NCBI RefSeq assembly: GCF_020171525.1 | Contig: NZ_JAIVAI010000007.1 | Coordinates: forward strand, 62,001 to 126,000 | Direction: 5' to 3' | Length of the DNA: 64,000 nucleotides | Origin: Halobacillus yeomjeoni | GTDB lineage: Bacteria; Bacillota; Bacilli; Bacillales; Halobacillaceae | Part shown: piece by piece, positions 1 to 64,000 of the stretch | Layout of the letters: every line of letters begins with the position of its first letter | Numbering within the stretch: position 1 is the first letter of the stretch | Notes under the pieces: generated by a model | Told to the model about the DNA's origin: nothing | The model's input: the letters and a program-made list of their open reading frames with translations, nothing else | Databases searched by the model: none | Program-made: the position numbers and the translations under genes

Positions 1-567
1 TCGACTCGGTATAAAGCGAGAGAAGAAACGGCATCCCGTTTAGCGCAGTTACTTTATGAACAATGGATGAGTAACCCCGGGAATCATTTGTTCTTTTTCC
101 CTTCCTACCACTACATGGAGCTCGTCTACTACCATTTTAAAAGATATACGGACATAGAAGTTGTCGTACAAGAACAAGGGATGGATGAGTTAAGAAGGGA
201 AGAATTTCTTCAATTGTTTCAGCCGGGAGGAAAATTAGCGGGTTTTGCTGTGTTGGGTGGCGTTTTTTCTGAGGGGGTGGACTTGAGAGGTGATCGATTG
301 AACGGAGTTGCTGTCGTAGGGATTGGATTAGCTCCGCGCAGCTTCGAAAAAGAATTGATAAAAGATTACTTTACTCAAAAGGGTAAAAATGGATACGACT
401 ACTCCTATGTATATCCAGGGATGAATAAAGTACTTCAAGCTGGAGGTCGATTGATACGCTCTGAAGAAGACCGGGGGACAATCCAATTGATTGATGACCG
501 TTTCTTATCAAGGAAATATTTGAGTCTGCTTCCGAAAGATTGGGGAGAATATCGAATTATAAAATAA
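1..567 (+). CDS. C-terminal part of a DinG/Rad3-type ATP-dependent DNA helicase (truncated by the window edge)
   Basis: The reading frame is open from the first base, so the N-terminal Walker A and DEAH motifs lie outside the window. The visible 188 residues match the second helicase domain of the XPD/DinG superfamily 2 group. GVFSEGVDLRGDRL is the motif V-like segment and QAGGRLIRSEEDRG is motif VI with the arginine finger region. Proteins of this type (Bacillus YpvA or YoaA, E. coli DinG) unwind DNA in repair or replication-conflict settings. The paralogue cannot be settled from the C-terminus. The stop TAA is at 565-567 and no terminator follows closely. Confidence 0.8.
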   Translation, partial: STRYKAREETASRLAQLLYEQWMSNPGNHLFFFPSYHYMELVYYHFKRYTDIEVVVQEQGMDELRREEFLQLFQPGGKLAGFAVLGGVFSEGVDLRGDRLNGVAVVGIGLAPRSFEKELIKDYFTQKGKNGYDYSYVYPGMNKVLQAGGRLIRSEEDRGTIQLIDDRFLSRKYLSLLPKDWGEYRIIK

Positions 568-695
568 TTTCCTGGGAAATGAAGGGGAACTGTGTCGAAC
601 CCACCACTCGTTTACTCGGAAGTTGATACTTCAAAACGAACTTTGTACGCTATCATATTGTGTGTATAGATTATAAGTATAGGAGGAATTTTACT

Positions 696-1193
696 ATGCC
701 TTGGATCAAACCGATGAAACAATCCGCGATGAAAGAAATGCAGACGAAAAATCAAAGCCCGGACCCGGCACCATTATTCAATCGGTTGTTAGCGAATGAT
801 CCTGAATTGTATGACGCCTTCCTGCCGTTACAGGAAGCGATAAAAGGAACATCACTAAGCGAGGAGCTGCGTGAAACGGTCATTACGTTCGTTTCGATGA
901 AAAATGGGTGTGAGTATTGCACGAAAAGCCATAAAGAGCTTTTGGAGAATTTGATTGGCCGGGAAGACACCCTGCAATGGCTGGAAAACTATGAGGAGTC
1001 TGACATGGAGGAAGAATGGAAAGCCGTCCTGAATTACGCCGATAAGTTAATCGCTAAACCGGTCAAAGTTACAAAAGGGGATGTTCAACGTCTGAAAGAC
1101 TTCGGATATGATGAGAAGGCCATTGTTCAATTGAATCAAACGATCGCTTATACAAGCTATACAAATCAATTATCGATGGGATTGGGCTTATAA
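696..1193 (+). CDS. AhpD-like / carboxymuconolactone decarboxylase family protein
   Basis: This is a 165-residue all-alpha protein of the AhpD-like fold. The segment around residues 75-90 holds the redox motif CEYCTKSHKE (CxxC followed by His), which in AhpD relatives supports alkylhydroperoxidase or thiol-disulfide chemistry. The in-frame ATG at 660 has no ribosome binding site. AGGAGG at 681-686 lies nine bases before ATG 696, so I place the start there. A strong hairpin terminator follows the stop. The substrate is unknown. Family assignment is firm from the motif, the physiological role (peroxide or organic-radical defence) is inferred. Confidence 0.82.
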   Translation: MPWIKPMKQSAMKEMQTKNQSPDPAPLFNRLLANDPELYDAFLPLQEAIKGTSLSEELRETVITFVSMKNGCEYCTKSHKELLENLIGREDTLQWLENYEESDMEEEWKAVLNYADKLIAKPVKVTKGDVQRLKDFGYDEKAIVQLNQTIAYTSYTNQLSMGLGL

Positions 1194-1199
1194 AAGTTA

Positions 1200-1235
1200 A
1201 ACACCTTGATTAAAAATAGATCAAGGTGTTTTTTG
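1200..1235 (+). terminator. Rho-independent terminator after the AhpD-like gene
   Basis: An 11-bp perfect stem (AACACCTTGAT / ATCAAGGTGTT) with a 9-base loop is followed by a T-run. Its T-tract runs straight into the BirA-type operator of bioY. Confidence 0.85.
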
Positions 1236-1263
1236 TTAACCTAACATTATTTCACGTTGACAT
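1233..1263 (+). promoter_or_regulatory. BirA (biotin repressor) operator overlapping the bioY promoter
   Basis: TTGTTAAC (1233-1240), 15 bases, then GTTGACAT (1256-1263) form an inverted repeat of the Firmicutes biotin operator type (TTGTTAAC - about 15 - GTTAACAA), with 6 of 8 positions symmetric in the right half. The right half contains TTGACA (1257-1262), a perfect -35 box. TATCTT at 1281-1286 is a possible -10 with 18-bp spacing. BirA bound with biotinyl-AMP would block the -35. The match is read by eye and the regulator gene is not in the window. Confidence 0.65.
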
Positions 1264-1320
1264 ATGTGGTTGGTTTTCAGTATCTTTATAATTAGTAAGA
1301 ATCGACTGGAGGAATGTCAC

Positions 1321-1908
1321 ATGAGCCAATCACGGTTGTCCGCCTATGATATTACACTTGGGTCACTATTTGTAGCATTAATGGCGGTAGGTGCAAATAT
1401 CGCATCCATAGTTCCATTTTTAGCGATAGCAGGCGTCCCACTTACCCTGCAAACCTTTTTCGCTATCTTGGCAGGCTTGATCTTGGGGAGCCGTTTAGGG
1501 TTCTTTTCCATGCTGGTATATACAGGGTTAGGTCTGGTCGGGGCACCGATTTTCGCCAAATTCCAAGGTGGTTTGTCCGCCGTTGTGTCCCCTACGTTCG
1601 GCTTTATCCTGTCCTTTATTTTATTAGCTTTCATTGCAGGTAAAATTGCTGAGTCGAATCGTAAGCTTCCTACATATATTGCTGCGGCTTTAGTAGGGAT
1701 TGTAATCAACTATGGCTTAGGTGTGAACTGGTTTTACGCTGCTATGAACTTTTGGGTTGGTGGAGAAGGAATGGGTTATGGCGTATCATGGTCACTCATG
1801 CTTCCATTCTTGATCAAAGATACTGCTCTGGCTGTCCTGGCAGGTATGTTTGCATATCGATTGGAAAAGTCAGTCTTGTATCGAACTCAATTAAGAAAAG
1901 CGGCATGA
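1321..1908 (+). CDS. bioY: Biotin transporter BioY (ECF-type substrate-binding S component)
   Basis: This 195-residue, roughly six-helix membrane protein captures biotin. It works alone or with the shared energy-coupling module EcfAA'T, which is not encoded here. Family features are the N-terminal LSAYDITLGSLFVALMAVGANI, the loop PLTLQTFFAILAGLILGSRLG and the late segment YGLGVNWFYAAMNFW. The longer frame from 1264 overlaps the promoter and has no Shine-Dalgarno. GGAGGAATGTC precedes ATG 1321, so that start is used. It is a single-gene unit with its own terminator and a BirA-like operator, so repression by biotin is expected. Confidence 0.93.
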   Translation: MSQSRLSAYDITLGSLFVALMAVGANIASIVPFLAIAGVPLTLQTFFAILAGLILGSRLGFFSMLVYTGLGLVGAPIFAKFQGGLSAVVSPTFGFILSFILLAFIAGKIAESNRKLPTYIAAALVGIVINYGLGVNWFYAAMNFWVGGEGMGYGVSWSLMLPFLIKDTALAVLAGMFAYRLEKSVLYRTQLRKAA

Positions 1909-1913
1909 CGAAC

Positions 1914-1943
1914 AAGGATCTGTATAACAGGTCCTTTTTTATT
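1914..1943 (+). terminator. Terminator of bioY, its T-tract used as insertion site of repeat copy 1
   Basis: AGGATCTG (1915-1922) pairs with CAGGTCCT (1928-1935) with one G-U pair, followed by TTTTTATT. Those last eight bases are the left target duplication of the mobile repeat beginning at 1944. Confidence 0.7.
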
Positions 1944-2411
1944 GGCTCTGTTAAAGTCTGTTGTTGATATTTCAAACGATTACTAAATAGTCCCTGTCTG
2001 GGATTGGTTGTCCGGTCCGTTATATGCTCAAAGCATGGGATGTCAGGGAAAACAGTCCGCTTTCCGCGGGGGACGCTTGAGCCTCTTCGAACTTCGTTCT
2101 CCGGGGTCTCACCTTGTTCCTTTTTCCCGCAGGAGTCTACCTGTTTTCCCTGCCATCCCGTCCGTAGTTGGTGTGCCGGACTTCGGTAATGGCCTTTCCG
2201 ACCCTCCTACTTTGAAGAGGTGGCCTTGGGAATGGCGACACTCCTGTGGGATAAAGGTGCATCGTGAGACCCCGGAAGGCATAGCCTGAGGAGGCTCACG
2301 GTACCCCACGGAAAGGGAGTCATTCCCAAGGCCGCCTCACACAAATCCCAGGCCAGAAAGAGCTGATATGAGCTCACATGTGAAATAACAACACCAAGCA
2401 ATAGCAGAGCC
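1944..2411 (-). mobile_element. MITE-like element, copy 1 (468 bp, inverted orientation)
   Basis: The ends are GGCTCTGTTAAAG and (reverse complement) GGCTCTGCTATTG, imperfect terminal inverted repeats that continue into TGTTGTT. TTTTTATT at 1936-1943 is repeated exactly at 2412-2419, an 8-bp target duplication. Inside lie two long imperfect hairpins: module A (about 2037-2159, arms based on GGCAGGGAAAACAG) and module B (about 2217-2338, arms based on GGCGGCCTTGGGAAT). The layout is the reverse of copies 2-4. There is no transposase. The element ends 47 bp before the downstream lipoprotein gene, so it may supply or disrupt upstream signals. Confidence 0.88.
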
Positions 2412-2458
2412 TTTTTATTACATAAAAAGGGTATAAAAGTATGAAAGGGGGCAGATAG

Positions 2459-3502
2459 ATGAAAAAAAGTTTAGCAGTGATAGGTGTACTTTTATTTTTC
2501 GTATTAGTCGCTTGTTCAGATTCTCTCGAAGAAAATGAAAATAAAGAGGCATCATTTCAAAAAGTTGTCGAAGAACTTCAGTCGCCTTGGGATATTGAGT
2601 ATAGTGAGTCCACTTTTTATATCACGGAACGGGAAGGGAGCATCGTCTCCTGGGACGGTGAAAACAAACTAAGAATGAACGTGGATACCTCTAAGCCTGT
2701 CCTTCAACAAGGAGAAGGTGGGCTGTTGGGGATGAAACTGCATCCAGATTTCAAATCTAACCATCAAGCGGTCATCTACCATACGTATGCAGACGGTGAG
2801 CAGATTAAAAACCGTGTGGTCCTCGTTGAAAAACAGGAAGAAACTTGGGTGGAGAAAGAAATTCTAATTGAAAATATACCCGGTGCAAGGTTCCATAATG
2901 GTGGGAGAATTGAATTGGGACCTGATCAGAGTCTTTATATCACAACAGGAGATGCTTTGGATGAGGAGCTTGCTCAGGACAAAAGCAGCTTGGCTGGTAA
3001 AGTTTTAAGAGTGAATTTAGATGGAAGTCCTCCAGAGGATAACCCAATGCAAGGTTCCTACATTTATAGTTATGGACATAGAAACCCACAAGGTCTGGCT
3101 TGGGCAGAAGATGGAACGCTTTACGCATCGGAGCATGGACCTGATGCACATGATGAAATCAATGTAATTCGTAAAGGTGAAAATTACGGATGGCCATTGA
3201 TCAAAGGAAATGAAAAAGGTCCGGAATTGAATACCCCCTATTATCATACTGGTAAAACGACGTGGGCTCCTTCTGGTATATCCGTTCACAACGGCAAGTT
3301 ATATGTAGCGGCCCTGAGGGGGGAATCTGTAAAATCAATTTCATTGAATAATAAAAACATAGAGATAGTTACGGATAATTTCGGAAGGGTGAGGGATGTA
3401 GAGGTCGTAAATGACATTCTCTATTTTATTACCAATAATACCGATGGGAGAGGAGCACCGGAAAGTTCAGATGATGTGCTGGTTAAATTCAATCAAAAAT
3501 AA
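2459..3502 (+). CDS. PQQ-type glucose/sorbosone dehydrogenase-family lipoprotein
   Basis: This is a 347-residue exported beta-propeller protein. The signal peptide ends in the lipobox LVAC, so it is probably anchored on the outer face of the membrane. Family marks are GARFHNGGRIELGPD, LYITTGDA, GHRNPQGLAW and YASEHGPDAHDEINVIRKGENYGWP, which hold the catalytic and PQQ/metal-binding blades of soluble aldose sugar dehydrogenases. The SD AAAGGGGG lies just before ATG 2459. Oxidation of sugars at the membrane is known for relatives, but whether this protein binds PQQ is unproven. It is monocistronic and begins 47 bp after mobile repeat copy 1. Confidence 0.85.
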   Translation: MKKSLAVIGVLLFFVLVACSDSLEENENKEASFQKVVEELQSPWDIEYSESTFYITEREGSIVSWDGENKLRMNVDTSKPVLQQGEGGLLGMKLHPDFKSNHQAVIYHTYADGEQIKNRVVLVEKQEETWVEKEILIENIPGARFHNGGRIELGPDQSLYITTGDALDEELAQDKSSLAGKVLRVNLDGSPPEDNPMQGSYIYSYGHRNPQGLAWAEDGTLYASEHGPDAHDEINVIRKGENYGWPLIKGNEKGPELNTPYYHTGKTTWAPSGISVHNGKLYVAALRGESVKSISLNNKNIEIVTDNFGRVRDVEVVNDILYFITNNTDGRGAPESSDDVLVKFNQK

Positions 3503-3530
3503 AGAGCGGCACTATTGTGCCCGCTCTTAT
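3502..3530. terminator. Bidirectional terminator between convergent genes
   Basis: AAGAGCGGCAC pairs with GTGCCCGCTCTT across a 4-base loop with one bulged C. It lies between the stop codons of the + and - strand genes. Confidence 0.7.
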
Positions 3531-3968
3531 TCACTCTTCTGAAATGAATTTTCCATGAACAAACGCCATGATTGCAAATACAACAAATGCGATAAGGAGG
3601 ATAGTACCTCCGACGATGAAAAAAATGGTGTAGAACGTCTGCATGCCTTCAATCGGCCGAGTGTAATAAAGCCACATTCCTACAGTCAGCCCGAAGACCC
3701 CGATAAAAGAACTCCATACATGGATGACTGATAACTTTGAGTTCTTAGGTATATTGAAAAGTTTGTAGTAAACAGCAAAAGCAAACATTGACAGCCACCC
3801 GACAACTAGTATGTGCGCATGGATTGCGCTTAACTCCAGTCCACCGCCACCAGCCATGTGAGATCCCATAAAAGCTCCGATTAAAGCATAAACGGCAGCT
3901 ACTCTTACAAAAAATCGTGTACGATCCAATTCAACGCCCTCCTGATGTTCGATAGATTCTGAAGACAT
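3531..3968 (-). CDS. Small four-helix membrane protein related to cytochrome oxidase subunit I
   Basis: This 145-residue protein has four hydrophobic helices. The segment AIHAHILVVGWLSMFAFAVYYKLF resembles the haem-ligand helix of heme-copper oxidase or NO-reductase subunit I, and similar short proteins are annotated in Bacillaceae as cytochrome-c-oxidase-like. At about a quarter of a catalytic subunit it cannot be a full oxidase. The ATG at 3968 has no clear Shine-Dalgarno. A TTG at 3927-3929 (Leu14) is preceded by AGGAGG at good spacing, so the true protein may be 132 residues. The role is unknown, perhaps haem or copper handling. Confidence 0.65.
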   Translation of the reverse strand: MSSESIEHQEGVELDRTRFFVRVAAVYALIGAFMGSHMAGGGGLELSAIHAHILVVGWLSMFAFAVYYKLFNIPKNSKLSVIHVWSSFIGVFGLTVGMWLYYTRPIEGMQTFYTIFFIVGGTILLIAFVVFAIMAFVHGKFISEE

Positions 3969-4126
3969 TATAACGAAGTCAGCGCAGCTTTGGTATGAAT
4001 ACGGAGGATTTGTCGTAAAACGTTCATCAATGAAGAGTTATATAATTCGAATCTTTGTGTCATTTGGATTGCCGTTGAGGATGATATATGATGATAGAAG
4101 TAATTCAATTTTCGAGGAGTGTTTTC

Positions 4127-5230
4127 GTGAATATTCATAGACTGGATAACTTTTCAAAGTACTTAAAACAAAACAAAATAGATGCTGCTTTCATCAATTC
4201 CACTGAAAACTTCTTTTACTTGACAGGCTTTCACACGGACCCCCACGAGCGCTTGTTAGGGTTGCTTGTATTTCCGGATGATGCCCCCATCGCTGTTCTT
4301 CCATCAATGGAAACAGGGCAATTAAAAAATGCAGGTTGGACTCAGGAAATTATCGGATATAAAGACCATGAAAATCCATGGATGATGATAGGGGAACAAA
4401 TGAAACAGAACTGCATTTCCGGCGTGGAAACTGTAGGAATTGAAAAGCAAGTCCTTTCGTATGGCAGAAGTGAATCTTTTATAGAATTATTCACTGACGT
4501 TGATGTAGTAGATGTTGAAAGTAAGCTGAATGAAATGCGGGTCGTAAAAGATGAAAATGAAATTTCAATTATGCGGGAAGCGGCTGATTTAGCAGACTAC
4601 GGTGTTAAAGTAGGGACGGAAGCCTTAGAAGAGGGCGTTACCGAAATGGAAGTGCTGGCAAAGATCGAGTATGAACTCAAGAAAAAGGGTGTCTCACAAA
4701 TGTCCTTTTCAACTATGGTGTTGTTCGGTGAAAAATCAGGTCAGCCCCATGGAAACCCTGGGTACCGTAAGTTGAAAGCGGGAGATTTCGTCCTGTTTGA
4801 CATGGGTGTAGTTTGGAAAGGGTATACTTCCGACATCACACGAACATTTGCTTTTAAATATGCGTCTGATAAGCAAAAGGAAATATACGATACGGTGAAA
4901 CGTGCCCTTGATGCATCTCTTGCCATCAGTAAACCTGGAACAAGAATCGGAGATCTTGATCAAACAGCCAGAGATATCATTTCAAATGCAGGTTATGGAG
5001 AATTGTTCCCGCACCGCATCGGTCATGGACTTGGAATCAACGTACACGAATTCCCTTCAATGAGCCACTTGAATGATGATGTATTAAAAGTAGGTATGAC
5101 TTATACAATCGAGCCGGGGATATATGATCCGGAAATCGGAGGTGTCCGTTTAGAGGACGACGTGTTAGTTACTGAAGATGGATATGAAACGTTGACAAAG
5201 ACACCGAAAGACTTACGCATCATTGAATAA
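4127..5230 (+). CDS. M24-family Xaa-Pro peptidase (aminopeptidase P / prolidase)
   Basis: This is a 367-residue cytoplasmic metallopeptidase. The N-terminal creatinase-like domain covers about residues 1-125, followed by the pita-bread catalytic domain. The five metal ligands are visible: Asp in FDMGVVWKG, Asp in TSDITRTF, His in HRIGHGLG, Glu in TIEPGIY and Glu in RLEDDVLV. It should cleave Xaa-Pro bonds at N-termini or in dipeptides. The upstream ATG at 4088 lacks a binding site. GAGGAG at 4114-4119 lies seven bases before GTG 4127, so I choose GTG. A terminator follows. Confidence 0.88.
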   Translation: MNIHRLDNFSKYLKQNKIDAAFINSTENFFYLTGFHTDPHERLLGLLVFPDDAPIAVLPSMETGQLKNAGWTQEIIGYKDHENPWMMIGEQMKQNCISGVETVGIEKQVLSYGRSESFIELFTDVDVVDVESKLNEMRVVKDENEISIMREAADLADYGVKVGTEALEEGVTEMEVLAKIEYELKKKGVSQMSFSTMVLFGEKSGQPHGNPGYRKLKAGDFVLFDMGVVWKGYTSDITRTFAFKYASDKQKEIYDTVKRALDASLAISKPGTRIGDLDQTARDIISNAGYGELFPHRIGHGLGINVHEFPSMSHLNDDVLKVGMTYTIEPGIYDPEIGGVRLEDDVLVTEDGYETLTKTPKDLRIIE

Positions 5231-5236
5231 ATGTTG

Positions 5237-5268
5237 AAGAGCCACCTATAAAAGGTGGCTCTTTTTTT
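5237..5268 (+). terminator. Terminator of the Xaa-Pro peptidase gene
   Basis: AGAGCCACC / GGTGGCTCT stem followed by seven T. Confidence 0.85.
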
Positions 5269-5370
5269 AGATAAAAATATGAGTGCTGTAAGAGGGTTGT
5301 TTTCTGGGGTAAGTCCTACACTACATTGCCGGGTAAGGTTTTTTCTGCAGAACAAAACAAATAGCGGTTA

Positions 5371-5451
5371 TTATTGATTCATCCCCACCAAAATTAGTGC
5401 GAGGACGAGAATAAGGTAAAAGACAGCCAATTTTAAGTACACCCTTTTCAT
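5371..5451 (-). CDS. Predicted 26-residue single-span membrane peptide
   Basis: On the minus strand GGGGAGGATGGTT is followed by ATG and 26 codons ending in TAA. The product begins MKRVYLKLAVFYLI, is basic at the N-terminus and has one hydrophobic stretch of about 20 residues. The ribosome binding site (GGAGG, six bases before ATG) is as good as that of any gene here, which is the main reason to call it. I do not recognise the family. It sits alone in the 360-bp gap between the peptidase and rpiA. It could be a small regulatory membrane peptide or chance. Confidence 0.45.
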   Translation of the reverse strand: MKRVYLKLAVFYLILVLALILVGMNQ

Positions 5452-5632
5452 AACCATCCTCCCCACGTAAATCTTTTATTTGTGGTCCTTATATAAAAGT
5501 TATGTGAAGAAGTACTAAATCATGACCTTAAATTCAAGCGTACGTCCTCCAGGTGGAACCTTTAAGTGAATATTCTTTATCCGTGCTTGTTTTTGTGTTT
5601 TTCGGGAATACCAAAGAGGAGGGGGTATATTC

Positions 5633-6331
5633 ATGAAATGGAAAAATTCATTGGCTTCGGCAGAGAGCTGGGCAGGAGAAATATCAAACCTTGAAGAAAA
5701 GAATAAATTAGCTAAGAAAATCAGTGGAAAAATAAAAGATGGTGAAGTCATCGGAGTAGGATCCGGTTCTACGGCTTTCTTAGCTTTGAGAGCAATTGCC
5801 AAAAGAGTTAAACAGGAAGGCTTGGAGGTCTTGGCTGTCCCTACATCACAAGAAGCGTTATTAAACTGTTCCATGTTAGGGTTGAAAACGACGACATTGT
5901 CAGCAGCTAAGCCGGATTGGGGCTTTGATGGTGCGGATGAAGTGGATTCAAACAATCGTTTGATCAAGGGGAGAGGAGGGGCTTTGTTTGCCGAAAAACT
6001 CGTGATGGCAAGCGCACCTAAGACGTATATATTAGTAGACGAAAGTAAATTCGTCGATCGTTTAGGTGAAAAATTCCCCGTACCTTTGGAAGTGGATCCC
6101 CGGGCTATTCACTTGGTGGAGACACGTTTAGCTCAATTCCCTATTCAAGAAGTAGAGTTAAGAATGGCAAAGTCAAAAGACGGTCCTGTCATCACTGAAT
6201 CAGGAAACTTGATTTTGGACGTGCGGTTCGAAAAGATTTCCAATGAGATGGAAAAGGAGTTGAGTTTCATCCCCGGTGTCATAGAAACAGGCTTATTTAT
6301 TAGTTATTCCGTGGAAATTTTAAAGGTTTAA
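5633..6331 (+). CDS. rpiA: Ribose-5-phosphate isomerase A
   Basis: This 232-residue cytoplasmic enzyme interconverts ribose 5-phosphate and ribulose 5-phosphate in the pentose phosphate pathway. The family motifs are all present: the phosphate-binding loop GVGSGSTAFLALRAI, the catalytic DGADEVD, and KGRGGALFAEK with its active-site Lys. Length is normal. GAGGAGGGGG lies directly upstream of ATG 5633. It stands alone, with no pentose pathway gene nearby. Bacillus species usually carry the RpiB form, and the A form is usual in other genera, so this is a mild taxonomic hint. Confidence 0.93.
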   Translation: MKWKNSLASAESWAGEISNLEEKNKLAKKISGKIKDGEVIGVGSGSTAFLALRAIAKRVKQEGLEVLAVPTSQEALLNCSMLGLKTTTLSAAKPDWGFDGADEVDSNNRLIKGRGGALFAEKLVMASAPKTYILVDESKFVDRLGEKFPVPLEVDPRAIHLVETRLAQFPIQEVELRMAKSKDGPVITESGNLILDVRFEKISNEMEKELSFIPGVIETGLFISYSVEILKV

Positions 6332-6413
6332 GCCCATTTTAATTATATTTATTGGTACTCTTTAATACTTTTTCTATAATAGTAGTATATCCTTCATTCA
6401 AAGGAGAATCATT

Positions 6414-7943
6414 ATGGGACTACCAGAAGGAATTACGTATCAGGATGAACGCTACCCTTTTATTGTACTTGCACCGATCGGAAAGAAAAATAAACAAATC
6501 AGATCGATTGGACACAAGTTTGAACGAGGGTTGCTATCTCGGTTGAATGACACAATTATGGGTCAGATCACTTTGAAAAACATGGATGTCTCCGTTATTC
6601 GGAGTTACCTGAATATCCAAGGGCCCGCTGTTTTGCCCGTAGCTTTTCAAAAAGAAGAGACCGTTCATCCTTACTTGTTGCGCCCAGAGTTTTTCTTATG
6701 GAATACACTATCGGAAGAACATGGACTACCTTTAAAAGATTCGATCCAGTATGAGGTCGATTTTACACAATTAAGTGCTGAACAGCTTCATAAGCATGTC
6801 GGAGATGTTTTGGAAGACTATTTGTTTTTAGCTGAAATCAGCAAACATACAAGAGGTTACTGGCTGTCTAAGATATATGATGCATTTCAACGTCATCCAT
6901 TAGTACAGCTTTATCATAAAAAGACACCGGTTATAGATGCAGTAGAAACGATGAATCAGTCCTCTTTATTGTCCGTTTTGAAATACCCGGAGGATGTAGC
7001 TTACTGGAGGCATCGAGTTGATATTGTGATGCGCCCATTCCGTTCCCTGCCGGAGAAATGGCTGAGACCGGGGCATGTGAAAAGCTGTGGGCATGAAAAG
7101 AGTCTGCATTTCGATTCTTATCACCGGACGATCCATTGTCAGTGCGAAGAATGTGATTTCTGTATGTTTTACCACGTAGAGGAAGACTGTGTAAGCTTTG
7201 TGGAAGAATTTGATGTGGAACGTTCCCGAAAACGGCTTATCACCATAGAACAACAATTCAACTCTATTGCTCAGCAGAATGAAAAGTTATTAGAACAACT
7301 TGGACAATTGAGAGGGTTAAAGAAACAACTTGCCCCTGCAAGGAAAACGTTAGATGAGAGCTTACAGGTCGCTCAGTTGATTTCCCGTTACCAGCAGGCA
7401 GATGGAAGATTCGGGGAATACCCACTACTGGATATGTATGACAAGCTTCGTGAAACTCATATCCCGGCTCGTCAATCAACCTCAGAATTGATTTGGCTGT
7501 CTTCCATCCGCATGGATGATATACAGGTATTTAAAAAATTGCCACACTGGCTGCAGCATGTGCCTGAGAATGTATATCCAATGACAAGTCATGTACTGGA
7601 GGAGTTGAACTCCAAGCTTGATGAAGTCCGTTATGAAGATAGTGATGTGATCATTACTATAAAGGGTCGAGCAATGACCTACGTTGATGTTCAGCAAGTA
7701 TTGGACTTGGTGTACTATTATGGCTCTGATTACCCGGTACACACTCTCGTTCAAATTCTAGCCGGAAAAGCTACAAATAAATTAAGAACTTTAAAGCTGC
7801 ATGAAACCCGTTGGTTCGGGCTGCTTTCAGACTGGCCTGAAAAATATATCCAGAAGTTATTCAATCAATTGGAGAAACAGGGTTGGATCATGAAACAACA
7901 AAAAGGATATTCCATCAGTGAGTTTGCTGATGAAGTCATGTGA
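6414..7943 (+). CDS. Uncharacterised protein: Cys/His cluster, coiled coil and C-terminal RQC-like winged helix
   Basis: This is a 509-residue cytoplasmic protein. Residues about 1-215 match no domain I recognise. A probable zinc site follows at about 223-262 (CGH, CQCEECDFC). A heptad-rich coiled coil covers about 270-330. The last 85 residues (VQQVLDLVYYYGSDYP to the end) align by eye with the RQC winged helix of RecQ helicases, including the pattern of RecQ in this window. It has no helicase motor. NCBI uses the names RQC-minor-1 and RQC-minor-2 for helicase-free RQC proteins in Bacilli, and this may be one. DNA binding is inferred. The SD AAAGGAG fits ATG 6414. Confidence 0.6.
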   Translation: MGLPEGITYQDERYPFIVLAPIGKKNKQIRSIGHKFERGLLSRLNDTIMGQITLKNMDVSVIRSYLNIQGPAVLPVAFQKEETVHPYLLRPEFFLWNTLSEEHGLPLKDSIQYEVDFTQLSAEQLHKHVGDVLEDYLFLAEISKHTRGYWLSKIYDAFQRHPLVQLYHKKTPVIDAVETMNQSSLLSVLKYPEDVAYWRHRVDIVMRPFRSLPEKWLRPGHVKSCGHEKSLHFDSYHRTIHCQCEECDFCMFYHVEEDCVSFVEEFDVERSRKRLITIEQQFNSIAQQNEKLLEQLGQLRGLKKQLAPARKTLDESLQVAQLISRYQQADGRFGEYPLLDMYDKLRETHIPARQSTSELIWLSSIRMDDIQVFKKLPHWLQHVPENVYPMTSHVLEELNSKLDEVRYEDSDVIITIKGRAMTYVDVQQVLDLVYYYGSDYPVHTLVQILAGKATNKLRTLKLHETRWFGLLSDWPEKYIQKLFNQLEKQGWIMKQQKGYSISEFADEVM

Positions 7944-7958
7944 TTTATTTCCGGAGAG

Positions 7959-7984
7959 AAGACCTGCTTAGGCAGGTCTTTTTA
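7959..7984 (+). terminator. Terminator after the RQC-like gene
   Basis: AAGACCTGC / GCAGGTCTT with a 4-base loop, followed by TTT. Confidence 0.85.
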
Positions 7985-8006
7985 CATCCTCATGAAAGCG
8001 TTTGAA

Positions 8007-8017
8007 TATGCTATAAT
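8007..8017 (+). promoter_or_regulatory. Extended -10 promoter candidate for the DUF4166-kynA pair
   Basis: TATGCTATAAT holds a perfect TATAAT (8012-8017) preceded by TGC (extended -10). No good -35 is seen. TGAAAGCGTTTGAA at 7993-8006 matches 12 of 14 positions of a CcpA cre site and overlaps the promoter, but it is weak. Confidence 0.45.
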
Positions 8018-8122
8018 TTACTTAAAACAAGAAGAAATTGCCCCCAAAAATAATGGTATTCACAGTATCGTGAATAATGACTGATTTGTATATTACGGAC
8101 GATTTCTAAGGAGGTCTTTGCC

Positions 8123-8767
8123 ATGGAATCCATTTACCAGCAAGCATTAGGACAAGAATTTTATCGTCTTCATCCAGAAATGCAAAAGAAATATGGGCTC
8201 ACAAGTGAGCAGAATATAATGGTGCTGGGACAAGGGAGAATGACGGAAATAAGAGGAACAAACCCTCTTCTAAGGCCCTTCCTGCATTTAGGTGCAATGG
8301 ATCATTTCGTATTTGGGGAGCGGGGAAAAGACGTTCCTTTTACACTCGAAAATTATGCTTATCAAACGGAAGAAGGAGAAGAGGTCGTCAGTTGGGTTCG
8401 AAGGTTTTTCTTTCCTTATTCCATCCGGGGCTTTGATGCCGCGATGAGGTATGACCAAAATAAACATAAAATCGTAGATGAATTAGGGAAGTCTGGTTCT
8501 TTTCACATGGATATCGACCTTCACGTTACACCTGAAGGCGGACTTTATATGGAATCAAAACAAATGAATTTCAAAGGTAAATGTCATATTCCAGGATTGA
8601 AGTCCTCGGTCTATGAGCATTACGACGAGGAAGAAGAAGCGTTCAGGGTACATGTGCATGTTGAACATCCTATCCTCGGAACGATGATGATGTATGAAGG
8701 ACTGGTGCACACTGAATTCCTTCCTATGACATTCAACAACATCCCGGAACGAGGAATCTTAGAGTAA
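8123..8767 (+). CDS. DUF4166 domain protein
   Basis: This 214-residue soluble protein is made mostly of beta strands, in the pattern of the DUF4166 family (also found at the C-terminus of Bacillus YndJ). Recognisable stretches are FLHLGAMDHFVFGERG, VSWVRRFFFP and YMESKQMNFKGKCHIPG. Its function is unknown. TAAGGAGG precedes ATG 8123. Its stop is 12 bp before the kynA start, whose SD overlaps the end of the gene, so the two are almost certainly co-transcribed. No link between DUF4166 and tryptophan breakdown is known to me. Confidence 0.75.
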   Translation: MESIYQQALGQEFYRLHPEMQKKYGLTSEQNIMVLGQGRMTEIRGTNPLLRPFLHLGAMDHFVFGERGKDVPFTLENYAYQTEEGEEVVSWVRRFFFPYSIRGFDAAMRYDQNKHKIVDELGKSGSFHMDIDLHVTPEGGLYMESKQMNFKGKCHIPGLKSSVYEHYDEEEEAFRVHVHVEHPILGTMMMYEGLVHTEFLPMTFNNIPERGILE

Positions 8768-8779
8768 AGGAGAGTTATG

Positions 8780-9616
8780 ATGAGCTATCGCGATTCAAAA
8801 GAATATGAAAATGTTCACATGGACTTTAAAGACCGAATGACATATGGGGATTACTTAAAGCTTGATGACTTACTTTCTGCTCAACAGCGGTTATCCACTC
8901 ACCACGATGAAATGTTGTTCATTATCATCCATCAGGTGAGTGAGCTGTGGATGAAACAGATGCTGCATGAATTATGGGCGTCTATAGATTCCATCCGTAA
9001 AGGGGACTTGGAGGAAGCATTTAAAATGCTTGCCCGGGTTTCCCAGATTCAGGTTCAGATCATTCATGCATGGGATGTTTTATCAACGTTGACACCAGCG
9101 GAATATATAGAGTTTCGAGATGATTTAGGACAAGCTTCAGGGTTTCAATCCTATCAATACCGGATGATTGAGTTTGCTCTTGGGTATAAGACTCCACATG
9201 TATTGAAGATATATGAAAATGATCAAGAGTTACATAATAAACTGAAGAGCGCGTATCATTCACCAAGCATATACGATGTCGCCATTGAAAAGTTATCTGA
9301 CTCTGGTTTTGATATCCATCCTGATCATTTGAATCGTTCGTATACAGAGCCTTATCAGCCTGACTCTTCCGTTGAAGAAGCCTGGACGCAGGTTTATAAA
9401 AATGTCGACAAGTATTGGGATCTATATCAGTTGGCTGAAAAATTAGTGGATATAGAAGACCGGATTCAGCAATGGCGGTTCCGCCATATGAAAACTGTAG
9501 AAAGAATAATCGGTCACAAAAAAGGGACCGGGGGTTCTTCTGGAGTGGGTTATTTGAAGAAAGTCCTGGACCATCGTTTCTTCCCCGAACTGTGGGACGT
9601 TCGCACGCATTTGTGA
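8780..9616 (+). CDS. kynA: Tryptophan 2,3-dioxygenase
   Basis: This 278-residue haem enzyme opens the indole ring of L-tryptophan with O2 to give N-formylkynurenine, the first step of the kynurenine pathway. Family signatures include [35 protein letters not shown], the [11 protein letters not shown] segment and [18 protein letters not shown], which carries the axial haem His and the flexible GTGGS loop. Two ATGs stand in tandem. The SD AAAGGAG suits the second (8780, seven bases) better than the first (8777). The next two pathway enzymes, kynB and kynU, lie at 50.9-52.8 kb on the other strand. Confidence 0.95.
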
Positions 9617-9701
9617 GAAACGAATGTAACGTAAGGATTAAATAATTGTTACACTTATGTTACAATGATGGTTGCAAAAATTTTATAGAAGAGGATCTTT
9701 T

Positions 9702-11060
9702 ATGAGACAACCCATCATGTATATCAGTATCATAAGCCTTGTCCTTCTTGCGGCATGTTCCTTTATGGCATCAGCCAATGGGACTACTGTTTCACAAGAA
9801 GTGAAGGAGTACTCCGAGTACGACCTGGATATGAAGTCAGAGATCTTGGAATTCGAAGAATATCACATTACAATACATTATCCAGAAACGCCGAATACTC
9901 AAATCAATCAAACCATCATTGACTATGTGAATCAAATAAAATCGAAGTTTAAACAAGAGAGTTATCAAGCTATGCAAGTGATGAAAAGCCATTCTTCTCA
10001 CGAATTGCATGTTGATTTTGAAGTATTACATGAAAGTGAACAATATTTTGTCATTCATTTTGATGAGACTATGGATGTGGGCTATCCGGATATTTCCAAA
10101 AGCCGAACCATCATGAACTTCAAAAAAGAGAATGGACAACGCTTAGAAACGGAAGACTTGTTCAATCAGGAAGTAGATTATCTTCAAGCCCTTGCTGACT
10201 TGACGCATGAAAAACTGGAAGAAGAGTTCGGTAAAGAAATAAAGCAGAACTCATTTCTAGAAAAAGCGACAGCCCCATTACCAAGCAACTATCAAAACGT
10301 CGCCATCAACAGTGGGGGAGTCACCATATTTTTCAGAGATGGAGTTCAACCAGAAGAAATTTCTTTAAAGATGGACAATATAAATGAATTCTTACACCCA
10401 GAGATTACTGTCGTTGAAAACGAGGCTCTGCATGAAGCCGCTCCTTCAATCGAAGGTTTAAAAAGTATAAATATCAATGGGGAAGATGTGAAGCGCCCTC
10501 ATGGAGAGAACAAGAAAATAGCTCTAACTTTTGATGACGGTCCGCACCCTCAAAAGACCCTTGAAATCCTGAAGGTATTAGAACGGTACGATGCCAAAGG
10601 CACATTCTTCATGTTAGGGAAACGTGTAAGCTATTATCCTGAAACAGCTCAGGAAGTTGTAACTGAAGGACATGAAATAGGCAATCACACGTGGAACCAC
10701 CCTCGTTTAACGAGACTGTCAAGAGATGAAGTCGTAAGGCAGATACAAGCGACGAAAGAAATTATTCAACATGTGACAGGTGAAGAGACAACACGGGTTC
10801 GACTGCCATTCGGTGAAAACCTCTCCGCTCCTTATTATGGTACTATGGAAATCGTGCCTTGGGATGTGAGTGTGGAAACTTGGAGAAAAGAAAATCCAAG
10901 GCAGATTGCTGACACTTTCATATCCGAAATAAACGACGGCGATATCGTGTTACTTCATGACTTAGAAGGCTCTACACCGGAAGTTTTAGATTTGATTCTA
11001 GCGTCTTTAAGCTATGAGGGGTATGAGTTCGTCACTCTGAGCCAATTGGAAGAAAAGTAA
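9702..11060 (+). CDS. PdaC-like polysaccharide deacetylase lipoprotein
   Basis: This is a 452-residue exported protein. The signal peptide ends in lipobox LLAAC. Residues about 40-250 look like the DUF4163/DUF3298 pair found in PdaC and RsiV, and about 270-450 form a NodB deacetylase domain. Metal and catalytic motifs are present: TFDDGPH (catalytic Asp and metal Asp) and HEIGNHTWNHP (metal His pair). RLPFGE replaces the commoner RPPYG. B. subtilis PdaC removes acetyl groups from N-acetylmuramic acid and raises lysozyme resistance, so a peptidoglycan substrate is likely. The frame opens at 9672, but GAGGATC before ATG 9702 and the signal peptide argue for the later start. Confidence 0.82.
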   Translation: MRQPIMYISIISLVLLAACSFMASANGTTVSQEVKEYSEYDLDMKSEILEFEEYHITIHYPETPNTQINQTIIDYVNQIKSKFKQESYQAMQVMKSHSSHELHVDFEVLHESEQYFVIHFDETMDVGYPDISKSRTIMNFKKENGQRLETEDLFNQEVDYLQALADLTHEKLEEEFGKEIKQNSFLEKATAPLPSNYQNVAINSGGVTIFFRDGVQPEEISLKMDNINEFLHPEITVVENEALHEAAPSIEGLKSININGEDVKRPHGENKKIALTFDDGPHPQKTLEILKVLERYDAKGTFFMLGKRVSYYPETAQEVVTEGHEIGNHTWNHPRLTRLSRDEVVRQIQATKEIIQHVTGEETTRVRLPFGENLSAPYYGTMEIVPWDVSVETWRKENPRQIADTFISEINDGDIVLLHDLEGSTPEVLDLILASLSYEGYEFVTLSQLEEK

Positions 11061-11095
11061 AAAACCGCAGCCTATGCATAGGCTGCGGTTTTTAG
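11061..11095. terminator. Bidirectional terminator between the deacetylase and metX
   Basis: A near-perfect palindrome AAAACCGCAGCCTAT / ATAGGCTGCGGTTTT with A- and T-runs on both sides serves both convergent transcripts. Confidence 0.88.
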
Positions 11096-11127
11096 TTGTG
11101 CCTCTGTTTCATCTTGAAACCTCGTAA

Positions 11128-12183
11128 TCAGTTGGTTAAATTTCTTTGGATCCAATTTCCCCATTTATCAAATTCTACTAAGAACCCGTCATGACCATAA
11201 TCTGTCTCGACGTGCTTATGGAAGCCTTTTGGTACAGAGGAACTGAAAGATTCTATCAATGGTTTTGTATATACCAAATCATTTTCAAAGCTTGTGGTGT
11301 AAACTTCCGCTTTGTAGTTACGAGCGGCTTCCTTCCAACCGTTTCGTCCACGGCCGATATCGTGATGATTCATCGCTTCAAGTAGATATAAGTAACTGTT
11401 CGCGTCAAAGCGGGTTTTAATTTTATTGCCCTGGTAGTCAAGGTAAGATTGGATATCAAATCCTTGAGATGTTTTTTTTCTTCGTTCAAATCTTTGATCG
11501 AAGAGCTTTGAGCTTCTGTATGTCACCATCCCCGCCATACGGGCAATTTCAAATCCTTTCAACGATTCGTTGGATAGGTAGTTTCCATTATCGAACAGCG
11601 GATCGTTCTTAATGGATTGTGCCCCTATGTGGTTAAAGGCGATCCCATAATCACTCAAATAAGGAGTAGCGGCTAAAACATGAATTTGTTTCATGAAGTC
11701 AGGGTGGAGCAGCCCCCACTCCAAGGCTTGCATCCCACCCAATGACCCTCCGATGACAGCATGGAGAGAATGGACACCTAACTGATTCAAAGCTTTATAT
11801 TGAGCATGAACCATATCCCGGATCGTAATGGCAGGGAAATCACACCGATACTTCTTCTTCGTAGTGGGGTGTAAGGAAGCTGGTCCTGTGGAGCCGTGAC
11901 ATCCACCCAGTACATTGAAAGTTATGACTTGATAATGGTCGGTATCTATCGGAAGCCCTTTACCGATCATTCCTGACCACCATCCTGGTGACTGTTCCGT
12001 ACCTGCTGCCATTTGATTTCCCGTCAGTGCGTGGCAGATGAGAATGACTGGAGCGCTGGCAGGACCTACTCTTTCAAAACTCATCTCCACATGTTCCAAC
12101 CGTGCTCCTGATTCTAGTTCCATCTCTCCGATATCGACGGCAGCACGTGTATAAAGTGAATGGGAAGGTTGAATAAGTGCCAT
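11128..12183 (-). CDS. metX: Homoserine O-acetyltransferase
   Basis: This 351-residue alpha/beta hydrolase acylates L-homoserine (acetyl-CoA donor in most Bacillaceae) to make the substrate of MetY. The catalytic triad is visible: Ser in GGSLGGMQALEWG, Asp in SFENDLVYTKP and His in DYGHDGFLVE. The oxyanion segment is CHALTGNQ. An ATG six codons upstream is in frame, but AAAGGAGGTGTAAGG directly precedes ATG 12181-12183, so the protein starts MALIQPSHS. It begins 20 bp after the metY stop in the same SAM-riboswitch-controlled operon. Whether acetyl- or succinyl-CoA is used cannot be read directly. Confidence 0.92.
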   Translation of the reverse strand: MALIQPSHSLYTRAAVDIGEMELESGARLEHVEMSFERVGPASAPVILICHALTGNQMAAGTEQSPGWWSGMIGKGLPIDTDHYQVITFNVLGGCHGSTGPASLHPTTKKKYRCDFPAITIRDMVHAQYKALNQLGVHSLHAVIGGSLGGMQALEWGLLHPDFMKQIHVLAATPYLSDYGIAFNHIGAQSIKNDPLFDNGNYLSNESLKGFEIARMAGMVTYRSSKLFDQRFERRKKTSQGFDIQSYLDYQGNKIKTRFDANSYLYLLEAMNHHDIGRGRNGWKEAARNYKAEVYTTSFENDLVYTKPLIESFSSSVPKGFHKHVETDYGHDGFLVEFDKWGNWIQRNLTN

Positions 12184-12203
12184 CCTTACACCTCCTTTCA
12201 TGC

Positions 12204-13910
<1,707 letters not shown>

Positions 13911-13960
13911 TTAGTTTTAATCTAGGAGTTCCACAGATGAAGGATTTTTTCGAAGGAAAT

Positions 13961-14118
13961 AAGAAAGCCCTCTTCTCATTTAAGAAGAGGGCGTAATTTA
14001 AGGTCCTCCTCTTATCTTCCAGATCCAACGACCTGTAGGATTTAGCACCTTTTCAAGAAAACTTGAAGGTTGCCGGGCGTCATAGGGCCTAGTCCCTCTG
14101 CCACTCTCAATAAGAGAT
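13961..14118 (-). ncRNA. SAM-I (S-box) riboswitch with expression-platform terminator, upstream of metY
   Basis: Read on the minus strand, the aptamer starts at about 14117 with CTCTTATTGAGAGTGGCAGA. It then shows GGGACTAGGCCC, ATGACGCCCGGCAACC and GGTGCTAAATCC, and closes with GATAAGAG near 14009. These are the conserved S-box core, the P3 arm and the P1 closing strand. Downstream at 13967-13992 the stem AAGAGGGC / GCCCTCTT followed by TTTC is the intrinsic terminator. SAM binding should favour the terminator and switch metYX off when methionine is plentiful. Confidence 0.95.
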
Positions 14119-14154
14119 GTTCGAATATTCAGTTTATAAATGACTTGATTCAAA

Positions 14155-14183
14155 ATTATATGATGGAGAAATGGAAATGTCAA
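14155..14183 (-). promoter_or_regulatory. Sigma-A promoter of the metYX transcript
   Basis: On the minus strand TTGACA (14178-14183) and TATAAT (14155-14160) are separated by exactly 17 bp. Both hexamers are perfect, and they lie just upstream of the S-box aptamer. Confidence 0.85.
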
Positions 14184-14271
14184 ACTATTTTTAAAAATTT
14201 ATAGAAGTTTATTTGTTTACAAGTTTGGGAATCGACTACCAAGTCTTGATAAAAAAGGAGTGGATGAAAGC

Positions 14272-14469
14272 ATGAAGGAATATAGTGTAGTACCAAACAA
14301 AGATGTAACAGGCTGGTATGTGAAAATAGAAGATGTAGCTCCGACAGACCTGTATGATGAACGTGATCAAGCGATTGCGAAAGCGGAAGAGATTGCTCAA
14401 GATAACAAGCCGAGCAGGCTTTCCATTATGAACCAAAACCACGAAGTTGAAGAAGAAAGAAAATATTAA
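14272..14469 (+). CDS. Small DUF2188-family protein
   Basis: This 65-residue acidic cytoplasmic protein matches the DUF2188 pattern: an N-terminal YSVVPNKDVTGWYVKIE strand pair, then DERDQAIAKAEEIAQDN helix and a closing EEERKY. Its function is unknown. The frame opens with a GTG at 14260 that overlaps the SD itself, so ATG 14272, eleven bases after AGGAG, is the likelier start. It is transcribed alone, divergent from the metYX riboswitch, and ends in a terminator. Confidence 0.75.
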   Translation: MKEYSVVPNKDVTGWYVKIEDVAPTDLYDERDQAIAKAEEIAQDNKPSRLSIMNQNHEVEEERKY

Positions 14470-14474
14470 CCAGG

Positions 14475-14502
14475 AAGCTCCCAATCCATGGGAGCTTTTT
14501 TA
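14475..14502 (+). terminator. Terminator of the DUF2188 gene
   Basis: AAGCTCCC / GGGAGCTT with a 7-base loop, then TTTTTT. Confidence 0.85.
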
Positions 14503-14514
14503 GATTGTGCTCGT

Positions 14515-14556
14515 TCCTGTGGAAGCTTACCACATGCCCACTGAAAGCGACTCGAT
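14515..14556. repeat. Degenerate relic of the intergenic hairpin repeat
   Basis: CCTGTGGAAGCTTACCACAT and GCCCACTGAAAGCGACT resemble the arm of the repeat at 39.4 kb (GAAGCTCACTACATGCCCCC, GGAAAGCGAGT). Only one arm survives. Confidence 0.4.
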
Positions 14557-14722
14557 CTCTAAAGTCACCAACCTTTTATCAAAAGTAACGAAACAATTGA
14601 ATCTACTTTAAACATTTACATAATATGGATTTTCTTAAAGAAATCGGCCGATTAAAGAGTGGAGGCGTAGAGTTTTTTCATGAGAATAGTTACGATAATG
14701 GTAGAAGACAAAGAAAAGAGAG

Positions 14723-15955
14723 ATGATGGAAATGAATGAACGATTTGATGTCATTATCGTAGGAGCAAGAGTAGCAGGATCCAGCTTAGCTATATTATTG
14801 GGGGATCTTGGTAAGAAAGTATTATTGATTGATAAGGCTACTTTCCCAAGTGATACGTTATCGACGCATTTCATGTCCCATGTTGAATATTTAAGAAGAC
14901 TCGGTGTGTTGGAGGAAATAGAAGCGTTGGGGTTAAGAAAAGTGACCCGGATGAGGACGTACATTGGTGACAGCTTCGTAGAAGGCCCCAGACCATCGTA
15001 CACCGTCATTCCAAAAAGAGACGACCTGGATCATGTCTTATTGAAGCGTGCTTCGTCATTTCCGACTGTTACTGTAAAAGAGGGGATCTCGGTGCGTGAC
15101 CTTATACGCACTGAAGGAAAAGTAGGTGGGGTCGTCACAGAGGACAGAAGAGGATTCCGAGAAACGATTAAAAGTGACCTTGTAGTAGGAGCAGACGGAA
15201 AAAACTCTAATGTCGCTCACTGGACAGGGGCGGAAGAATATGAAAAAGTGCAGCCGCTGCGTCCTGTCGTTTATGGGTATTACGAAGGTGTTCAACCTTT
15301 GAAGAAACCTGCAACAGAGATATTTCTTCATGAAGGCCGTATCGGCTTTGTATTCCCGATGGAAGAAGGACGGGACTGTTTAGGGATGGAAGTACATCCA
15401 GAAGAATTCAAGCCTATTATGAAAAATCCGACTTATGAGTTTGAGAAAATGTATCGGACGTTGTATGGAATGGATGAGCGGCTTCAAGGTGCGCAATTGC
15501 AAGGGAAAATCATCGGTACTCCAGGGATGCCCAACTTTTTCAGGAAAGCCTATGGAGATGGATGGGTATTGGTTGGGGATGCAGGACACAGCAAAGATCC
15601 GAGTACTGGACTTGGAATCAATGATGCGTTCTTGCAAGCATTCCTACTCGCTGAGGCAATTCAACGTAATGATGAAGGGGAAAGCTGGGAGGAAGTCATG
15701 GTTGCTTTTCAAAAACAACGGGACGAACAGCTCTTTCCCGGGTTTCAGCTTACACTGGATTACATCAACTCTCTCAAAGCTTTTAAGAGAAACGAAGTGG
15801 CGTTATTTCAATCGATTGCTGCAAACCCGATGGTATGGAATAAAATCGTGCCTTCAATAGGTGGACTATTGAAAAAAGAAAGTGAAGAAATTCCATTGTT
15901 ATATCAGTCTGTAGAGATGGAAGCACGATCTTTCGGTTTTAATTCTGATGAGTAA
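14723..15955 (+). CDS. FAD-dependent oxidoreductase of the geranylgeranyl-reductase / PHBH type
   Basis: This 410-residue flavoprotein has the N-terminal dinucleotide site DVIIVGARVAGSSLAILL (a GxRxAG variant), the mid-chain GADGKNS loop and the second FAD motif GDAGHSKDPSTGLGINDAF. These define aromatic-ring hydroxylases and isoprenoid reductases. The substrate cannot be told from sequence. It opens a three-gene run (14723-17491) with a 151-residue protein of unknown family and a second flavoprotein. The spacings of 60 and 54 bp are consistent with one transcript. Three ATGs stand near the start (14723, 14726, 14732) and the choice among them is uncertain. Confidence 0.8.
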   Translation: MMEMNERFDVIIVGARVAGSSLAILLGDLGKKVLLIDKATFPSDTLSTHFMSHVEYLRRLGVLEEIEALGLRKVTRMRTYIGDSFVEGPRPSYTVIPKRDDLDHVLLKRASSFPTVTVKEGISVRDLIRTEGKVGGVVTEDRRGFRETIKSDLVVGADGKNSNVAHWTGAEEYEKVQPLRPVVYGYYEGVQPLKKPATEIFLHEGRIGFVFPMEEGRDCLGMEVHPEEFKPIMKNPTYEFEKMYRTLYGMDERLQGAQLQGKIIGTPGMPNFFRKAYGDGWVLVGDAGHSKDPSTGLGINDAFLQAFLLAEAIQRNDEGESWEEVMVAFQKQRDEQLFPGFQLTLDYINSLKAFKRNEVALFQSIAANPMVWNKIVPSIGGLLKKESEEIPLLYQSVEMEARSFGFNSDE

Positions 15956-16015
15956 AGAAGGAAAGCATTCTAGATGTATCGAATTTCTATAGTGAGTGAA
16001 GTGAGGTGAGTAAGA

Positions 16016-16471
16016 ATGACGTGGTCTAAAGAAAGCGCATATGCTAAATTGCAGGAAATCTACACCGATCGTGTCATGCAGGAAGAAAAAAGAAGGGTCT
16101 TCCAACAAGTGTACCGGCACATGTATGCGCACCTGGATGATTTGGCTGTTTCGAGTGGATTGAAAGATGAAGCAGAAAAGCAGTTGAAACTTTTTAAGGA
16201 ATATACGTTTATGCCCGGTGATAATCTGTTCCAATCAATGAGACATGTATTTTTGCTGGCTAGAGGTGAACGTACACCTGAACCTGCCGATACTCAACAA
16301 CACTTGGCACGGATTTACCGCTCTTTGTTCCAAGCAGCAGGGGTGAAGAATCCTTATATCCCTGATTCATTTTGGGAAACTCCTCTCGGTGTCGCTTGTT
16401 TAGTAGCAGAAGAAGGGGTAGAAGCCGTTTATCCTATATTAAATGAAATCCAGGATACAGAAGATGCTTAA
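16016..16471 (+). CDS. Uncharacterised helical protein between two flavoproteins
   Basis: I do not recognise this 151-residue protein. It is predicted to be alpha-helical, soluble and without signal peptide or membrane span. Notable segments are a charged N-terminal helix (KLQEIYTDRVMQEEKRRVFQQVY) split by a His/Tyr-rich turn, and a C-terminal PLGVACLVAEEGVEAVYPIL. It has a single cysteine. GTGAGGTGAGTAAGA precedes ATG 16016. Its position between two FAD enzymes suggests a partner or accessory role, which is inference only. Confidence 0.7.
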   Translation: MTWSKESAYAKLQEIYTDRVMQEEKRRVFQQVYRHMYAHLDDLAVSSGLKDEAEKQLKLFKEYTFMPGDNLFQSMRHVFLLARGERTPEPADTQQHLARIYRSLFQAAGVKNPYIPDSFWETPLGVACLVAEEGVEAVYPILNEIQDTEDA

Positions 16472-16525
16472 GGAGTTTAATCAGTACATCACGTATGATT
16501 TCTATAAATAGGTGGAGGTATGAAA

Positions 16526-17491
16526 ATGGAGCATTATGAACTGACGATTGTCGGTGCAGGGTTATCAGGAATTTCAGCAGCAAGGCGGTTGATCAAACAA
16601 GGAAGAGAAAACTTCATCCTTGTGGATAAAGGAAAGAGTGTAGGCGGGCGCCTGGCGACTCGCCGAGTGGCTGAAGGAAAAGCCGATCATGGTGCCCAAT
16701 TCTTCACAGTAAGAACAGATGAGCTCGAAGATGAAGTGAAAGGATGGTTGGATCAAGGCTGGGTCAAACGATGGTTCGGTGAGAAATATCCTCGCTATAC
16801 TGCGGTGGATGGTATGAATCAATTGGCTAAACAGCTGGCTGAAAAAACCCCTGTTTCCCTACATACGAAAGTATCCAAAATCGTGCAGTTGAATGATGTC
16901 TATTATTTGTATGACGATGCGGGGAATGAGTGGAAGTCTGATAAAGTTTTATTGACGATGCCTGTTCCTCAAATTGTAGAGCTGCTGAAAAACAGCAATG
17001 TAGAAGTACAGCCAGCTGCGCTGAAACAGTTGAAAAATGTTTATTTCAATCCTACGTATGTCGGCATATTCCAATTTAAATCAAGTACTCGTCTACCTGA
17101 AAACGGTCACGTGGATCAAGGGTTGCCGATAGGAGTGGAACGGCTCGTCGATCATCAAAAAAAGGGAATCTCAAAATCTCCGATTGTAAGCGTATATATG
17201 GAAGGGGACTGGTCCAGACGCCACTATGGAGAGGATTATGTCATGACATTGATCAAAGAGAACACCGAGAAGTTTTTTGATTGGGATGACTTAGAATCAG
17301 AACAGTTGAAGCGCTGGCGTTATGCCGAAGCATCTAAAACAATCGAGCAATCCTATATGGACTTGACGGGTGAAGGAACACTAGTTGCTGCTGGTGATGC
17401 ATTTTTAAGGCCGACAGACAAAGCCGGGCGGACAAGGTTTGAGAGTGCATTTTTGTCCGGGAAAGATGCAGCAGCTTATATGAATTGGTAA
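16526..17491 (+). CDS. Renalase-like FAD/NAD(P)-dependent oxidoreductase
   Basis: This 321-residue flavoprotein has the Rossmann motif LTIVGAGLSGISAARRL, then GGRLATRRVAEGKADHGAQFFTVRT, the hallmark of renalase-like amine-oxidase-fold proteins. Its C-terminal end is VAAGDAFLRPTDKAGRTRFESAFLSG, the flavin-binding tail. Bacterial renalases oxidise aberrant dihydro-NAD(P) isomers, but whether this protein does so is unproven. GGAGG lies seven bases before ATG 16526 and only one base before ATG 16520, so I use 16526. It is the last gene of the three-gene redox run. Confidence 0.8.
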   Translation: MEHYELTIVGAGLSGISAARRLIKQGRENFILVDKGKSVGGRLATRRVAEGKADHGAQFFTVRTDELEDEVKGWLDQGWVKRWFGEKYPRYTAVDGMNQLAKQLAEKTPVSLHTKVSKIVQLNDVYYLYDDAGNEWKSDKVLLTMPVPQIVELLKNSNVEVQPAALKQLKNVYFNPTYVGIFQFKSSTRLPENGHVDQGLPIGVERLVDHQKKGISKSPIVSVYMEGDWSRRHYGEDYVMTLIKENTEKFFDWDDLESEQLKRWRYAEASKTIEQSYMDLTGEGTLVAAGDAFLRPTDKAGRTRFESAFLSGKDAAAYMNW

Positions 17492-17539
17492 TGCGTTAAG
17501 GTACTTCCGACGATTTATGCATTAGTGAAAAAAGAAAGC

Positions 17540-17582
17540 AGAGAAGGACGAAATCACAAGTGATTTCGTCCTTCTCTATTTC
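17540..17582. terminator. Bidirectional terminator between the renalase-like gene and rarD
   Basis: A perfect inverted repeat of 17-18 bp (GAGAAGGACGAAATCAC and complement) with a minimal loop. A-rich sequence before it and T-rich after it allow use on both strands. Confidence 0.85.
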
Positions 17583-17665
17583 ATAGTAACTAAAGGGCGG
17601 TGCTTCTTTCCGCTGGCAGTGGCAGCTTAGTTATCCACCCCAAGGAAAGACACCTGAAAAAACAA

Positions 17666-18571
17666 TTAGCTTGCTTTTGCCTGATAATGTCTCATTCGTT
17701 TCATCCGTGTGACGGAGTAGACGACCAACCCAGCCCAGATAAGTGTGAAAGATATGGCGTGGACGCTTGTAAAGGGTTCATTGTACATGAAAACTCCGAT
17801 GACCAGCATGATGGTAGGAGCGAAGTATTGTAAGAAGCCTACCATGGATAACGGAATCCTTTTTGCTCCTGCAGAAAAAAGGAGAAGAGGAATAGCTGTG
17901 ACCATCCCTGCTCCCAGCACGAAAAGCGTCGTAATCGAAATCCATTCCACTTGTTCCCACTGTCCGTTTTGTTGGTTGAGCAGGTACAGGAGAGCCACGG
18001 GGCTTACAATAAATGTTTCGATAGTCAACCCGTACATGGCATTCAAAGGAACCAATTTCTTCAGCAGTCCATAAGAGCCGAAGCTGAATGCCAGTAGTAG
18101 CGCAATCCAGGGAATTGAACCGAAATGAAGAGTCATATAGAACACACCTGCTCCTGCGAGGGCAAATGCGATCCATTGGGCTCTTGAGAAAGTCTCTTTC
18201 AATACGAGCATGCCTAGTAAGATACTGACAAGTGGGTTGATATAATACCCAAGGCTTGCTTCAACTACGTGGTTGGTATTCACAGCCCATATGTAGGTGA
18301 CCCAGTTGATACTTATGGTGATCGAAGCCAGGGTGATTCCTATGACTCGTTTCTTTTCTTGGATGATATAACGATATTCTTGAATGAATGCTTTTCCTTT
18401 ACGGGTGATCAGTATGATGATCCCCATGAACAAAAATGACCATACGATACGATGTGCCAGAATTTCAAAGGCGGGAATGTGTTGAATCATTTTCCAATAG
18501 ATGGGCAGAATCCCCCACAGTATGTATGCGAGAGCTGTATATATGATGCCCAGCTTCTGATCTGTCATCAT
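17666..18571 (-). CDS. rarD: RarD-type EamA (drug/metabolite) transporter
   Basis: This 301-residue protein has ten hydrophobic segments in two EamA repeats. The opening GIIYTALAYILWGILPIYWK and the NWVTYIWAVNTNHVVEASLGYYINPL stretch are typical of RarD. The family exports or exchanges small metabolites and no substrate is established. AAGAGGAC lies eight bases before ATG 18571. It is monocistronic and shares a terminator with the convergent redox cluster. Confidence 0.85.
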   Translation of the reverse strand: MMTDQKLGIIYTALAYILWGILPIYWKMIQHIPAFEILAHRIVWSFLFMGIIILITRKGKAFIQEYRYIIQEKKRVIGITLASITISINWVTYIWAVNTNHVVEASLGYYINPLVSILLGMLVLKETFSRAQWIAFALAGAGVFYMTLHFGSIPWIALLLAFSFGSYGLLKKLVPLNAMYGLTIETFIVSPVALLYLLNQQNGQWEQVEWISITTLFVLGAGMVTAIPLLLFSAGAKRIPLSMVGFLQYFAPTIMLVIGVFMYNEPFTSVHAISFTLIWAGLVVYSVTRMKRMRHYQAKAS

Positions 18572-18726
18572 GATGATGTCCTCTTTTCTATAGCGTTAAG
18601 TCATATTTTAGACTCCTTTTCCATTGAAATAAACAAAAATGTTTTAGTGCAGGCTGGGATAGAGGCTGCTGATGATTTTACTTATCAAGTAAAGACATGT
18701 AATGGGGAAGGATAGAAATCGAAGGT

Positions 18727-18765
18727 GGGTTACCCACGGAAAAGGAGCCGTTTTCTAAAGCCGCC
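18727..18765. repeat. One-arm relic of mobile-repeat module B
   Basis: GGTTACCCACGGAAAAGGAG followed by CCGTTTTCTAAAGCCGCC resembles GGTACCCCACGGAAAGGGAG and TCATTCCCAAGGCCGCC of the intact module in copy 1. The other arm and the ends are missing. Confidence 0.45.
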
Positions 18766-18814
18766 ATCCTCTCAGTAATAGCCTCGAAACGAAATAAAAA
18801 AATTTCTGTATTTC

Positions 18815-18840
18815 TGAAACGGATTAATTATCCATCCGTA
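18815..18840 (+). promoter_or_regulatory. SigW-type ECF promoter (TGAAAC-N16-CGTA)
   Basis: TGAAAC (18815-18820) and CGTA (18837-18840) are separated by exactly 16 bp, the consensus of B. subtilis SigW promoters. It lies 67 bp upstream of the lipoprotein gene. An inverted repeat TACAAAG-N6-CTTTGTA (18859-18878) sits between promoter and start. Confidence 0.6.
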
Positions 18841-18907
18841 TGGAATAGTAGCGAAATATACAAAGATTATACTTTGTAAATCATCGTTACATCAAAGGAG
18901 TCTTACA

Positions 18908-19384
18908 ATGAAAAAATTATTATTCTCACTCATAACCCTCTTGTTCATAATTGCAGGATGCAGTGATAATAACAGCAACTTGGTAAGGTTTGACCAAAGT
19001 GACTTGAAAGCTCAAATGTCTGATTACGAATTCCAGCCTGAACTTCCGACAAAGCTGCCATTTGAAGTGGAGGATGTTCAATTTTCTCCTCCCCCTGAAG
19101 AAATTCAGCAAATGGAAAGTTTCACTTTCGATTTCTACGGTGCTGACCGAACATTGTCTTTACATACCGTAAAAGGTAAAGAGGTATCCTCTACATTGGA
19201 AGACGAATATAAAGAAGTGGAAATCGGTGATCATCAAGGGTCCATTCTTCTTAAGGAAGAAGGAAGTGCCACTTTAGCATGGACAGAAAATGGTGTGGAT
19301 TATCGGTTGAAATACTTTAGCAACGAAACGGATGAGTCTGTGATACAACAGGAAATGATTGAAACAGCGGCATCATTTGAATAG
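18908..19384 (+). CDS. Putative DUF4367-like lipoprotein
   Basis: This is a 158-residue exported lipoprotein. The signal peptide MKKLLFSLITLLFIIAGC ends in lipobox IAGC. The mature part is acidic, and its C-terminal half (GSATLAWTENGVDYRLKYFS then a final helix) has the look of DUF4367 domains, which often occur on the outer parts of anti-sigma factors or on cell-surface lipoproteins. AAAGGAG fits ATG 18908. A SigW-type promoter upstream suggests induction by envelope stress. The function is unknown. Confidence 0.75.
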   Translation: MKKLLFSLITLLFIIAGCSDNNSNLVRFDQSDLKAQMSDYEFQPELPTKLPFEVEDVQFSPPPEEIQQMESFTFDFYGADRTLSLHTVKGKEVSSTLEDEYKEVEIGDHQGSILLKEEGSATLAWTENGVDYRLKYFSNETDESVIQQEMIETAASFE

Positions 19385-19392
19385 TTGAATGT

Positions 19393-19434
19393 AAAAATCC
19401 GGTTCTTATCCATACAGAACCGGATTTTTTTGTT
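19393..19434 (+). terminator. Terminator of the lipoprotein gene
   Basis: AAATCCGGTTCT / AGAACCGGATTT with a 9-base loop and a run of eight T. Mobile repeat copy 2 is inserted about 10 bp after the T-run. Confidence 0.85.
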
Positions 19435-19443
19435 TATTATTTA

Positions 19444-19809
19444 GGCTCTATGATTGCTTCGTGTTGTTATTTTACATATGAGCTTATATCAGCTCTTTCG
19501 GTCCTGGAATTTGTGTGAGGCGGCTTTGGGAATGACTCGCTTTCCGTGGGGTACCGTGAGTCTCCTCAGGCTGCGCCTTCCGGGGGCTCACGATGTACCT
19601 TTATCCCACAGGAGTCTCGCCATTCCCAAAGCCGCCTCTTCAAAGTAGGAGGGGCGGAAAGCCATTACCGAAGTCCGCTACACCAACTACGAACGGACTG
19701 TTTTCCCTGCCATCCCATGCTCTGAGTAAATAAAGAAACGAACACCTAATCCTAGACCGAAACTATTTAGTAATCGCTTAAAATATCAACAACACACTTT
19801 AACTGAGCC
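19444..19809 (+). mobile_element. MITE-like element, copy 2 (366 bp, internally deleted)
   Basis: The ends are GGCTCTATGATTGCTTCG and CACACTTTAACTGAGCC. ATTATTTA at 19436-19443 is repeated exactly at 19810-19817, an 8-bp target duplication. Module B is complete. Module A has lost one arm and its loop: the sequence jumps from CCAACTACGAA to CGGACTGTTTTCCCTGCC. The loss is 102 bp relative to copies 1 and 3. The right target duplication contains the stop codon of the convergent oxidoreductase gene. Confidence 0.88.
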
Positions 19810-19814
19810 ATTAT

Positions 19815-21407
19815 TTAAAACTGATGATCAGGTTGGTCTTCTTCCGGCTGATCTCCGGTGATTGGGTGAATAGGGCTGGTATCTTCTAATACAATCCGAG
19901 GTAAAGGTTGATCAGCAGGTCCCTCGACGACACTTCCGTCATAAGAAAAACGGGAGCCATGACACGGACAATCCCACGTATGTTCAGCGCTGTTCCACTC
20001 AACTTCGCAACCCATGTGGGTACAGGTCGTGTCCAGCAGGAAAATCTCATCATTTTCATCCCTGTATGCTCCTGCGCGCTCACCTCTCCATTGAACGACT
20101 CTCCCTTGTCCTTTCTTTAACCTTTCTGGTCGGTCGGCAACGAGCTCAAGCTTTCCTTCCACCAGATGGACAGCAACATTGAAGTTTTGAGATAAGAACT
20201 GTTTCATACTTGGGTCTGCTTTGAAGCGGCTCGGTTTGAACAGTTCATGGAAAAGAGATTCTTCTCCTGTAATGTATTGACTTAATAGTTGAGCTGCCAG
20301 AGTACCGTTTGTCATACCCCATTTTCTGAAACCTGTCGCGATGAAAACACGCTTGTTTTTACGGGTGATCGGACCGATATAAGGAACCTTGTCCAAAGTC
20401 GTCAAGTCTTGAGCAGACCATTGGTAGAGCTTGTTTTTGATACCGAAGTGTTGAGCTGCAAACTCTTCAATGGCCCTGTAATGAAAGGAAGTATCTACAC
20501 CTTCTCCTGTCTTGTGGTTTTCGCCGCCGACAAGAAGAACACGCTTACCATCGAAATCAGCTGTACGGATCGTTCGTTTAGGTTCATCGATAGAAAGATA
20601 CATCCCATCAGGAATTTCCCGTTCTGGTTCAATGGCCATGAGATAGGATCGTTCTACATACATGCGACTGAAATAAAATCCTTTTCCATCATAAAAAGGG
20701 AAGTGTGAACAAGAAACCACTTTTTCACAACTGATTTCACATTCGTTTCCTGTCTCTACAATAATGCGATCTTCTTCTCTGACGTTCGTAGCCGTTGTAT
20801 GTTCATATATTTGACCGCCTAATTTTATAAATTGGTCTACGAGGGCCGATAAATATTTTAAAGGGTGGAAACTCGCCTGTTCGTCCATACATAAAGCTTC
20901 AGAAGCCTCGACGTCGAATGGAAGCGAGTCTAATAATCGGCCGGGAATGTTCAGCGTTTGATAGGCTTCATATTCATCTCGTATTTTTTCAGCACCCTGT
21001 TTCGTAGTTGAGAATATACAGGCCTCTGCGTTTTTCCAATCGCAATCGATTTGATATTGGTCGACCCATTCTTTCATAGAGGTCATGGCTCCCATTTGGG
21101 CTTGATAATAAAGAGAAGCATTTTCAACACCGAAATGCTTAACCAGCTCATGATAAATCAACCCGTGTTGAGCCGTTACTTTCGCAGTTGTGTGACCGGT
21201 TGTACCGTTCAACAACTGGTCTGCCTCCAGTAAAGTGACTTGTTTTCCTGCTTTCGCCAATAGAAAAGCTGTCGTAATACCGGTAATTCCTCCACCGACG
21301 ACAACGATTTCAGCAGATGTATCTTCGTTTAATGATTCATATGAAGGGATGGATGTATCTTCTCGCCACATAGGCTCGGGGCGGGACCATTCTTGATGAT
21401 TTTCCAT
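19815..21407 (-). CDS. FAD-dependent oxidoreductase fused to a C-terminal Rieske [2Fe-2S] domain
   Basis: This is a 530-residue protein. Residues about 35-390 form a DadA-type FAD domain (EIVVVGGGITGITTAFLLAK, then GTTGHTTAKVTAQHG). The last 110 residues form a Rieske cluster domain with CTHMGCEVEW and CPCHGSRF, which supply the Cys-His/Cys-His ligands. It may pass electrons from an amine or similar substrate through FAD to the iron-sulfur cluster, and the substrate is unknown. The frame is open 26 codons further upstream, but AGGAGG sits six bases before ATG 21407. The stop codon TAA (19815-19817) lies within the target duplication of mobile repeat copy 2. Confidence 0.88.
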   Translation of the reverse strand: MENHQEWSRPEPMWREDTSIPSYESLNEDTSAEIVVVGGGITGITTAFLLAKAGKQVTLLEADQLLNGTTGHTTAKVTAQHGLIYHELVKHFGVENASLYYQAQMGAMTSMKEWVDQYQIDCDWKNAEACIFSTTKQGAEKIRDEYEAYQTLNIPGRLLDSLPFDVEASEALCMDEQASFHPLKYLSALVDQFIKLGGQIYEHTTATNVREEDRIIVETGNECEISCEKVVSCSHFPFYDGKGFYFSRMYVERSYLMAIEPEREIPDGMYLSIDEPKRTIRTADFDGKRVLLVGGENHKTGEGVDTSFHYRAIEEFAAQHFGIKNKLYQWSAQDLTTLDKVPYIGPITRKNKRVFIATGFRKWGMTNGTLAAQLLSQYITGEESLFHELFKPSRFKADPSMKQFLSQNFNVAVHLVEGKLELVADRPERLKKGQGRVVQWRGERAGAYRDENDEIFLLDTTCTHMGCEVEWNSAEHTWDCPCHGSRFSYDGSVVEGPADQPLPRIVLEDTSPIHPITGDQPEEDQPDHQF

Positions 21408-21545
21408 GTTCGGCCTCCTAGAAAACTCTTTTTCTTCAGTGTAACCATGTTTCTTTTTTTCATGTATTTCAACGACTGATAACACCTCTTAAGCAGGATA
21501 TAGTATAATGAATTTAATGGAATAAATTATAAGGGCGGGAATCAA

Positions 21546-22802
21546 ATGGAAGTCTTTGTTGCAAGGCAGCCTATTTTGGAAGCCAATGAAGAGGTTTATG
21601 CTTATGAAATCTTGTATCGCAACAGCCAGGATAATCGCTTCACCCCTGTAGATGATGAAAACCGTGCAACCTCGGAAGTGTTGATGAACAGCTTTCTGAC
21701 CATAGGATTGGAGCGTTTATCACAAAACAAACCATGTTTCATCAATTTTACCGAAGACCTATTATTGGATATGGTTCCAGAACAGTTCAACCCTCAACAA
21801 TTGGTTGTTGAAATTCTTGAGGACGTTTCTCACAGTATGGAACTCATACGCGTATGCCGCGAGTTGAAAAAGAAAGGGTTTTTGATTGCGCTGGATGATG
21901 TGGAAGATGTTTCACAGACGTCCGTAGTTGAATTGCTTTTATATGTGGATATTATCAAAGTCGATATTCGTACGGTTTCTGAAAAGAGCAGGAAAGAAAT
22001 TATTCAGATAGCAAAAGACTTCAACATCACCTTACTGGCAGAAAAAGTGGAAACGAGAGAAGAGCATAAACGCTGTGTCAACGAAGGGTTCGAGCTTTTC
22101 CAAGGCTTCTACTACAGCAAACCTGTCATCGTCTCAGGAATGGATATTCCGATGCTGGAATCTTCGTATTTTCAAATTATCCGAGAAGTGACGAACTCTG
22201 AAGATAAAGTAAACATCAACAAAATATCGGATATCTTAGAGAAGGATCTTTCGCTTACATACAAACTTCTGAGATTGATCAATTCATCCATGTATCGAAG
22301 GACAGTGCCTATCAAATCGATTAAACAGGCTGTGATGCTGCTGGGAATCGAATCATTGAAGAAATGGCTCTATGTCTTATCTGTTCAACAGTCTGCCCAC
22401 CTTTCATCGAGCTCACAGCTTGTCTTGAAATCAAGTCTGATCAGAGCGAGGATGTGTGAACGAATTGCAGATACCATCAACCCGATCGGCAATGCGGATG
22501 ATTACTTTTTGACAGGGTTCTTGTCTTTGATTGATGTCATTACTCAAAAGAAAACAAGCGAAGTCATTGAGTCCCTTCCTTTAGATGATAGAATCAAAGA
22601 AGCGCTTAATGGGAAAGAAAACGGATACCGTAAAGTCCTGGATATTGTCATCGCTCTGGAAATTGCAGATTTCAATCAGCTTGAGAAGAATATTCAAGGA
22701 CACGGTGTCCAAACGCAGCAGCTTCTTAAAATATATGAAGATGCGATCGAATGGACGGAAAGCTTGTATTCTGAACATTTCTCTCATGTTACTAATAAAT
22801 AA
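21546..22802 (+). CDS. EAL-HDOD signalling protein (YuxH-like)
   Basis: This is a 418-residue cytoplasmic protein. Residues 1 to about 205 form an EAL-type domain and about 210-400 an HDOD domain. The EAL motif itself reads EIL, but many usual ligand positions remain: Asn in FINFTEDLL, Glu in VVEILED, Asp-Asp in ALDDVED, Lys in IIKVDI, Glu in LAEKVE and Gln in FQGFYYSKP. The DFGTG loop 6 is replaced by DVEDVSQ, so cyclic-di-GMP hydrolysis is doubtful and binding or scaffold function is more likely. It is monocistronic. Confidence 0.85.
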   Translation: MEVFVARQPILEANEEVYAYEILYRNSQDNRFTPVDDENRATSEVLMNSFLTIGLERLSQNKPCFINFTEDLLLDMVPEQFNPQQLVVEILEDVSHSMELIRVCRELKKKGFLIALDDVEDVSQTSVVELLLYVDIIKVDIRTVSEKSRKEIIQIAKDFNITLLAEKVETREEHKRCVNEGFELFQGFYYSKPVIVSGMDIPMLESSYFQIIREVTNSEDKVNINKISDILEKDLSLTYKLLRLINSSMYRRTVPIKSIKQAVMLLGIESLKKWLYVLSVQQSAHLSSSSQLVLKSSLIRARMCERIADTINPIGNADDYFLTGFLSLIDVITQKKTSEVIESLPLDDRIKEALNGKENGYRKVLDIVIALEIADFNQLEKNIQGHGVQTQQLLKIYEDAIEWTESLYSEHFSHVTNK

Positions 22803-22824
22803 GTGAATATTTGTTATTTTAGGT

Positions 22825-22857
22825 AAAAAGAAGGGGTTTTGGCCCTTTCTTTTTTGT
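22825..22857 (+). terminator. Terminator of the EAL-HDOD gene
   Basis: AAGAAGGGG / CCCTTTCTT stem with one bulge, then a T-run. Confidence 0.7.
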
Positions 22858-22867
22858 TAAAATAAAA

Positions 22868-22881
22868 TGAAAGCGCTTTCT
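22868..22881 (+). promoter_or_regulatory. CcpA cre-like site upstream of methionine gamma-lyase
   Basis: TGAAAGCGCTTTCT matches 13 of 14 positions of the cre consensus TGWNANCGNTNWCA (last A is T) and is highly palindromic. It lies 40 bp upstream of the start codon, which suggests carbon catabolite control. Confidence 0.6.
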
Positions 22882-22920
22882 GTCGTTTAGATATACGTTC
22901 GCAATTTCAGGGAGGGGAAA

Positions 22921-24120
22921 ATGGAAATGAGCAAAAAAGATAAACAGATCGAGACAGCCATGATTCATGGAGGAGAAAATAAGATAGAATCATATGGCAG
23001 TCTGGCAGCACCGATTTTTCAAACGTCGACTTTTTCATTTGATAATGCTCTCGAAGGGGAGCGAAGGTTTGCCGGGGAAACGGAAGGATATATCTATTCA
23101 AGGCTTGGAAACCCTACTGTGAAAATGTTGGAAGATAGGATCTGTGATCTAGAAGGAGGGGAAAGAGGACTAGCTTTCTCCTCTGGTATGGCTGCCATTT
23201 CAGCAGTTCTTATTTCGCTGACCAAAACCAATGACCATATTCTTTGCTCAAATGGTCTATATGGGTGTACGTACGGTTTGCTTAAAATGCTTAAGGACAA
23301 GTATCATATAGACCATGATTTCAGCTTTATGGATAATGAAGAAGAGCTGCGGGACTGTATCACAGATCGGACAACTTGTATTTTTGTTGAAACGCCGATC
23401 AATCCTACTATGCGGCTGATTGATTTGACTATGGTTGCCAGGGTAGCCCTTGAGTTCGGCATTCCTGTAGTCGTGGACAACACTTTTTGTTCTCCTTATC
23501 TCCAAAGACCATTGGAATTGGGGTGTGATGTCGTAGTCCATAGTGCCACCAAGTATATCGGTGGGCATGGGGATGTCATTGCAGGACTTGTTGTGGGCAG
23601 ACGTGAATTCATGGATGAAGTAGCCCGGCATGCACAAAAAGACGTAGGTGGTGTCCTTTCACCATTTGATGCGTGGCTGCTGTTACGGGGGTTGAAAACG
23701 CTTCACGTCCGGATGGATCGTCACAGTGATAATGCTGCAGTTATCGCAGAAAAACTCCATCATCACCCTTCCGTTACACATGTGCACTACCCTGGAATGG
23801 ACCACCATCCTCAGCATTCACTTGCCCTAACACAGATGAAAACCGGGGGAGGTGTCCTTTCGTTCACGATAGACGGAACGAAAAAAGACGCCCAATACTT
23901 AATGGATCAGATGAATATGATTAAAATAGCTGTCAGTCTTGGAGATGCGGAAACACTTATTCAGCATCCAGCGACGATGACCCATGCTGTTGTTCCAGAG
24001 GAAAAGCGCAAACAGATGGGGATCGAGGATAACTTGATTCGCTTATCCATCGGACTTGAATCTGTACATGATATTTGGCAAGATATTAACCAGGCATTGA
24101 ATGTTTTTGTGAAAGATTGA
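22921..24120 (+). CDS. Methionine gamma-lyase (Cys/Met-metabolism PLP enzyme)
   Basis: This 399-residue PLP enzyme of the gamma family has the PLP lysine in VVHSATKYIGGHGDVIAG, plus YSRLGNPT and C-terminal IRLSIGLESVHDIWQDI. The segment NGLYGCTYGLL has the Cys that marks methionine gamma-lyases (equivalent to Cys116 of the Pseudomonas enzyme), where cystathionine enzymes have other residues. It would cleave methionine to methanethiol, ammonia and 2-oxobutyrate. Cystathionine or homocysteine lyase activity cannot be excluded. GGAGGGG precedes ATG 22921, with a second ATG at 22927. A cre-like site suggests repression on good carbon sources. Confidence 0.82.
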   Translation: MEMSKKDKQIETAMIHGGENKIESYGSLAAPIFQTSTFSFDNALEGERRFAGETEGYIYSRLGNPTVKMLEDRICDLEGGERGLAFSSGMAAISAVLISLTKTNDHILCSNGLYGCTYGLLKMLKDKYHIDHDFSFMDNEEELRDCITDRTTCIFVETPINPTMRLIDLTMVARVALEFGIPVVVDNTFCSPYLQRPLELGCDVVVHSATKYIGGHGDVIAGLVVGRREFMDEVARHAQKDVGGVLSPFDAWLLLRGLKTLHVRMDRHSDNAAVIAEKLHHHPSVTHVHYPGMDHHPQHSLALTQMKTGGGVLSFTIDGTKKDAQYLMDQMNMIKIAVSLGDAETLIQHPATMTHAVVPEEKRKQMGIEDNLIRLSIGLESVHDIWQDINQALNVFVKD

Positions 24121-24121
24121 T

Positions 24122-24152
24122 AGAAGCTGGGTGCTGACCCAGCTTCTTTTCT
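24122..24152 (+). terminator. Terminator of the methionine gamma-lyase gene
   Basis: Perfect 10-bp stem GAAGCTGGGT / ACCCAGCTTC with loop GCTG, then TTTT. Confidence 0.88.
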
Positions 24153-24257
24153 TTGTCTGAAATGTGGGTTTGTGTTTATATATAACTGCTCAGGGAAATA
24201 AAAAGGTAATGTAGGTGGACACATTCAAACCAATTATTATAAAAGGAAGGTGTTCGT

Positions 24258-24752
24258 ATGCTTAAGAAGATTTTTGGTAAAAAAAGCGTAGAAGAGCAAC
24301 TGGTAGCGCCGTTAAACGGAAAAGTTGTACCTATTGATGAGGTTGATGATCCTGTATTCAGCCAAAAAATGATGGGAGACGGGATTGCAATTGAACAGAC
24401 AGATGGCAAAGTAGTAAGTCCAATTGCCGGTGAGATTGTTCAAATCTTCCCTACAAACCATGCGGTAGGTATTAAAACGAAATCAGGAGTGGAAGTTCTG
24501 GTTCACATCGGTTTAGAAACAGTCTCCATGGAAGGAGAAGGCTTTGAAGGCCATGTAAAAACCGGAGATAAAGTAAATCCTGGCGATCACTTGATCACCT
24601 TTGATACGGAGCTTGTTAAAGAAAAAGCTAAAAGCACCATTACACCTGTGGTCATCACAAATTATGACGATGTCATTGAAAGCTTCACTCCTTCTTATTC
24701 AGATAGCGCTGTTGCAGGGGAAACAAGCGTAGCTACCCTTCAAACGAAATAA
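24258..24752 (+). CDS. PTS glucose-family EIIA protein
   Basis: This is a 164-residue single-domain EIIA of the glucose/sucrose family. It takes a phosphate from HPr-His-P and passes it to an EIIB domain of a partner permease. The phosphorylated His is in EVLVHIGLETV. The other signature parts are APLNGKVVPIDEVDDPVFSQKMMGDGIAI and SPIAGEIVQIFPTNHAVGI. GGAAGG lies shortly before ATG 24258. It has no attached IIBC. The fructokinase/invertase pair downstream suggests it serves a sucrose or trehalose permease coded elsewhere, which is inference. Confidence 0.9.
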   Translation: MLKKIFGKKSVEEQLVAPLNGKVVPIDEVDDPVFSQKMMGDGIAIEQTDGKVVSPIAGEIVQIFPTNHAVGIKTKSGVEVLVHIGLETVSMEGEGFEGHVKTGDKVNPGDHLITFDTELVKEKAKSTITPVVITNYDDVIESFTPSYSDSAVAGETSVATLQTK

Positions 24753-24758
24753 TGACGA

Positions 24759-24793
24759 AAACCTAAAGCAGACTTTCTGCTTTAGGTTTTTTA
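24759..24793 (+). terminator. Terminator of the EIIA gene
   Basis: AACCTAAAGCA / TGCTTTAGGTT with a 7-base loop, then TTTT. Confidence 0.85.
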
Positions 24794-24899
24794 ATGATCT
24801 TATTGGAAACATACCATGGGTTGACGGTATAATGGTAGAAGATTTGTCAGGCTTCAGCATTAAAAGTTTGACTTTTACATACGGAAAGGATGGATAAAA

Positions 24900-25844
24900 A
24901 TGAACAAAGGAGTTATCAGTCTTGGGGAAGCTCTGATCGATTTTATCCCTTTAGATAACGAGAATATCAAGTATCAAAAAAGTCCAGGTGGTGCGCCCGC
25001 CAACGTTTCGGTAGGCTTAGCCAGACTGGGGGCAAAGTCGACTTTTTTAGGTAAAGTAGGAGAAGATGTGCTGGGGAAATTCCTGCGGAAAACCTTGAAT
25101 GATTATGGTGTCCACACAGATTACATGTATATGACGAAGGATACAAGGACCGGGGTGGTGTTTGTAACCTTGGATGAACAAGGAGAGCGAAGCTTTGACT
25201 TTTACATCGATCCAAGTGCTGACCGCTACTTGGAAGAATCTGAAGTTGATCCTTCGTTGTTTGGCTCTCATAATGTCTTTCACTTCGGTTCGATATCCAT
25301 GATCGACGAACCTGCAAGGTCTGCTACGAAACGGGCAGTGAAAGAAGCGAAGAACAACGGTGTGCTCGTTTCTTATGATCCAAACTTACGCCTTGGTTTA
25401 TGGAGATCTGAAGAAGAAGCTAAAAACACCATATTATCAATGATTGGGGAAGCCGACCTTGTAAAAATATCTGAAGAAGAATTAGAGTTTCTGACTGGCG
25501 AAACAGATGTTCATAAAGGGGTCGGGAAACTGGAACATTACCAAATTCCTGTCCTCTACGTAACGATGGGAGCAGAGGGCAGCCATGTATTCACCAAGGA
25601 AGGGCATCGCTTCATTCCATCCATGAAAGTAGAAGCGGTCGATACGACAGGTGCAGGAGATGCCTTCGTGTCTGGTATACTGTATCAACTGAGTGAACGT
25701 GATCAAACGGTTGAACAACTGAATTTAGATGATTACGAAGAAATCACCCGTTTCGCTAGTGTATCAGGAGCTCTTGCGGCGTCGACCAAAGGAGCTATGA
25801 CAGCCTTACCGACAAGATCTGAAGTAGAAGAGTATTTGAAATAG
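24900..25844 (+). CDS. scrK: Fructokinase (PfkB/ribokinase family)
   Basis: This 314-residue sugar kinase begins ISLGEALIDFIP. It has PGGAPANVSVGLARLGAKSTFLGKVGED (first PfkB signature), YDPNLRLGLW and the catalytic DTTGAGDAF anion hole with the base Asp. It phosphorylates fructose freed by the downstream invertase. GGAAAGGATGG precedes ATG 24900. Its stop lies 10 bp before the invertase GTG, so the two form an operon. Confidence 0.9.
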   Translation: MNKGVISLGEALIDFIPLDNENIKYQKSPGGAPANVSVGLARLGAKSTFLGKVGEDVLGKFLRKTLNDYGVHTDYMYMTKDTRTGVVFVTLDEQGERSFDFYIDPSADRYLEESEVDPSLFGSHNVFHFGSISMIDEPARSATKRAVKEAKNNGVLVSYDPNLRLGLWRSEEEAKNTILSMIGEADLVKISEEELEFLTGETDVHKGVGKLEHYQIPVLYVTMGAEGSHVFTKEGHRFIPSMKVEAVDTTGAGDAFVSGILYQLSERDQTVEQLNLDDYEEITRFASVSGALAASTKGAMTALPTRSEVEEYLK

Positions 25845-25854
25845 GGGTGGAAAT

Positions 25855-27318
25855 GTGTCTGAACGAGACCAGGAATTACGAGAATCAGCAGCTGAAGAAA
25901 TAAAAAAGCATAAAGAAAGAGTAGAATCCGATCCATACCGCCTTTCTTTCCACCATATGCCGCCTGTTGGTCTGCTCAATGACCCGAATGGGTTGGTGCA
26001 GTGGAACGGAACGTATCATTTGTTTTATCAATGGATGCCTTTCGATACCGGACATGGAGCAAAATTCTGGGGGCACTATACTTCTAAAGATTTGATGAAC
26101 TGGAATCATGAGAAACCCGCATTGACGCCTTCAGACTGGTTCGACAAAAATGGGGTCTACTCTGGAAGCGCGATTGTTCACAATGACCTTCTGTATTTGT
26201 TTTATACAGGAAATGTAAAAGATGAAAACGGGAACCGTGAAACCTATCAGTGTATGGCTGTATCAGAAGATGGTGTGAACTTTGAGAAAAAAGGTGTTGT
26301 CGTAGAACTCCCGGAAGGCTACACGGCCCACTTCAGGGATCCGAAAGTGTGGAAACAGGGAGAGCACTGGTATATGGTCATTGGTGCGCAAAGTGAGGAT
26401 TTACAAGGAAAAGCGGCCCTCCTGCGTTCGGATAACTTGTACGATTGGAAGCATTTAGGGGATATCACAGGAAGTGGAGAAAATGAATTGGGGAGCTTCG
26501 GATACATGTGGGAGTGCCCGGATGTGTTCAGATTAGAAGACCAGGATATTCTTTTGGTTTCTCCACAAGGTTTAGAATCGGACGGAATGGATTTTGCCAA
26601 TACGTATCAAAGCGGCTATTTTGCAGGGAAGTTGAATTATGATCAAGGAGAATTTAAGCATGGAGACTTCCGTGAATTAGATCGGGGCTTTGAATTCTAT
26701 GCTCCGCAAACGACATTAGATGAAAAAGGAAGAAGGATTCTTGTCGGATGGATGGGAGTTCCGGATCAATATGAACAATCCCACCCTACGATTGAGCATC
26801 AATGGATTCATTGCCTTACAATGCCGAGAGAGTTGACATGGAATGGTTCTCAGATCATTCAAAGTCCCTTAGAAGAAATGAAGGAAATGCGGGGGCCTGT
26901 ACTCATGCATTCCTCCATCACCATTGAAAATGATCAAAAAGCGGTCCGAGGAATCGAAGGCCGGCCTGTGGAACTGAACATTGAATTTGACCGGTTGGAT
27001 GATCAATTTGCAATCGAATTGTTCCAATATGCCTCAATCAGTTATAAAGATGAGGTCCTTACTTTATCAAGGCCGCATTTAGAAGACAAAACAAAAACAG
27101 AATTCCGCCGTGTTCCATTGCAACAAGGTTTGAAGCAGCTTCATTTGTTCATTGATCACTCGACGTTAGAGATTTTCGTGAACGGTGGAGAGGAAGTCTT
27201 TTCGTCCCGCATCTATCCGCAGCCGGAGGAAGAACGGATTCTATTTACTTCTTTAGGAACAAGTACGTTTTCCGTTGAACAATGGAAGCTGGGCGGATAC
27301 AAATGGAATGACGAATAA
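25855..27318 (+). CDS. sacA: Sucrose-6-phosphate hydrolase (GH32)
   Basis: This 487-residue intracellular glycoside hydrolase has an N-terminal five-bladed propeller with the nucleophile Asp in LLNDPNGL, the transition-state Asp in FRDPKVW and the acid/base Glu in WECPDVF, then a C-terminal beta-sandwich from about residue 345. It splits sucrose 6-phosphate into glucose 6-phosphate and fructose. There is no signal peptide, which fits PTS-imported substrate. The start is GTG 25855 behind GGGGTGG. The fructokinase immediately upstream supports the sucrose assignment. Confidence 0.92.
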   Translation: MSERDQELRESAAEEIKKHKERVESDPYRLSFHHMPPVGLLNDPNGLVQWNGTYHLFYQWMPFDTGHGAKFWGHYTSKDLMNWNHEKPALTPSDWFDKNGVYSGSAIVHNDLLYLFYTGNVKDENGNRETYQCMAVSEDGVNFEKKGVVVELPEGYTAHFRDPKVWKQGEHWYMVIGAQSEDLQGKAALLRSDNLYDWKHLGDITGSGENELGSFGYMWECPDVFRLEDQDILLVSPQGLESDGMDFANTYQSGYFAGKLNYDQGEFKHGDFRELDRGFEFYAPQTTLDEKGRRILVGWMGVPDQYEQSHPTIEHQWIHCLTMPRELTWNGSQIIQSPLEEMKEMRGPVLMHSSITIENDQKAVRGIEGRPVELNIEFDRLDDQFAIELFQYASISYKDEVLTLSRPHLEDKTKTEFRRVPLQQGLKQLHLFIDHSTLEIFVNGGEEVFSSRIYPQPEEERILFTSLGTSTFSVEQWKLGGYKWNDE

Positions 27319-27384
27319 TCTACGATAAATTGTCGATTTGTGGTACTATAAAATTAATGTATATCGTATGAAGGGGTCATAGCT

Positions 27385-27930
27385 ATGAGTGAATCTTCTA
27401 AGAAAATGAAAGCACATGAGCGGAGAGAATATATTCTCACATTACTTAAACAACGAGGAGTGCCTGTCACAGGCAGTTCGTTGGCAGAAGAGATGAATGT
27501 AACTCGACAAGTCATCGTAGGAGATGTCTCTCTACTGAAAGCAAGGAATGAGCCTATCGTAGCAACAAGCCAAGGTTATATGTACATGACCGATGCCAAA
27601 GAGGACTTGGCTTTTAAAAAGACGATCGTTTGTCAACACGGGTCAGACGAGACCGAAGAAGAACTGCACATATTAGTCGACCACGGAGTGGTCGTTCAAG
27701 ACGTAGTCGTTGAACACCCTATTTATGGTGACTTGACGGCTCAACTGCGAATTGCAAATCGCCGTGATGTTAAAAAATTCATGGAACAGATGAGATCGAC
27801 CAGTGCATCATTCCTGCTAGAGCTGACAGACGGTATTCATACACATACCATTGCAGCAGACAGTGAGGCAGCTTTAAAAGAAGCAGAAGAAGCTCTCCTG
27901 GAATCTGGTATCTTGATGAAAACTTCATAA
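27385..27930 (+). CDS. niaR: NiaR-type transcription repressor (HTH_11 plus 3H domain)
   Basis: This is a 181-residue regulator. The N-terminal helix-turn-helix is REYILTLLKQRGVPVTGSSLAEEMNVTRQVIVGDV, and the C-terminal 3H domain has conserved His residues in VCQHGSDE, VEHPIYGDL and GIHTHTIAA. NiaR binds nicotinic acid and represses NAD biosynthesis and niacin uptake genes in Bacilli. No target gene is adjacent. A GTCAT spacer separates AAGGGG from the ATG. It lies 66 bp after the invertase and could be read through or have its own promoter. Confidence 0.88.
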   Translation: MSESSKKMKAHERREYILTLLKQRGVPVTGSSLAEEMNVTRQVIVGDVSLLKARNEPIVATSQGYMYMTDAKEDLAFKKTIVCQHGSDETEEELHILVDHGVVVQDVVVEHPIYGDLTAQLRIANRRDVKKFMEQMRSTSASFLLELTDGIHTHTIAADSEAALKEAEEALLESGILMKTS

Positions 27931-27941
27931 AAAGAAAACAA

Positions 27942-27979
27942 AAAGGTATGCTTTCCGAATGGAGGCATATCTTTTTTTA
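27942..27979 (+). terminator. Terminator of niaR
   Basis: AAAGGTATGC / GCATATCTTT stem with one G-U pair, then a T-run. Confidence 0.75.
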
Positions 27980-28050
27980 TGTAATTCATCATTTGATGTG
28001 TGATATAGTTAAGTGATAGTAATTTGTTATAAAAAGGAAGGTGGACTTCA

Positions 28051-29493
28051 GTGAACATCATTCCCTACATTTTGAGTATCATTCTAGGCTTGAACGTTCT
28101 GTTGGCGTTAGCCATCATCTTTTTAGAGCGTAGGGATGCAAGTGCCACTTGGGCTTGGCTAATGGTTCTGTTGTTCATCCCTATTGCAGGATTCTTACTA
28201 TACTTGATTTTCGGAAGAAGGTTGAGTAAGAAAGAGATCTTCACATGGGACAAAAAGAGCCGGCTTGGACTTCTCACATTGGTTCAGGAACAATTGAAGT
28301 CAATAGAGAACCGTACGCTTGAGGTCAGGCATAAAGACATCATTCCTTACGAAGACCTGATATACATGCATTTGAAGAACAATGATGCTCTTCTTTCACA
28401 GGACAATGAGGTGGAAGTCTACACAGATGGACAAAAAAAGTTCCACGCTCTTATTGAAGATATTGAAAAAGCGACTGACCATGTCCATCTGCTATATTAC
28501 ATTTTCCGAGATGATAACCTTGGAGAACGCTTGGCTGAAGTTTTGATTAGAAAAGCGAAAGAAAACGTGGATGTGAAAATCTTATATGATGATATGGGTT
28601 CCCGGTTATTAAGTAAGGCATATATCCGTAAAATCAAGGAAGCTGGGGGCGAAGTCGAGTCCTTTTTCCCTTCGCTCATTCCTAAAGTCAATCTGAAAAT
28701 CAATTACCGCAACCACCGTAAGCTCGCGATTATTGACGGAAAGATCGGCTATATCGGCGGATTTAACATAGGGGATGAGTACTTAGGGTTCAGCCGGAGG
28801 TTCGGTTATTGGAGAGATACTCATTTACGAGTGAGAGGGGGAGCTGTGCACCATATGCAAACCCGTTTCATTCTCGACTGGAACCATGCATCGCGCAGGG
28901 ATATCTCTTATGAAGAAAGGTATTATCAAGCAGAGTCCAAAGGTGATGTGGGGATGCAGATTGTCTCCAGTGGACCGGATTCAGAGTGGGAACAAATAAA
29001 AAATGGTTATATCAAAATGATCATGTCAGCAAAAGAGTCTGTCTATATCCAGACCCCATACTTCATACCGGATGACAGTCTGCTTGATGCATTGAGAATC
29101 GCGGCGCTCTCAGGCGTAGATGTAAGATTGATGATTCCGAATAAACCCGATCACCCATTTGTTTATTGGGCGACATTTTCAAATGTAGGTGACTTGCTTG
29201 CAGCAGGAGCGAAAATCTATGTGTATCAAAAAGGGTTTTTACATGCAAAAACGATCGTAGTCGATGAGAAAATCGCATCTGTAGGAACAGCGAATATCGA
29301 TGTAAGAAGCTTCAAGCTGAATTTCGAAGTCAATGCTTTCCTTTATCATCCTGATACCGCTAAGGAACTGGCTGACCGGTTCCATGAAGATTTAGTAGAA
29401 TCTACGGAATTGACTTACAAACTTTATCAATCCCGTACGACTTGGATTCGATTCAAAGAATCTATATCAAGGTTATTATCTCCAATTTTATAG
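28051..29493 (+). CDS. cls: Cardiolipin synthase
   Basis: This 480-residue membrane enzyme has two N-terminal hydrophobic helices (residues about 1-25 and 30-52, the PLDc_N region) and two phospholipase-D HKD motifs: NHRKLAIIDGKIGYIGGFNIGDEY and HAKTIVVDEKIASVGTANID. It makes cardiolipin from two phosphatidylglycerols at the cytoplasmic membrane. The start is GTG 28051 after GGAAGGTGG. Halophiles raise cardiolipin under salt stress, which fits the presumed host. It is monocistronic with terminators on both sides. Confidence 0.93.
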   Translation: MNIIPYILSIILGLNVLLALAIIFLERRDASATWAWLMVLLFIPIAGFLLYLIFGRRLSKKEIFTWDKKSRLGLLTLVQEQLKSIENRTLEVRHKDIIPYEDLIYMHLKNNDALLSQDNEVEVYTDGQKKFHALIEDIEKATDHVHLLYYIFRDDNLGERLAEVLIRKAKENVDVKILYDDMGSRLLSKAYIRKIKEAGGEVESFFPSLIPKVNLKINYRNHRKLAIIDGKIGYIGGFNIGDEYLGFSRRFGYWRDTHLRVRGGAVHHMQTRFILDWNHASRRDISYEERYYQAESKGDVGMQIVSSGPDSEWEQIKNGYIKMIMSAKESVYIQTPYFIPDDSLLDALRIAALSGVDVRLMIPNKPDHPFVYWATFSNVGDLLAAGAKIYVYQKGFLHAKTIVVDEKIASVGTANIDVRSFKLNFEVNAFLYHPDTAKELADRFHEDLVESTELTYKLYQSRTTWIRFKESISRLLSPIL

Positions 29494-29529
29494 TCTTCCG
29501 TCTGGTTGAAAAATAAGCATAACAATAAA

Positions 29530-29566
29530 AGAAGGTGACACGATCGTTTCGTGTCACCCTTTTTTC
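29530..29566. terminator. Bidirectional terminator between cls and htrB
   Basis: GGTGACACGA / TCGTGTCACC stem flanked by A-rich and T-rich tracts. Confidence 0.85.
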
Positions 29567-29573
29567 GTAGAAA

Positions 29574-30722
29574 CTATTGAGCAGATAGCTCCAATTCTGT
29601 TTTTACAGGTTCGCCATTCCGATATACTGTAATTTCGATATTATCGCCGATATTGGCTTTATTATAAAGGAATTGACGTAAATTCATCAGTGAATCGACT
29701 TTATTCCCTTCAATGGCTGTGATGACATCATACTTTTCTAAACCGGCTTGATGAGCTGGTGATTCCTGCTCAACGCCTTGGACAAGGACTCCGTGGGAGA
29801 TATCAGCTGGTAAGTTCAATTCTCTTTGTAGAACTGATCCAGGTACCTGGCTCACATCCTGCAGGGAGACACCCATGTACGGACGTTCAACTTTCCCGCT
29901 TGATTCCAAATCTTTGATTACGGGTTTGACGACGTTCATCGGGATGGAAAATCCGATACCTTCCACTTCTGCTTTTGCAATCTTCATAGAGTTGATTCCG
30001 ATGACTTCCCCTTGAAGATTGATCAAAGCGCCGCCGCTGTTTCCAGGGTTGATCGCAGCATCCGTTTGAAGGACTTCTGTCTGCCAGTCCGGCTTTTTGT
30101 CCCCGTTCAAATCTACTGGAATGTTTCTGTTCAAACCACTGACAATCCCTTTTGTAACTGAGCCGGCGAATTCCATGCCTAATGGGTTACCGATCGTAAT
30201 GGCTGTTTGGCCGACCTCTACGTCATTGGCATCGGCAAAATTTGCAACCTTTTCGACATGTTCGCTATCTATTTGTAAAACGGCAAGATCTGTGAAAGGG
30301 TCGCTGCCTTTCAATTCAGCATTCACTTTCTTTCCATCACTGAGGATGACTTCAAGTTCTGAAGCACCTTCAATGACATGATGGTTAGTAACGACAAATG
30401 CGTCATTTCCATCTTCTTTATAGATGACCCCTGATCCATTGCCGGCTTTTTGAGTGCCTTGACGACTTTCCTGAATGTTTGTAATTCCGACTACCGCTTT
30501 CGAAGTCTCCTCTACAGCTTGTGTAACAGCTTCTTGTTTTTGACCGAAATTCAACTCATCAGCTTGAGCGGTCGGTTCATCGGTGTTGATACTGATGGAA
30601 ATACCTTTCCACTGAAAAAGAGTTGTGACGACAAAAACAGCAACAATGGCCCCCAGAACGCCGAAGGCCAGGCCGGAACGTTTATAATTGCGAGTGTTTT
30701 TTTTCTCATTTTCATTGATCAT
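29574..30722 (-). CDS. htrB: HtrA-family membrane-anchored serine protease
   Basis: This is a 382-residue protein with one N-terminal membrane anchor (residues about 17-37), a trypsin-like domain and a C-terminal PDZ domain (about 280-380). The catalytic triad is His in VVTNHHVIEG, Asp in PFTDLAVLQID and Ser in INPGNSGGAL. The protease acts outside the membrane on misfolded secreted proteins. It is divergent from a CssR/CssS-like pair, the same arrangement as htrB-cssRS in B. subtilis, which is why I prefer HtrB over HtrA. Induction by secretion or heat stress through CssRS is expected. Confidence 0.88.
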   Translation of the reverse strand: MINENEKKNTRNYKRSGLAFGVLGAIVAVFVVTTLFQWKGISISINTDEPTAQADELNFGQKQEAVTQAVEETSKAVVGITNIQESRQGTQKAGNGSGVIYKEDGNDAFVVTNHHVIEGASELEVILSDGKKVNAELKGSDPFTDLAVLQIDSEHVEKVANFADANDVEVGQTAITIGNPLGMEFAGSVTKGIVSGLNRNIPVDLNGDKKPDWQTEVLQTDAAINPGNSGGALINLQGEVIGINSMKIAKAEVEGIGFSIPMNVVKPVIKDLESSGKVERPYMGVSLQDVSQVPGSVLQRELNLPADISHGVLVQGVEQESPAHQAGLEKYDVITAIEGNKVDSLMNLRQFLYNKANIGDNIEITVYRNGEPVKTELELSAQ

Positions 30723-30797
30723 GGATAAGTGCCCCCTTGGTTCATTATGAATGTATGAAATCCGTGACTTCTTTTGTCTACATGTTGTATTCTACGA

Positions 30798-30845
30798 TTG
30801 ACCTATGGAATGACTTTGGACAAAATGTGGAAAAAGTGTGTAAAA
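30798..30845 (+). promoter_or_regulatory. Candidate cssRS promoter and 11-bp-spaced direct repeat
   Basis: TTGACC (30798-30803), 17 bp, CAAAAT (30821-30826) form a moderate sigma-A promoter. TGTGGAAAA (30826) and TGTGTAAAA (30837) are direct repeats one helical turn apart, as expected for an OmpR-family regulator dimer. Autoregulation by CssR is known in B. subtilis. This particular site is a guess from spacing. Confidence 0.35.
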
Positions 30846-30907
30846 CACAAGGAAAGACTGAAAATATGAGAAAATGGGTAAAAGCTCTTTAGTAGGAGGT
30901 TTGATCT

Positions 30908-31597
30908 ATGGACTATAAAATCGGGATCGTTGAAGATGATTCGAACATACGTGAGATAGTCGAAGGTTATTTGAAAAAAGAAGGTTATGAAATCCATGCC
31001 GTTGATTCTGCAGAGAAAGCATGGGACGTGTTCAATTCAGAGTCCATGGATTTGTGGGTATTGGACATTATGCTTCCTGGAATGGACGGCTATGAATTTT
31101 GTAAGAGAGTCCGCCAAAGATCGGAAGTTCCCATCATCATCATATCTGCTAAAGATGAAGAAGTGGATAAAATCCTCGGTTTAGAATTAGGCGGGGACGA
31201 TTACTTGACGAAACCATTCAGTCCACGTGAGCTTGTGGCTCGAGTGAAACGACACTTGAAGAAGTGGACGGCTATGAATACATTTGATAAGCAAGGAAAT
31301 GAAGAAAGGATAACAGCAGGGGATCTTACACTGAATGCCACCCAGAGACGGGCATATTTTGAAGGAATAGAAGTAGACACCACTGCGAAAGAATTTGAAA
31401 TGCTGAAAATCCTTGCCCAACAAACCAATCGTGCTTTTTCAAGGGAGGAATTATTGGTTCAAGTATGGGGAGATGACTACTTTGGGAGCGATCGGGCCGT
31501 GGATGATTTAGTGAAAAGGCTGCGGAAGAAAATGAAAAACTTACCGATAGAAACTGTATGGGGACATGGATACAGGCTGAAGGACGAGGAGTCATGA
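30908..31597 (+). CDS. cssR: CssR-like response regulator (OmpR/PhoB family)
   Basis: This is a 229-residue two-component regulator. The receiver domain covers 1-120, with acidic pocket VEDDSN, phospho-acceptor Asp in WVLDIMLPG and Lys in YLTKPFSP. The winged-helix domain covers 135-227, with EFEMLKILAQQTNRAFSREELL and YFGSDRAVDDLVKRLRKKM. Position next to and divergent from an htrB gene, and the paired kinase, support CssR, which responds to secretion and folding stress. GTAGGAGG fits ATG 30908. The kinase start overlaps its stop codon (ATGA). Confidence 0.87.
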   Translation: MDYKIGIVEDDSNIREIVEGYLKKEGYEIHAVDSAEKAWDVFNSESMDLWVLDIMLPGMDGYEFCKRVRQRSEVPIIIISAKDEEVDKILGLELGGDDYLTKPFSPRELVARVKRHLKKWTAMNTFDKQGNEERITAGDLTLNATQRRAYFEGIEVDTTAKEFEMLKILAQQTNRAFSREELLVQVWGDDYFGSDRAVDDLVKRLRKKMKNLPIETVWGHGYRLKDEES

Positions 31598-32925
31598 AGC
31601 TGCTTTATCAACTGAATACAGCTTTTACTGCACTCATTGTGGTCTTGATGTCGTTCACTGCCTTTTTCATTTATTCTCTCCTTATGGATATGTTGATTCA
31701 AGATGAGCAGCGTCAGTTGAAAGCCAGGTCTGAGTTACTGGTCAACCTTATCAATGACCCGGGGGAAAAAAGGGAGACACAACTCGCCCAGCTGCTCCAG
31801 GATCGCAATTATCCCATCTTGTTATTCAATAAAAGCAATGATCAGATCGTGTTCCGTACTCTTTCGAGGGAAACGTCCTTTTCCTGGATGGAAAACTATG
31901 AAGAAAAATGGATCGAAGAAGAAGTATGGGAAGGACAAAGCGGAAAGTATGTCGTCTATGACTTTCCAATCAATTCGAATGGCGATCAAATAATGGTTAT
32001 GGCTACACCCTTGAATGATCTCCAGTCGGTACAAACTGAATTTGCTCTCCGTATGCTTCTCATATTCTTTTTAGGTTTGGTCGTAGCGATCATCATCAGC
32101 TATTTCCTGACACGACGATTGGTTACTCCTCTGTCCAGGTTGAAACAAGAAGTGCAGAAGATCGAGAGGCGACAATTCCACTCCGTCCAACCGGTCCAAG
32201 CATCTGGTGAGATCAAAGAGGTGGAGCAGAGTGTAAGGGAGATGGCCGCAGAGTTGTCCCGTTATATTCATTCTCAAAAGCAGTTTTTCCAAAATGCGTC
32301 CCATGAATTGAAAACTCCTTTAATGTCTATTCAAGGGTACGCAGAAGGAATTCGAGATGGAGTGTTTGAAGGACCGTCCGCTGAAAAAGGACTGAACGTA
32401 ATTGTAAGTGAAACAGAGCGGTTAAAGAAAATTGTTAACGAAATGATCCTGCTTGCTAAATTGGATAGTAGTGAGGATGTATACCATCCAGAACGTACAG
32501 ATTTGATCAATCTGCTTCAACAATCGAAAGACCGGATGATTCCATTAGCTAAAGAGAGGCAGGTCGATTTAAAAACTAACTTCGATTTCTCCTTTTATTC
32601 CATAGTCGATCCAGAGCGGGTTCTGCAAGCTTTGATCAACATCATAAGCAATGCAATCCGCCATGCAGAGAGTGAAGTAAGTATCCATACAGACGTTGGA
32701 AGTGAAGAAATAATAATCAAAGTTACGGATGATGGGGAAGGGATCTCTGAAGATCTTTTACCTCAATTGTTTCAGCGGTTTATAAAAGGGAAAGAAGGGG
32801 AAACCGGTCTGGGTCTGGCCATTTCCAGAGCAATCATAGAGCGTAGTGGAGGAAAGATTCAAGCTTCAAACCTGAAAGAAGGGAAAGGAGCCGTCTTCGA
32901 AATCCGATTACCGCGTAAGGATTGA
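31594..32925 (+). CDS. cssS: CssS-like sensor histidine kinase
   Basis: This is a 443-residue membrane kinase. Two transmembrane helices (about 8-30 and 155-177) flank an extracytoplasmic sensor loop of about 125 residues. HAMP follows, then the H-box NASHELKTPLMSIQGYAEG, N-box NIISNAIRHAE, G1 VTDDGEGI and G2 GETGLGLAISRAI. The in-frame ATG at 31558 lies within cssR. ATG 31594 overlaps the cssR stop as ATGA with GAGGAG before it, so translation is coupled. It should sense misfolded protein at the membrane/wall interface. Confidence 0.87.
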   Translation: MKLLYQLNTAFTALIVVLMSFTAFFIYSLLMDMLIQDEQRQLKARSELLVNLINDPGEKRETQLAQLLQDRNYPILLFNKSNDQIVFRTLSRETSFSWMENYEEKWIEEEVWEGQSGKYVVYDFPINSNGDQIMVMATPLNDLQSVQTEFALRMLLIFFLGLVVAIIISYFLTRRLVTPLSRLKQEVQKIERRQFHSVQPVQASGEIKEVEQSVREMAAELSRYIHSQKQFFQNASHELKTPLMSIQGYAEGIRDGVFEGPSAEKGLNVIVSETERLKKIVNEMILLAKLDSSEDVYHPERTDLINLLQQSKDRMIPLAKERQVDLKTNFDFSFYSIVDPERVLQALINIISNAIRHAESEVSIHTDVGSEEIIIKVTDDGEGISEDLLPQLFQRFIKGKEGETGLGLAISRAIIERSGGKIQASNLKEGKGAVFEIRLPRKD

Positions 32926-32995
32926 ATGGAATCATCCATGGTATACTAGGTTCAGGAAACGATTCCATAAATAAGAAAGAGGGGTTGATCAACAT

Positions 32996-33514
32996 ATGGA
33001 TGCTAAGCCATGTATGGATTCACTAACGGTGAAAAATTCACATGTACTGCCGCCGGATACGAATAGTCATGGAACGTTATTTGGTGGTAAATTAATGGCA
33101 TATATCGACGATGTCGCAGCAATTGCCGCTGTCCGGCACTGTCGAAAGCCTGTCGTGACGGCCTCCACAGATTCTGTCGACTTTCTGCAGCCAGTGCATG
33201 AAGGGGATGCGATCTGCCTGGAAGCTTTTGTGACCTATACGCACAACACATCAATGGAAATCTTCGTAAAAGCCATTACAGAAAATCTTTTGACGGGGGA
33301 ACGCAAAGTCTGCACAACAGCTTTCCTCTCCATGGTAGCGGTTGATGAAAACAACGAACCGACCCCGGTACCACCAGTGTATCCGGAATCAGAAGAAGAG
33401 AAGTGGCTTCATAACGGTGCTCAAAAACGTCATGAACATCGGAAAGCGAGAAGGAAAGAATCAAAAGAACTCGCTGAAAAATTCGGAACAGGTTTACCAT
33501 GGTCAAACAATTGA
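32996..33514 (+). CDS. Acyl-CoA thioesterase (hotdog fold, YkhA/YciA type)
   Basis: This 172-residue cytoplasmic thioesterase shows the family core VLPPDTNSHGTLFGGKLMAYIDDVAAIAA (catalytic Asn/Gly helix) and TASTDSVDFLQPVHEGDAICLEAFVTYTHNTSMEI. It hydrolyses medium- to long-chain acyl-CoA. The C-terminal 40 residues form a charged Arg/Lys/Glu helix. GAGGGGTTG precedes ATG 32996. It lies 70 bp after cssS and may be a separate unit. Confidence 0.88.
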   Translation: MDAKPCMDSLTVKNSHVLPPDTNSHGTLFGGKLMAYIDDVAAIAAVRHCRKPVVTASTDSVDFLQPVHEGDAICLEAFVTYTHNTSMEIFVKAITENLLTGERKVCTTAFLSMVAVDENNEPTPVPPVYPESEEEKWLHNGAQKRHEHRKARRKESKELAEKFGTGLPWSNN

Positions 33515-33521
33515 ATACAAC

Positions 33522-33554
33522 AAAGCCCCTCTGCTTGGATGTAGAGGGACTTTT
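33522..33554 (+). terminator. Terminator of the thioesterase gene
   Basis: AAGCCCCTCT / AGAGGGACTT stem with one mismatch, then TTT. Confidence 0.65.
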
Positions 33555-33674
33555 CATTTGGCTGAAAGTTACGATATGTCATTCTTTTACGGAAGAGAGA
33601 AAAGGGGGAGGTATTCAACCATAAAAAGTATCACATTGATATAGACAAGGATTGAAACACTCTTACCAGAGCCT

Positions 33675-33710
33675 ATAAAAGAAACTGCCCTTCATCAAGG
33701 GCAGTTTCTT
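33675..33710 (-). terminator. Terminator of the iron ABC transporter operon
   Basis: Perfect 14-bp stem AAGAAACTGCCCTT / AAGGGCAGTTTCTT with loop CATC, lying directly after the stop codon of the ATPase gene. Confidence 0.88.
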
Positions 33711-34433
33711 TTATTTCATATCAACAAGTTCCAAGTCTGGACGCTTCTGCTGTTCTTCGCGAATCGTACAGATAGATTCCCAATCATAAGCAGCACCATC
33801 GCGCATCGTAATGATGCGATCGGCAATTGCTTTTGAATCTTCACGATCATGCGTTACGAAAATGGATGTGATACCCGTTTTCTTGATGATATCCTTCAAC
33901 TCGCTGCGGATCTTGATTTGCAAGTCTGCATCCAAGTTACTGAACGGCTCATCCAAGAGCAATAAAGATGGTTTGGGTGCAAGGGCTCTGGCTAAAGCGA
34001 TACGCTGCTGCTGACCACCACTCAACTCATGCGGATACCTTTTCGCATAGGAAGTCATATTGATCAGTTCCAGCACTTCCTGGACTCTCTGCTTTTTGGC
34101 TCTACGGCTGTAGCCTTTCAAACCAAACTGAATATTTTCAGCTACAGTCATGTGAGGGAAGAGGGCATAATCTTGAAAAACCATTCCGATCCCTCGTTTT
34201 TCAGGTAATACGAAACGCCGGTGATCTGTCATGACTTCACCATTAATTGTAATCGATCCCTGCCTTGGAGTTTCCAATCCGCATAACAGACGAAGAACGG
34301 TACTTTTTCCACTGCCGCTTTCTCCTAAGATAGAGATGATTTCTCCTTGTTCGATTTCCAGGTTGAAGTTTTGGATTGTATTATTTTTTGTATTTCCATA
34401 ACAAAAGCAAAGGTCTTTGATTTGAATGAACAT
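33711..34433 (-). CDS. Ferric iron ABC transporter, ATP-binding protein
   Basis: This 240-residue ATPase has Walker A GESGSGKST, Q-loop VFQDYALFPHMTVAENI, signature LSGGQQQRIALARAL, Walker B LLLLDEPF and H-loop VTHDRED. It is close to FbpC/FutC in the core but lacks the 100-residue C-terminal regulatory extension of FbpC. It energises the permease coded one base upstream (stop at 34435, start 34433), so translation is probably coupled. It is the last gene of the Fur-controlled iron operon. Confidence 0.88.
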   Translation of the reverse strand: MFIQIKDLCFCYGNTKNNTIQNFNLEIEQGEIISILGESGSGKSTVLRLLCGLETPRQGSITINGEVMTDHRRFVLPEKRGIGMVFQDYALFPHMTVAENIQFGLKGYSRRAKKQRVQEVLELINMTSYAKRYPHELSGGQQQRIALARALAPKPSLLLLDEPFSNLDADLQIKIRSELKDIIKKTGITSIFVTHDREDSKAIADRIITMRDGAAYDWESICTIREEQQKRPDLELVDMK

Positions 34434-34434
34434 A

Positions 34435-36084
34435 TCATTTCGGCTCCTTTTCTAACACTTGATGGAAGATATAAATGGCAATCCCACAGATTATCACAAT
34501 GATGATTGAAGCGAGTGAAGCTTCATGGATCTGTTCGTCACCCGCATACTGGAAAGCTTTCGTGGACAAAGTATCAAAATTGAACGGCCGCAATATCAAG
34601 GTGAGTGGCAATTCTTTAAGAATTTCAATAAAAGCCAGTATAAACCCACTGATTAACGGGCCTTTGATCATTCGTAAATCGACTTTAAAGAATGTTTTTG
34701 TCAGGTTCATCCCTAGCATACGGGAAGCTTCCGTGTATTTATTCCCAATTTTATCGAACCCGGATTCAATCGAGTTGTAACCGATGGCCAAAAAGCGGAT
34801 GACATAGGCGGAAATCAACATGAACAAACTGGTGCTTAAAAATAATGTCGGTTCCATACCAATCGTTTCATAAAAGCTGAATAAATAGTTGTCAATCTGT
34901 ATGAATACAGTGCTGATTCCGACAGCAATGACCGCCCCGGGTATGGAATATCCCAGAATTGTAACACGGGCCGCCGATTTCGATAGAATGCTTTGGTGCA
35001 TGCGTGAAAAATTGGCGATGATGACGGCAAAGACGACAATCATGGCTGCTCCGACAAAAGAAACGAGTAAGGAATTCCAAATCAGTGACTTGAATTCCGG
35101 CGAAGCAATCTTATGGAACGTCAGGAACATCCAATCTACTAACTGGACGAAAGGAATCATGAATCCTAGCAAAAAGATGACCAAGCAGTAACTGAATGCG
35201 ACCCAGGCTTGTATCCCTTGTAAGCGGATGGGTGTCAGAGGCCGGGCTTTAGCTGTTGTATTGCTGTATTTCTTTCGGCCACGCAGAATCTTTTCCAAAA
35301 TAAGAATAGAAAATACGATGAACATCAAAGTGGCAGAAAGTTTAATCGCAGAATTCAAGTCATTCATTCCAAACCACGTCTGAAAAATCGCAGTACTGAA
35401 TGTAGGAACACCGAAGAATTGGACCACTCCGTAGTCATTGAGCACTTCTAAAAGAACAAGGCTCACACCCCCGACGATAGCTCCTCTGGAAATCGGAAGT
35501 ACGATTTTAAAAAATACTTCCCAGGGATTCCTGCCAAGCAGGCGGGCATTTTCAACCAATGATGCTGATTGATTGGATAAGAATGCTCTCGTGATGGTAT
35601 ACACATAAGGAAAAAGAAAAATCGTAAATATAAACACGGCACCAGGGAGCGTCAGGATATCAAAGTATTTTTGGTCTACAGTCACATCCCAGCGATTTCT
35701 AAGCGTTGTCTGGATAACACCGGTGTAATTCATGATTCCATTGTAGGTGTAACCCGCAATGTAAGGCGGTATCGCCAGTGGTAATATCAAAGCCCATTTA
35801 AAAAATGCTTTCATCGGGAAATCGTAAGCAGACACAAGCCATGCAAGACTCGTACCAATCATTACTGTTAAAAATCCAGTGAAAACAATGAGTAAGCTGG
35901 TGTTTTTAATTAAATCAGGAAGAATGAATTCCTGAATATGACCCCAATTTTCAGCTTTCTGTGTAAAGAAATTAACAAGTATGGTCAAGTTAGGCATGAG
36001 GATCAGTATGACAATGATCAGACTGAGCACGGACCAGATGTTCAAGTATCCTGGTAGTTTGCGTAACAGCTTCAAAAATGACAC
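34435..36084 (-). CDS. Ferric iron ABC transporter, fused permease
   Basis: This 549-residue membrane protein carries two permease units of about six helices each, the FbpB/FutB arrangement. Each half keeps an EAA coupling loop: ARLLGRNPWEVFFKIVLP in the first and ASRMLGMNLTKTFFKVDLR in the second. It moves ferric iron delivered by the upstream binding lipoprotein. The start ATG 36084 has a weak upstream region (GACACGTCC). The 163-bp gap to the binding-protein gene holds a hairpin and a possible third Fur site. Confidence 0.88.
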   Translation of the reverse strand: MSFLKLLRKLPGYLNIWSVLSLIIVILILMPNLTILVNFFTQKAENWGHIQEFILPDLIKNTSLLIVFTGFLTVMIGTSLAWLVSAYDFPMKAFFKWALILPLAIPPYIAGYTYNGIMNYTGVIQTTLRNRWDVTVDQKYFDILTLPGAVFIFTIFLFPYVYTITRAFLSNQSASLVENARLLGRNPWEVFFKIVLPISRGAIVGGVSLVLLEVLNDYGVVQFFGVPTFSTAIFQTWFGMNDLNSAIKLSATLMFIVFSILILEKILRGRKKYSNTTAKARPLTPIRLQGIQAWVAFSYCLVIFLLGFMIPFVQLVDWMFLTFHKIASPEFKSLIWNSLLVSFVGAAMIVVFAVIIANFSRMHQSILSKSAARVTILGYSIPGAVIAVGISTVFIQIDNYLFSFYETIGMEPTLFLSTSLFMLISAYVIRFLAIGYNSIESGFDKIGNKYTEASRMLGMNLTKTFFKVDLRMIKGPLISGFILAFIEILKELPLTLILRPFNFDTLSTKAFQYAGDEQIHEASLASIIIVIICGIAIYIFHQVLEKEPK

Positions 36085-36169
36085 GTCCTTTAGTGCAACT
36101 AGTTAAGCTCAATCTTCAATAAAAGAAACCGTCGGATTCCCTTTATTCAAAATTAACCACACACTAAAA

Positions 36170-36184
36170 TGATAACAGTTCTCA
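36170..36184 (-). promoter_or_regulatory. Weak third Fur-box-like site before the permease gene
   Basis: TGATAACAGTTCTCA is a 7-1-7 inverted repeat with 6 of 7 symmetric pairs, but it matches the TGATAATNATTATCA consensus in only about 11 of 14 defined positions. It could mark an internal Fur-controlled promoter. Confidence 0.3.
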
Positions 36185-36205
36185 GTTGTTTTGTATATAC
36201 ACCAA

Positions 36206-36235
36206 GTGCCGCACCAATAGAATAGGGTGCGGCAC
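36206..36235 (-). other. Stable intercistronic hairpin without U-tract
   Basis: GTGCCGCACC / GGTGCGGCAC form a perfect 10-bp stem 12 bp after the binding-protein stop. No T-run follows on the minus strand. It more likely protects the 3' end of the abundant binding-protein mRNA, or acts as a partial terminator, than ends transcription. Confidence 0.6.
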
Positions 36236-36247
36236 CGATGTTATGGC

Positions 36248-37399
36248 TTATTGCCAGCCAACTTCGTTCATGACTTTAATTGCTTTGTCGTTGTTTTCAC
36301 CAAGCACACTCAAGTTGATATCCTGAGCCTTGAATTCTCCCCAGCTTTGAAGCAGTTCAGATGGTGCAACATCCGGGTTTACAGGGTACTCATAGTTCGC
36401 TTCAGCGAATTGCTTTTGAGCTTGTTCTGTAGTAAGGAATTCAATGAATTTTTGAGCTTGTTCTGTGTTCTTGCTGCTGGCTGTCATTCCGATACCGCTG
36501 ATGTTTACGTGTGCACCAGTGGAATCCTGGTTAGGGAAGATGACACCAAGCTGCTCGCCGACTTTAACTTCTTCAGGATCTTCAGAGTTCATCAGCTTTC
36601 CAAGGTAGTACGTGTTCATAACGGCTACATCACCTTCGCCGGCTGCAACGGCTTTAGCTTGGTCAGTGTCTCCACCTTTTGGATCGCGAGCCATGTTGTC
36701 CACGATACCTTCAGCCCATTCTTTAGCTTTTTCTTCGCCATCAAGAGCGATCATAGAAGCAACAAGAGATTGGTTGTAGATGTTGGATGAAGAACGGATC
36801 AATACTTTGTCCTGGAACTCATCTTTAGTCAAGTCCATGTAAGTCTGGATATCTTCAGGATTCACGCGCTCTTTGTGATAAGCGATGACACGAGCACGTT
36901 TAGTCAAACCGAACCATTGTTGCTCTTCATCACGTAGATTTTCAGGGATGTTTGCATTCAGAACATCACTATCTACAGACTGTAGTAGATCTTGAGATTT
37001 CGCACGGTGCAGACGACCCGCATCCGCTGTAATCAATAGGTCTGCTTTAGAAGCTTTGCCTTCACGGTCCAAACGAGCGATCAATTCATCGTCATCGCCT
37101 TTGATGACATTGACTTCGATTCCTGTTTCTTCAGTGAACTGGTCATATAGCTCTTGGTCTGTTTCGTAGTGACGACCTGTGTATAGGTTCACTTCTCCAC
37201 CAAGCTCTTCCGCTTTATATTCAGCATTCTCATTGGATGCTTCTTTTTCTGAAGCTTTATCTTCAGTTTCCTGCTTTTCTTCTGTCTTTGGTTCTTCTTT
37301 ATCTTCAGCAGCTTGATCTCCTTCATTATTTCCGCAAGCAGCTAATGCGAATACAGAAAGAATAAGGATGATGCTGATTAAAAACCATTTGTTTCTCAT
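36248..37399 (-). CDS. Ferric iron ABC transporter substrate-binding lipoprotein
   Basis: This is a 383-residue exported protein. The signal peptide ends in lipobox LAAC (FALAACGNN), followed by a 45-residue Glu/Lys-rich linker and then a type-2 periplasmic-binding domain beginning EVNLYTGRHYETDQELYDQFTEETGIEVNVIKGD, typical of FbpA/FutA. YKVERVNPED-like and YYLGKLMNSED segments carry the iron-coordinating Tyr region. The frame opens at a GTG (37411), but AAGGTGGG lies eight bases before ATG 37399. Two strong Fur boxes lie upstream. The binding protein is the first gene of the iron operon. Confidence 0.9.
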   Translation of the reverse strand: MRNKWFLISIILILSVFALAACGNNEGDQAAEDKEEPKTEEKQETEDKASEKEASNENAEYKAEELGGEVNLYTGRHYETDQELYDQFTEETGIEVNVIKGDDDELIARLDREGKASKADLLITADAGRLHRAKSQDLLQSVDSDVLNANIPENLRDEEQQWFGLTKRARVIAYHKERVNPEDIQTYMDLTKDEFQDKVLIRSSSNIYNQSLVASMIALDGEEKAKEWAEGIVDNMARDPKGGDTDQAKAVAAGEGDVAVMNTYYLGKLMNSEDPEEVKVGEQLGVIFPNQDSTGAHVNISGIGMTASSKNTEQAQKFIEFLTTEQAQKQFAEANYEYPVNPDVAPSELLQSWGEFKAQDINLSVLGENNDKAIKVMNEVGWQ

Positions 37400-37436
37400 T
37401 ACATTTCCCACCTTCTATGTATTTTTTATTTTTTAT

Positions 37437-37451
37437 TGAAAATGATTTTCA
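37437..37451 (-). promoter_or_regulatory. Fur box 1 (proximal)
   Basis: TGAAAATGATTTTCA is a perfect 7-1-7 palindrome of the Fur type, downstream of the promoter -10 and 38 bp before the start codon. Confidence 0.8.
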
Positions 37452-37463
37452 ATTCCAATTACC

Positions 37464-37491
37464 ATTCTACTGAAAATGATTCTCAAGTCAA
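37464..37491 (-). promoter_or_regulatory. Promoter of the iron operon with embedded Fur box 2
   Basis: On the minus strand TTGACT (37486-37491) and TAGAAT (37464-37469) are 16 bp apart. Fur box 2, TGAAAATGATTCTCA (37471-37485), fills the spacer exactly. Fe-Fur should block RNA polymerase directly. Confidence 0.8.
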
Positions 37492-37544
37492 GGATTAATA
37501 TAAAAAAATAGCACATTGTTTTCAGGGTAGGAGGATATTTCTAG

Positions 37545-37573
37545 TTGAAGCGCTGACACACCTCTGGTATTGT
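37545..37573 (+). promoter_or_regulatory. Promoter candidate of the alanine symporter gene
   Basis: TTGAAG (37545-37550), 17 bp, TATTGT (37568-37573). The stretch TTGAAGCGCTGACA overlapping the -35 matches a cre site with two mismatches. The leader that follows is about 110 nt and shows no riboswitch core that I recognise. Confidence 0.4.
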
Positions 37574-37692
37574 ATCTTCGGAGAATATTATCAATAATCT
37601 ATTCAATTCCGTTTGAACGCCATGAATACAGGGAAAACGAGCAATAAATTGGTAATTATTTGAATATTTAATATTTTTGGAGGTGTAGGAAA

Positions 37693-39126
37693 TTGAAAGC
37701 AGTTCTTGATGTTCTCAATACGTATATGTGGGGATATATTCTTGTAGCTTCTCTATTAGGACTCGGTTTATGGTTCACCATCAAACTCGGGTTCGTTCAA
37801 TTCCGTTACATTCCTGAAATGGTTCGTGTATTGTTCGACAAACGATCGATTTCAGCAGAAGGGAAAAAAGGAACGTCCGCTTTCCAGGCGTTCACGATCA
37901 GTACGGCATCCCGTGTAGGGACAGGAAACCTTGCTGGAGTCGCTGCGGCTATTACCGTCGGAGGACCTGGAGCCGTATTTTGGATGTGGATCGTCGCATT
38001 ACTAGGAGGCGCTTCAGCATTTATTGAAAGTACACTGGCTCAAGTTTACAAAGTACCAGATAAAAATCAGTATCGTGGAGGACCGGCCTACTACATGGAA
38101 AAAGGGTTGAAGAACCGTAAACTTGGAATCTTGTTTGCGATTACGATCACGTTTACGTACGGTCTCGTTTTCAGCTCTGTGCAATCCAACACGATTCGAC
38201 TGGCATTTGAAAACTCATTCAATGTAGAAAAATGGATGATGGGCATCATCCTTACTCTTGTCGTCGCACTTATTATATTTGGTGGTTTGAAAAGGATCGC
38301 ACAAGTGACACAATACGTTATTCCTGTCATGGCTGTGTTCTACCTTATCCTCGCTGGATACGTACTATTCAATAACTTTGGACAGATCCCGGTCATGGTC
38401 GGCCAAATCTTCCAAGGTGCTTTCGGATTTAGAGAGATAGCAGGGGGAACATTCGGAGGCATGATTCTCATCGGAATTAAACGAGGACTTTTCTCCAACG
38501 AAGCAGGTATGGGTAGTGCCCCGAACGCTGCTGCAACTTCAGAAGTTACACACCCTGTCAAACAAGGTTTGATTCAAACGTTAGGTGTATTCACTGATAC
38601 GCTGCTTATTTGTAGTGCTACAGCAATTATCATTCTATTTGCTGGTGATTACGCGGGAACTGAACTTGATGGAATTCAGCTTACACAGGCTGCATTCGAA
38701 AACCAACTGGGAACATGGGCAGCTATTTTCATTGCCATTGCCATTCTCCTGTTCGCTTTCAGTTCTATTATAGGTAACTATTATTATGGAGAAACGAACA
38801 TTGAGTTCATCAAGAGTAGTTCAACGAACATCTTCATCTACCGTCTTGCTGTTCTTGGGATGGTACTTTTCGGTGCAGTTGCTAAATTTGAATTGGTTTG
38901 GTCACTTGCTGACCTGACGATGGGAATTATGGCGTTGATTAACTTGTATGCCATTCTCAGACTTTCATCTGTCGCTTATGCAGCACTGAAGGATTACCGT
39001 GAACAACGGAAACAAGGAAAAGATCCGATCTTCTACCAAGACCATCTGCCTGGTGTCGATGGAATGGAATATTGGAGACGAGATCAGGACATCGCTTACG
39101 AAAGCGAAAAACGTGCAAACCAATAA
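37693..39126 (+). CDS. Alanine/glycine:cation symporter (AGCS family)
   Basis: This 477-residue protein has 11 or so transmembrane helices. The family signatures are GTGNLAGVAAAITVGGPGAVFWMW (unwound TM1-like substrate site) and GMILIGIKRGLFSNEAGMGSAPNAAA. It takes up alanine or glycine with Na+. The start is TTG 37693, eight bases after GGAGGT, since no ATG lies in a better place. It resembles Bacillus AlsT. Na+-coupled uptake fits a saline habitat. Its own terminator follows. Confidence 0.9.
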   Translation: MKAVLDVLNTYMWGYILVASLLGLGLWFTIKLGFVQFRYIPEMVRVLFDKRSISAEGKKGTSAFQAFTISTASRVGTGNLAGVAAAITVGGPGAVFWMWIVALLGGASAFIESTLAQVYKVPDKNQYRGGPAYYMEKGLKNRKLGILFAITITFTYGLVFSSVQSNTIRLAFENSFNVEKWMMGIILTLVVALIIFGGLKRIAQVTQYVIPVMAVFYLILAGYVLFNNFGQIPVMVGQIFQGAFGFREIAGGTFGGMILIGIKRGLFSNEAGMGSAPNAAATSEVTHPVKQGLIQTLGVFTDTLLICSATAIIILFAGDYAGTELDGIQLTQAAFENQLGTWAAIFIAIAILLFAFSSIIGNYYYGETNIEFIKSSSTNIFIYRLAVLGMVLFGAVAKFELVWSLADLTMGIMALINLYAILRLSSVAYAALKDYREQRKQGKDPIFYQDHLPGVDGMEYWRRDQDIAYESEKRANQ

Positions 39127-39136
39127 GCAATCTATT

Positions 39137-39176
39137 AAACGATCCTTCTCTGTAGGTGAGGAGGGTCGTTTTTTTG
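39137..39176 (+). terminator. Terminator of the alanine symporter gene
   Basis: AAACGATCCTTCTC / GAGGAGGGTCGTTT stem with two G-U pairs and a T-run. Confidence 0.85.
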
Positions 39177-39371
39177 TCCTCGTAATCATCTTGATATTTT
39201 GTGTTGATTTATGAACATGCCTTTATTTGATTAACAAATTAACCTCCAACTAATATTTAACACTTAAGCCAAAGACATTACTTCTAGAGAATAGGGTAGG
39301 TGTTAGTCCGCTCTGTGGGTTTTGCCTATTCTACTATCCGCGTGTTTCCGTTCTTCTTACAAACAATTAGG

Positions 39372-39490
39372 AGGTTTGGGAAATCAGGAGACTCCTGTGG
39401 GGTGTACATGATTGGTGAGTTCCCGCAAAGGCTTCGCCTTGAGGAAGCTCACTACATGCCCCCGGAAAGCGAGTGATTTCCAAGACCCTC
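39372..39490. repeat. Solo hairpin repeat related to the mobile-element modules
   Basis: GAGGTTTGGGAAATCA and TGATTTCCAAGACCCTC are arms of a 119-bp imperfect palindrome. Inside are GGAGACTCCTGTGGGG and the smaller palindrome AGGCTTCGCCTTGAGGAAGC, the same internal pattern as modules A and B. No GGCTCTGTTA ends or target duplication are visible. The rest of the 39177-39641 gap shows nothing coding. A frame at 39412-39633 is an artefact of the repeat. Confidence 0.65.
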
Positions 39491-39641
39491 TTCTCTATGT
39501 AATGAAAAGGAAACCTCCTGCGACCCTGGGTTTCAAAATATTGGACCCCGTCTTAAGAAAGCTGGTCATTTTAAGAAAAGACGTGTACCGCGCTATTATG
39601 CTATTATTGGATAAGATTCTGATTAAAGGATGAGCGGATTT

Positions 39642-41540
39642 ATGAGTATATTATCAGTGGAAAATCTGAGTAAGAGTTTTGGGGATAAGGATTTATTCAA
39701 AGATATTTCTTTTACGATAACCAACCAGCAGAGAATCGGGTTGATAGGAGTCAACGGTACAGGAAAGTCCACATTATTGAAGATATTGGCTGATATCGAA
39801 AGTGGAGATGCAGGTCAGAAAGATCACGCGAAAGATTTCACCGTTGAATATCTCCCTCAAGAACCAGACTTGGATGAAAGAAAAACGGTTTTAGAACAGA
39901 TTTACTATGGTGATTCCGAAGTCATGAAAGTGATGAGGAGTTATGAGCAGGTTTTGATCGAGCTGGCCCAAAATCCAGAAGATCCATCCACGCAACAGAA
40001 AATGCTCGACCTTCAGCAAAAAATGGATGAGAAAGATGCATGGGAAGCGAATACGCAGGCGAAAACCATCCTTTCTAAGTTGGGTGTAGCATCTTATGAG
40101 AAGAAGGTGGAAGATCTATCTGGAGGACAGAAAAAGCGGGTCGCGATAGCCAAGGCGCTTATTCAGCCCGCCGACTTACTATTACTGGATGAACCTACCA
40201 ACCATTTGGATAATGAAACGATTGAATGGCTCGAAGAATATTTGTCTTCTTATAAAGGTTCGTTGATCGTAGTCACTCACGATCGTTACTTCCTGAATCG
40301 GGTGACGAATTTAATTTATGAGTTGGACAAAGGAAACTTATATATCTATGAAGGAAACTATGAAACGTTTTTAGAAAAGAAAGCGGAGAGAGAAGAACAG
40401 GAACGCCAGGCAGAACAAAAACACCAGAACACTCTTCGTAAAGAATTGGCTTGGTTGAAAGCCGGAGTAAAAGCGAGGACCACGAAGCAAAAAGCCCGAA
40501 AACAGCGGGTGGAAGCGATGAAGGATGAAACGTTTGATACGAAAAAAGAAAATGTCGATATGGCAATAGGGTCGACAAGACTGGGGAAACAAGTTTTAGA
40601 ATTGGAAGGGATTACTCACGGATTTGGAGGAGACCCCCTCATTCAAGATTTGGATTACTTAGTGGTTCCTGGTGAAAGGTTAGGGATCATCGGAGCGAAT
40701 GGTTCTGGTAAAACGACACTCTTGAATATCATGGCTCAAAGAATTAAGCCGGATCAAGGCCATGTTAAGGTCGGTTCGACAGTTAAAATCGGATATTACA
40801 CACAAAATCATGAGGAAATTGATGATTCCCTTAAAGTTATAGAGTACATCAAAGAAGAAGCTGAAGTTATTTCGACTGCCGACGGGGATGAAATTACTGC
40901 AGAACAGATGCTGGAACGCTTTTTATTCCCAAGGTCTCAGCAGTGGACTTATATTAAGCGGTTGTCTGGAGGAGAACGTCGACGTCTTTATTTGTTGAGG
41001 GTTCTGATGAGTGAACCGAACGTATTGTTTTTAGATGAGCCGACCAACGATTTGGACACGGAAACGTTAAGTATTTTGGAAGATTATTTAGAACAGTTTC
41101 CTGGCGTAGTCATAACGGTTTCCCACGACCGGTACTTCCTGGATCGTGTCGTTGATAAGCTTCTTGCATTTGAAGGGAATACGAAACTACGAAGATTCCA
41201 TGGAAATTATACAGAGTACTTGGAGGAAAGGAAGCTTGAGCAGAAGACCGAAACCGAACAGCGGAAAACGATCTCCAATCAAGAGGAGACGAGAAGGTCG
41301 AACCGCAAGCGGAAGCTATCCTATCATGAAAAACAAGAGTGGGAGACGATCGAGGATGATATCCAAGATCTAGAAATGAAGCTTGAATCCGTAAGTGAAG
41401 AGATCTCTGAAGCTTCCAGTGACTTCGATAAAGTACAGGAACTCTACCAAAAACAAGAAGAGCTCGAACAAGAGTTAGAGTCTAAAATGGAGCGCTGGGA
41501 AGAACTGTCATTGATTGTTGAAGAAATGGAGAATGGCTGA
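39642..41540 (+). CDS. ABC-F ribosome-associated ATPase (YfmR/Uup-like)
   Basis: This 632-residue soluble protein has two ABC domains: Walker A GVNGTGKST and GANGSGKTT, signatures LSGGQKKR and LSGGERRR, Walker B LLLLDEPTN and VLFLDEPTN. The inter-domain linker (residues about 240-300) is the P-site tRNA interaction motif region, and the C-terminal 90 residues form a coiled coil, the Uup/YfmR layout. ABC-F proteins act on stalled ribosomes and YfmR aids synthesis through proline stretches. ATG 39630 is too close to AAAGGA. ATG 39642 has better spacing and begins MSILSVENLSKSFG. Confidence 0.88.
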   Translation: MSILSVENLSKSFGDKDLFKDISFTITNQQRIGLIGVNGTGKSTLLKILADIESGDAGQKDHAKDFTVEYLPQEPDLDERKTVLEQIYYGDSEVMKVMRSYEQVLIELAQNPEDPSTQQKMLDLQQKMDEKDAWEANTQAKTILSKLGVASYEKKVEDLSGGQKKRVAIAKALIQPADLLLLDEPTNHLDNETIEWLEEYLSSYKGSLIVVTHDRYFLNRVTNLIYELDKGNLYIYEGNYETFLEKKAEREEQERQAEQKHQNTLRKELAWLKAGVKARTTKQKARKQRVEAMKDETFDTKKENVDMAIGSTRLGKQVLELEGITHGFGGDPLIQDLDYLVVPGERLGIIGANGSGKTTLLNIMAQRIKPDQGHVKVGSTVKIGYYTQNHEEIDDSLKVIEYIKEEAEVISTADGDEITAEQMLERFLFPRSQQWTYIKRLSGGERRRLYLLRVLMSEPNVLFLDEPTNDLDTETLSILEDYLEQFPGVVITVSHDRYFLDRVVDKLLAFEGNTKLRRFHGNYTEYLEERKLEQKTETEQRKTISNQEETRRSNRKRKLSYHEKQEWETIEDDIQDLEMKLESVSEEISEASSDFDKVQELYQKQEELEQELESKMERWEELSLIVEEMENG

Positions 41541-41605
41541 TTCATTTGATTGTTGAACAGCTCTACAATATTATCTCAAATAGTACCTTCATTTTTACTT
41601 GAAGA

Positions 41606-41642
41606 GTTAGAAGCCCATTTCCTTTGGATGGGCTTCCTTTTG
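41606..41642 (+). terminator. Terminator of the ABC-F gene
   Basis: GAAGCCCAT / ATGGGCTTC with a 9-base loop, then CTTTTGT. Confidence 0.8.
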
Positions 41643-41704
41643 TATATTCATGACAAATATGGAATAATAAATGACGGAGATTAGATTGAATAGGAGGAAC
41701 ATTC

Positions 41705-42952
41705 ATGAAAATGCCTGAACGCAAGCAATTAGAAAAATATGCCGACTTAGCCTTGAAAACGGGAGTGAATCTTCAAGAAGGTCAAAAATTGATGATCAAC
41801 TCTACGATTGAAGGTGCAGAGTTCACACGTCTCATCGCTGAAAAAGCTTATAAGATGGGGGCAAAAGATGTACATATCAACTGGGGAGATGATGTTCTTA
41901 CCCGCTTGAAATATGAATACGCAGATCAAGAAACGCTCTCAGAAGTACCTGAATGGCAGAAACAACAATACACATATTTTGCAGAAGAGGGAGCGGCAAT
42001 TCTTTCTGTGCGCTCGACCGACCCGGACCTGCTGAAGGGGATCGATGCGGGTAAAGTTGCAGCAGCCAACAAAGCAAGAGCGCAGGCGATGTCTACATTC
42101 CGCGGATACACAATGAATGATCGAATTCAATGGTCAATCGTAAGTATCCCAATTCCTGCATGGGCTCAAAAGATATTCCCTGGAGAAAGCGAAGATACAG
42201 CTGTTGAAAAACTTTGGGAACAAATATTCAGTATTGTACGCGTAGACAGAGAGGATCCTAATGCTGCTTGGGAAGAGCACAACCAAACCCTTATAAAAGC
42301 ACGTGAATTCCTAAACGAAAAACAATACCACAAACTGGTCTATAAAGCTCCAGGTACGGATTTAGAAGTTGAATTGCCGAAAGGGCATATATGGAAAGGG
42401 GGTCCATCCAAAACAGTTGAGGGAGGCGTACAATTCAACCCGAACATGCCTACAGAGGAAGTTTTCACGGCTCCACATAAATATGGAGTCAACGGAAAAG
42501 TATCAAGTACAAAGCCATTGAATTATGGTGGCAATGTCATTGATAACTTCACTCTTACTTTCAAGGAAGGTAAAGTCGTAGATTTTACTGCCGAGGAAGG
42601 AGAAGAAACCCTTCAACACTTACTGGAGACGGATGAAGGCTCAAAACGTTTAGGTGAATTGGCTCTCGTGCCTCATGAGTCTCCAATTTCACAATCTGGA
42701 TTGATTTTTTATAACACTCTATATGATGAGAATGCATCCTGCCACCTCGCTCTAGGAAAGGCTTACCCGAATAATATGACCGGCGGATCAGACATGAATG
42801 AAGAAGAACTCGATAAACATGGAGTTAATGACAGCCTATCACATGTTGATTTCATGATGGGGTCTGCTGAGATCGATATTGATGGTGTGTTGGAAGATGG
42901 AACGGAAGAACCAGTGATGAGAAAAGGAAGCTGGGCTATCTCATTTGAATAA
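41705..42952 (+). CDS. M29-family aminopeptidase (AmpS/PepS type)
   Basis: This is a 415-residue cytoplasmic metallo-aminopeptidase. The N-terminal domain opens with ERKQLEKYADLALKTGVNLQEGQKL, and the C-terminal metal site is built from GGVQFNPNMPTEEVFTAPHKYGVNG (Glu and His ligands), LGELALVPHESPIS and CHLALGKAYPNN. AmpS-type enzymes remove N-terminal residues with broad specificity and bind Co/Zn. AGGAGG precedes ATG 41705. It is a single-gene unit. Confidence 0.9.
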   Translation: MKMPERKQLEKYADLALKTGVNLQEGQKLMINSTIEGAEFTRLIAEKAYKMGAKDVHINWGDDVLTRLKYEYADQETLSEVPEWQKQQYTYFAEEGAAILSVRSTDPDLLKGIDAGKVAAANKARAQAMSTFRGYTMNDRIQWSIVSIPIPAWAQKIFPGESEDTAVEKLWEQIFSIVRVDREDPNAAWEEHNQTLIKAREFLNEKQYHKLVYKAPGTDLEVELPKGHIWKGGPSKTVEGGVQFNPNMPTEEVFTAPHKYGVNGKVSSTKPLNYGGNVIDNFTLTFKEGKVVDFTAEEGEETLQHLLETDEGSKRLGELALVPHESPISQSGLIFYNTLYDENASCHLALGKAYPNNMTGGSDMNEEELDKHGVNDSLSHVDFMMGSAEIDIDGVLEDGTEEPVMRKGSWAISFE

Positions 42953-42962
42953 GCAAGAACTC

Positions 42963-43000
42963 AAAAAGGCTGCTAAGGAATACTTAGCAGCCTTTTATTA
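42963..43000 (+). terminator. Terminator of the M29 aminopeptidase gene
   Basis: AAAGGCTGCTAAG / CTTAGCAGCCTTT stem followed by TATTATT. Confidence 0.85.
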
Positions 43001-43088
43001 TTCTCTTCTATAGTACAGCGTTGTCATGAACCCTCACTCCGGTTGTTATCCTATCTCCAAAGAGAAATAAAGTAAACCAACCGTTTGA

Positions 43089-44990
43089 TCAGGAATATAC
43101 AAGCTCTCTATCTCCAGTGAACGATCCAGTAGAATGAGGAAATTCCCCGTCATGGATGAAATAGATTTCATACCAAGTCAAAAACACAAAGACCGTCCAT
43201 ATATAACGGTGATGATTGCCCTTATTTTCATAGTGTTCATTCAAATACCGCAGTAATTCTTGAGTTTGGAAAAACTGAGCTGCATGGTCAGATTCAAAGA
43301 CTTGTTTCACATGATTATAGTACTTATCCTGACGCAACCAATCTCGGATGGGGACAGGAAAACCTACTTTCGGGCGATTAGCCCATTCATCTGGCAGAAC
43401 CGTTTTGGCTGCTTGTCTTAAAGCGAATTTCGTATCTTTGTTATTGGCTCTTAAAGAAGGGGCAAGTGTCCCTGCGACCTTCATGACTTCTTTATCAAGA
43501 AAGGGAACACGAAGTTCCAATGAGTGAGCAGAACTCATTTTATCAGCTTTTTGAAGAATGTCACCAGGAAGCCAGTGCTTGATATCTGCATACTGCATTT
43601 TTGTACTGTCATTTGATTTTCCTACCCGCTTATAAGTAGGAGCAAGAATCTGTTGTGGGGTATGTTGGTTTCGATAAGGTTTCTTCAATACATTCTGAGC
43701 ATCTTCAGTAGTGAAAACTTTTGCCTGCCCTACAAACTTTTCTTCAATTTTCTGGCCGCCCTTGACTAGAAAATTGGTGATTTTATTTTGAGGAAGGCGC
43801 TGTCCAACCTTCGAGATCACTCTCCGGACAGGGAAAGGAATCGTTTCATATATTTTTTGCTTTTCGCTTATCCGATACCACTCATAGCCGCCGAACAATT
43901 CATCAGCACCTTCTCCTGAAAGAACGACGGTGACATGTTTTTTTGCTAATTCTGCCAGGAAGTAGAGGGGGACCGATGATAAGTTCGCATGGGGTTCATC
44001 CATATGATATTGTATTTCGGGTATTTTATTAAAGAATTCGTCACCTGTTATCAATTTCTTATGATTTTGAATGCCGAGCTGTTGAGATAGGTCTTCAGCT
44101 AAGTTTGTTTCATTGAATATGCCTTCATACTCTTTGAAACCTACTGAAAAAGTATTTTCTGGTTTAAGCAAGGTCGTGATATAACTGGAGTCAATGCCTC
44201 CAGATAAAAATGAACCTACTTTCACGTCACTTATTTTATGGTATTGAACGGAATCCTTCATCACTTCGTTGATGGAGTCAATCGCATCACTCAGCTTATC
44301 TTGAGTCTCAGTGAACTCTGGATTCCAATATTCATGCGTTTCTATCTGTCCCTTTTTATAAATCATGTAATGACCAGGCTTCAGTTTATGTACACCTTTG
44401 AAAAAAGTCTGGTCCAATGCAGAGTATTGGAAGGTTAAGTAGGGTTCTAATGCATCCTCATTGAAACGTTTGATAAATAAAGGGTAGGGAAAGAAAGACT
44501 TGATCTCAGACCCGTAAACGAACGATCCATCTTTTGTTGATTCGGTATAGTACAGCGGTTTAATTCCGAATGGGTCTCTAGCTAAAATCATTTCTTTTTC
44601 CTGTTTGTCCCAAATAGCAAATGCGAACATTCCGCGAAGCTTCTGAAGGATCTCCACTCCATATTCCTCATAACCATGAAGGATAACTTCACTGTCTGTA
44701 TGACTTTCAAATTGGTGCCCCTTCGAAATGAGGTCATCTTTTAGACTATGAAAATTGTAAATTTCTCCATTGAAGGTCAAAATAAAACGCCCGTCTTCGT
44801 TCATCATCGGTTGATTAGCAGAAGAAGACATATCGATGATACTCAGTCTGCGAAACCCTAGTGAAGCTGTTCCGTCAGTATAGTAATCACCATCATCCGG
44901 TCCGCGATGATGGATTCTTTCCATCATCGCTTGGATTACAGACTCCTCTAGTACTTGATTTTCATTCACATAACCTACGATGCCACACAT
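43089..44990 (-). CDS. asnB: Glutamine-hydrolysing asparagine synthetase (AsnB type)
   Basis: This is a 633-residue enzyme. The N-terminal class-II glutaminase domain starts CGIVGYV with the catalytic Cys directly after Met, and the C-terminal synthetase domain has the PP-loop SFLSGGIDSSYI. In B. subtilis the AsnB of this length amidates the side chain of meso-diaminopimelate in peptidoglycan precursors rather than making asparagine. Which role applies here cannot be read from sequence. It begins 15 bp after the anti-sigma gene and is thus the third gene of a sigma/anti-sigma/asnB operon, which favours an envelope role. Confidence 0.88.
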   Translation of the reverse strand: MCGIVGYVNENQVLEESVIQAMMERIHHRGPDDGDYYTDGTASLGFRRLSIIDMSSSANQPMMNEDGRFILTFNGEIYNFHSLKDDLISKGHQFESHTDSEVILHGYEEYGVEILQKLRGMFAFAIWDKQEKEMILARDPFGIKPLYYTESTKDGSFVYGSEIKSFFPYPLFIKRFNEDALEPYLTFQYSALDQTFFKGVHKLKPGHYMIYKKGQIETHEYWNPEFTETQDKLSDAIDSINEVMKDSVQYHKISDVKVGSFLSGGIDSSYITTLLKPENTFSVGFKEYEGIFNETNLAEDLSQQLGIQNHKKLITGDEFFNKIPEIQYHMDEPHANLSSVPLYFLAELAKKHVTVVLSGEGADELFGGYEWYRISEKQKIYETIPFPVRRVISKVGQRLPQNKITNFLVKGGQKIEEKFVGQAKVFTTEDAQNVLKKPYRNQHTPQQILAPTYKRVGKSNDSTKMQYADIKHWLPGDILQKADKMSSAHSLELRVPFLDKEVMKVAGTLAPSLRANNKDTKFALRQAAKTVLPDEWANRPKVGFPVPIRDWLRQDKYYNHVKQVFESDHAAQFFQTQELLRYLNEHYENKGNHHRYIWTVFVFLTWYEIYFIHDGEFPHSTGSFTGDRELVYS

Positions 44991-45005
44991 GTTATTGCCT
45001 CCTTA

Positions 45006-46154
45006 TTATTTTTCTCTTACTTCTATACCTTCTTCTTCAAGACGTTTCCAATCTGGGACATTTGATTTATCTAATACAACCACTTTTAAGTTCTGAAGGC
45101 TCATTAAATCTTCTGCACTTCCTCTGAATGAGCTGTTTTTAATATTAATATGAGTGACTTTTTGCAGTCCCTCCGCCACAGAGCTCAAGTCCATGATGGA
45201 AGGTCCGATGAATGTGACCTTACGTAAATTAGGGATTTCCTTAAGTAATTCAGGAGGGATGACAGCCTGCTTCAAAGTCAAATGCTCAAGATTTTCCATC
45301 ATGGAGAAATGTTCAGCCTTTCCTTTTATGTCATATATCCCATGGAATTCTGAACCGTCGATCGTCAATTCTTTCACTAAACTCAAGTCCTTTTCTATAA
45401 TAGGTTTTGAGTTTTTTCCTATTGATTCGCTGATTGCTTCTAAAACTAATTCCTGCATTTGTAAGTGGTTTTTAATTTGAATCTTTTCTCCGTCTGCATT
45501 ATATATAAATCCATCGGATGTGAATTTTTCTTCGACTACTCTGCCTTCGGATTCCGAGTAATAGACAAGAATAGCAGAATCGGCTTGCTTGTCATCACCC
45601 CAGGTAATCTCAAAAGAAAGAGCAGGTTTTCCTTCTTTATAATCTTTTCCTGTAAGAGTCATATCCTCTTTATGAACGAAACTTTCACCATCGTAGTACA
45701 TAAATTCACTTGTCAGAGTTTCAGCTCCGGTGACTGGATTCTTCTTCTTGTAAGTAAGAGAAGAATTACTGTTGAATGTCGTTTCTGCCTCTTCAACATT
45801 CAATTGATAAGAGAAAGCCCCTTTAATTTCTTTTACCTTCTCCGTAATGTTTACTCCCCCTTGTTCAGAAGGGTTTTCTTCCACTCCATTTTCATCAGAA
45901 ACAGGGTCGTTTGCAGATTGGAAAGGGGAGGGATTTCCATTTAGAAATACCGTGGACCCTCCAACTAACAATAGAATGAGCAGCACAGTCAAGATATGAG
46001 GCAGGGCAGGTACCTTTATAGACCAAAGTTTATTTTTCTTCGTTTTGCTGTAAAAACGTCGGCGATCCTCTTCCGTATACAGGGGCTTATCACTGATTTT
46101 CTGATTGATAGCATCCTTCAGCTTTTTGCTATCCAAGGGTCCATTCCCCCTCAT
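45006..46154 (-). CDS. Membrane anti-sigma factor with extracytoplasmic domain
   Basis: This is a 382-residue protein with a cytoplasmic N-terminus of about 50 residues, one transmembrane helix (about 54-73, HILTVLLILLLVGGSTVFL) and a long outer domain. The outer domain has a LolA-like beta region (about 110-250) and a C-terminal set of leucine-rich strand repeats (LEHLTLKQAV, LRKVTFIG, VTHINIKNSSF, LKVVVLDKSNV). Overlap with the upstream sigma gene and the topology identify a cognate anti-sigma factor, although the cytoplasmic part does not look like a classical ZAS domain. ATG 46154 lacks a clear SD. A TTG at 46134-46136 after AGGGGG may be the real start. Confidence 0.75.
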   Translation of the reverse strand: MRGNGPLDSKKLKDAINQKISDKPLYTEEDRRRFYSKTKKNKLWSIKVPALPHILTVLLILLLVGGSTVFLNGNPSPFQSANDPVSDENGVEENPSEQGGVNITEKVKEIKGAFSYQLNVEEAETTFNSNSSLTYKKKNPVTGAETLTSEFMYYDGESFVHKEDMTLTGKDYKEGKPALSFEITWGDDKQADSAILVYYSESEGRVVEEKFTSDGFIYNADGEKIQIKNHLQMQELVLEAISESIGKNSKPIIEKDLSLVKELTIDGSEFHGIYDIKGKAEHFSMMENLEHLTLKQAVIPPELLKEIPNLRKVTFIGPSIMDLSSVAEGLQKVTHINIKNSSFRGSAEDLMSLQNLKVVVLDKSNVPDWKRLEEEGIEVREK

Positions 46155-46671
46155 TGACTCGTTTTTTTAACATCTTTCTGGCTCTTTGCATTCTTGTCTT
46201 GATTGTAGATAAGGGGGCGTCTGTGACTTCTGCAATTTCTTTTTGTGAGAGACCTTGTTGTACAGTCAATATCATCACTTCACGGTACTTGATGGGTAAA
46301 TCCAAAATCGCTTCGGCAATCTCATCCCACTTTTCCTTTTTAATAATTTCTCCTTCAGTATGACGATCATCTTTTTGATCGAGCCACTGATCTTTCATTA
46401 ATTTGATCCGGTGAAGGGGAGACCTTAAATAGTCTTTACTTCGGTTGATTGCAATGCGGGTCGCCCAGGTTTTCAAATGAGCGCGGCCATCGTATTGATC
46501 CCACTTCCTGTAAATCAAAATTAATACTTCCTGGAAGATGTCATCTGTCGTATGGAAGTTCTTTACATACGTGTAAATGGTACGTTTCATCATTTCTCCG
46601 TAATGGAACATGATGTGTTCAATTGCCTGATCTCTTGTGAATGATTCTTTATTCGACAGATGTTCAGTCAC
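46129..46671 (-). CDS. ECF-type RNA polymerase sigma factor
   Basis: This 180-residue sigma-70 family protein has region 2 at about 15-85 (TDDIFQEVLILIYRKWDQYDGRAHLKTWATRIAINRSKDYL) and region 4 at about 118-170 (LPIKYREVMILTVQQGLSQKEIAEVTDAPLSTIKTRMQRARKML). It directs transcription of an envelope regulon when released by the anti-sigma factor whose gene overlaps its 3' end. A possible self-recognised promoter lies upstream. It resembles the SigX/SigW/SigV group and the exact counterpart is not clear. Confidence 0.9.
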   Translation of the reverse strand: MTEHLSNKESFTRDQAIEHIMFHYGEMMKRTIYTYVKNFHTTDDIFQEVLILIYRKWDQYDGRAHLKTWATRIAINRSKDYLRSPLHRIKLMKDQWLDQKDDRHTEGEIIKKEKWDEIAEAILDLPIKYREVMILTVQQGLSQKEIAEVTDAPLSTIKTRMQRARKMLKKRVNEGEWTLG

Positions 46672-46701
46672 AGATGCTTCTCTCCCTTCTCACATTTATT
46701 C

Positions 46702-46728
46702 GACGATAATTTTTTTGGAAAAGACTCA
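46702..46728 (-). promoter_or_regulatory. Candidate autoregulated ECF promoter
   Basis: On the minus strand TGAGTC (46723-46728), 17 bp with a run of seven A, then CGTC (46702-46705). ECF promoters of Bacilli have AAC-type -35 and CGTC/CGTA -10 elements, so the -10 fits well and the -35 only partly. Confidence 0.4.
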
Positions 46729-46754
46729 GGTGTGTATTTTTTCTTTTAAAAAAT

Positions 46755-47222
46755 GGCTCTGTTATTGCTTGGTGTTGTTATTTCACATGTGAGCTCATAT
46801 CAGCTCTTTCTGTCCTGGAATTTGTTTGAGGCGGCCTTGGGAATGACTCGCTTTCCGTGGGGTACCGTGAGCCTCCTCAGGCTGATGCCTTCCGGGGTCT
46901 CACGATGTACCTTCATCCCACAGGAGTCTCGCCATTCCCAAGGCTGCCTCTTCAAAGTAGAAAGGTCGGAAAGACTATAACCGAAGTCCGTTACACCAAC
47001 TACGAAGGGGATGGCAGGGAAAACAGGTAGACTCCTGCGGGAAAAAGGAACAAGGTGAGACCCCGGAGAACGAAGTTCGAGGAGGCTCAGCGTTCCCCGC
47101 GGAAAGCGGACTGTTTTCCCTGCCATCCCATGCTCTGAGTAAATAATGGACCGGACTCCTCATCCCAGACGGGGGCTACTTAGTAATCGTTTAAAATATC
47201 AACAACAGACTTTAACAGAGCC
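46755..47222 (+). mobile_element. MITE-like element, copy 3 (468 bp, full length)
   Basis: The ends are GGCTCTGTTATTGCTTGG and CAGACTTTAACAGAGCC. TAAAAAAT at 46747-46754 is repeated exactly at 47223-47230. Module B is at 46828-46950 and module A at 47008-47129, both long imperfect hairpins. The left end also holds GAGCTCATATCAGCTC, a near palindrome. It has exactly the same length as copy 1. It separates the divergent sigma-factor operon, whose candidate -35 is 26 bp away, from the desaturase-like gene, which starts 51 bp after the right end. Confidence 0.9.
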
Positions 47223-47273
47223 TAAAAAATAAAAAACAGGGGATATAAATAACAGGATAGGAGTGAATGGACA

Positions 47274-48752
47274 ATGGTTTATGATGTAGCGGTCGTCGGT
47301 GCTGGTTTTGGAGGGCTTGCCTCTGCGGCAGAACTCTCTCGAAAAGGTTTGAAAGTCATTTTGTTTGAAGCATCTAATGAACTGGGAGGCAGTGCGGGAA
47401 AGTTCGAACGACAAGGATATCGATTCCAATCAGGTGCCACAGTAGGTATGGGGTTTGAAGAAGGAGGTGTATTTGATCGCCTCTATGCATCCCTCGGTAT
47501 TAAAAGGCCTGATATGAAATTACTAAATCCGATCATGGATATCCATCTGCCTGATCGTACCATCCACTATTATCAAAATCGTGCACAATGGTATAAAGAA
47601 ATCGACTGCCATTTCCCCCAGCATGCAAGTCAAATAAAGTCGTTTTATGATGAAGTATTCAAAGTTGGAGCATTAGTCGATAAGTTAGTAGAAAGATTAC
47701 CTGTTTTCCCGCCTCATAATTTTAAAGATTGGTTGGAAATGGTTAAGCTGGTGGACAAAAATTCATTGAAGCTTATTCCATACATGACTCAAACTGTTGA
47801 AGACCGCCTTAAGAGTTTTCGTTTAGGAAGCGACCGGCTGTTCCGTACATTCTTAAACGGGGAATTGATGGACAGTGTTCAGACAAGTGTAGAAAACTGT
47901 CCAGCGTTTCTGGGTTATGCAGCACTGCAGACCTTTCACAAAGGTGCTTATGCCGTACATGGTGGTTTGGCCACAATTGCTCATCAGTTAGCCGAGTATA
48001 TTGAATCATGCGGAAATGAAGTTTTGCTTCGTCACCCGGTAATAAATGTAGAAAAATCAGGACAATATTTTCATCTACACTCCAAAAGAAACACGATTTT
48101 CACAGCAAAAAAAGTCATATTAAACAATTCCATCCATAATTTACATGATACGTTATCTGAAAATTTAGGTAAACAGACCTTGATAAAAAAAGAAAAAGAA
48201 AAAAACAAGGAAAGTTGGGGGGCTTTCATCATACATGCGGGAGTAGATGACCAGTTGTTCCGTAATACAGACGCACTATATCATCAATTTATCGATCCGA
48301 ATCATCCGGATGATCTGCATGATGGGGGACAGTTTCTCCTCTCACTTTCTGACCCGGAGGACAAGAGTATGGCGCCTGAGGGGAAAAGGTCATTGACCTT
48401 GTCGACCCATACAGGAGTGGAACCCTGGTGGGCGGCAGCAGATTATGAAAAGAAAAAAGAAAAGATGAAAAACCGACTGATACAGACTGTCGATCACTAC
48501 TTCCCCGGTTTTGAAAAAAGCCTCGATTTGGTCTTGCCGGGTACACCTGTCACATTTGAAAAGTGGCTGCGGAGAAAAAGAGGTAAAGTGGGAGGATATG
48601 CACCTACAGGGCGGTTCAGCTGGTTGAGCAGCTATTCAATCCGCACGGGTATTGACGGAGTTTATCAGTGCGGAGATACCGTTTTTCCCGGGGCAGGAAC
48701 GCTGGGTGTTACTCTTTCAGGTCTGATGGTGGCAAAGGACATAACCCGATGA
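47274..48752 (+). CDS. Phytoene-desaturase-family FAD oxidoreductase
   Basis: This is a 492-residue flavoprotein of the carotenoid desaturase/isomerase family (CrtI/CrtD/CrtO-like). The N-terminal motif is DVAVVGAGFGGLASAAELSRKG with GGSAGKFERQGYRFQSGATV, and the C-terminal FAD motif is GVYQCGDTVFPGAGTLGVTLSGLMVA. The substrate may be a C30 or C40 carotenoid, but no other carotenoid gene is nearby. AGGAG lies ten bases before ATG 47274. Mobile repeat copy 3 fills the space where its promoter would normally be. Many Halobacillus strains are pigmented, which is consistent. Confidence 0.85.
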   Translation: MVYDVAVVGAGFGGLASAAELSRKGLKVILFEASNELGGSAGKFERQGYRFQSGATVGMGFEEGGVFDRLYASLGIKRPDMKLLNPIMDIHLPDRTIHYYQNRAQWYKEIDCHFPQHASQIKSFYDEVFKVGALVDKLVERLPVFPPHNFKDWLEMVKLVDKNSLKLIPYMTQTVEDRLKSFRLGSDRLFRTFLNGELMDSVQTSVENCPAFLGYAALQTFHKGAYAVHGGLATIAHQLAEYIESCGNEVLLRHPVINVEKSGQYFHLHSKRNTIFTAKKVILNNSIHNLHDTLSENLGKQTLIKKEKEKNKESWGAFIIHAGVDDQLFRNTDALYHQFIDPNHPDDLHDGGQFLLSLSDPEDKSMAPEGKRSLTLSTHTGVEPWWAAADYEKKKEKMKNRLIQTVDHYFPGFEKSLDLVLPGTPVTFEKWLRRKRGKVGGYAPTGRFSWLSSYSIRTGIDGVYQCGDTVFPGAGTLGVTLSGLMVAKDITR

Positions 48753-48812
48753 TTGATTTTTCTTATACAAGGGAAAGGATATAAAGAAAGAACGTGAAAA
48801 GGAGAGATATAT

Positions 48813-48986
48813 ATGCCAGGTCCAGAAAACGAACTTCCCGGCTTCCAAGCCAATCCAAACGAATTCGGGAAATGTGGAAATTGTGGAAAATTATTGACCA
48901 CAAAGAAAGAGGAAGAGTTGAAGCTTTGTAAAGACTGTCAGGAAAGACATAAAGATGATGATATCGAATATGACGAAGCCGAATGA
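48813..48986 (+). CDS. 57-residue zinc-ribbon protein
   Basis: ATG 48813 is preceded by AAAAGGAGA at good distance and the frame closes at TGA 48984-48986. The product has CGNCGKLL and CKDCQERH, two CxxC-type knuckles about 19 residues apart, so a four-Cys zinc ribbon is likely. The N-terminus is Pro/Asn-rich and the tail very acidic (DDDIEYDEAE). I do not recognise a named family. It lies 60 bp after the desaturase-like gene and may share its transcript. Confidence 0.7.
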   Translation: MPGPENELPGFQANPNEFGKCGNCGKLLTTKKEEELKLCKDCQERHKDDDIEYDEAE

Positions 48987-49336
48987 TACATTCAAGTGTC
49001 GTACTCTTTTGGGGTGCGGCATTTTTGTTTGAGATAGGTGGTAGAGTAATTCTATTTTCATATGTGTAAATAAACTGAAGGACGTTGAAAAAGGATATAG
49101 GGTCATATCCACTGCACTTTGGCGGGAAGATGAATAAATCTCTTAAACATAAGGGATTCTTATACTAACAAGACAAATGAAATGTTCTCATGACTTCGTC
49201 AGATTGATTCTTCAGAGTGACTAATAAAATGAAATCGTTAACAACAATTAATACTTTACACTAGGTCTAAAGAAGTGTTAGGGTCAGAAAATGTGCTGAA
49301 CGAAGCACGAATTATCAAATCAAAGAGGAGAGAACT
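48987..49336. other. 350-bp gap without a gene
   Basis: Apart from a probable terminator at 48997-49028 (TGTCGTAC / GTGCGGCA with two G-U pairs, then TTTTTG), this gap shows no frame with a binding site and no clear sigma-A promoter. Osmotic control of the betaine carrier would act here, but no site is evident. Confidence 0.5.
48997..49028 (+). terminator. Probable terminator after the zinc-ribbon gene
   Basis: 8-bp stem with two G-U pairs and a following T-run. Confidence 0.55.
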
Positions 49337-50851
49337 ATGAACAATAAAAAAATAGGGCGCGTAGATTGGCCCGTCTTTGGAATAAGCGGTGGTCTTTTAG
49401 TACTATTCGTTTTTCTAGCACTTATAGATATCAACTTAGTAGAAACAATCGTAAATAAAGGGTTTGGATGGTCAGCCAAATATTTTGGTGCCTTCTGGCA
49501 GGTGTTGATGCTTGCAACATTCTTCGTAGGAATAGGGCTTGGATTTTCCAAGTATGGAAAGATAAAATTGGGAGGTATCGATCAGCCCGAAATCAGCCTG
49601 TATAAATGGTTATCCATCATTATGGCTACATTATTAGCTGGTGGTGGAGTTTTCTGGGCAGCTGCTGAGCCGATGTACCACTTCTTGACGGTTCCACCGC
49701 ATCAATCCGGTATTGAGGCTGGAACAAAAGCGGCCATCGATCCAGCATTAGCGCAAAGCTTTATGCACTGGGGATTCCTCGCGTGGGCAATCCTTGGTAC
49801 GATCAGTGCCGTTGTGATGATGTATGGACATTACCATAAAGGCATGCCGATGAAACCTCGTACGTTGTTGTATCCGATCTTTGGTGAAAAAATCCGTCAC
49901 AGTTGGATCGGTACAGTCATTGACGCTTTTTCAGTCATCGCTGTCGCAGCTGGAACTATTGGTCCAATCGGTTTCTTAGGACTGCAGGCGAGTTACGGTC
50001 TGCAGGAGATATTTGGAATCCCTAACCAATTCAGCACGCAGTTCAGCATTATATTTGCCGTTGTTCTCATATCAACGATCTCAGCTGTAACAGGCCTTTA
50101 CAAAGGGATTCAATATTTGAGTAGCTTTAACGTCCGTTTAGCAATAGGACTGATGGTGTTTATCGTCATTTTCGGTCCTGGTGGTTTCATCTTCAATCAT
50201 TTCCTATCTGGTTTCGGTTTTTATATTGATCAGTTTATTCCGATGAGTACTTTCAGGGGAGACACGACTTGGCTTTCTTTCTGGACGGTCTTCTTCTGGG
50301 GCTGGTTCATTGGGTATGGTCCAATGATGGCAATCTTAGTCAGTCGTATTTCCAGAGGACGTACGATTAGAGAAATCATTGTCGCCGTTTCCATTTTTGC
50401 ACCAGTCATCTCAACGTTCTGGTTTACCGTACTAGGCGGATCCGGTATTTTCTTCGAGCTGAATAATCCTGGCTCCGTATCTGAAGCCTTGAATTCAGCA
50501 GGTAACTCTGCGGCTATGTTCGCTATTACTGAACAATTCCCATTAGCCAGTGTCATTTCTCCTTTATTCTTGTTGTTGACGATACTTTTCGTCGTTACGA
50601 CAAGTGACTCCATGTCTTACACGATCGCCATGGCAGTTACAGGGGAAGGAAATCCGAAAAGCTGGCTTCGTATCTTCTGGGCAGTATTGATGGGTACAGT
50701 TGCAGTCATTCTGCTGATTACAGGAGATAGTGGTATTACACAGCTTCAGAACTTCATTGTGGTAACAGCCGTACCTGTTTCGTTATTGCTTTTACCAATG
50801 ATTTGGCTTGCTCCTAAAGTGGCGAAGAAGATGTATAAAGAACAGAAGTAG
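49337..50851 (+). CDS. BCCT-family betaine/choline/carnitine transporter
   Basis: This 504-residue protein has 12 transmembrane helices. The betaine-site helix is GGGVFWAAAEPMYHF, and the conserved signature helix is WTVFFWGWFIGYGPMMAILVSRISRGRTIREII. BCCT carriers such as OpuD or BetP import glycine betaine with Na+ as osmoprotectant. The short N- and C-terminal tails suggest no large osmosensing domain. GAGGAGAG precedes ATG 49337. It is monocistronic with a strong terminator. Substrate identity within the family is not resolved. Confidence 0.92.
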   Translation: MNNKKIGRVDWPVFGISGGLLVLFVFLALIDINLVETIVNKGFGWSAKYFGAFWQVLMLATFFVGIGLGFSKYGKIKLGGIDQPEISLYKWLSIIMATLLAGGGVFWAAAEPMYHFLTVPPHQSGIEAGTKAAIDPALAQSFMHWGFLAWAILGTISAVVMMYGHYHKGMPMKPRTLLYPIFGEKIRHSWIGTVIDAFSVIAVAAGTIGPIGFLGLQASYGLQEIFGIPNQFSTQFSIIFAVVLISTISAVTGLYKGIQYLSSFNVRLAIGLMVFIVIFGPGGFIFNHFLSGFGFYIDQFIPMSTFRGDTTWLSFWTVFFWGWFIGYGPMMAILVSRISRGRTIREIIVAVSIFAPVISTFWFTVLGGSGIFFELNNPGSVSEALNSAGNSAAMFAITEQFPLASVISPLFLLLTILFVVTTSDSMSYTIAMAVTGEGNPKSWLRIFWAVLMGTVAVILLITGDSGITQLQNFIVVTAVPVSLLLLPMIWLAPKVAKKMYKEQK

Positions 50852-50860
50852 AAAAATATA

Positions 50861-50896
50861 AAAAGGTTGGCGCATACCCTTGCGCCAACCTTTTTT
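50861..50896. terminator. Bidirectional terminator between the BCCT gene and kynB
   Basis: AAAAGGTTGGCGCA / TGCGCCAACCTTTT, a perfect 14-bp stem with a 6-base loop. Confidence 0.9.
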
Positions 50897-51515
50897 ATTT
50901 TTGTCTTAGTACTGCTCGGACAGGGCTCCCATCTGCTTCTTTCATTTTAAGTGGGAAAGCCATTAATTCATAGACACCTGGAGCCACGTGCTCCAATTGC
51001 AGACCTTCCAAAATCAAAATGTCATTTTCGTAAAGGGAGTGATGGGCATTCAATTCTTTGCTGGTTTCAGGATCGACAGAAGGCGTATCGACACCAATCA
51101 AATCGATTCCCTTGGCACGAAGGTAAGGCCCCACATCAGCTCCGATAACCGTATAATCCTTTGGGAATTCAGAGCGGTCTTTCCAACTGTTTGTCCTGAA
51201 TAAAACTTTCTTGACCCCATGATATTCAAAGGGGTGGAGGTCGTCTTTGGTTATGTTTTTCTTATTTTCCATATTGATCACTAAAGCATCACCAAGAAAC
51301 CTCTCGACTGGTAAATCTGCCACCCTAAACCCATCCGAGTCATAGTGAAAAGGGGCATCGATGTGTGTCCCGATATGGTTGCTGGCTTTCAGTTGGCCGA
51401 CATTCACAGATCCTGTTTCTTCCATGGAGAAAGTCAGGTTGTACTTGAATGCTTGATCCCCCGGCCACGGTGGGGTTTGGTCATCAAGCGTCATCGAAAT
51501 ATCAATCAACTTCAT
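50895..51515 (-). CDS. kynB: Arylformamidase (kynurenine formamidase, cyclase family)
   Basis: This 206-residue metal-dependent hydrolase converts N-formylkynurenine to kynurenine and formate. The zinc motif HIGTHIDAPFHYDSDG is complete, with IDISMTLDDQTPPWPGD at the N-terminus and GVDTPSVDPETSKELNAHHSLYENDILILEGL later. AGGAGGAGG lies before ATG 51515. It starts 15 bp after the kynU stop, in one operon. Confidence 0.93.
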   Translation of the reverse strand: MKLIDISMTLDDQTPPWPGDQAFKYNLTFSMEETGSVNVGQLKASNHIGTHIDAPFHYDSDGFRVADLPVERFLGDALVINMENKKNITKDDLHPFEYHGVKKVLFRTNSWKDRSEFPKDYTVIGADVGPYLRAKGIDLIGVDTPSVDPETSKELNAHHSLYENDILILEGLQLEHVAPGVYELMAFPLKMKEADGSPVRAVLRQK

Positions 51516-51530
51516 GAAGCATCCTCCTCC

Positions 51531-52811
51531 TTAAGCAATAATTCCTCGTTCATTTTTATATTGTTTGTGTTTTTCATTCATAATAATATCTTTGAGTATG
51601 AACATGACTTCATAAACATCCTCAAAACTTGTGTAAAGAGCTATAGGAGCCAATCGAATGACATTGGGGGAGCGGAAGTCAGGAATGACGTTCTCGTCTT
51701 TTAAAGCTTTACAAATACTAGCCGCTTCAGGGTGAATCAGGCTTACATGGCCACCACGGTGCTGGTCTTCTAATGGATTGGCGATTTTTAACCCACAATC
51801 ATAAAGCTCCTGGTGGATTAAATTCATCATCAAACGAGTCAATTGCAGTGATTTTTCACGAACGGATTCAATTCCCGCTTCATGGAATAATTCAAGAGAC
51901 CCGAGAAGAGGTGCAGAACTCATGATATGAGGAGTTCCAATCTGATAGGCGCCTGCGTTTTCAGCAGGTATCAATGTATGCCCCATGTCAAATTGTTTCT
52001 CTTTGTTTGAGCTGAACCAACCTGCAAGGCCTGGTTTTCTACCTGTATGTTTTTCGTGTACAAATAATCCACCAACGCCTCCGGGTCCACTATTCAAATA
52101 TTTATACGTGCACCATACAGCGAAATCAACTCCCCACTCGTTCAGTTGGTGTGGAAGCGCTCCGATGGAGTGGGCCAGATCAAACCCGACAGTGATCCCT
52201 TTTTCATGGGCGGCTTTTGTAATCTTCTCAATGTCTAACAGTTGTCCACTGCGGTATAAAACAGAGGGGAGTAAAAGCAAGGCAATATCTTCAGACATCT
52301 CAGCTATGATATCTTCTTCCGATAGTGTATAGCCATCTTCACTGTCTACTTGAAGCAAATGATCGGCAGGATCCAGGCCGTGGAGTTCAAGCTGGCTTTT
52401 TATTGCATAAATATCAGAGGGGAAGTTGAGTTCATCTGCCAAAATTTTCGTACGTTGATTGTCCGGTTTGAAAAATGTAGCTAATAATTGGTGCAGGTTG
52501 GTCGTGATCGATCCCGTATTGATGACTTCGTGGGGCTTTGCACCGATTAGTGGTGCCGTCATTTCACCAAGTTTTTCAGACATGTAAAACCATGGTTGTT
52601 CTCCTTCGGTCCAACCTTCGATTCCATGATTTTTCCAGTCCTGAAGAGCAGTAAGAAGTGTGTGTTCAGCTCTTTTCGAAAGCAAACCAAGCGAATTTCC
52701 ATCCATGTAATAATGTTCTTCTTTCAGGTAAAATTCATTGCGGAATTTATTTAAATGGTCTGCTTGGTCAAGCTTCCGAACAGTATCTCTCGTTATTTTT
52801 GATTTCGTCAT
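51531..52811 (-). CDS. kynU: Kynureninase
   Basis: This 426-residue PLP enzyme cleaves kynurenine to anthranilate and alanine. The PLP lysine is in [20 protein letters not shown], with the cofactor Asp in [13 protein letters not shown], and the N-terminal [16 protein letters not shown] is typical. The frame runs 23 codons further upstream, but AGGAGG six bases before ATG 52811 and the promoter position fix this start. With kynA and kynB it completes conversion of tryptophan to anthranilate. Confidence 0.94.
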
Positions 52812-52829
52812 GCAATCCCTCCTGAATTT

Positions 52830-52859
52830 ATTATAAAGAAGCTGCGGTGGGCCTGGCAA
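52830..52859 (-). promoter_or_regulatory. Promoter of kynUB
   Basis: On the minus strand TTGCCA (52854-52859) and perfect TATAAT (52830-52835) are 18 bp apart. The transcript start would be about 10 bp before the SD, so the leader is very short and no riboswitch fits. Confidence 0.6.
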
Positions 52860-52899
52860 AAATTCCATAATTTCTTTCAAAAGTGTTTTTTATAGTCTT

Positions 52900-53162
52900 G
52901 GCTTTGTTATTGCTTGGTGTTGTTATATTACAGGTGAGCTTTCCGTCCTGGGTTTTTTATGAGGCGGCCTTTTGAATGACTCGCTTTTCGTGGGGTACCG
53001 TGAGCCTAATCAGGCTGCGCCTTCCGGGGTCTCACGATGGACCTTTATCCCACAAGAGTCTGCCATCCCATACTCCTGGTAAAGAACGGACCGAAATCAC
53101 AATTCAGGAATGTGAACTAGTAAGATATCGTTTAAATTTCAACAATAGACTTTAACAGAGCC
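52900..53162 (+). mobile_element. MITE-like element, copy 4 (263 bp, most reduced)
   Basis: The ends are GGCTTTGTTATTGCTTGG and TAGACTTTAACAGAGCC. Flanks are ATAGTCTT (52892-52899) and AAGTCTT (53163-53169), an 8-bp duplication that has lost one T on the right. Module B's distal arm and nearly all of module A are gone: the sequence passes from CCCACAAGAGTC directly to TGCCATCCC. A further 10 or so bases are missing near the left end. It lies between the kynUB promoter and the recQ terminator. Confidence 0.82.
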
Positions 53163-53167
53163 AAGTC

Positions 53168-53210
53168 TTAAAAAGAACACGCTGTCCATCTGGGAAGCGC
53201 GTTCTTTTAG
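53168..53210 (-). terminator. Terminator of recQ
   Basis: AAAGAAC-A-CGC / GCG-C-GTTCTTT stem with one mismatch, followed on the minus strand by TTTTTAAG. Mobile repeat copy 4 is inserted at the end of this T-tract. Confidence 0.75.
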
Positions 53211-53260
53211 GGGGCTGATGGAATTTTTACTATTACGACAGTGGAAGTTTCTACAGCCTT

Positions 53261-55408
53261 TTACATACATTCATTTTTATGAAGAACAGCTTTAATCATA
53301 GAGTAACTGAATTCATCGGGTAGAGCTTCTTTTAACGGTTTCAACTTTTTCTCTTCCAACTGTTCATAGAGGCTTAATACTTGTTGTTCCTGACTGTCAT
53401 TGAAAAAGCGGGACCAATCAAAGGTATCTTCTTCAGCTGCCGAGCGGAAAAGGTGGTTTTCAATCGTTTGAGGACTTAAACCTCGCTCCTTAGCTATTTC
53501 GTTGACCGTCATTTCTTCGTTTTTCCACAATTCATAAGAGATGATATGACTCGGACGATCATCTGCTGGATCTTTTCTTGCAATTCCGGACCTTGATTTA
53601 GTTGAAGGAACCGGCCTGCTCTCCGCATTTTCAGCCCATTCTCTTGTCAATTCCAGGAATTGATCACCATATTGATTGAACTTTTGTTCACCTATCCCTT
53701 TGATGGAAAGCATCTCATCCTTGTCTTGTGGAAGGTAAATCGAAAGATCTTTAAGAGTGGCATCGGAAAAAATAACGTAAGGCGGAAGACCAGCTTCATC
53801 AGCGATTGATTTACGGACGATTCTCAGTTGATTGAAATATTCATGATTATATTTTTCCTCTTGTTCGGTGGTGGTTGACTCCACCAGCATGATGACAGGC
53901 TTTTCTCCTTTCAACACGTCAAGTGCCTCTTCAGTCAATCGGAGAGTGGGGTATCTCCCTTGTCCTGGAGCAAGGTATCCTTCAGCTGTAAGAAAGTGAA
54001 TGAAGCGGGTCAACTCCTTTTCTGTGTAATTAGTCATGATTCCGTAAGTAGGGAGCTTTTGGAATTGGAATTGTTTCACTTTCTGATCGGAAGAACCTCT
54101 TAACACTTTGGCTGTCAGCCCCGCACCGAACCTCTCGTCCATTCGTTTTACACATGAAAGAACCATTTGTGCTTCGCGTGTCATGTCCTGCTCGATCCCT
54201 TCATAGGTGCAATTGGAACATTTTCCACAAGGCTCAGTGGGGAAGGGGTTATTGAAATATTCTAGAATATACTGTTGCAGACATGTATGGGTATGGCAGT
54301 AGTTCACCATGGATTGAAGCTTTGCATACTCCTCTTTCTTTTTATCTTCAGCAGGGGATTGATCGATCAAGAACCGCTGCAGATGGATATCCTGACTGGA
54401 AAAAAGAAGAATACAGTCTCCAGGCTCACCATCGCGTCCTGCACGCCCCGCTTCCTGATAATAAGACTCAATATTCATCGGCATGGAATAGTGGATCACA
54501 AATCGAACATTTGATTTATCTATACCCATTCCGAACGCGTTGGTAGCTATGATCGTCGTGAGTTCGTCCTGCACAAAATCCATTTGGACTTGCTTCCGTT
54601 GATCTTCTGTCATCCCTGCATGATATTTTCCTGTAGAATACCCTTTTTTGGATAAAAACTGCTGCAATTGATCGGCGTCTTTCCGAGTGGCTGTATAAAT
54701 AATCCCTGCTTCATCGGGACGGGATTTTAAATATTCCTGCACGAAGTCCCGTTTGTCACGTCCTTTGATGACTCTGAAGGAAAGGTTCTCCCTCGCGAAG
54801 CCCGTGTTGACCACCGAATGATCGGGAACGTCGATCAACGCTTGGATATCTTTGATGACTTCTTGAGTTGCAGTGGCTGTCAGAGCCATCAGTACCGGCA
54901 GATCAGGAATCTGTTTCAATGTCGGAACAATAGAACGGTAACTGGGTCTGAAATCATGACCCCACTGGGATATACAGTGGGCTTCGTCAAATGCAATCAA
55001 TGAGAGGTCGATCCTTTTCACGACACTCATGAAGTGGCTGGAGTCGAAACGTTCAGGTGCTACATAGATAAATTGATACGATCCTTTTTCCATATCTGAT
55101 ATCCGTTGTCTTTGTTCTTGGATTGAAAGGGAACTGTTTATATACGTGGCTGCAATTCCATAAGAATTCAAGGCATCCACTTGGTCCTTCATCAGGGAAA
55201 TCAATGGAGAAATAATAATGGCTGTCCCGGGTAAAGCGAGCCCCGGAATTTGGTAGCAGAGAGATTTTCCACCGCCTGTGGGCATGACCGCTAATGTATT
55301 TTCGGATTCTAATACTTGGCGAATCGCTTGTTCTTGTCCCGGGCGGAATGAAGAAAATCCGTAATATTGTTGCAGGAGTTGTTCAGCTTTTTGAATCAAC
55401 TTTATCAT
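53261..55408 (-). CDS. recQ: ATP-dependent DNA helicase RecQ
   Basis: This is a 715-residue helicase with superfamily 2 motifs Walker A PTGGGKSLCYQ, DEAHCISQWGHDFRPSY and motif VI QEAGRAGRDGEPG. A zinc-binding cluster CGKCSNC (with upstream Cys) is followed by an RQC winged helix (about 400-490), an HRDC domain (about 515-595, LPPYVIFSDATLKDLSIYLPQ) and an extra C-terminal helix-turn-helix (about 620-710). This is the long form of RecQ found in Bacillaceae. It acts 3'-5' in recombination repair. AAAAAGGATG lies before ATG 55408. It is a single gene with its own terminator. Confidence 0.94.
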   Translation of the reverse strand: MIKLIQKAEQLLQQYYGFSSFRPGQEQAIRQVLESENTLAVMPTGGGKSLCYQIPGLALPGTAIIISPLISLMKDQVDALNSYGIAATYINSSLSIQEQRQRISDMEKGSYQFIYVAPERFDSSHFMSVVKRIDLSLIAFDEAHCISQWGHDFRPSYRSIVPTLKQIPDLPVLMALTATATQEVIKDIQALIDVPDHSVVNTGFARENLSFRVIKGRDKRDFVQEYLKSRPDEAGIIYTATRKDADQLQQFLSKKGYSTGKYHAGMTEDQRKQVQMDFVQDELTTIIATNAFGMGIDKSNVRFVIHYSMPMNIESYYQEAGRAGRDGEPGDCILLFSSQDIHLQRFLIDQSPAEDKKKEEYAKLQSMVNYCHTHTCLQQYILEYFNNPFPTEPCGKCSNCTYEGIEQDMTREAQMVLSCVKRMDERFGAGLTAKVLRGSSDQKVKQFQFQKLPTYGIMTNYTEKELTRFIHFLTAEGYLAPGQGRYPTLRLTEEALDVLKGEKPVIMLVESTTTEQEEKYNHEYFNQLRIVRKSIADEAGLPPYVIFSDATLKDLSIYLPQDKDEMLSIKGIGEQKFNQYGDQFLELTREWAENAESRPVPSTKSRSGIARKDPADDRPSHIISYELWKNEEMTVNEIAKERGLSPQTIENHLFRSAAEEDTFDWSRFFNDSQEQQVLSLYEQLEEKKLKPLKEALPDEFSYSMIKAVLHKNECM

Positions 55409-55537
55409 CCTTTTTCTAAATGCTCATTTTTTCTATAACTCTATTTCTCCTTTTATCTTATCATGGTCATAAGCCGAATCGAATGATGGAGTTGGGGGAT
55501 TTAATAATGAAATAAGGTGAATTATGTTGCAATATTC

Positions 55538-55566
55538 TTACAATTTATCGGTTTCTGCGGTACACT
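55538..55566 (+). promoter_or_regulatory. Promoter candidate of the ATP-grasp operon
   Basis: TTACAA (55538-55543), 17 bp, TACACT (55561-55566). Each hexamer matches four of six sigma-A consensus bases. It is about 28 bp before the SD. Confidence 0.4.
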
Positions 55567-55608
55567 GTGTGTATGAATCTTTAATTTTAGATGTGGAGGG
55601 GATTTAGT

Positions 55609-57069
55609 GTGTTGATCAATTACCAGACTGGGACATTCTTCGACGAAATGATTCAAAGTAATGGACAACCGAAAAATCATTACCAATGGTTTTATCAACT
55701 GGTAGAGGAATTTTCAGAGCAAGAATTAAAAGAAAAACATGAAACGGCTCAATTGAATTTCCTTCGCCAGGGAATCACGTTTACTGTTTATAACCATACA
55801 GGTGGTACAGAGCGGACGATGCCATTCGATTTTGTACCGATTATCATCCCTGAAGAGCAGTGGAATAAAGTTGAAAAAGGTATAAAGCAGCGTATGGAGG
55901 CTTTGAATCTATTCTTAGAAGATATTTACCATGATCAAGAGATCGTAGAGGCCGGCATCATCCCTAGAGACCTCATCGAGAATAATCCATATTATTACCA
56001 CAAACAGGTGGGTGGGGTGAAGATTCCTTTGAACAACCACATCTTCCTTGCCGGGGTGGATTTGATCCGTGACGAACACGGAGATTACAGGGTGCTTGAA
56101 GATAACTTGCGGAACCCTTCCGGGATGTCCTATGTCTTCCAAAACCGCTATGTGATGAGGCAGGTCTATCCAGAATTATTCTATCAGCATTCCATAGAGT
56201 CCCTCGAACATCAATTATCAGAACTTCACAATGCCGTTACAAGTCATGTTCCATTGAATGCAGACCCTGACAAAAAACCTACAGCAGTCCTGCTGACCCC
56301 TGGAATGTACAACTCCGCTTATTATGACCATGTATTTTTAGCGCAACAAATGGGAATAGAGTTGGTTGAAGGAAGGGACTTGATCGTCAAAGACGATGTC
56401 GTCTATATGAAGACAATTAGAGGTTTGAAACGTGTGGATATCATCTATCGTCGAATTGATGATGATTTCCTTGATCCAGAGGCATTCCGTCCGGATTCAG
56501 CATTAGGTGTTGCTGGATTATTAAGTGCCTATAAAAAAGGAAATGTCTCCATTTTAAACGGGATTGGAAACGGAGTAGCGGATGACAAGGCGATGTATGT
56601 CTATGTTCCTGAAATGATTCGATTTTACTTAGATGAAGAGCCTATCCTTCCGAATGTTGAGACTTATTTCCTGAGCGATCCTGAAAAACTGGATTATGTT
56701 CTGGACCACTTGGATGAATTGGTGGTGAAAAACGTTGGTGCATCGGGCGGATATGATATGTTGATCGGCCCCCAATCCACCGAGGAAGAGCGTGTAGAGT
56801 TCAGAAGGAAAATCATTGAAAAACCAAGTCAATATATCGCCCAGCCTACCATCAAATTATCCAGGGCACCAGCCTACCAGGACGGACGGTTTTATCCATG
56901 TCACGTCGACTTACGTGTATTTGTCATGAATGGGCGTTATACGAACGTTCTTCCAGGGGGGCTTTCCAGAGTTGCGTTGAAAGAAGGATCCCTTGTTGTG
57001 AACTCATCTCAAGGTGGCGGTGGAAAAGATACGTGGATTTTAACGGAAGGAGGTCAATCCAATGCTTAG
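55609..57069 (+). CDS. Circularly permuted ATP-grasp type 2 protein
   Basis: This 486-residue protein belongs to the CP_ATPgrasp_2 (formerly DUF404/DUF407) family. Recognisable segments are RPMPFDFVPIIIPEEQW-like IIPEEQWNKVEKGIKQRM, FLAGVDLIRDEHGDYRVLEDNLRNPSGMSYV (ATP/Mg site) and KNVGASGGYDMLIGP. The family is predicted to ligate a carboxylate to an amine, perhaps an amino acid to a peptide. The substrate is not known. The frame opens at 55591, but GTG 55609 lies seven bases after GGAGGGG. It overlaps the next gene by 8 bp, and a transglutaminase follows. Confidence 0.85.
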   Translation: MLINYQTGTFFDEMIQSNGQPKNHYQWFYQLVEEFSEQELKEKHETAQLNFLRQGITFTVYNHTGGTERTMPFDFVPIIIPEEQWNKVEKGIKQRMEALNLFLEDIYHDQEIVEAGIIPRDLIENNPYYYHKQVGGVKIPLNNHIFLAGVDLIRDEHGDYRVLEDNLRNPSGMSYVFQNRYVMRQVYPELFYQHSIESLEHQLSELHNAVTSHVPLNADPDKKPTAVLLTPGMYNSAYYDHVFLAQQMGIELVEGRDLIVKDDVVYMKTIRGLKRVDIIYRRIDDDFLDPEAFRPDSALGVAGLLSAYKKGNVSILNGIGNGVADDKAMYVYVPEMIRFYLDEEPILPNVETYFLSDPEKLDYVLDHLDELVVKNVGASGGYDMLIGPQSTEEERVEFRRKIIEKPSQYIAQPTIKLSRAPAYQDGRFYPCHVDLRVFVMNGRYTNVLPGGLSRVALKEGSLVVNSSQGGGGKDTWILTEGGQSNA

Positions 57070-58024
57070 TCGTTTAGCTGATTCATTGTATTGGATGTCC
57101 CGGAACATTGAGCGTGCAGAAAATAATTCAAGGGTACTCAGCGGCCATTTGATTCACATGGTAGAAGTTTCAGACGAAGGTATTGCTGACCGTGATTGGG
57201 GAGAAATCCTCGAGATATGTGCATCTAAAGCAGATTATGATCAATTATACAATCGCATCGATCGTGAAGCGATCATTCAATATCTAATGATGAGCCCTTT
57301 GAATATCAATTCCTCTATGAACTGCATGTTGTATGCTAGGGAAAATGCAAAGGCTACAAGAGACATTATTCCCGATGATTTGTGGGAAGTATTGAACCAT
57401 TTCCACCTATCTCAAAAAGATTGGCAGGAATTGCCGAACACTAGACAACATACGCAGGAATACTTGAAAGAAGTGATCAAAACTTCGATGACAGCGCAGG
57501 GAGTCATTGAATCGACGATGAGCCGCGGTATTCCTTACACATTCATCAAAGTAGGAAAATGGCTGGAGAGAGCTGAAAAAACTGCCCGGGTCCTGAATGT
57601 CGTTTGTGAAAAAAACAGAAGAGAAGCGCCTCATAAAACCAGTAATTACTACTACTGGCTGAAAGCACTTCATTTCTTGAATGGTTATGATGGATACATT
57701 AAAGAGCATCCGCCTAGTATGGAATCCAAACATGTCTTGAATTTCATGATCAAGGAAAGTACATTCCCACGATCGATACGCTATTGTATCGATCATGTGT
57801 CCGATGCCATTCAAAACTTAGAATCAGGAAAAGTCTCTCACTACTCGGAAGATTTGTTCCAGATGTTAGAGCTGGTAAAAGAAGAAATAGAGCAAACATC
57901 GATTGAGCAAATGGACATGGAAGAATTGATGAAATTCCTGGACCATTTCCAAGATCGATGCCAGACGGTTAGTCGTATGTTCTCCGAAACGTATTATTTA
58001 ATTGAACCAGTACATGTGAGGTAA
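57062..58024 (+). CDS. Alpha-E domain protein (DUF403)
   Basis: This 320-residue all-helical protein begins MLSRLADSLYWMSRNIERAENNSRVL, the signature of the alpha-E family. The later RGIPYTFIKVGKWLERAEKTARVL repeats the same motif. No enzymatic residues are known. It always accompanies CP_ATPgrasp_2 and transglutaminase-like genes in bacteria, so it is probably a structural or recognition partner. Its start overlaps the ATP-grasp gene by 8 bp (GGAGG within the end of that gene), so the two are translationally coupled. Confidence 0.88.
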   Translation: MLSRLADSLYWMSRNIERAENNSRVLSGHLIHMVEVSDEGIADRDWGEILEICASKADYDQLYNRIDREAIIQYLMMSPLNINSSMNCMLYARENAKATRDIIPDDLWEVLNHFHLSQKDWQELPNTRQHTQEYLKEVIKTSMTAQGVIESTMSRGIPYTFIKVGKWLERAEKTARVLNVVCEKNRREAPHKTSNYYYWLKALHFLNGYDGYIKEHPPSMESKHVLNFMIKESTFPRSIRYCIDHVSDAIQNLESGKVSHYSEDLFQMLELVKEEIEQTSIEQMDMEELMKFLDHFQDRCQTVSRMFSETYYLIEPVHVR

Positions 58025-58047
58025 GAGAGTCATCGGGAGGAATACAC

Positions 58048-58899
58048 GTGAAGTATCAAATCGAACATACGAATACGTTTTATTATGAAAACTTTGTAGA
58101 TCAAAGTATGAATCATATTCGTTTGAAACCAAGGACGGATGAATGTCAAAGATTATTGGCTTATCGTACTGAAATCTATCCCAACTCTGTCATAAAAGAG
58201 CATGTGGATCTTTGGGGGAACCATGTACAGACATTTTTCATTCCTGAGAAACATGAACATTTGACTGTGGAAACTTCATCAACAGTGAGTATTCAAAAGA
58301 CTCCATTAATACGCATGATCCACAGTTCTGATGAAATGCGGACAATCTTTCATTCGGATTTGTTCAGAAATCACTATCTTGCTTATTTGAATGAAACACC
58401 CTATACATTCATGTACAAGGAGCAGGTGGCAGAAATCACTCGAGAGGTCGGAAATCCATCAGATCCCATTCAATTTTCACTTGATTTGATGGAATATATA
58501 AACCGATCCCTTATTTATGACACTTTAACTACGAACGTAAATACAAAAGCATATGAGTCCTGGCCAATGAAAGCGGGAGTTTGTCAGGATTTTGCTCACA
58601 TCATGATCAGCGTATTAAGAGCGAATGGAATTCCAGCTCGTTATGTAAGTGGCTATCTATATGTGGGGGAGGACTCTGCTTTAATCGGTGATGCAGCTAC
58701 GCACGCCTGGGTAGAGGTCATGGTCCCTGGAATCGGATGGGTCGGTTTAGATCCCACAAACAATGTGGAGGTATTGGAACACCACATTAGAATCGGAACA
58801 GGAAGAGATTATGCCGATGTTAGTCCTTTGCAGGGGGTTTATCGTGGAGGTGGACAGAAGCTGGATGTGAAGGTGAGCGTCACATTGCTCAGCTCATAA
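58048..58899 (+). CDS. Transglutaminase-like cysteine protease/ligase
   Basis: This 283-residue protein has an N-terminal beta domain (bacterial transglutaminase-like N region, residues 1-90) and a transglutaminase core. The catalytic Cys is in AGVCQDFAHIMISVLRANGIPARYVSGYL, His in ATHAWVEVMVPGIGWVGLDPTNN, and Asp in the same stretch. It may hydrolyse or transfer peptides made by the ATP-grasp enzyme. The start is GTG 58048 after GGGAGG. It lies 23 bp after the alpha-E gene and closes the operon. There is no signal peptide, so it acts in the cytoplasm. Confidence 0.87.
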   Translation: MKYQIEHTNTFYYENFVDQSMNHIRLKPRTDECQRLLAYRTEIYPNSVIKEHVDLWGNHVQTFFIPEKHEHLTVETSSTVSIQKTPLIRMIHSSDEMRTIFHSDLFRNHYLAYLNETPYTFMYKEQVAEITREVGNPSDPIQFSLDLMEYINRSLIYDTLTTNVNTKAYESWPMKAGVCQDFAHIMISVLRANGIPARYVSGYLYVGEDSALIGDAATHAWVEVMVPGIGWVGLDPTNNVEVLEHHIRIGTGRDYADVSPLQGVYRGGGQKLDVKVSVTLLSS

Positions 58900-58956
58900 C
58901 TGATCTTTTTCGTTCTCCTTGTATTCCTTAAATACCGTATATTTTAATTAAACAAA

Positions 58957-58997
58957 TAAGAACCACCCCTCTGTAACAAGATGGGTGGTTCTTTATT
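58957..58997. terminator. Bidirectional terminator between the transglutaminase gene and brnQ
   Basis: AAGAACCACCC / GGGTGGTTCTT with a 14-base loop, T-rich on the + side and A-rich on the other. Confidence 0.85.
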
Positions 58998-58999
58998 TT

Positions 59000-60325
59000 T
59001 TAGTTTTGATAGCTTTCTTTAGAGACGGATTGTTCTTTAGGCTGTTTTATCAGCTGTATGCCGCCTCCGATAAGGCCTCCGATTACAGCAGGCACTACCC
59101 AGCTTAAGTTCAATTCAAAAAGTGGAAGCTGACTGATCAATGGCTGAATGGAAGAAACATCTACTCCAAATGCGACCAGCCCGTCATAAAGAGCGATGAC
59201 GGATGTGAATAAAACCGCCCCGCGATAGACGTATGTGGAGTGGTTGAAAAGTCTTCCTATGAAAGTCAAGGCTACCAATACAATTGTAATTGGGTAAACA
59301 AACACTAAAACGGGTACAGAATAAGAAATGATCTGATTCAATCCGATATTGGAAATTCCAAAGCTGATTAATGTCACGATAATGATGACTGCATTATAGG
59401 ACATGTTTGGAATTCTTTTGGAAAAGAATTGACCACAAGCGACTGTCAGACCGACACAAGTCGTAAAACATGCAAGAGATACGATGACACCGAGCAGAAT
59501 GGTTCCAGGTTGTCCGAACATAATTTGTGCAGCACCAGATAGGATAGCACTTCCATTATCATAAGTACCCTCACTGGCCATTTTCACACCAATCCATCCG
59601 ATCGCCACGTAGACGCTGGTCAAAGCGACAGCTGTAATCAAACCGGCTTTGATGGTACGGGTCATCAATACTTTCGGGTTTGTGACCCCGCGATCACGGA
59701 ATGAAGTTATGACAATGATTCCGAATGCTAAAGATGCGATGGCATCCATCGTCAAGTATCCTTCCAGAAAACCTGTAAAGAATGGTTGTGCTTGATATTT
59801 TTCACCAGCAGATTGAACAGGGCCATCAAGGAAGAAGAAACTCCCTATGACCAAGCCAAGAATGGCAAGGAATAAAGCCGGTGTTAACATTTGACCGATT
59901 CGATCGACCATTTTGGATGGATTTAGACTTACCCAATAGACAAGAATAAAGAAAACAACAGTAAAAATAAATAATGTTAATGAAGATCCATTTACAAAAG
60001 GAACTACACCAGTTTCAAACGCTACATTGGCTGCTCTGGGTATAGCAAAAAATGGACCGATTACTAAATAGACCATGGATGTGAATAATAATCCGAACAT
60101 AGGGTGAACCCGTCCAGCAAGCTGGATCGCTCCGTTTTGGACAAGGGATATGGCAGCAATCGTTATGATGGGAAGCCCCACTCCTGTTAGTACAAACCCT
60201 GCAATAGCAGCAAAGTAAGAATGGCCTGATTCCATTCCTAATGAAACGGGATAAATTAAATTTCCAGCACCGAAGAATAGTGCGAATAGGGTAAAACCGA
60301 TAAATAAAGTATCACGTGCTCTCAT
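59000..60325 (-). CDS. brnQ: Branched-chain amino acid:cation symporter
   Basis: This 441-residue protein has about 12 transmembrane helices of the LIVCS family. The opening is DTLFIGFTLFALFFGAGNLIYPVSLGMESG, with TMDAIASLAFGIIVITSF and SLACFTTCVGLTVACGQFF later. It imports leucine, isoleucine and valine with Na+ or H+. GAGGAGGCAC precedes ATG 60325. The leader holds a consensus promoter, a CodY-like box and an intrinsic terminator 39 bp before the start codon, so transcription is probably controlled twice. Confidence 0.92.
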   Translation of the reverse strand: MRARDTLFIGFTLFALFFGAGNLIYPVSLGMESGHSYFAAIAGFVLTGVGLPIITIAAISLVQNGAIQLAGRVHPMFGLLFTSMVYLVIGPFFAIPRAANVAFETGVVPFVNGSSLTLFIFTVVFFILVYWVSLNPSKMVDRIGQMLTPALFLAILGLVIGSFFFLDGPVQSAGEKYQAQPFFTGFLEGYLTMDAIASLAFGIIVITSFRDRGVTNPKVLMTRTIKAGLITAVALTSVYVAIGWIGVKMASEGTYDNGSAILSGAAQIMFGQPGTILLGVIVSLACFTTCVGLTVACGQFFSKRIPNMSYNAVIIIVTLISFGISNIGLNQIISYSVPVLVFVYPITIVLVALTFIGRLFNHSTYVYRGAVLFTSVIALYDGLVAFGVDVSSIQPLISQLPLFELNLSWVVPAVIGGLIGGGIQLIKQPKEQSVSKESYQN

Positions 60326-60363
60326 TCAATGTGCCTCCTCATAGGTGTCAGTATATTTTACGT

Positions 60364-60397
60364 AAAAAAACCTCTGCTATCCAACACGTAGCAGAAG
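60364..60397 (-). terminator. Leader terminator (attenuator candidate) upstream of brnQ
   Basis: On the minus strand CTTCTGCTA / TAGCAGAGG form a 9-bp stem (one G-U) with a 9-base loop, followed by seven T. It lies between the promoter and the brnQ start, so it must be read through for expression. The 5' arm reads CTT CTG CTA, three Leu codons, in a short open frame. Confidence 0.65.
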
Positions 60398-60454
60398 CTG
60401 TTCTGGGATAAACCTGGTGTTCGACAAAAAATGATGAATCTTTACGCCCAAGCA

Positions 60455-60483
60455 ATATTATCAATGGGGAATTCGTATGTCAA
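60455..60483 (-). promoter_or_regulatory. Sigma-A promoter of brnQ
   Basis: On the minus strand TTGACA (60478-60483), 17 bp, TAATAT (60455-60460). Confidence 0.75.
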
Positions 60484-60486
60484 CAA

Positions 60487-60501
60487 ATTTTTTAGAAAAT
60501 T
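60487..60501 (-). promoter_or_regulatory. CodY-box-like site next to the brnQ promoter
   Basis: AATTTTCTAAAAAAT matches the CodY consensus AATTTTCWGAAAATT at 13 of 15 positions and ends three bases before the -35. CodY responds to branched-chain amino acids and GTP, which fits a BCAA carrier. Confidence 0.55.
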
Positions 60502-60748
60502 ATAAAGGTTATGATTTCCAATTGAAAAAACGCTTACAAAAAGAACTGTTTCTCATTCTTATTGGTTGAAGAGATAGCTTTGTCTTTCAGCTTCCGGTAA
60601 TGTATGAATGTGCGGGGCAGAGTCACATGAAACGGGCTTTATGGCATGGGTCCCTATCCACAACCTAAATTGTTTACAGAATGTATAGCTGGATATAGAA
60701 TATGGCTATATCTAATTGTCAGAATAAAACTACTTATGGAGACGAGGG

Positions 60749-62614
60749 ATGTCATTCATGATTGATTCACTACTGCTCCAATTTATGGTGATTGGTATTT
60801 TGGGAGTAGGCTCCCAATGGGTCGCCTGGCGTTTCCGGCTGCCTGCTATCGTAGTCATGTCCATTGTCGGTCTGCTTGCAGGTCCGGTCTTTGGGATGAT
60901 GAATCCTGAAGAGGATTTTGGGGATTTATACAAGCCTATTATCTCTTTAGCTGTCGCCGTCATATTATTCGAAGGAAGCTTGAACCTCGATTTTAAGGAA
61001 GTCCGAGGCCTTGGTCGGCCGGTTTTCAGAATTGTTACGTTCGGTGCGTTTTTAAGCTGGATTCTCGGATCTTTGGCTGCACACTATGTAGCAGGACTAT
61101 CCTGGGCGGTAGCCTTTGTCATTGGTGGTTTATTCATCGTCACAGGGCCGACAGTCATCCTTCCATTATTAAGGCAGGCGAAACTGAAGCCTCGTCCAGC
61201 TAAAATTTTAAAGTGGGAAGGAATTATCGTAGACCCCATAGGTGCGTTACTTGCCGTCTTCGCATTTGAAATCATTGAGTTTTTATTAGGAACCAACGTA
61301 AACCCGTCAGCCCTGTTTACTTTCTTCTTAGCGTCCATTTTCGCCGTACTACTCGGTTTGATTTGTGGTAAAGGCGTCGGCTGGATGTTTGAAACAGGGT
61401 ATGTCCCTGAATTTTTGAAGTCTCCAGTCGTTTTCACAGTAGTCATTGCCTGCTTTACAATTGCAGATGAAGTGACGCATGAAACAGGCCTGCTTTCTGT
61501 TACCGCCATGGGGATGACACTCGCAAATATGCACATTTCATCTATTGCTGATATGAGGCATTTTAAAGAAAATATTTCCTTGCTGTTGATTTCCACTATT
61601 TTCGTAATGTTGACAGCTTCTCTTACTCAGGAGACTCTGCTTGAAATATTCAACGTAAGAACTATAGGTTTTGTGCTTCTCATGTTGTTTGTGGTCCGTC
61701 CTTTATCGATATTCGTATCCACATTAGGGACCGATTTATCGAAGTCTGAGAAGCTGTTGGTCGGCTGGATTGCTCCAAGGGGTATTGTAGCCTTGACGGT
61801 AGCCAGTTACTTCTCAAGCATTCTTTTAGAATCAGGATTTGAGGATGCCTCCATCCTTATTTCCATCACCTTTGCCTTGGTATTCACGACCGTAGTTGCG
61901 CATGGGTTTTCGATTGGCTGGCTTTCTAAGAAACTAAACCTTTCTACTGAAGGACCACCCGGGGTTTTAATATCAGGAGGAAGTGCATTTTCTACAGGTC
62001 TGGCTAAAACGTTTGAAGATTTGAAGGTTCCGGTCTTAATAGCAGATTCTTCATGGGAGCGTTTATCTCGTGCAAGGTCGATGGGAATCAAATCATATCA
62101 CGGGGAAATTTTGTCTGAACAAACGGAGTATTACCTGGATATGACACCGTACGAGTATTTGATTGCCGCTACTGAACTTGATTCTTATAATGCACTCGTC
62201 TGTACGACCTTTGTTCCGGAATTCGGAAGAAATAATTTATTCCAACTGAGTTTAAGGAATAAAGAAGGCGATGACCTTGAAGACCTTGTTCATACTATAG
62301 GTGGGCGTGTCCTTTTCAAAGACGGTGCTTCGTGGGAAGAGCTGAACACGATGGTTGAAAATGGATATGTCTTTAGGAAAACGAACATCACCGCTCAATA
62401 TACGTACCAAAAATATTTGGACAACATAGATGAAGTCGCTATGCTTTTGTTCATTAAAAAAGCATCAGGTAAAATCGAATTCTACAGTCAGGACTCAGAA
62501 AATAAAGCTGAGGATGGCGACGTTGTCGTTTCCTTAACACCGCCGAGTAAGGAGTTTGAGCGGATACAGGAGAGATTGGAAGAACAACGGAATGAACAAA
62601 AGAATAAATCATGA
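60749..62614 (+). CDS. Cation:proton antiporter (CPA1, NhaP-like) with C-terminal nucleotide-binding-like domain
   Basis: This 621-residue protein has about 12-13 membrane helices in the first 400 residues, with AVILFEGSLNLDF, GPTVILPLLRQAKLKPRPAKIL and EGIIVDPIGALLAVFAFE (the ion-binding Asp region). From about 410 it has a TrkA-N/RCK-like cytoplasmic domain (GVLISGGSAFSTGLAKTFEDLKVPVLIAD) with a degenerate glycine motif, then a TrkA-C-like end. It should exchange Na+ or K+ for H+ in pH and salt homeostasis. GGAGACGAGGG precedes ATG 60749. A second ATG lies at 60758. Confidence 0.88.
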   Translation: MSFMIDSLLLQFMVIGILGVGSQWVAWRFRLPAIVVMSIVGLLAGPVFGMMNPEEDFGDLYKPIISLAVAVILFEGSLNLDFKEVRGLGRPVFRIVTFGAFLSWILGSLAAHYVAGLSWAVAFVIGGLFIVTGPTVILPLLRQAKLKPRPAKILKWEGIIVDPIGALLAVFAFEIIEFLLGTNVNPSALFTFFLASIFAVLLGLICGKGVGWMFETGYVPEFLKSPVVFTVVIACFTIADEVTHETGLLSVTAMGMTLANMHISSIADMRHFKENISLLLISTIFVMLTASLTQETLLEIFNVRTIGFVLLMLFVVRPLSIFVSTLGTDLSKSEKLLVGWIAPRGIVALTVASYFSSILLESGFEDASILISITFALVFTTVVAHGFSIGWLSKKLNLSTEGPPGVLISGGSAFSTGLAKTFEDLKVPVLIADSSWERLSRARSMGIKSYHGEILSEQTEYYLDMTPYEYLIAATELDSYNALVCTTFVPEFGRNNLFQLSLRNKEGDDLEDLVHTIGGRVLFKDGASWEELNTMVENGYVFRKTNITAQYTYQKYLDNIDEVAMLLFIKKASGKIEFYSQDSENKAEDGDVVVSLTPPSKEFERIQERLEEQRNEQKNKS

Positions 62615-62650
62615 ATAAAGCCTCCCGCAATAAGCGGGAGGCTTTATTAT
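62614..62650. terminator. Bidirectional terminator between the antiporter and the SE1832-like gene
   Basis: AATAAAGCCTCCCGC / GCGGGAGGCTTTATT, a perfect 15-bp stem with a 5-base loop. Confidence 0.9.
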
Positions 62651-62832
62651 TAGGACTTCACTTCAGCCAATTCTTTTCTCAATTCTTTCATTTCTACTTC
62701 GATTTTTTCAAGCTGCGCTTCAGCGTTTTGAACGTTTACACCATTAGCTTCTAATTTATCCATATCTCCTTGGATGCGGATATAATCAGATTTCAAAGAA
62801 GCAATCTGATCTTCGATTTCTTTTTTAGTCAT
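62650..62832 (-). CDS. Small coiled-coil protein (SE1832-like)
   Basis: This 60-residue protein is almost entirely heptad-patterned: TKKEIEDQIASLKSDYIRIQ and EAQLEKIEVEMKELRKELAEV. It resembles the short SE1832 family of Bacilli and Staphylococci, whose function is unknown. The frame allows starts at 62841 and 62838, but both lie on top of the SD AAAGGAG. ATG 62832 has eight-base spacing. It is monocistronic. Confidence 0.7.
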   Translation of the reverse strand: MTKKEIEDQIASLKSDYIRIQGDMDKLEANGVNVQNAEAQLEKIEVEMKELRKELAEVKS

Positions 62833-62957
62833 TTGCATCACTCCTTTCTTTCATTGTAGAGGACATGTCAAGATGTTAAAATAGTTTTAATTTTCGACTT
62901 TGAATGACTATTTTATCATGCAAATAGTTTCATTGACCTAGAAGAGGGGTATAAATT

Positions 62958-63806
62958 ATGAAAATTATAAGAAACGAACCACTTGACTGTTTTCTAGAAG
63001 AGGTTGAGTCATTATTACTTCAAAATGAAGCAGCAAATAACCTTCCAATTGGAATTTTAAATCAAATGAAACAGGATCCTTCCAAACTTCATCTTAAGCG
63101 GATACGTATCGCTGATGGAAACACTACCGTCTTTTTGGCCCTGAGAACCCCTCCACATTATTGGATCTTACCTTTTATAAAATCCATGAATCCACAACAT
63201 ATTCGTTTATTAACCACCTACTTGAAAAAACATGATATTGAAGTTCCTGGTGTATTAGGAGAAGAACAAGCGGTGGATGTGTTTGTACAGGAGTGGCAAG
63301 ATGTGAGCAGCTGTCGCCCTGAACTACATATGAAACAAGGGATTTACCTTTTGCGTCACCTCTCTCCATTGAAGCAGCAGGAGGGGAGTTTAGTGGAGGC
63401 TGGGCAAGCCGATAAACCACTGGTTAAACAATGGCTGATTGAATTTGGAAAACAGACGAATGAACTCATAGATGAAGATAGAGCACAAGAACTGGCGGCT
63501 CAAATGGTAGAAGCAAAAAGGGTTCATTTTTGGAAAAGAGCAGGTGTCTATGTTTCTATGGTATGCCGGGCGAGAGAGACGCCTAATGGTGCTACAATCA
63601 ACGGTGTCTTCACACCTGATCAATATAAAAAGAAAGGTTATGCTACTCAATCGGTATGGGCTTTGACGAAGAAATTATTAGACGAAGGGAAAAGTTTCTG
63701 CGCTTTATATACGGATATGGAAAACCCGACATCGAATTCCATCTACCGAAAAATAGGATATGAATGGATTGGGAGTTCAATCGTTTACAAATTCATTCAA
63801 AATTAA
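62958..63806 (+). CDS. GNAT-family N-acetyltransferase
   Basis: This is a 282-residue protein. The C-terminal 130 residues hold a GNAT fold with the acetyl-CoA loop GVFTPDQYKKKGYATQSVWALTKKLL and the following ALYTDMENPTSNSIYRKIGYEWIG, which are typical motifs A and B. The N-terminal half is a degenerate GNAT-like domain, as in two-domain YitI-type proteins. The substrate is unknown. GAGGGG lies eight bases before ATG 62958. Confidence 0.85.
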   Translation: MKIIRNEPLDCFLEEVESLLLQNEAANNLPIGILNQMKQDPSKLHLKRIRIADGNTTVFLALRTPPHYWILPFIKSMNPQHIRLLTTYLKKHDIEVPGVLGEEQAVDVFVQEWQDVSSCRPELHMKQGIYLLRHLSPLKQQEGSLVEAGQADKPLVKQWLIEFGKQTNELIDEDRAQELAAQMVEAKRVHFWKRAGVYVSMVCRARETPNGATINGVFTPDQYKKKGYATQSVWALTKKLLDEGKSFCALYTDMENPTSNSIYRKIGYEWIGSSIVYKFIQN

Positions 63807-64000
63807 TAAGAAGGTAAGGATATTTGATAACAAATAATTACAAAAAGTAAGTATTTTGGAGTAATCCCCAATTAAAACCAGTAATGTGGATGATTTATAC
63901 GTTGTGTCTGAGTAAGTCCAGATAATGAGAAAATATAAGATCTATTGATGAAATTTTCTGTATTTATAGATTTGTGCATGATTCATACGTCCAGTATGAT
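63807..64000. other. Terminal 194 bp without recognised feature
   Basis: AT-rich sequence with no binding site followed by a frame, no hairpin with T-run and no repeat that I recognise. Confidence 0.5.

Follow-up and report, generated by a model that had tools for sequence, protein, structure and literature searches.

The IS1595 family of insertion sequences is reportedly the subject of Siguier et al. 2009. According to the accessible portions of two papers (PMC8101967, PMC12561309), members of this family usually generate 8-bp target duplications, AT-rich in the case of ISApl4, and carry a single transposase gene whose product has a DDE_Tnp_IS1595 domain and, except in the IS1016 group, an N-terminal zinc finger; the related Merlin elements have GG ends (PMC8101967). 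Repeated stem-loop sequences, mostly intergenic, are represented in the available part of PMC2267715 by Bcr1 and by Bhal-1 (74 bp, 36 copies) and Bhal-2 (76 bp, 50 copies) of Bacillus halodurans, with Bhal-2 being noted as containing CRISPR repeats.

The window, a stretch of 64,000 nucleotides from Halobacillus yeomjeoni, contains four short repeated elements, which are very probably copies of a non-autonomous IS1595-family miniature inverted-repeat element (MITE), presumably moved in trans and carrying a pair of facing hairpins as cargo. An earlier note on this DNA had described four related MITE-like copies that share terminal inverted repeats, have target duplications of 8 bp and lack coding capacity. 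Direct inspection of the sequence confirmed the copies, their coordinates and their flanks, which are given here together with the hairpins.

1936..1943 and 2412-2419, no strand: left and right target duplication of copy 1, TTTTTATT
1944..2411, minus strand: MITE copy 1, 468 bp, exact 8-bp duplication
2036-2159 (plus) and 2217-2339 (minus): hairpins B and A of copy 1, facing
19436..19443 and 19810-19817, no strand: left and right target duplication of copy 2, ATTATTTA
19444..19809, plus strand: MITE copy 2, 366 bp, exact duplication
19516-19638: hairpin A retained in copy 2; hairpin B mostly gone
39368..39493, minus strand: lone hairpin of this family, not part of any of the four MITE copies, 99.2 bits, E 2.3e-24
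46747..46754 and 47223-47230, no strand: left and right target duplication of copy 3, TAAAAAAT
46755..47222, plus strand: MITE copy 3, 468 bp, exact duplication
46827-46950 (plus) and 47008-47130 (minus): hairpins A and B of copy 3
52900..53162, plus strand: MITE copy 4, decayed, 263 bp, flanks ATAGTCTT / AAGTCTT(A), one base lost
52960-53078: incomplete hairpin A in copy 4, 53.9 bits

Copies 1 and 3 are 92% identical and lie in opposite orientations, and copy 4 was absent among the own-genome matches to copy 1 (40 candidates scored). The longest open reading frame over the window copies is 108 aa, in agreement with the claimed lack of coding capacity; copies 1 and 3 are overlain by frames of 93 and 108 aa, which coincide with hairpins and are probably due to chance. 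A protein search listed no transposase match on the contig that holds the window (C7). The lone hairpin sits between frames 37693-39126 and 39630-41540.

Copy number, target duplications and orthologous sites

A search of the host genome with copy 1 and its ends revealed further copies. At least 40 places resemble copy 1 (scoring covered 40 of the 152 candidates), and the 29-base end has 72 matches with up to 3 mismatches, compared with none for a reversed control. Elements were surveyed in the window and in 57 further stretches (58 sources in all, covering part of the 72 end matches), each left end being joined to the nearest right end 100-1300 bases away. Among the resulting 49 two-ended elements, 26 had exact 8-bp duplications, 7 had one difference, 7 had two differing flank bases and 9 had three or more. 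Cross-pairing gave an exact 8-bp duplication in 7 of 2352 cases, and the 8-bp target duplications were thereby borne out. Flanks differing at two or more of eight positions, found in 16 of the 49 elements, count against an IS1595-derived MITE. Exact duplications also flank 10 of the 12 elements with a length of 400-490 bp from two further species of this genus; 13 loci were supplied, and the length limit excluded one.

Several orthologous intervals in relatives lack the copies. For copy 3, whose two flanks aligned in genome G005 only, the flanking matches are 142 bp apart in that genome and 632 bp apart in the window, where subtraction of the element and one duplication leaves 156 bp. The interval of copy 1 spans 1173 bp in genome G004 versus 1632 bp in the window, or 1156 bp without the element (from coordinates only), and at copy 2 the shortening of the four intervals exceeds the length of the element. 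No end motif with up to 8 of 29 mismatches was found in the eight stretches fetched for copies 3 and 4. The flanks of the relatives are approximately 64-77% identical to the window, and the missing copies are thus seen by interval and not as base-exact empty sites. The two outcomes that the earlier note would have taken as a refutation, a lack of further copies and relatives with the repeats at identical sites, were not seen.

Intermixing of MITE copies across species was considered and rejected, as a branch with 100/100 support separates 28 own copies from 12 copies of the two other species. Since MITE identity across species reaches 92%, above that of the flanking genes (about 64-77%), transfer of a founder MITE between species is possible.

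IS1595 elements with the same ends

The end pattern was found in 15 stretches from 10 organisms, the named ones all belonging to Bacillus-like genera. When the right end of copy 3 was used as a reference, four IS1595 elements matched it with both of their ends, at 22-28 of 29 positions, while the other window ends matched it at 20-29 of 29; the terminal inverted repeats of the window copies therefore match those of IS1595 elements. Six elements of this kind had exact duplications:

L080 (genome G053): IS1595 element, 1619 bp, duplication TTAAATAA, intact gene
L087 (Pontibacillus plasmid): 1392 bp, duplication TTATATTA, intact gene annotated as IS1595 family transposase (WP_207530853.1)
L182 (viral contig): 1611 bp, duplication TAATTTAA, intact 342-aa gene
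L171 (Metabacillus lacus): 2038 bp, duplication AAAGAAAA, 296-aa frame without the N-terminus
L167 (Aquisalibacillus): 1337 bp, duplication AAATAAAT, gene incomplete or broken
L084 (genome G013): 1103 bp, duplication TTTCTGTT, gene incomplete or broken

The intact elements found with these ends encode IS1595 transposases with zinc finger and DDE domains. The IS1595-family transposase model NF033547 matched all five proteins scanned (E 1.2e-61 to 1.6e-65), as did the zinc domain NF050000, both above their cut-offs; PF12762, the IS1595 DDE domain, matched three of three proteins from same-ended elements, and the zinc-ribbon model PF12760 fell below its cut-off in three of three. In genome G048 two genes were accompanied by a left end, with no right end within the stretch examined. 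A high-copy repeat of the genus is thus linked to a named enzyme family, and its mobility becomes testable.

Fragments of an IS1595 transposase are located on contigs C2 and C1 of the own genome, and an intact one was not found in this 15-contig draft assembly. The putative cognate transposase was detected only through an N-terminal fragment query; this fragment and a 25-residue piece had no NCBIfam or Pfam model match up to E 1. PF12762 had no match in the own genome or in 22 genomes of the genus, and for this reason the supplier of the transposase is inferred from other genera. A 280-base query from the contig-end element had no match in a plasmid collection, and the MITE query gave hairpin-sized pieces in four of its records. 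Because the own draft genome shows only transposase fragments, the copies look stranded here, and would presumably stay so unless a full element arrives.

Judging from these sequences, a full element would supply a single-gene IS1595-type transposase in trans, which would recognise the ends of about 29 bp (GGCTCTGTTAAAGT..RTTGTTGATATTT) and insert the MITE into AT-rich sites with duplication of 8 bp. The cargo includes no gene and consists of two facing hairpins of an order-wide repeat. The shorter copies are probably deletion derivatives, some of which may combine arms of both hairpins.

Hairpin cargo and rival readings

The 468-bp unit contains two facing hairpins of approximately 125 nt each, a pairing that goes beyond what the earlier note had observed. 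The arms vary between copies yet remain paired, with changes on both sides in 30 of 41 pairs, and two T-G pairs in one strand are nearly invariant (30/30 and 28/30). A sample of 150 genomes from the order contains the hairpin in 113 cases; at most 23 candidates were scored per genome, so that per-genome counts are lower bounds. Close hairpin pairs are facing in 51 of 54 cases, a nearly fixed orientation, and many of them have no IS1595 ends. With its strong covariation, the family had no match in Rfam 15 at gathering scores: a scan of the window returned only a SAM riboswitch, and for a locus with two hairpins (L012) there were 10 matches at E values no higher than 5, of which the highest-scoring reached 31.2 bits where the gathering score is 85. 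Among the matches listed in a literature search, which covered subscription papers only in part, no title named the MITE or the hairpin, and the matches listed for the hairpin letters concerned unrelated subjects. We tentatively suggest that the hairpin may be an order-wide selfish or functional DNA or RNA element, without a name in the literature searched, which could spread as a facing pair by means of IS1595 ends as a shared MITE cargo across Bacillus-like genera, with selection or template-switch correction perhaps preserving the complementarity of its arms.

It is also conceivable, if somewhat doubtful, that the hairpin pair is the real repeat, with its own spreading route, around which IS1595 ends were acquired at least once. 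Its distribution through the order would fit this origin, as would the facing orientation retained in pairs without ends and the outer 260 bp, in which no IS1595 end (up to 5 of 28 mismatches) was found at 8 of the 10 additional loci of the own genome and at 19 of 22 hairpin-holding loci of other genomes. Against it, hairpin pairs lie within IS1595 ends not only in Halobacillus; the same holds for Thalassobacillus (L169, with an exact duplication) and for a genome from another family (L161, where one of the eight duplicated positions differs). Two own loci counted as end-less (L143 and L144) carry a weak end with 7 mismatches, fewer than in their 20 shuffles, and the end-less L017 shares outer sequence, by eye, with the end-bearing L096. 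This alternative bears on where the cargo came from and is compatible with the IS1595-derived MITE as the explanation of the window copies.

That the repeats are fixed structured regulatory RNAs or terminators, mobile in appearance only, is very unlikely, even though the covariation and the nearly invariant T-G pairs would suit such a role: target duplications, lineage-specific copies and copies missing at orthologous intervals indicate insertion, and the window copies lie between frames that are co-directional (two), convergent (one) and divergent (one). An argument for RNA function from G-T wobble pairing was also rejected, since one-sided changes showed no bias, G-T (24) not being favoured over A-C (38).

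Insertion sequences of the IS6 and ISL3 families produce 8-bp duplications and have ends starting with GG, a point in favour of the enzyme proposed in the earlier note. Its expectation of a transposase located elsewhere is supported, but we give almost no credence to an IS6 or ISL3 enzyme, as the transposase-bearing elements found with window-type ends, the intact ones included, are of IS1595 type, the ISL3 domain PF01610 has no match in the own genome (4 of 14 control genomes match), and the ISL3 model NF033550 scored 14.7-19.4 bits, where listed, against a cut-off of 180.

Comparison with known systems

The intact relatives found here fit the described features of the IS1595 family, whereas the window elements differ from its insertion sequences in having no gene, and the Metabacillus lacus and viral-contig elements differ in having an extra frame beside the transposase. 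MITEAba12, in the accessible part of its description (PMC6382973), is likewise a miniature inverted-repeat element derived from an insertion sequence; unlike such bacterial MITEs, the elements described here have an interior of facing, covarying hairpins that belong to a much wider repeat family. From the available descriptions alone, Bhal-1 or Bhal-2 might be the window hairpin. REP elements and REPINs, as far as the accessible text of PMC3116915 and PMC2817692 describes them, are also short palindromic repeats in alternating orientation, but REP elements go with REP-associated tyrosine transposases (PMC2817692), whereas the hairpins of the window copies are found with IS1595 ends and 8-bp duplications.

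MITE copies and their target sites

The four MITE copies described in the earlier note were confirmed by direct reading of the sequence at the positions reported there, and are listed with two other features of the window.

1944-2411, MITE copy 1
14009-14116, minus strand, SAM riboswitch (RF00162, 88.9 bits)
19444-19809, MITE copy 2
39368-39493, minus strand, single hairpin of the MITE hairpin family, outside the four MITE copies
46755-47222, MITE copy 3
52900-53162, MITE copy 4

A search of the whole H. yeomjeoni genome (3.27 Mb in 15 contigs) with copy 1 revealed further copies, giving at least 40 similar places that include copies 1 to 3; this is a lower bound because scoring covered 40 of the 152 first-look candidates and the list lacks copy 4. 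The 29-base terminal inverted repeat, which also bounds IS1595 elements, had 72 matches in this genome at up to 3 mismatches, compared to none for a reversed control. The window and 57 fetched stretches (37 further places and 20 around other end matches, covering part of all end matches) contained 49 elements with both ends, one of 828 bp and the others 157 to 576 bp in length. Their 8-bp flanking duplications, in which the bases are AT-rich, were exact in 26 of the 49, one base off in 7, two in 7, three in 3, and five or more in 6. When left and right flanks were taken from different elements, an exact 8-bp match occurred in 7 of 2352 pairings, so the proposed 8-bp target duplications are borne out. 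The window elements are a known class of element that the earlier note spotted correctly.

Genes flanking the copies are approximately 64-77% identical in relatives of the genus. At the copy 3 site, 142 bp separate the flanking matches in relative G005 versus 632 bp in the window, or 156 bp once the element and a single duplication are discounted. G018, G013, and G004 could be aligned there at the downstream flank only. The copy 1 interval is 1173 bp in G004 versus 1632 bp in the window, or 1156 bp without the element (from coordinates only), and in G005 it is too short for the neighbouring gene as well. At the copy 4 site, G005 has 217 bp versus 545 bp in the window, the G018 and G013 intervals are also shorter, and that of G004 is longer, at about 1.9 kb. 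The copy 2 interval is shorter in all four relatives by more than the element, indicating that other DNA differs there too. The end motif was absent, at up to 8 of 29 mismatches, from the eight stretches of relatives fetched for copies 3 and 4. Shorter orthologous intervals were found for several copies, but no base-exact empty site, the relatives being too divergent.

The hairpin cargo

The cargo of these elements is more interesting than the earlier note saw. Within the 468-bp copies lie two inverted repeats of approximately 125 bp, hairpins A and B, facing each other. An alignment of 30 hairpins from several genomes was drawn from 40 sequences chosen to represent 161 pattern matches, with chimeric and doubtful sequences dropped by eye and the window copies added. 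The core is conserved, and the outer arms vary between copies with pairing kept: 91.2% of cells hold standard pairs, and 30 of 41 pairs show changes on both sides. Covariation was 0.456, versus 0.183 for shuffles and 0.096-0.145 for slid versions, over which the structure is favoured because it was derived from the same alignment. When folded as RNA, all four single hairpins fell below their own shuffles, by 6.0 to 8.0 standard deviations.

The arms could be kept complementary by selection on the folded strand. Template-switch correction of imperfect palindromes could have the same effect. One-sided changes comprised 24 G-T and 38 A-C, and because a G-T bias is lacking they do not support selection on RNA; two nearly invariant T-G pairs would fit it. 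Complementarity was greater between arms of the same hairpin (13.1) than across hairpins (6.7; 138 matches, some false). Some small MITEs join an arm of hairpin A to an arm of hairpin B, and the size classes may therefore come from recombination or slippage between hairpins.

Within the order, a covariance model placed the hairpin in 64 of 83 genera and 113 of 150 genomes. The loci examined contained 54 close pairs, of which 51 were facing (many of them copies of the one MITE), 1 pointed apart, and 2 were in tandem; listed pairs without IS1595 ends also face each other. Hairpin pairs in general may once have been bounded by IS1595 ends, or the hairpin may have its own route of spread. Hairpins lie between two such ends at L147 (flanks two bases off) and L152 (exact duplication ATGTATTT) in the H. 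yeomjeoni genome, at L161 in another family (duplication one base off), and at L169 in Thalassobacillus (exact duplication). In L096 and L162 an end is present on one side, the ends at L143 and L144 are weak, with 7 mismatches, and L017, with no ends, shares by eye an outer sequence with L096, as expected of a decayed MITE. At up to 5 mismatches, an outer-side end was absent from 8 of 10 extra H. yeomjeoni loci and, in other genomes, from 19 of the 22 loci that contain a hairpin. As a separate observation, another outer motif, TTTCGAGA or the complementary sequence, was seen by eye flanking the hairpin in loci of several relatives (L016, L017, L090, L093, L096, and L102), and was not seen in the window copies.

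Activity and spread

Of 44 genomes in the family, 18 gave matches in a full-length transposase search, and among the matches listed only G048 (two) and G053 (one) carry intact genes. In H. yeomjeoni the search found fragments, at C2:10119-10344 and at C1:1024966-1025160, and the MITE family now looks stranded in this genome. Three contigs end within a longer element that has the same end, part of the hairpin, and further sequence.

L059 1-407, end of contig C6, longer element
L060 1-240, end of contig C7, longer element
L061 886-1209, end of contig C8, longer element

A repeated larger element may have been collapsed at these ends, and since three contigs break inside it, the draft could miss an intact transposase gene. 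MITE copies of 400-490 bp in this genome have a mean identity of 89% and a maximum of 97%. In a tree of 40 copies, a 100/100 branch parts 28 own copies from 12 of two other species. The MITE family appears to have spread separately in each lineage.

IS1595 elements with the same ends

In the H. yeomjeoni genome, an 828-bp end-bounded stretch (L058 1538-2365) contains a 118-aa frame and the N-terminal part of a transposase, which includes one stop; the borders of the stretch are uncertain because the flanks form no duplication. This transposase fragment, of 52 residues, shares 92% identity with a Pontibacillus plasmid gene annotated as an IS1595 family transposase. The plasmid element, 1392 bp long, has ends resembling these and is flanked by an exact duplication, TTATATTA. 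Elements with such ends were also found in G053, which belongs to the same family as H. yeomjeoni (1619 bp, duplication TTAAATAA) and, decayed, in G013 (1103 bp, duplication TTTCTGTT). In G048 each of the two intact genes has a left end, and no right end was found within the stretch examined.

In public sequence, the end pattern occurred in 15 stretches of 10 organisms (genome contigs) and one viral contig. A partner end was present in 12 of the 16; L168, L175, and L181 had none within 3.5 kb, and L173 is cut at the locus edge. Nine of the 12 have an exact 8-bp duplication (L167, L169, L170, where it is a run of T, L171, L172, L174, L178, L179, and L182), L174 and L178 overlapping the other-species sample used for the tree; L176 is one base off, L180 two off, and L177 lacks a duplication. 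Transposase frames were found in L182 (342 aa), in L171 (296 aa, without the N-terminus), and, broken, in L167 and L177. The IS1595 element of L171 (5758-7795, Metabacillus lacus) has as passenger an acetyltransferase-like 174-aa frame, whose matches to named acetyltransferases fall far below their cut-offs. In viral contig IMGVR_UViG_3300038313_000250 (L182 4034-5644), which may be a vehicle for transfer, an end-to-end IS1595 element with these ends has an extra 90-aa frame.

All five transposases scanned matched the IS1595 model NF033547 (E 1.2e-61 to 1.6e-65) and scored above cut-off for NF050000. PF12762 matched all three scanned with it, and the zinc-ribbon model PF12760 was below cut-off in three of three. 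As elements with the same ends encode IS1595 transposases, the enzyme most likely belongs to the IS1595 family rather than to the IS6 or ISL3 families suggested in the earlier note. In the published passages bearing on this family, IS1595 members usually generate 8-bp duplications and, except for the IS1016 group, have an N-terminal zinc finger (PMC8101967), and ISApl4 has 8-bp repeats with A/T-rich ones preferred (PMC12561309). The elements described here fit these published traits.
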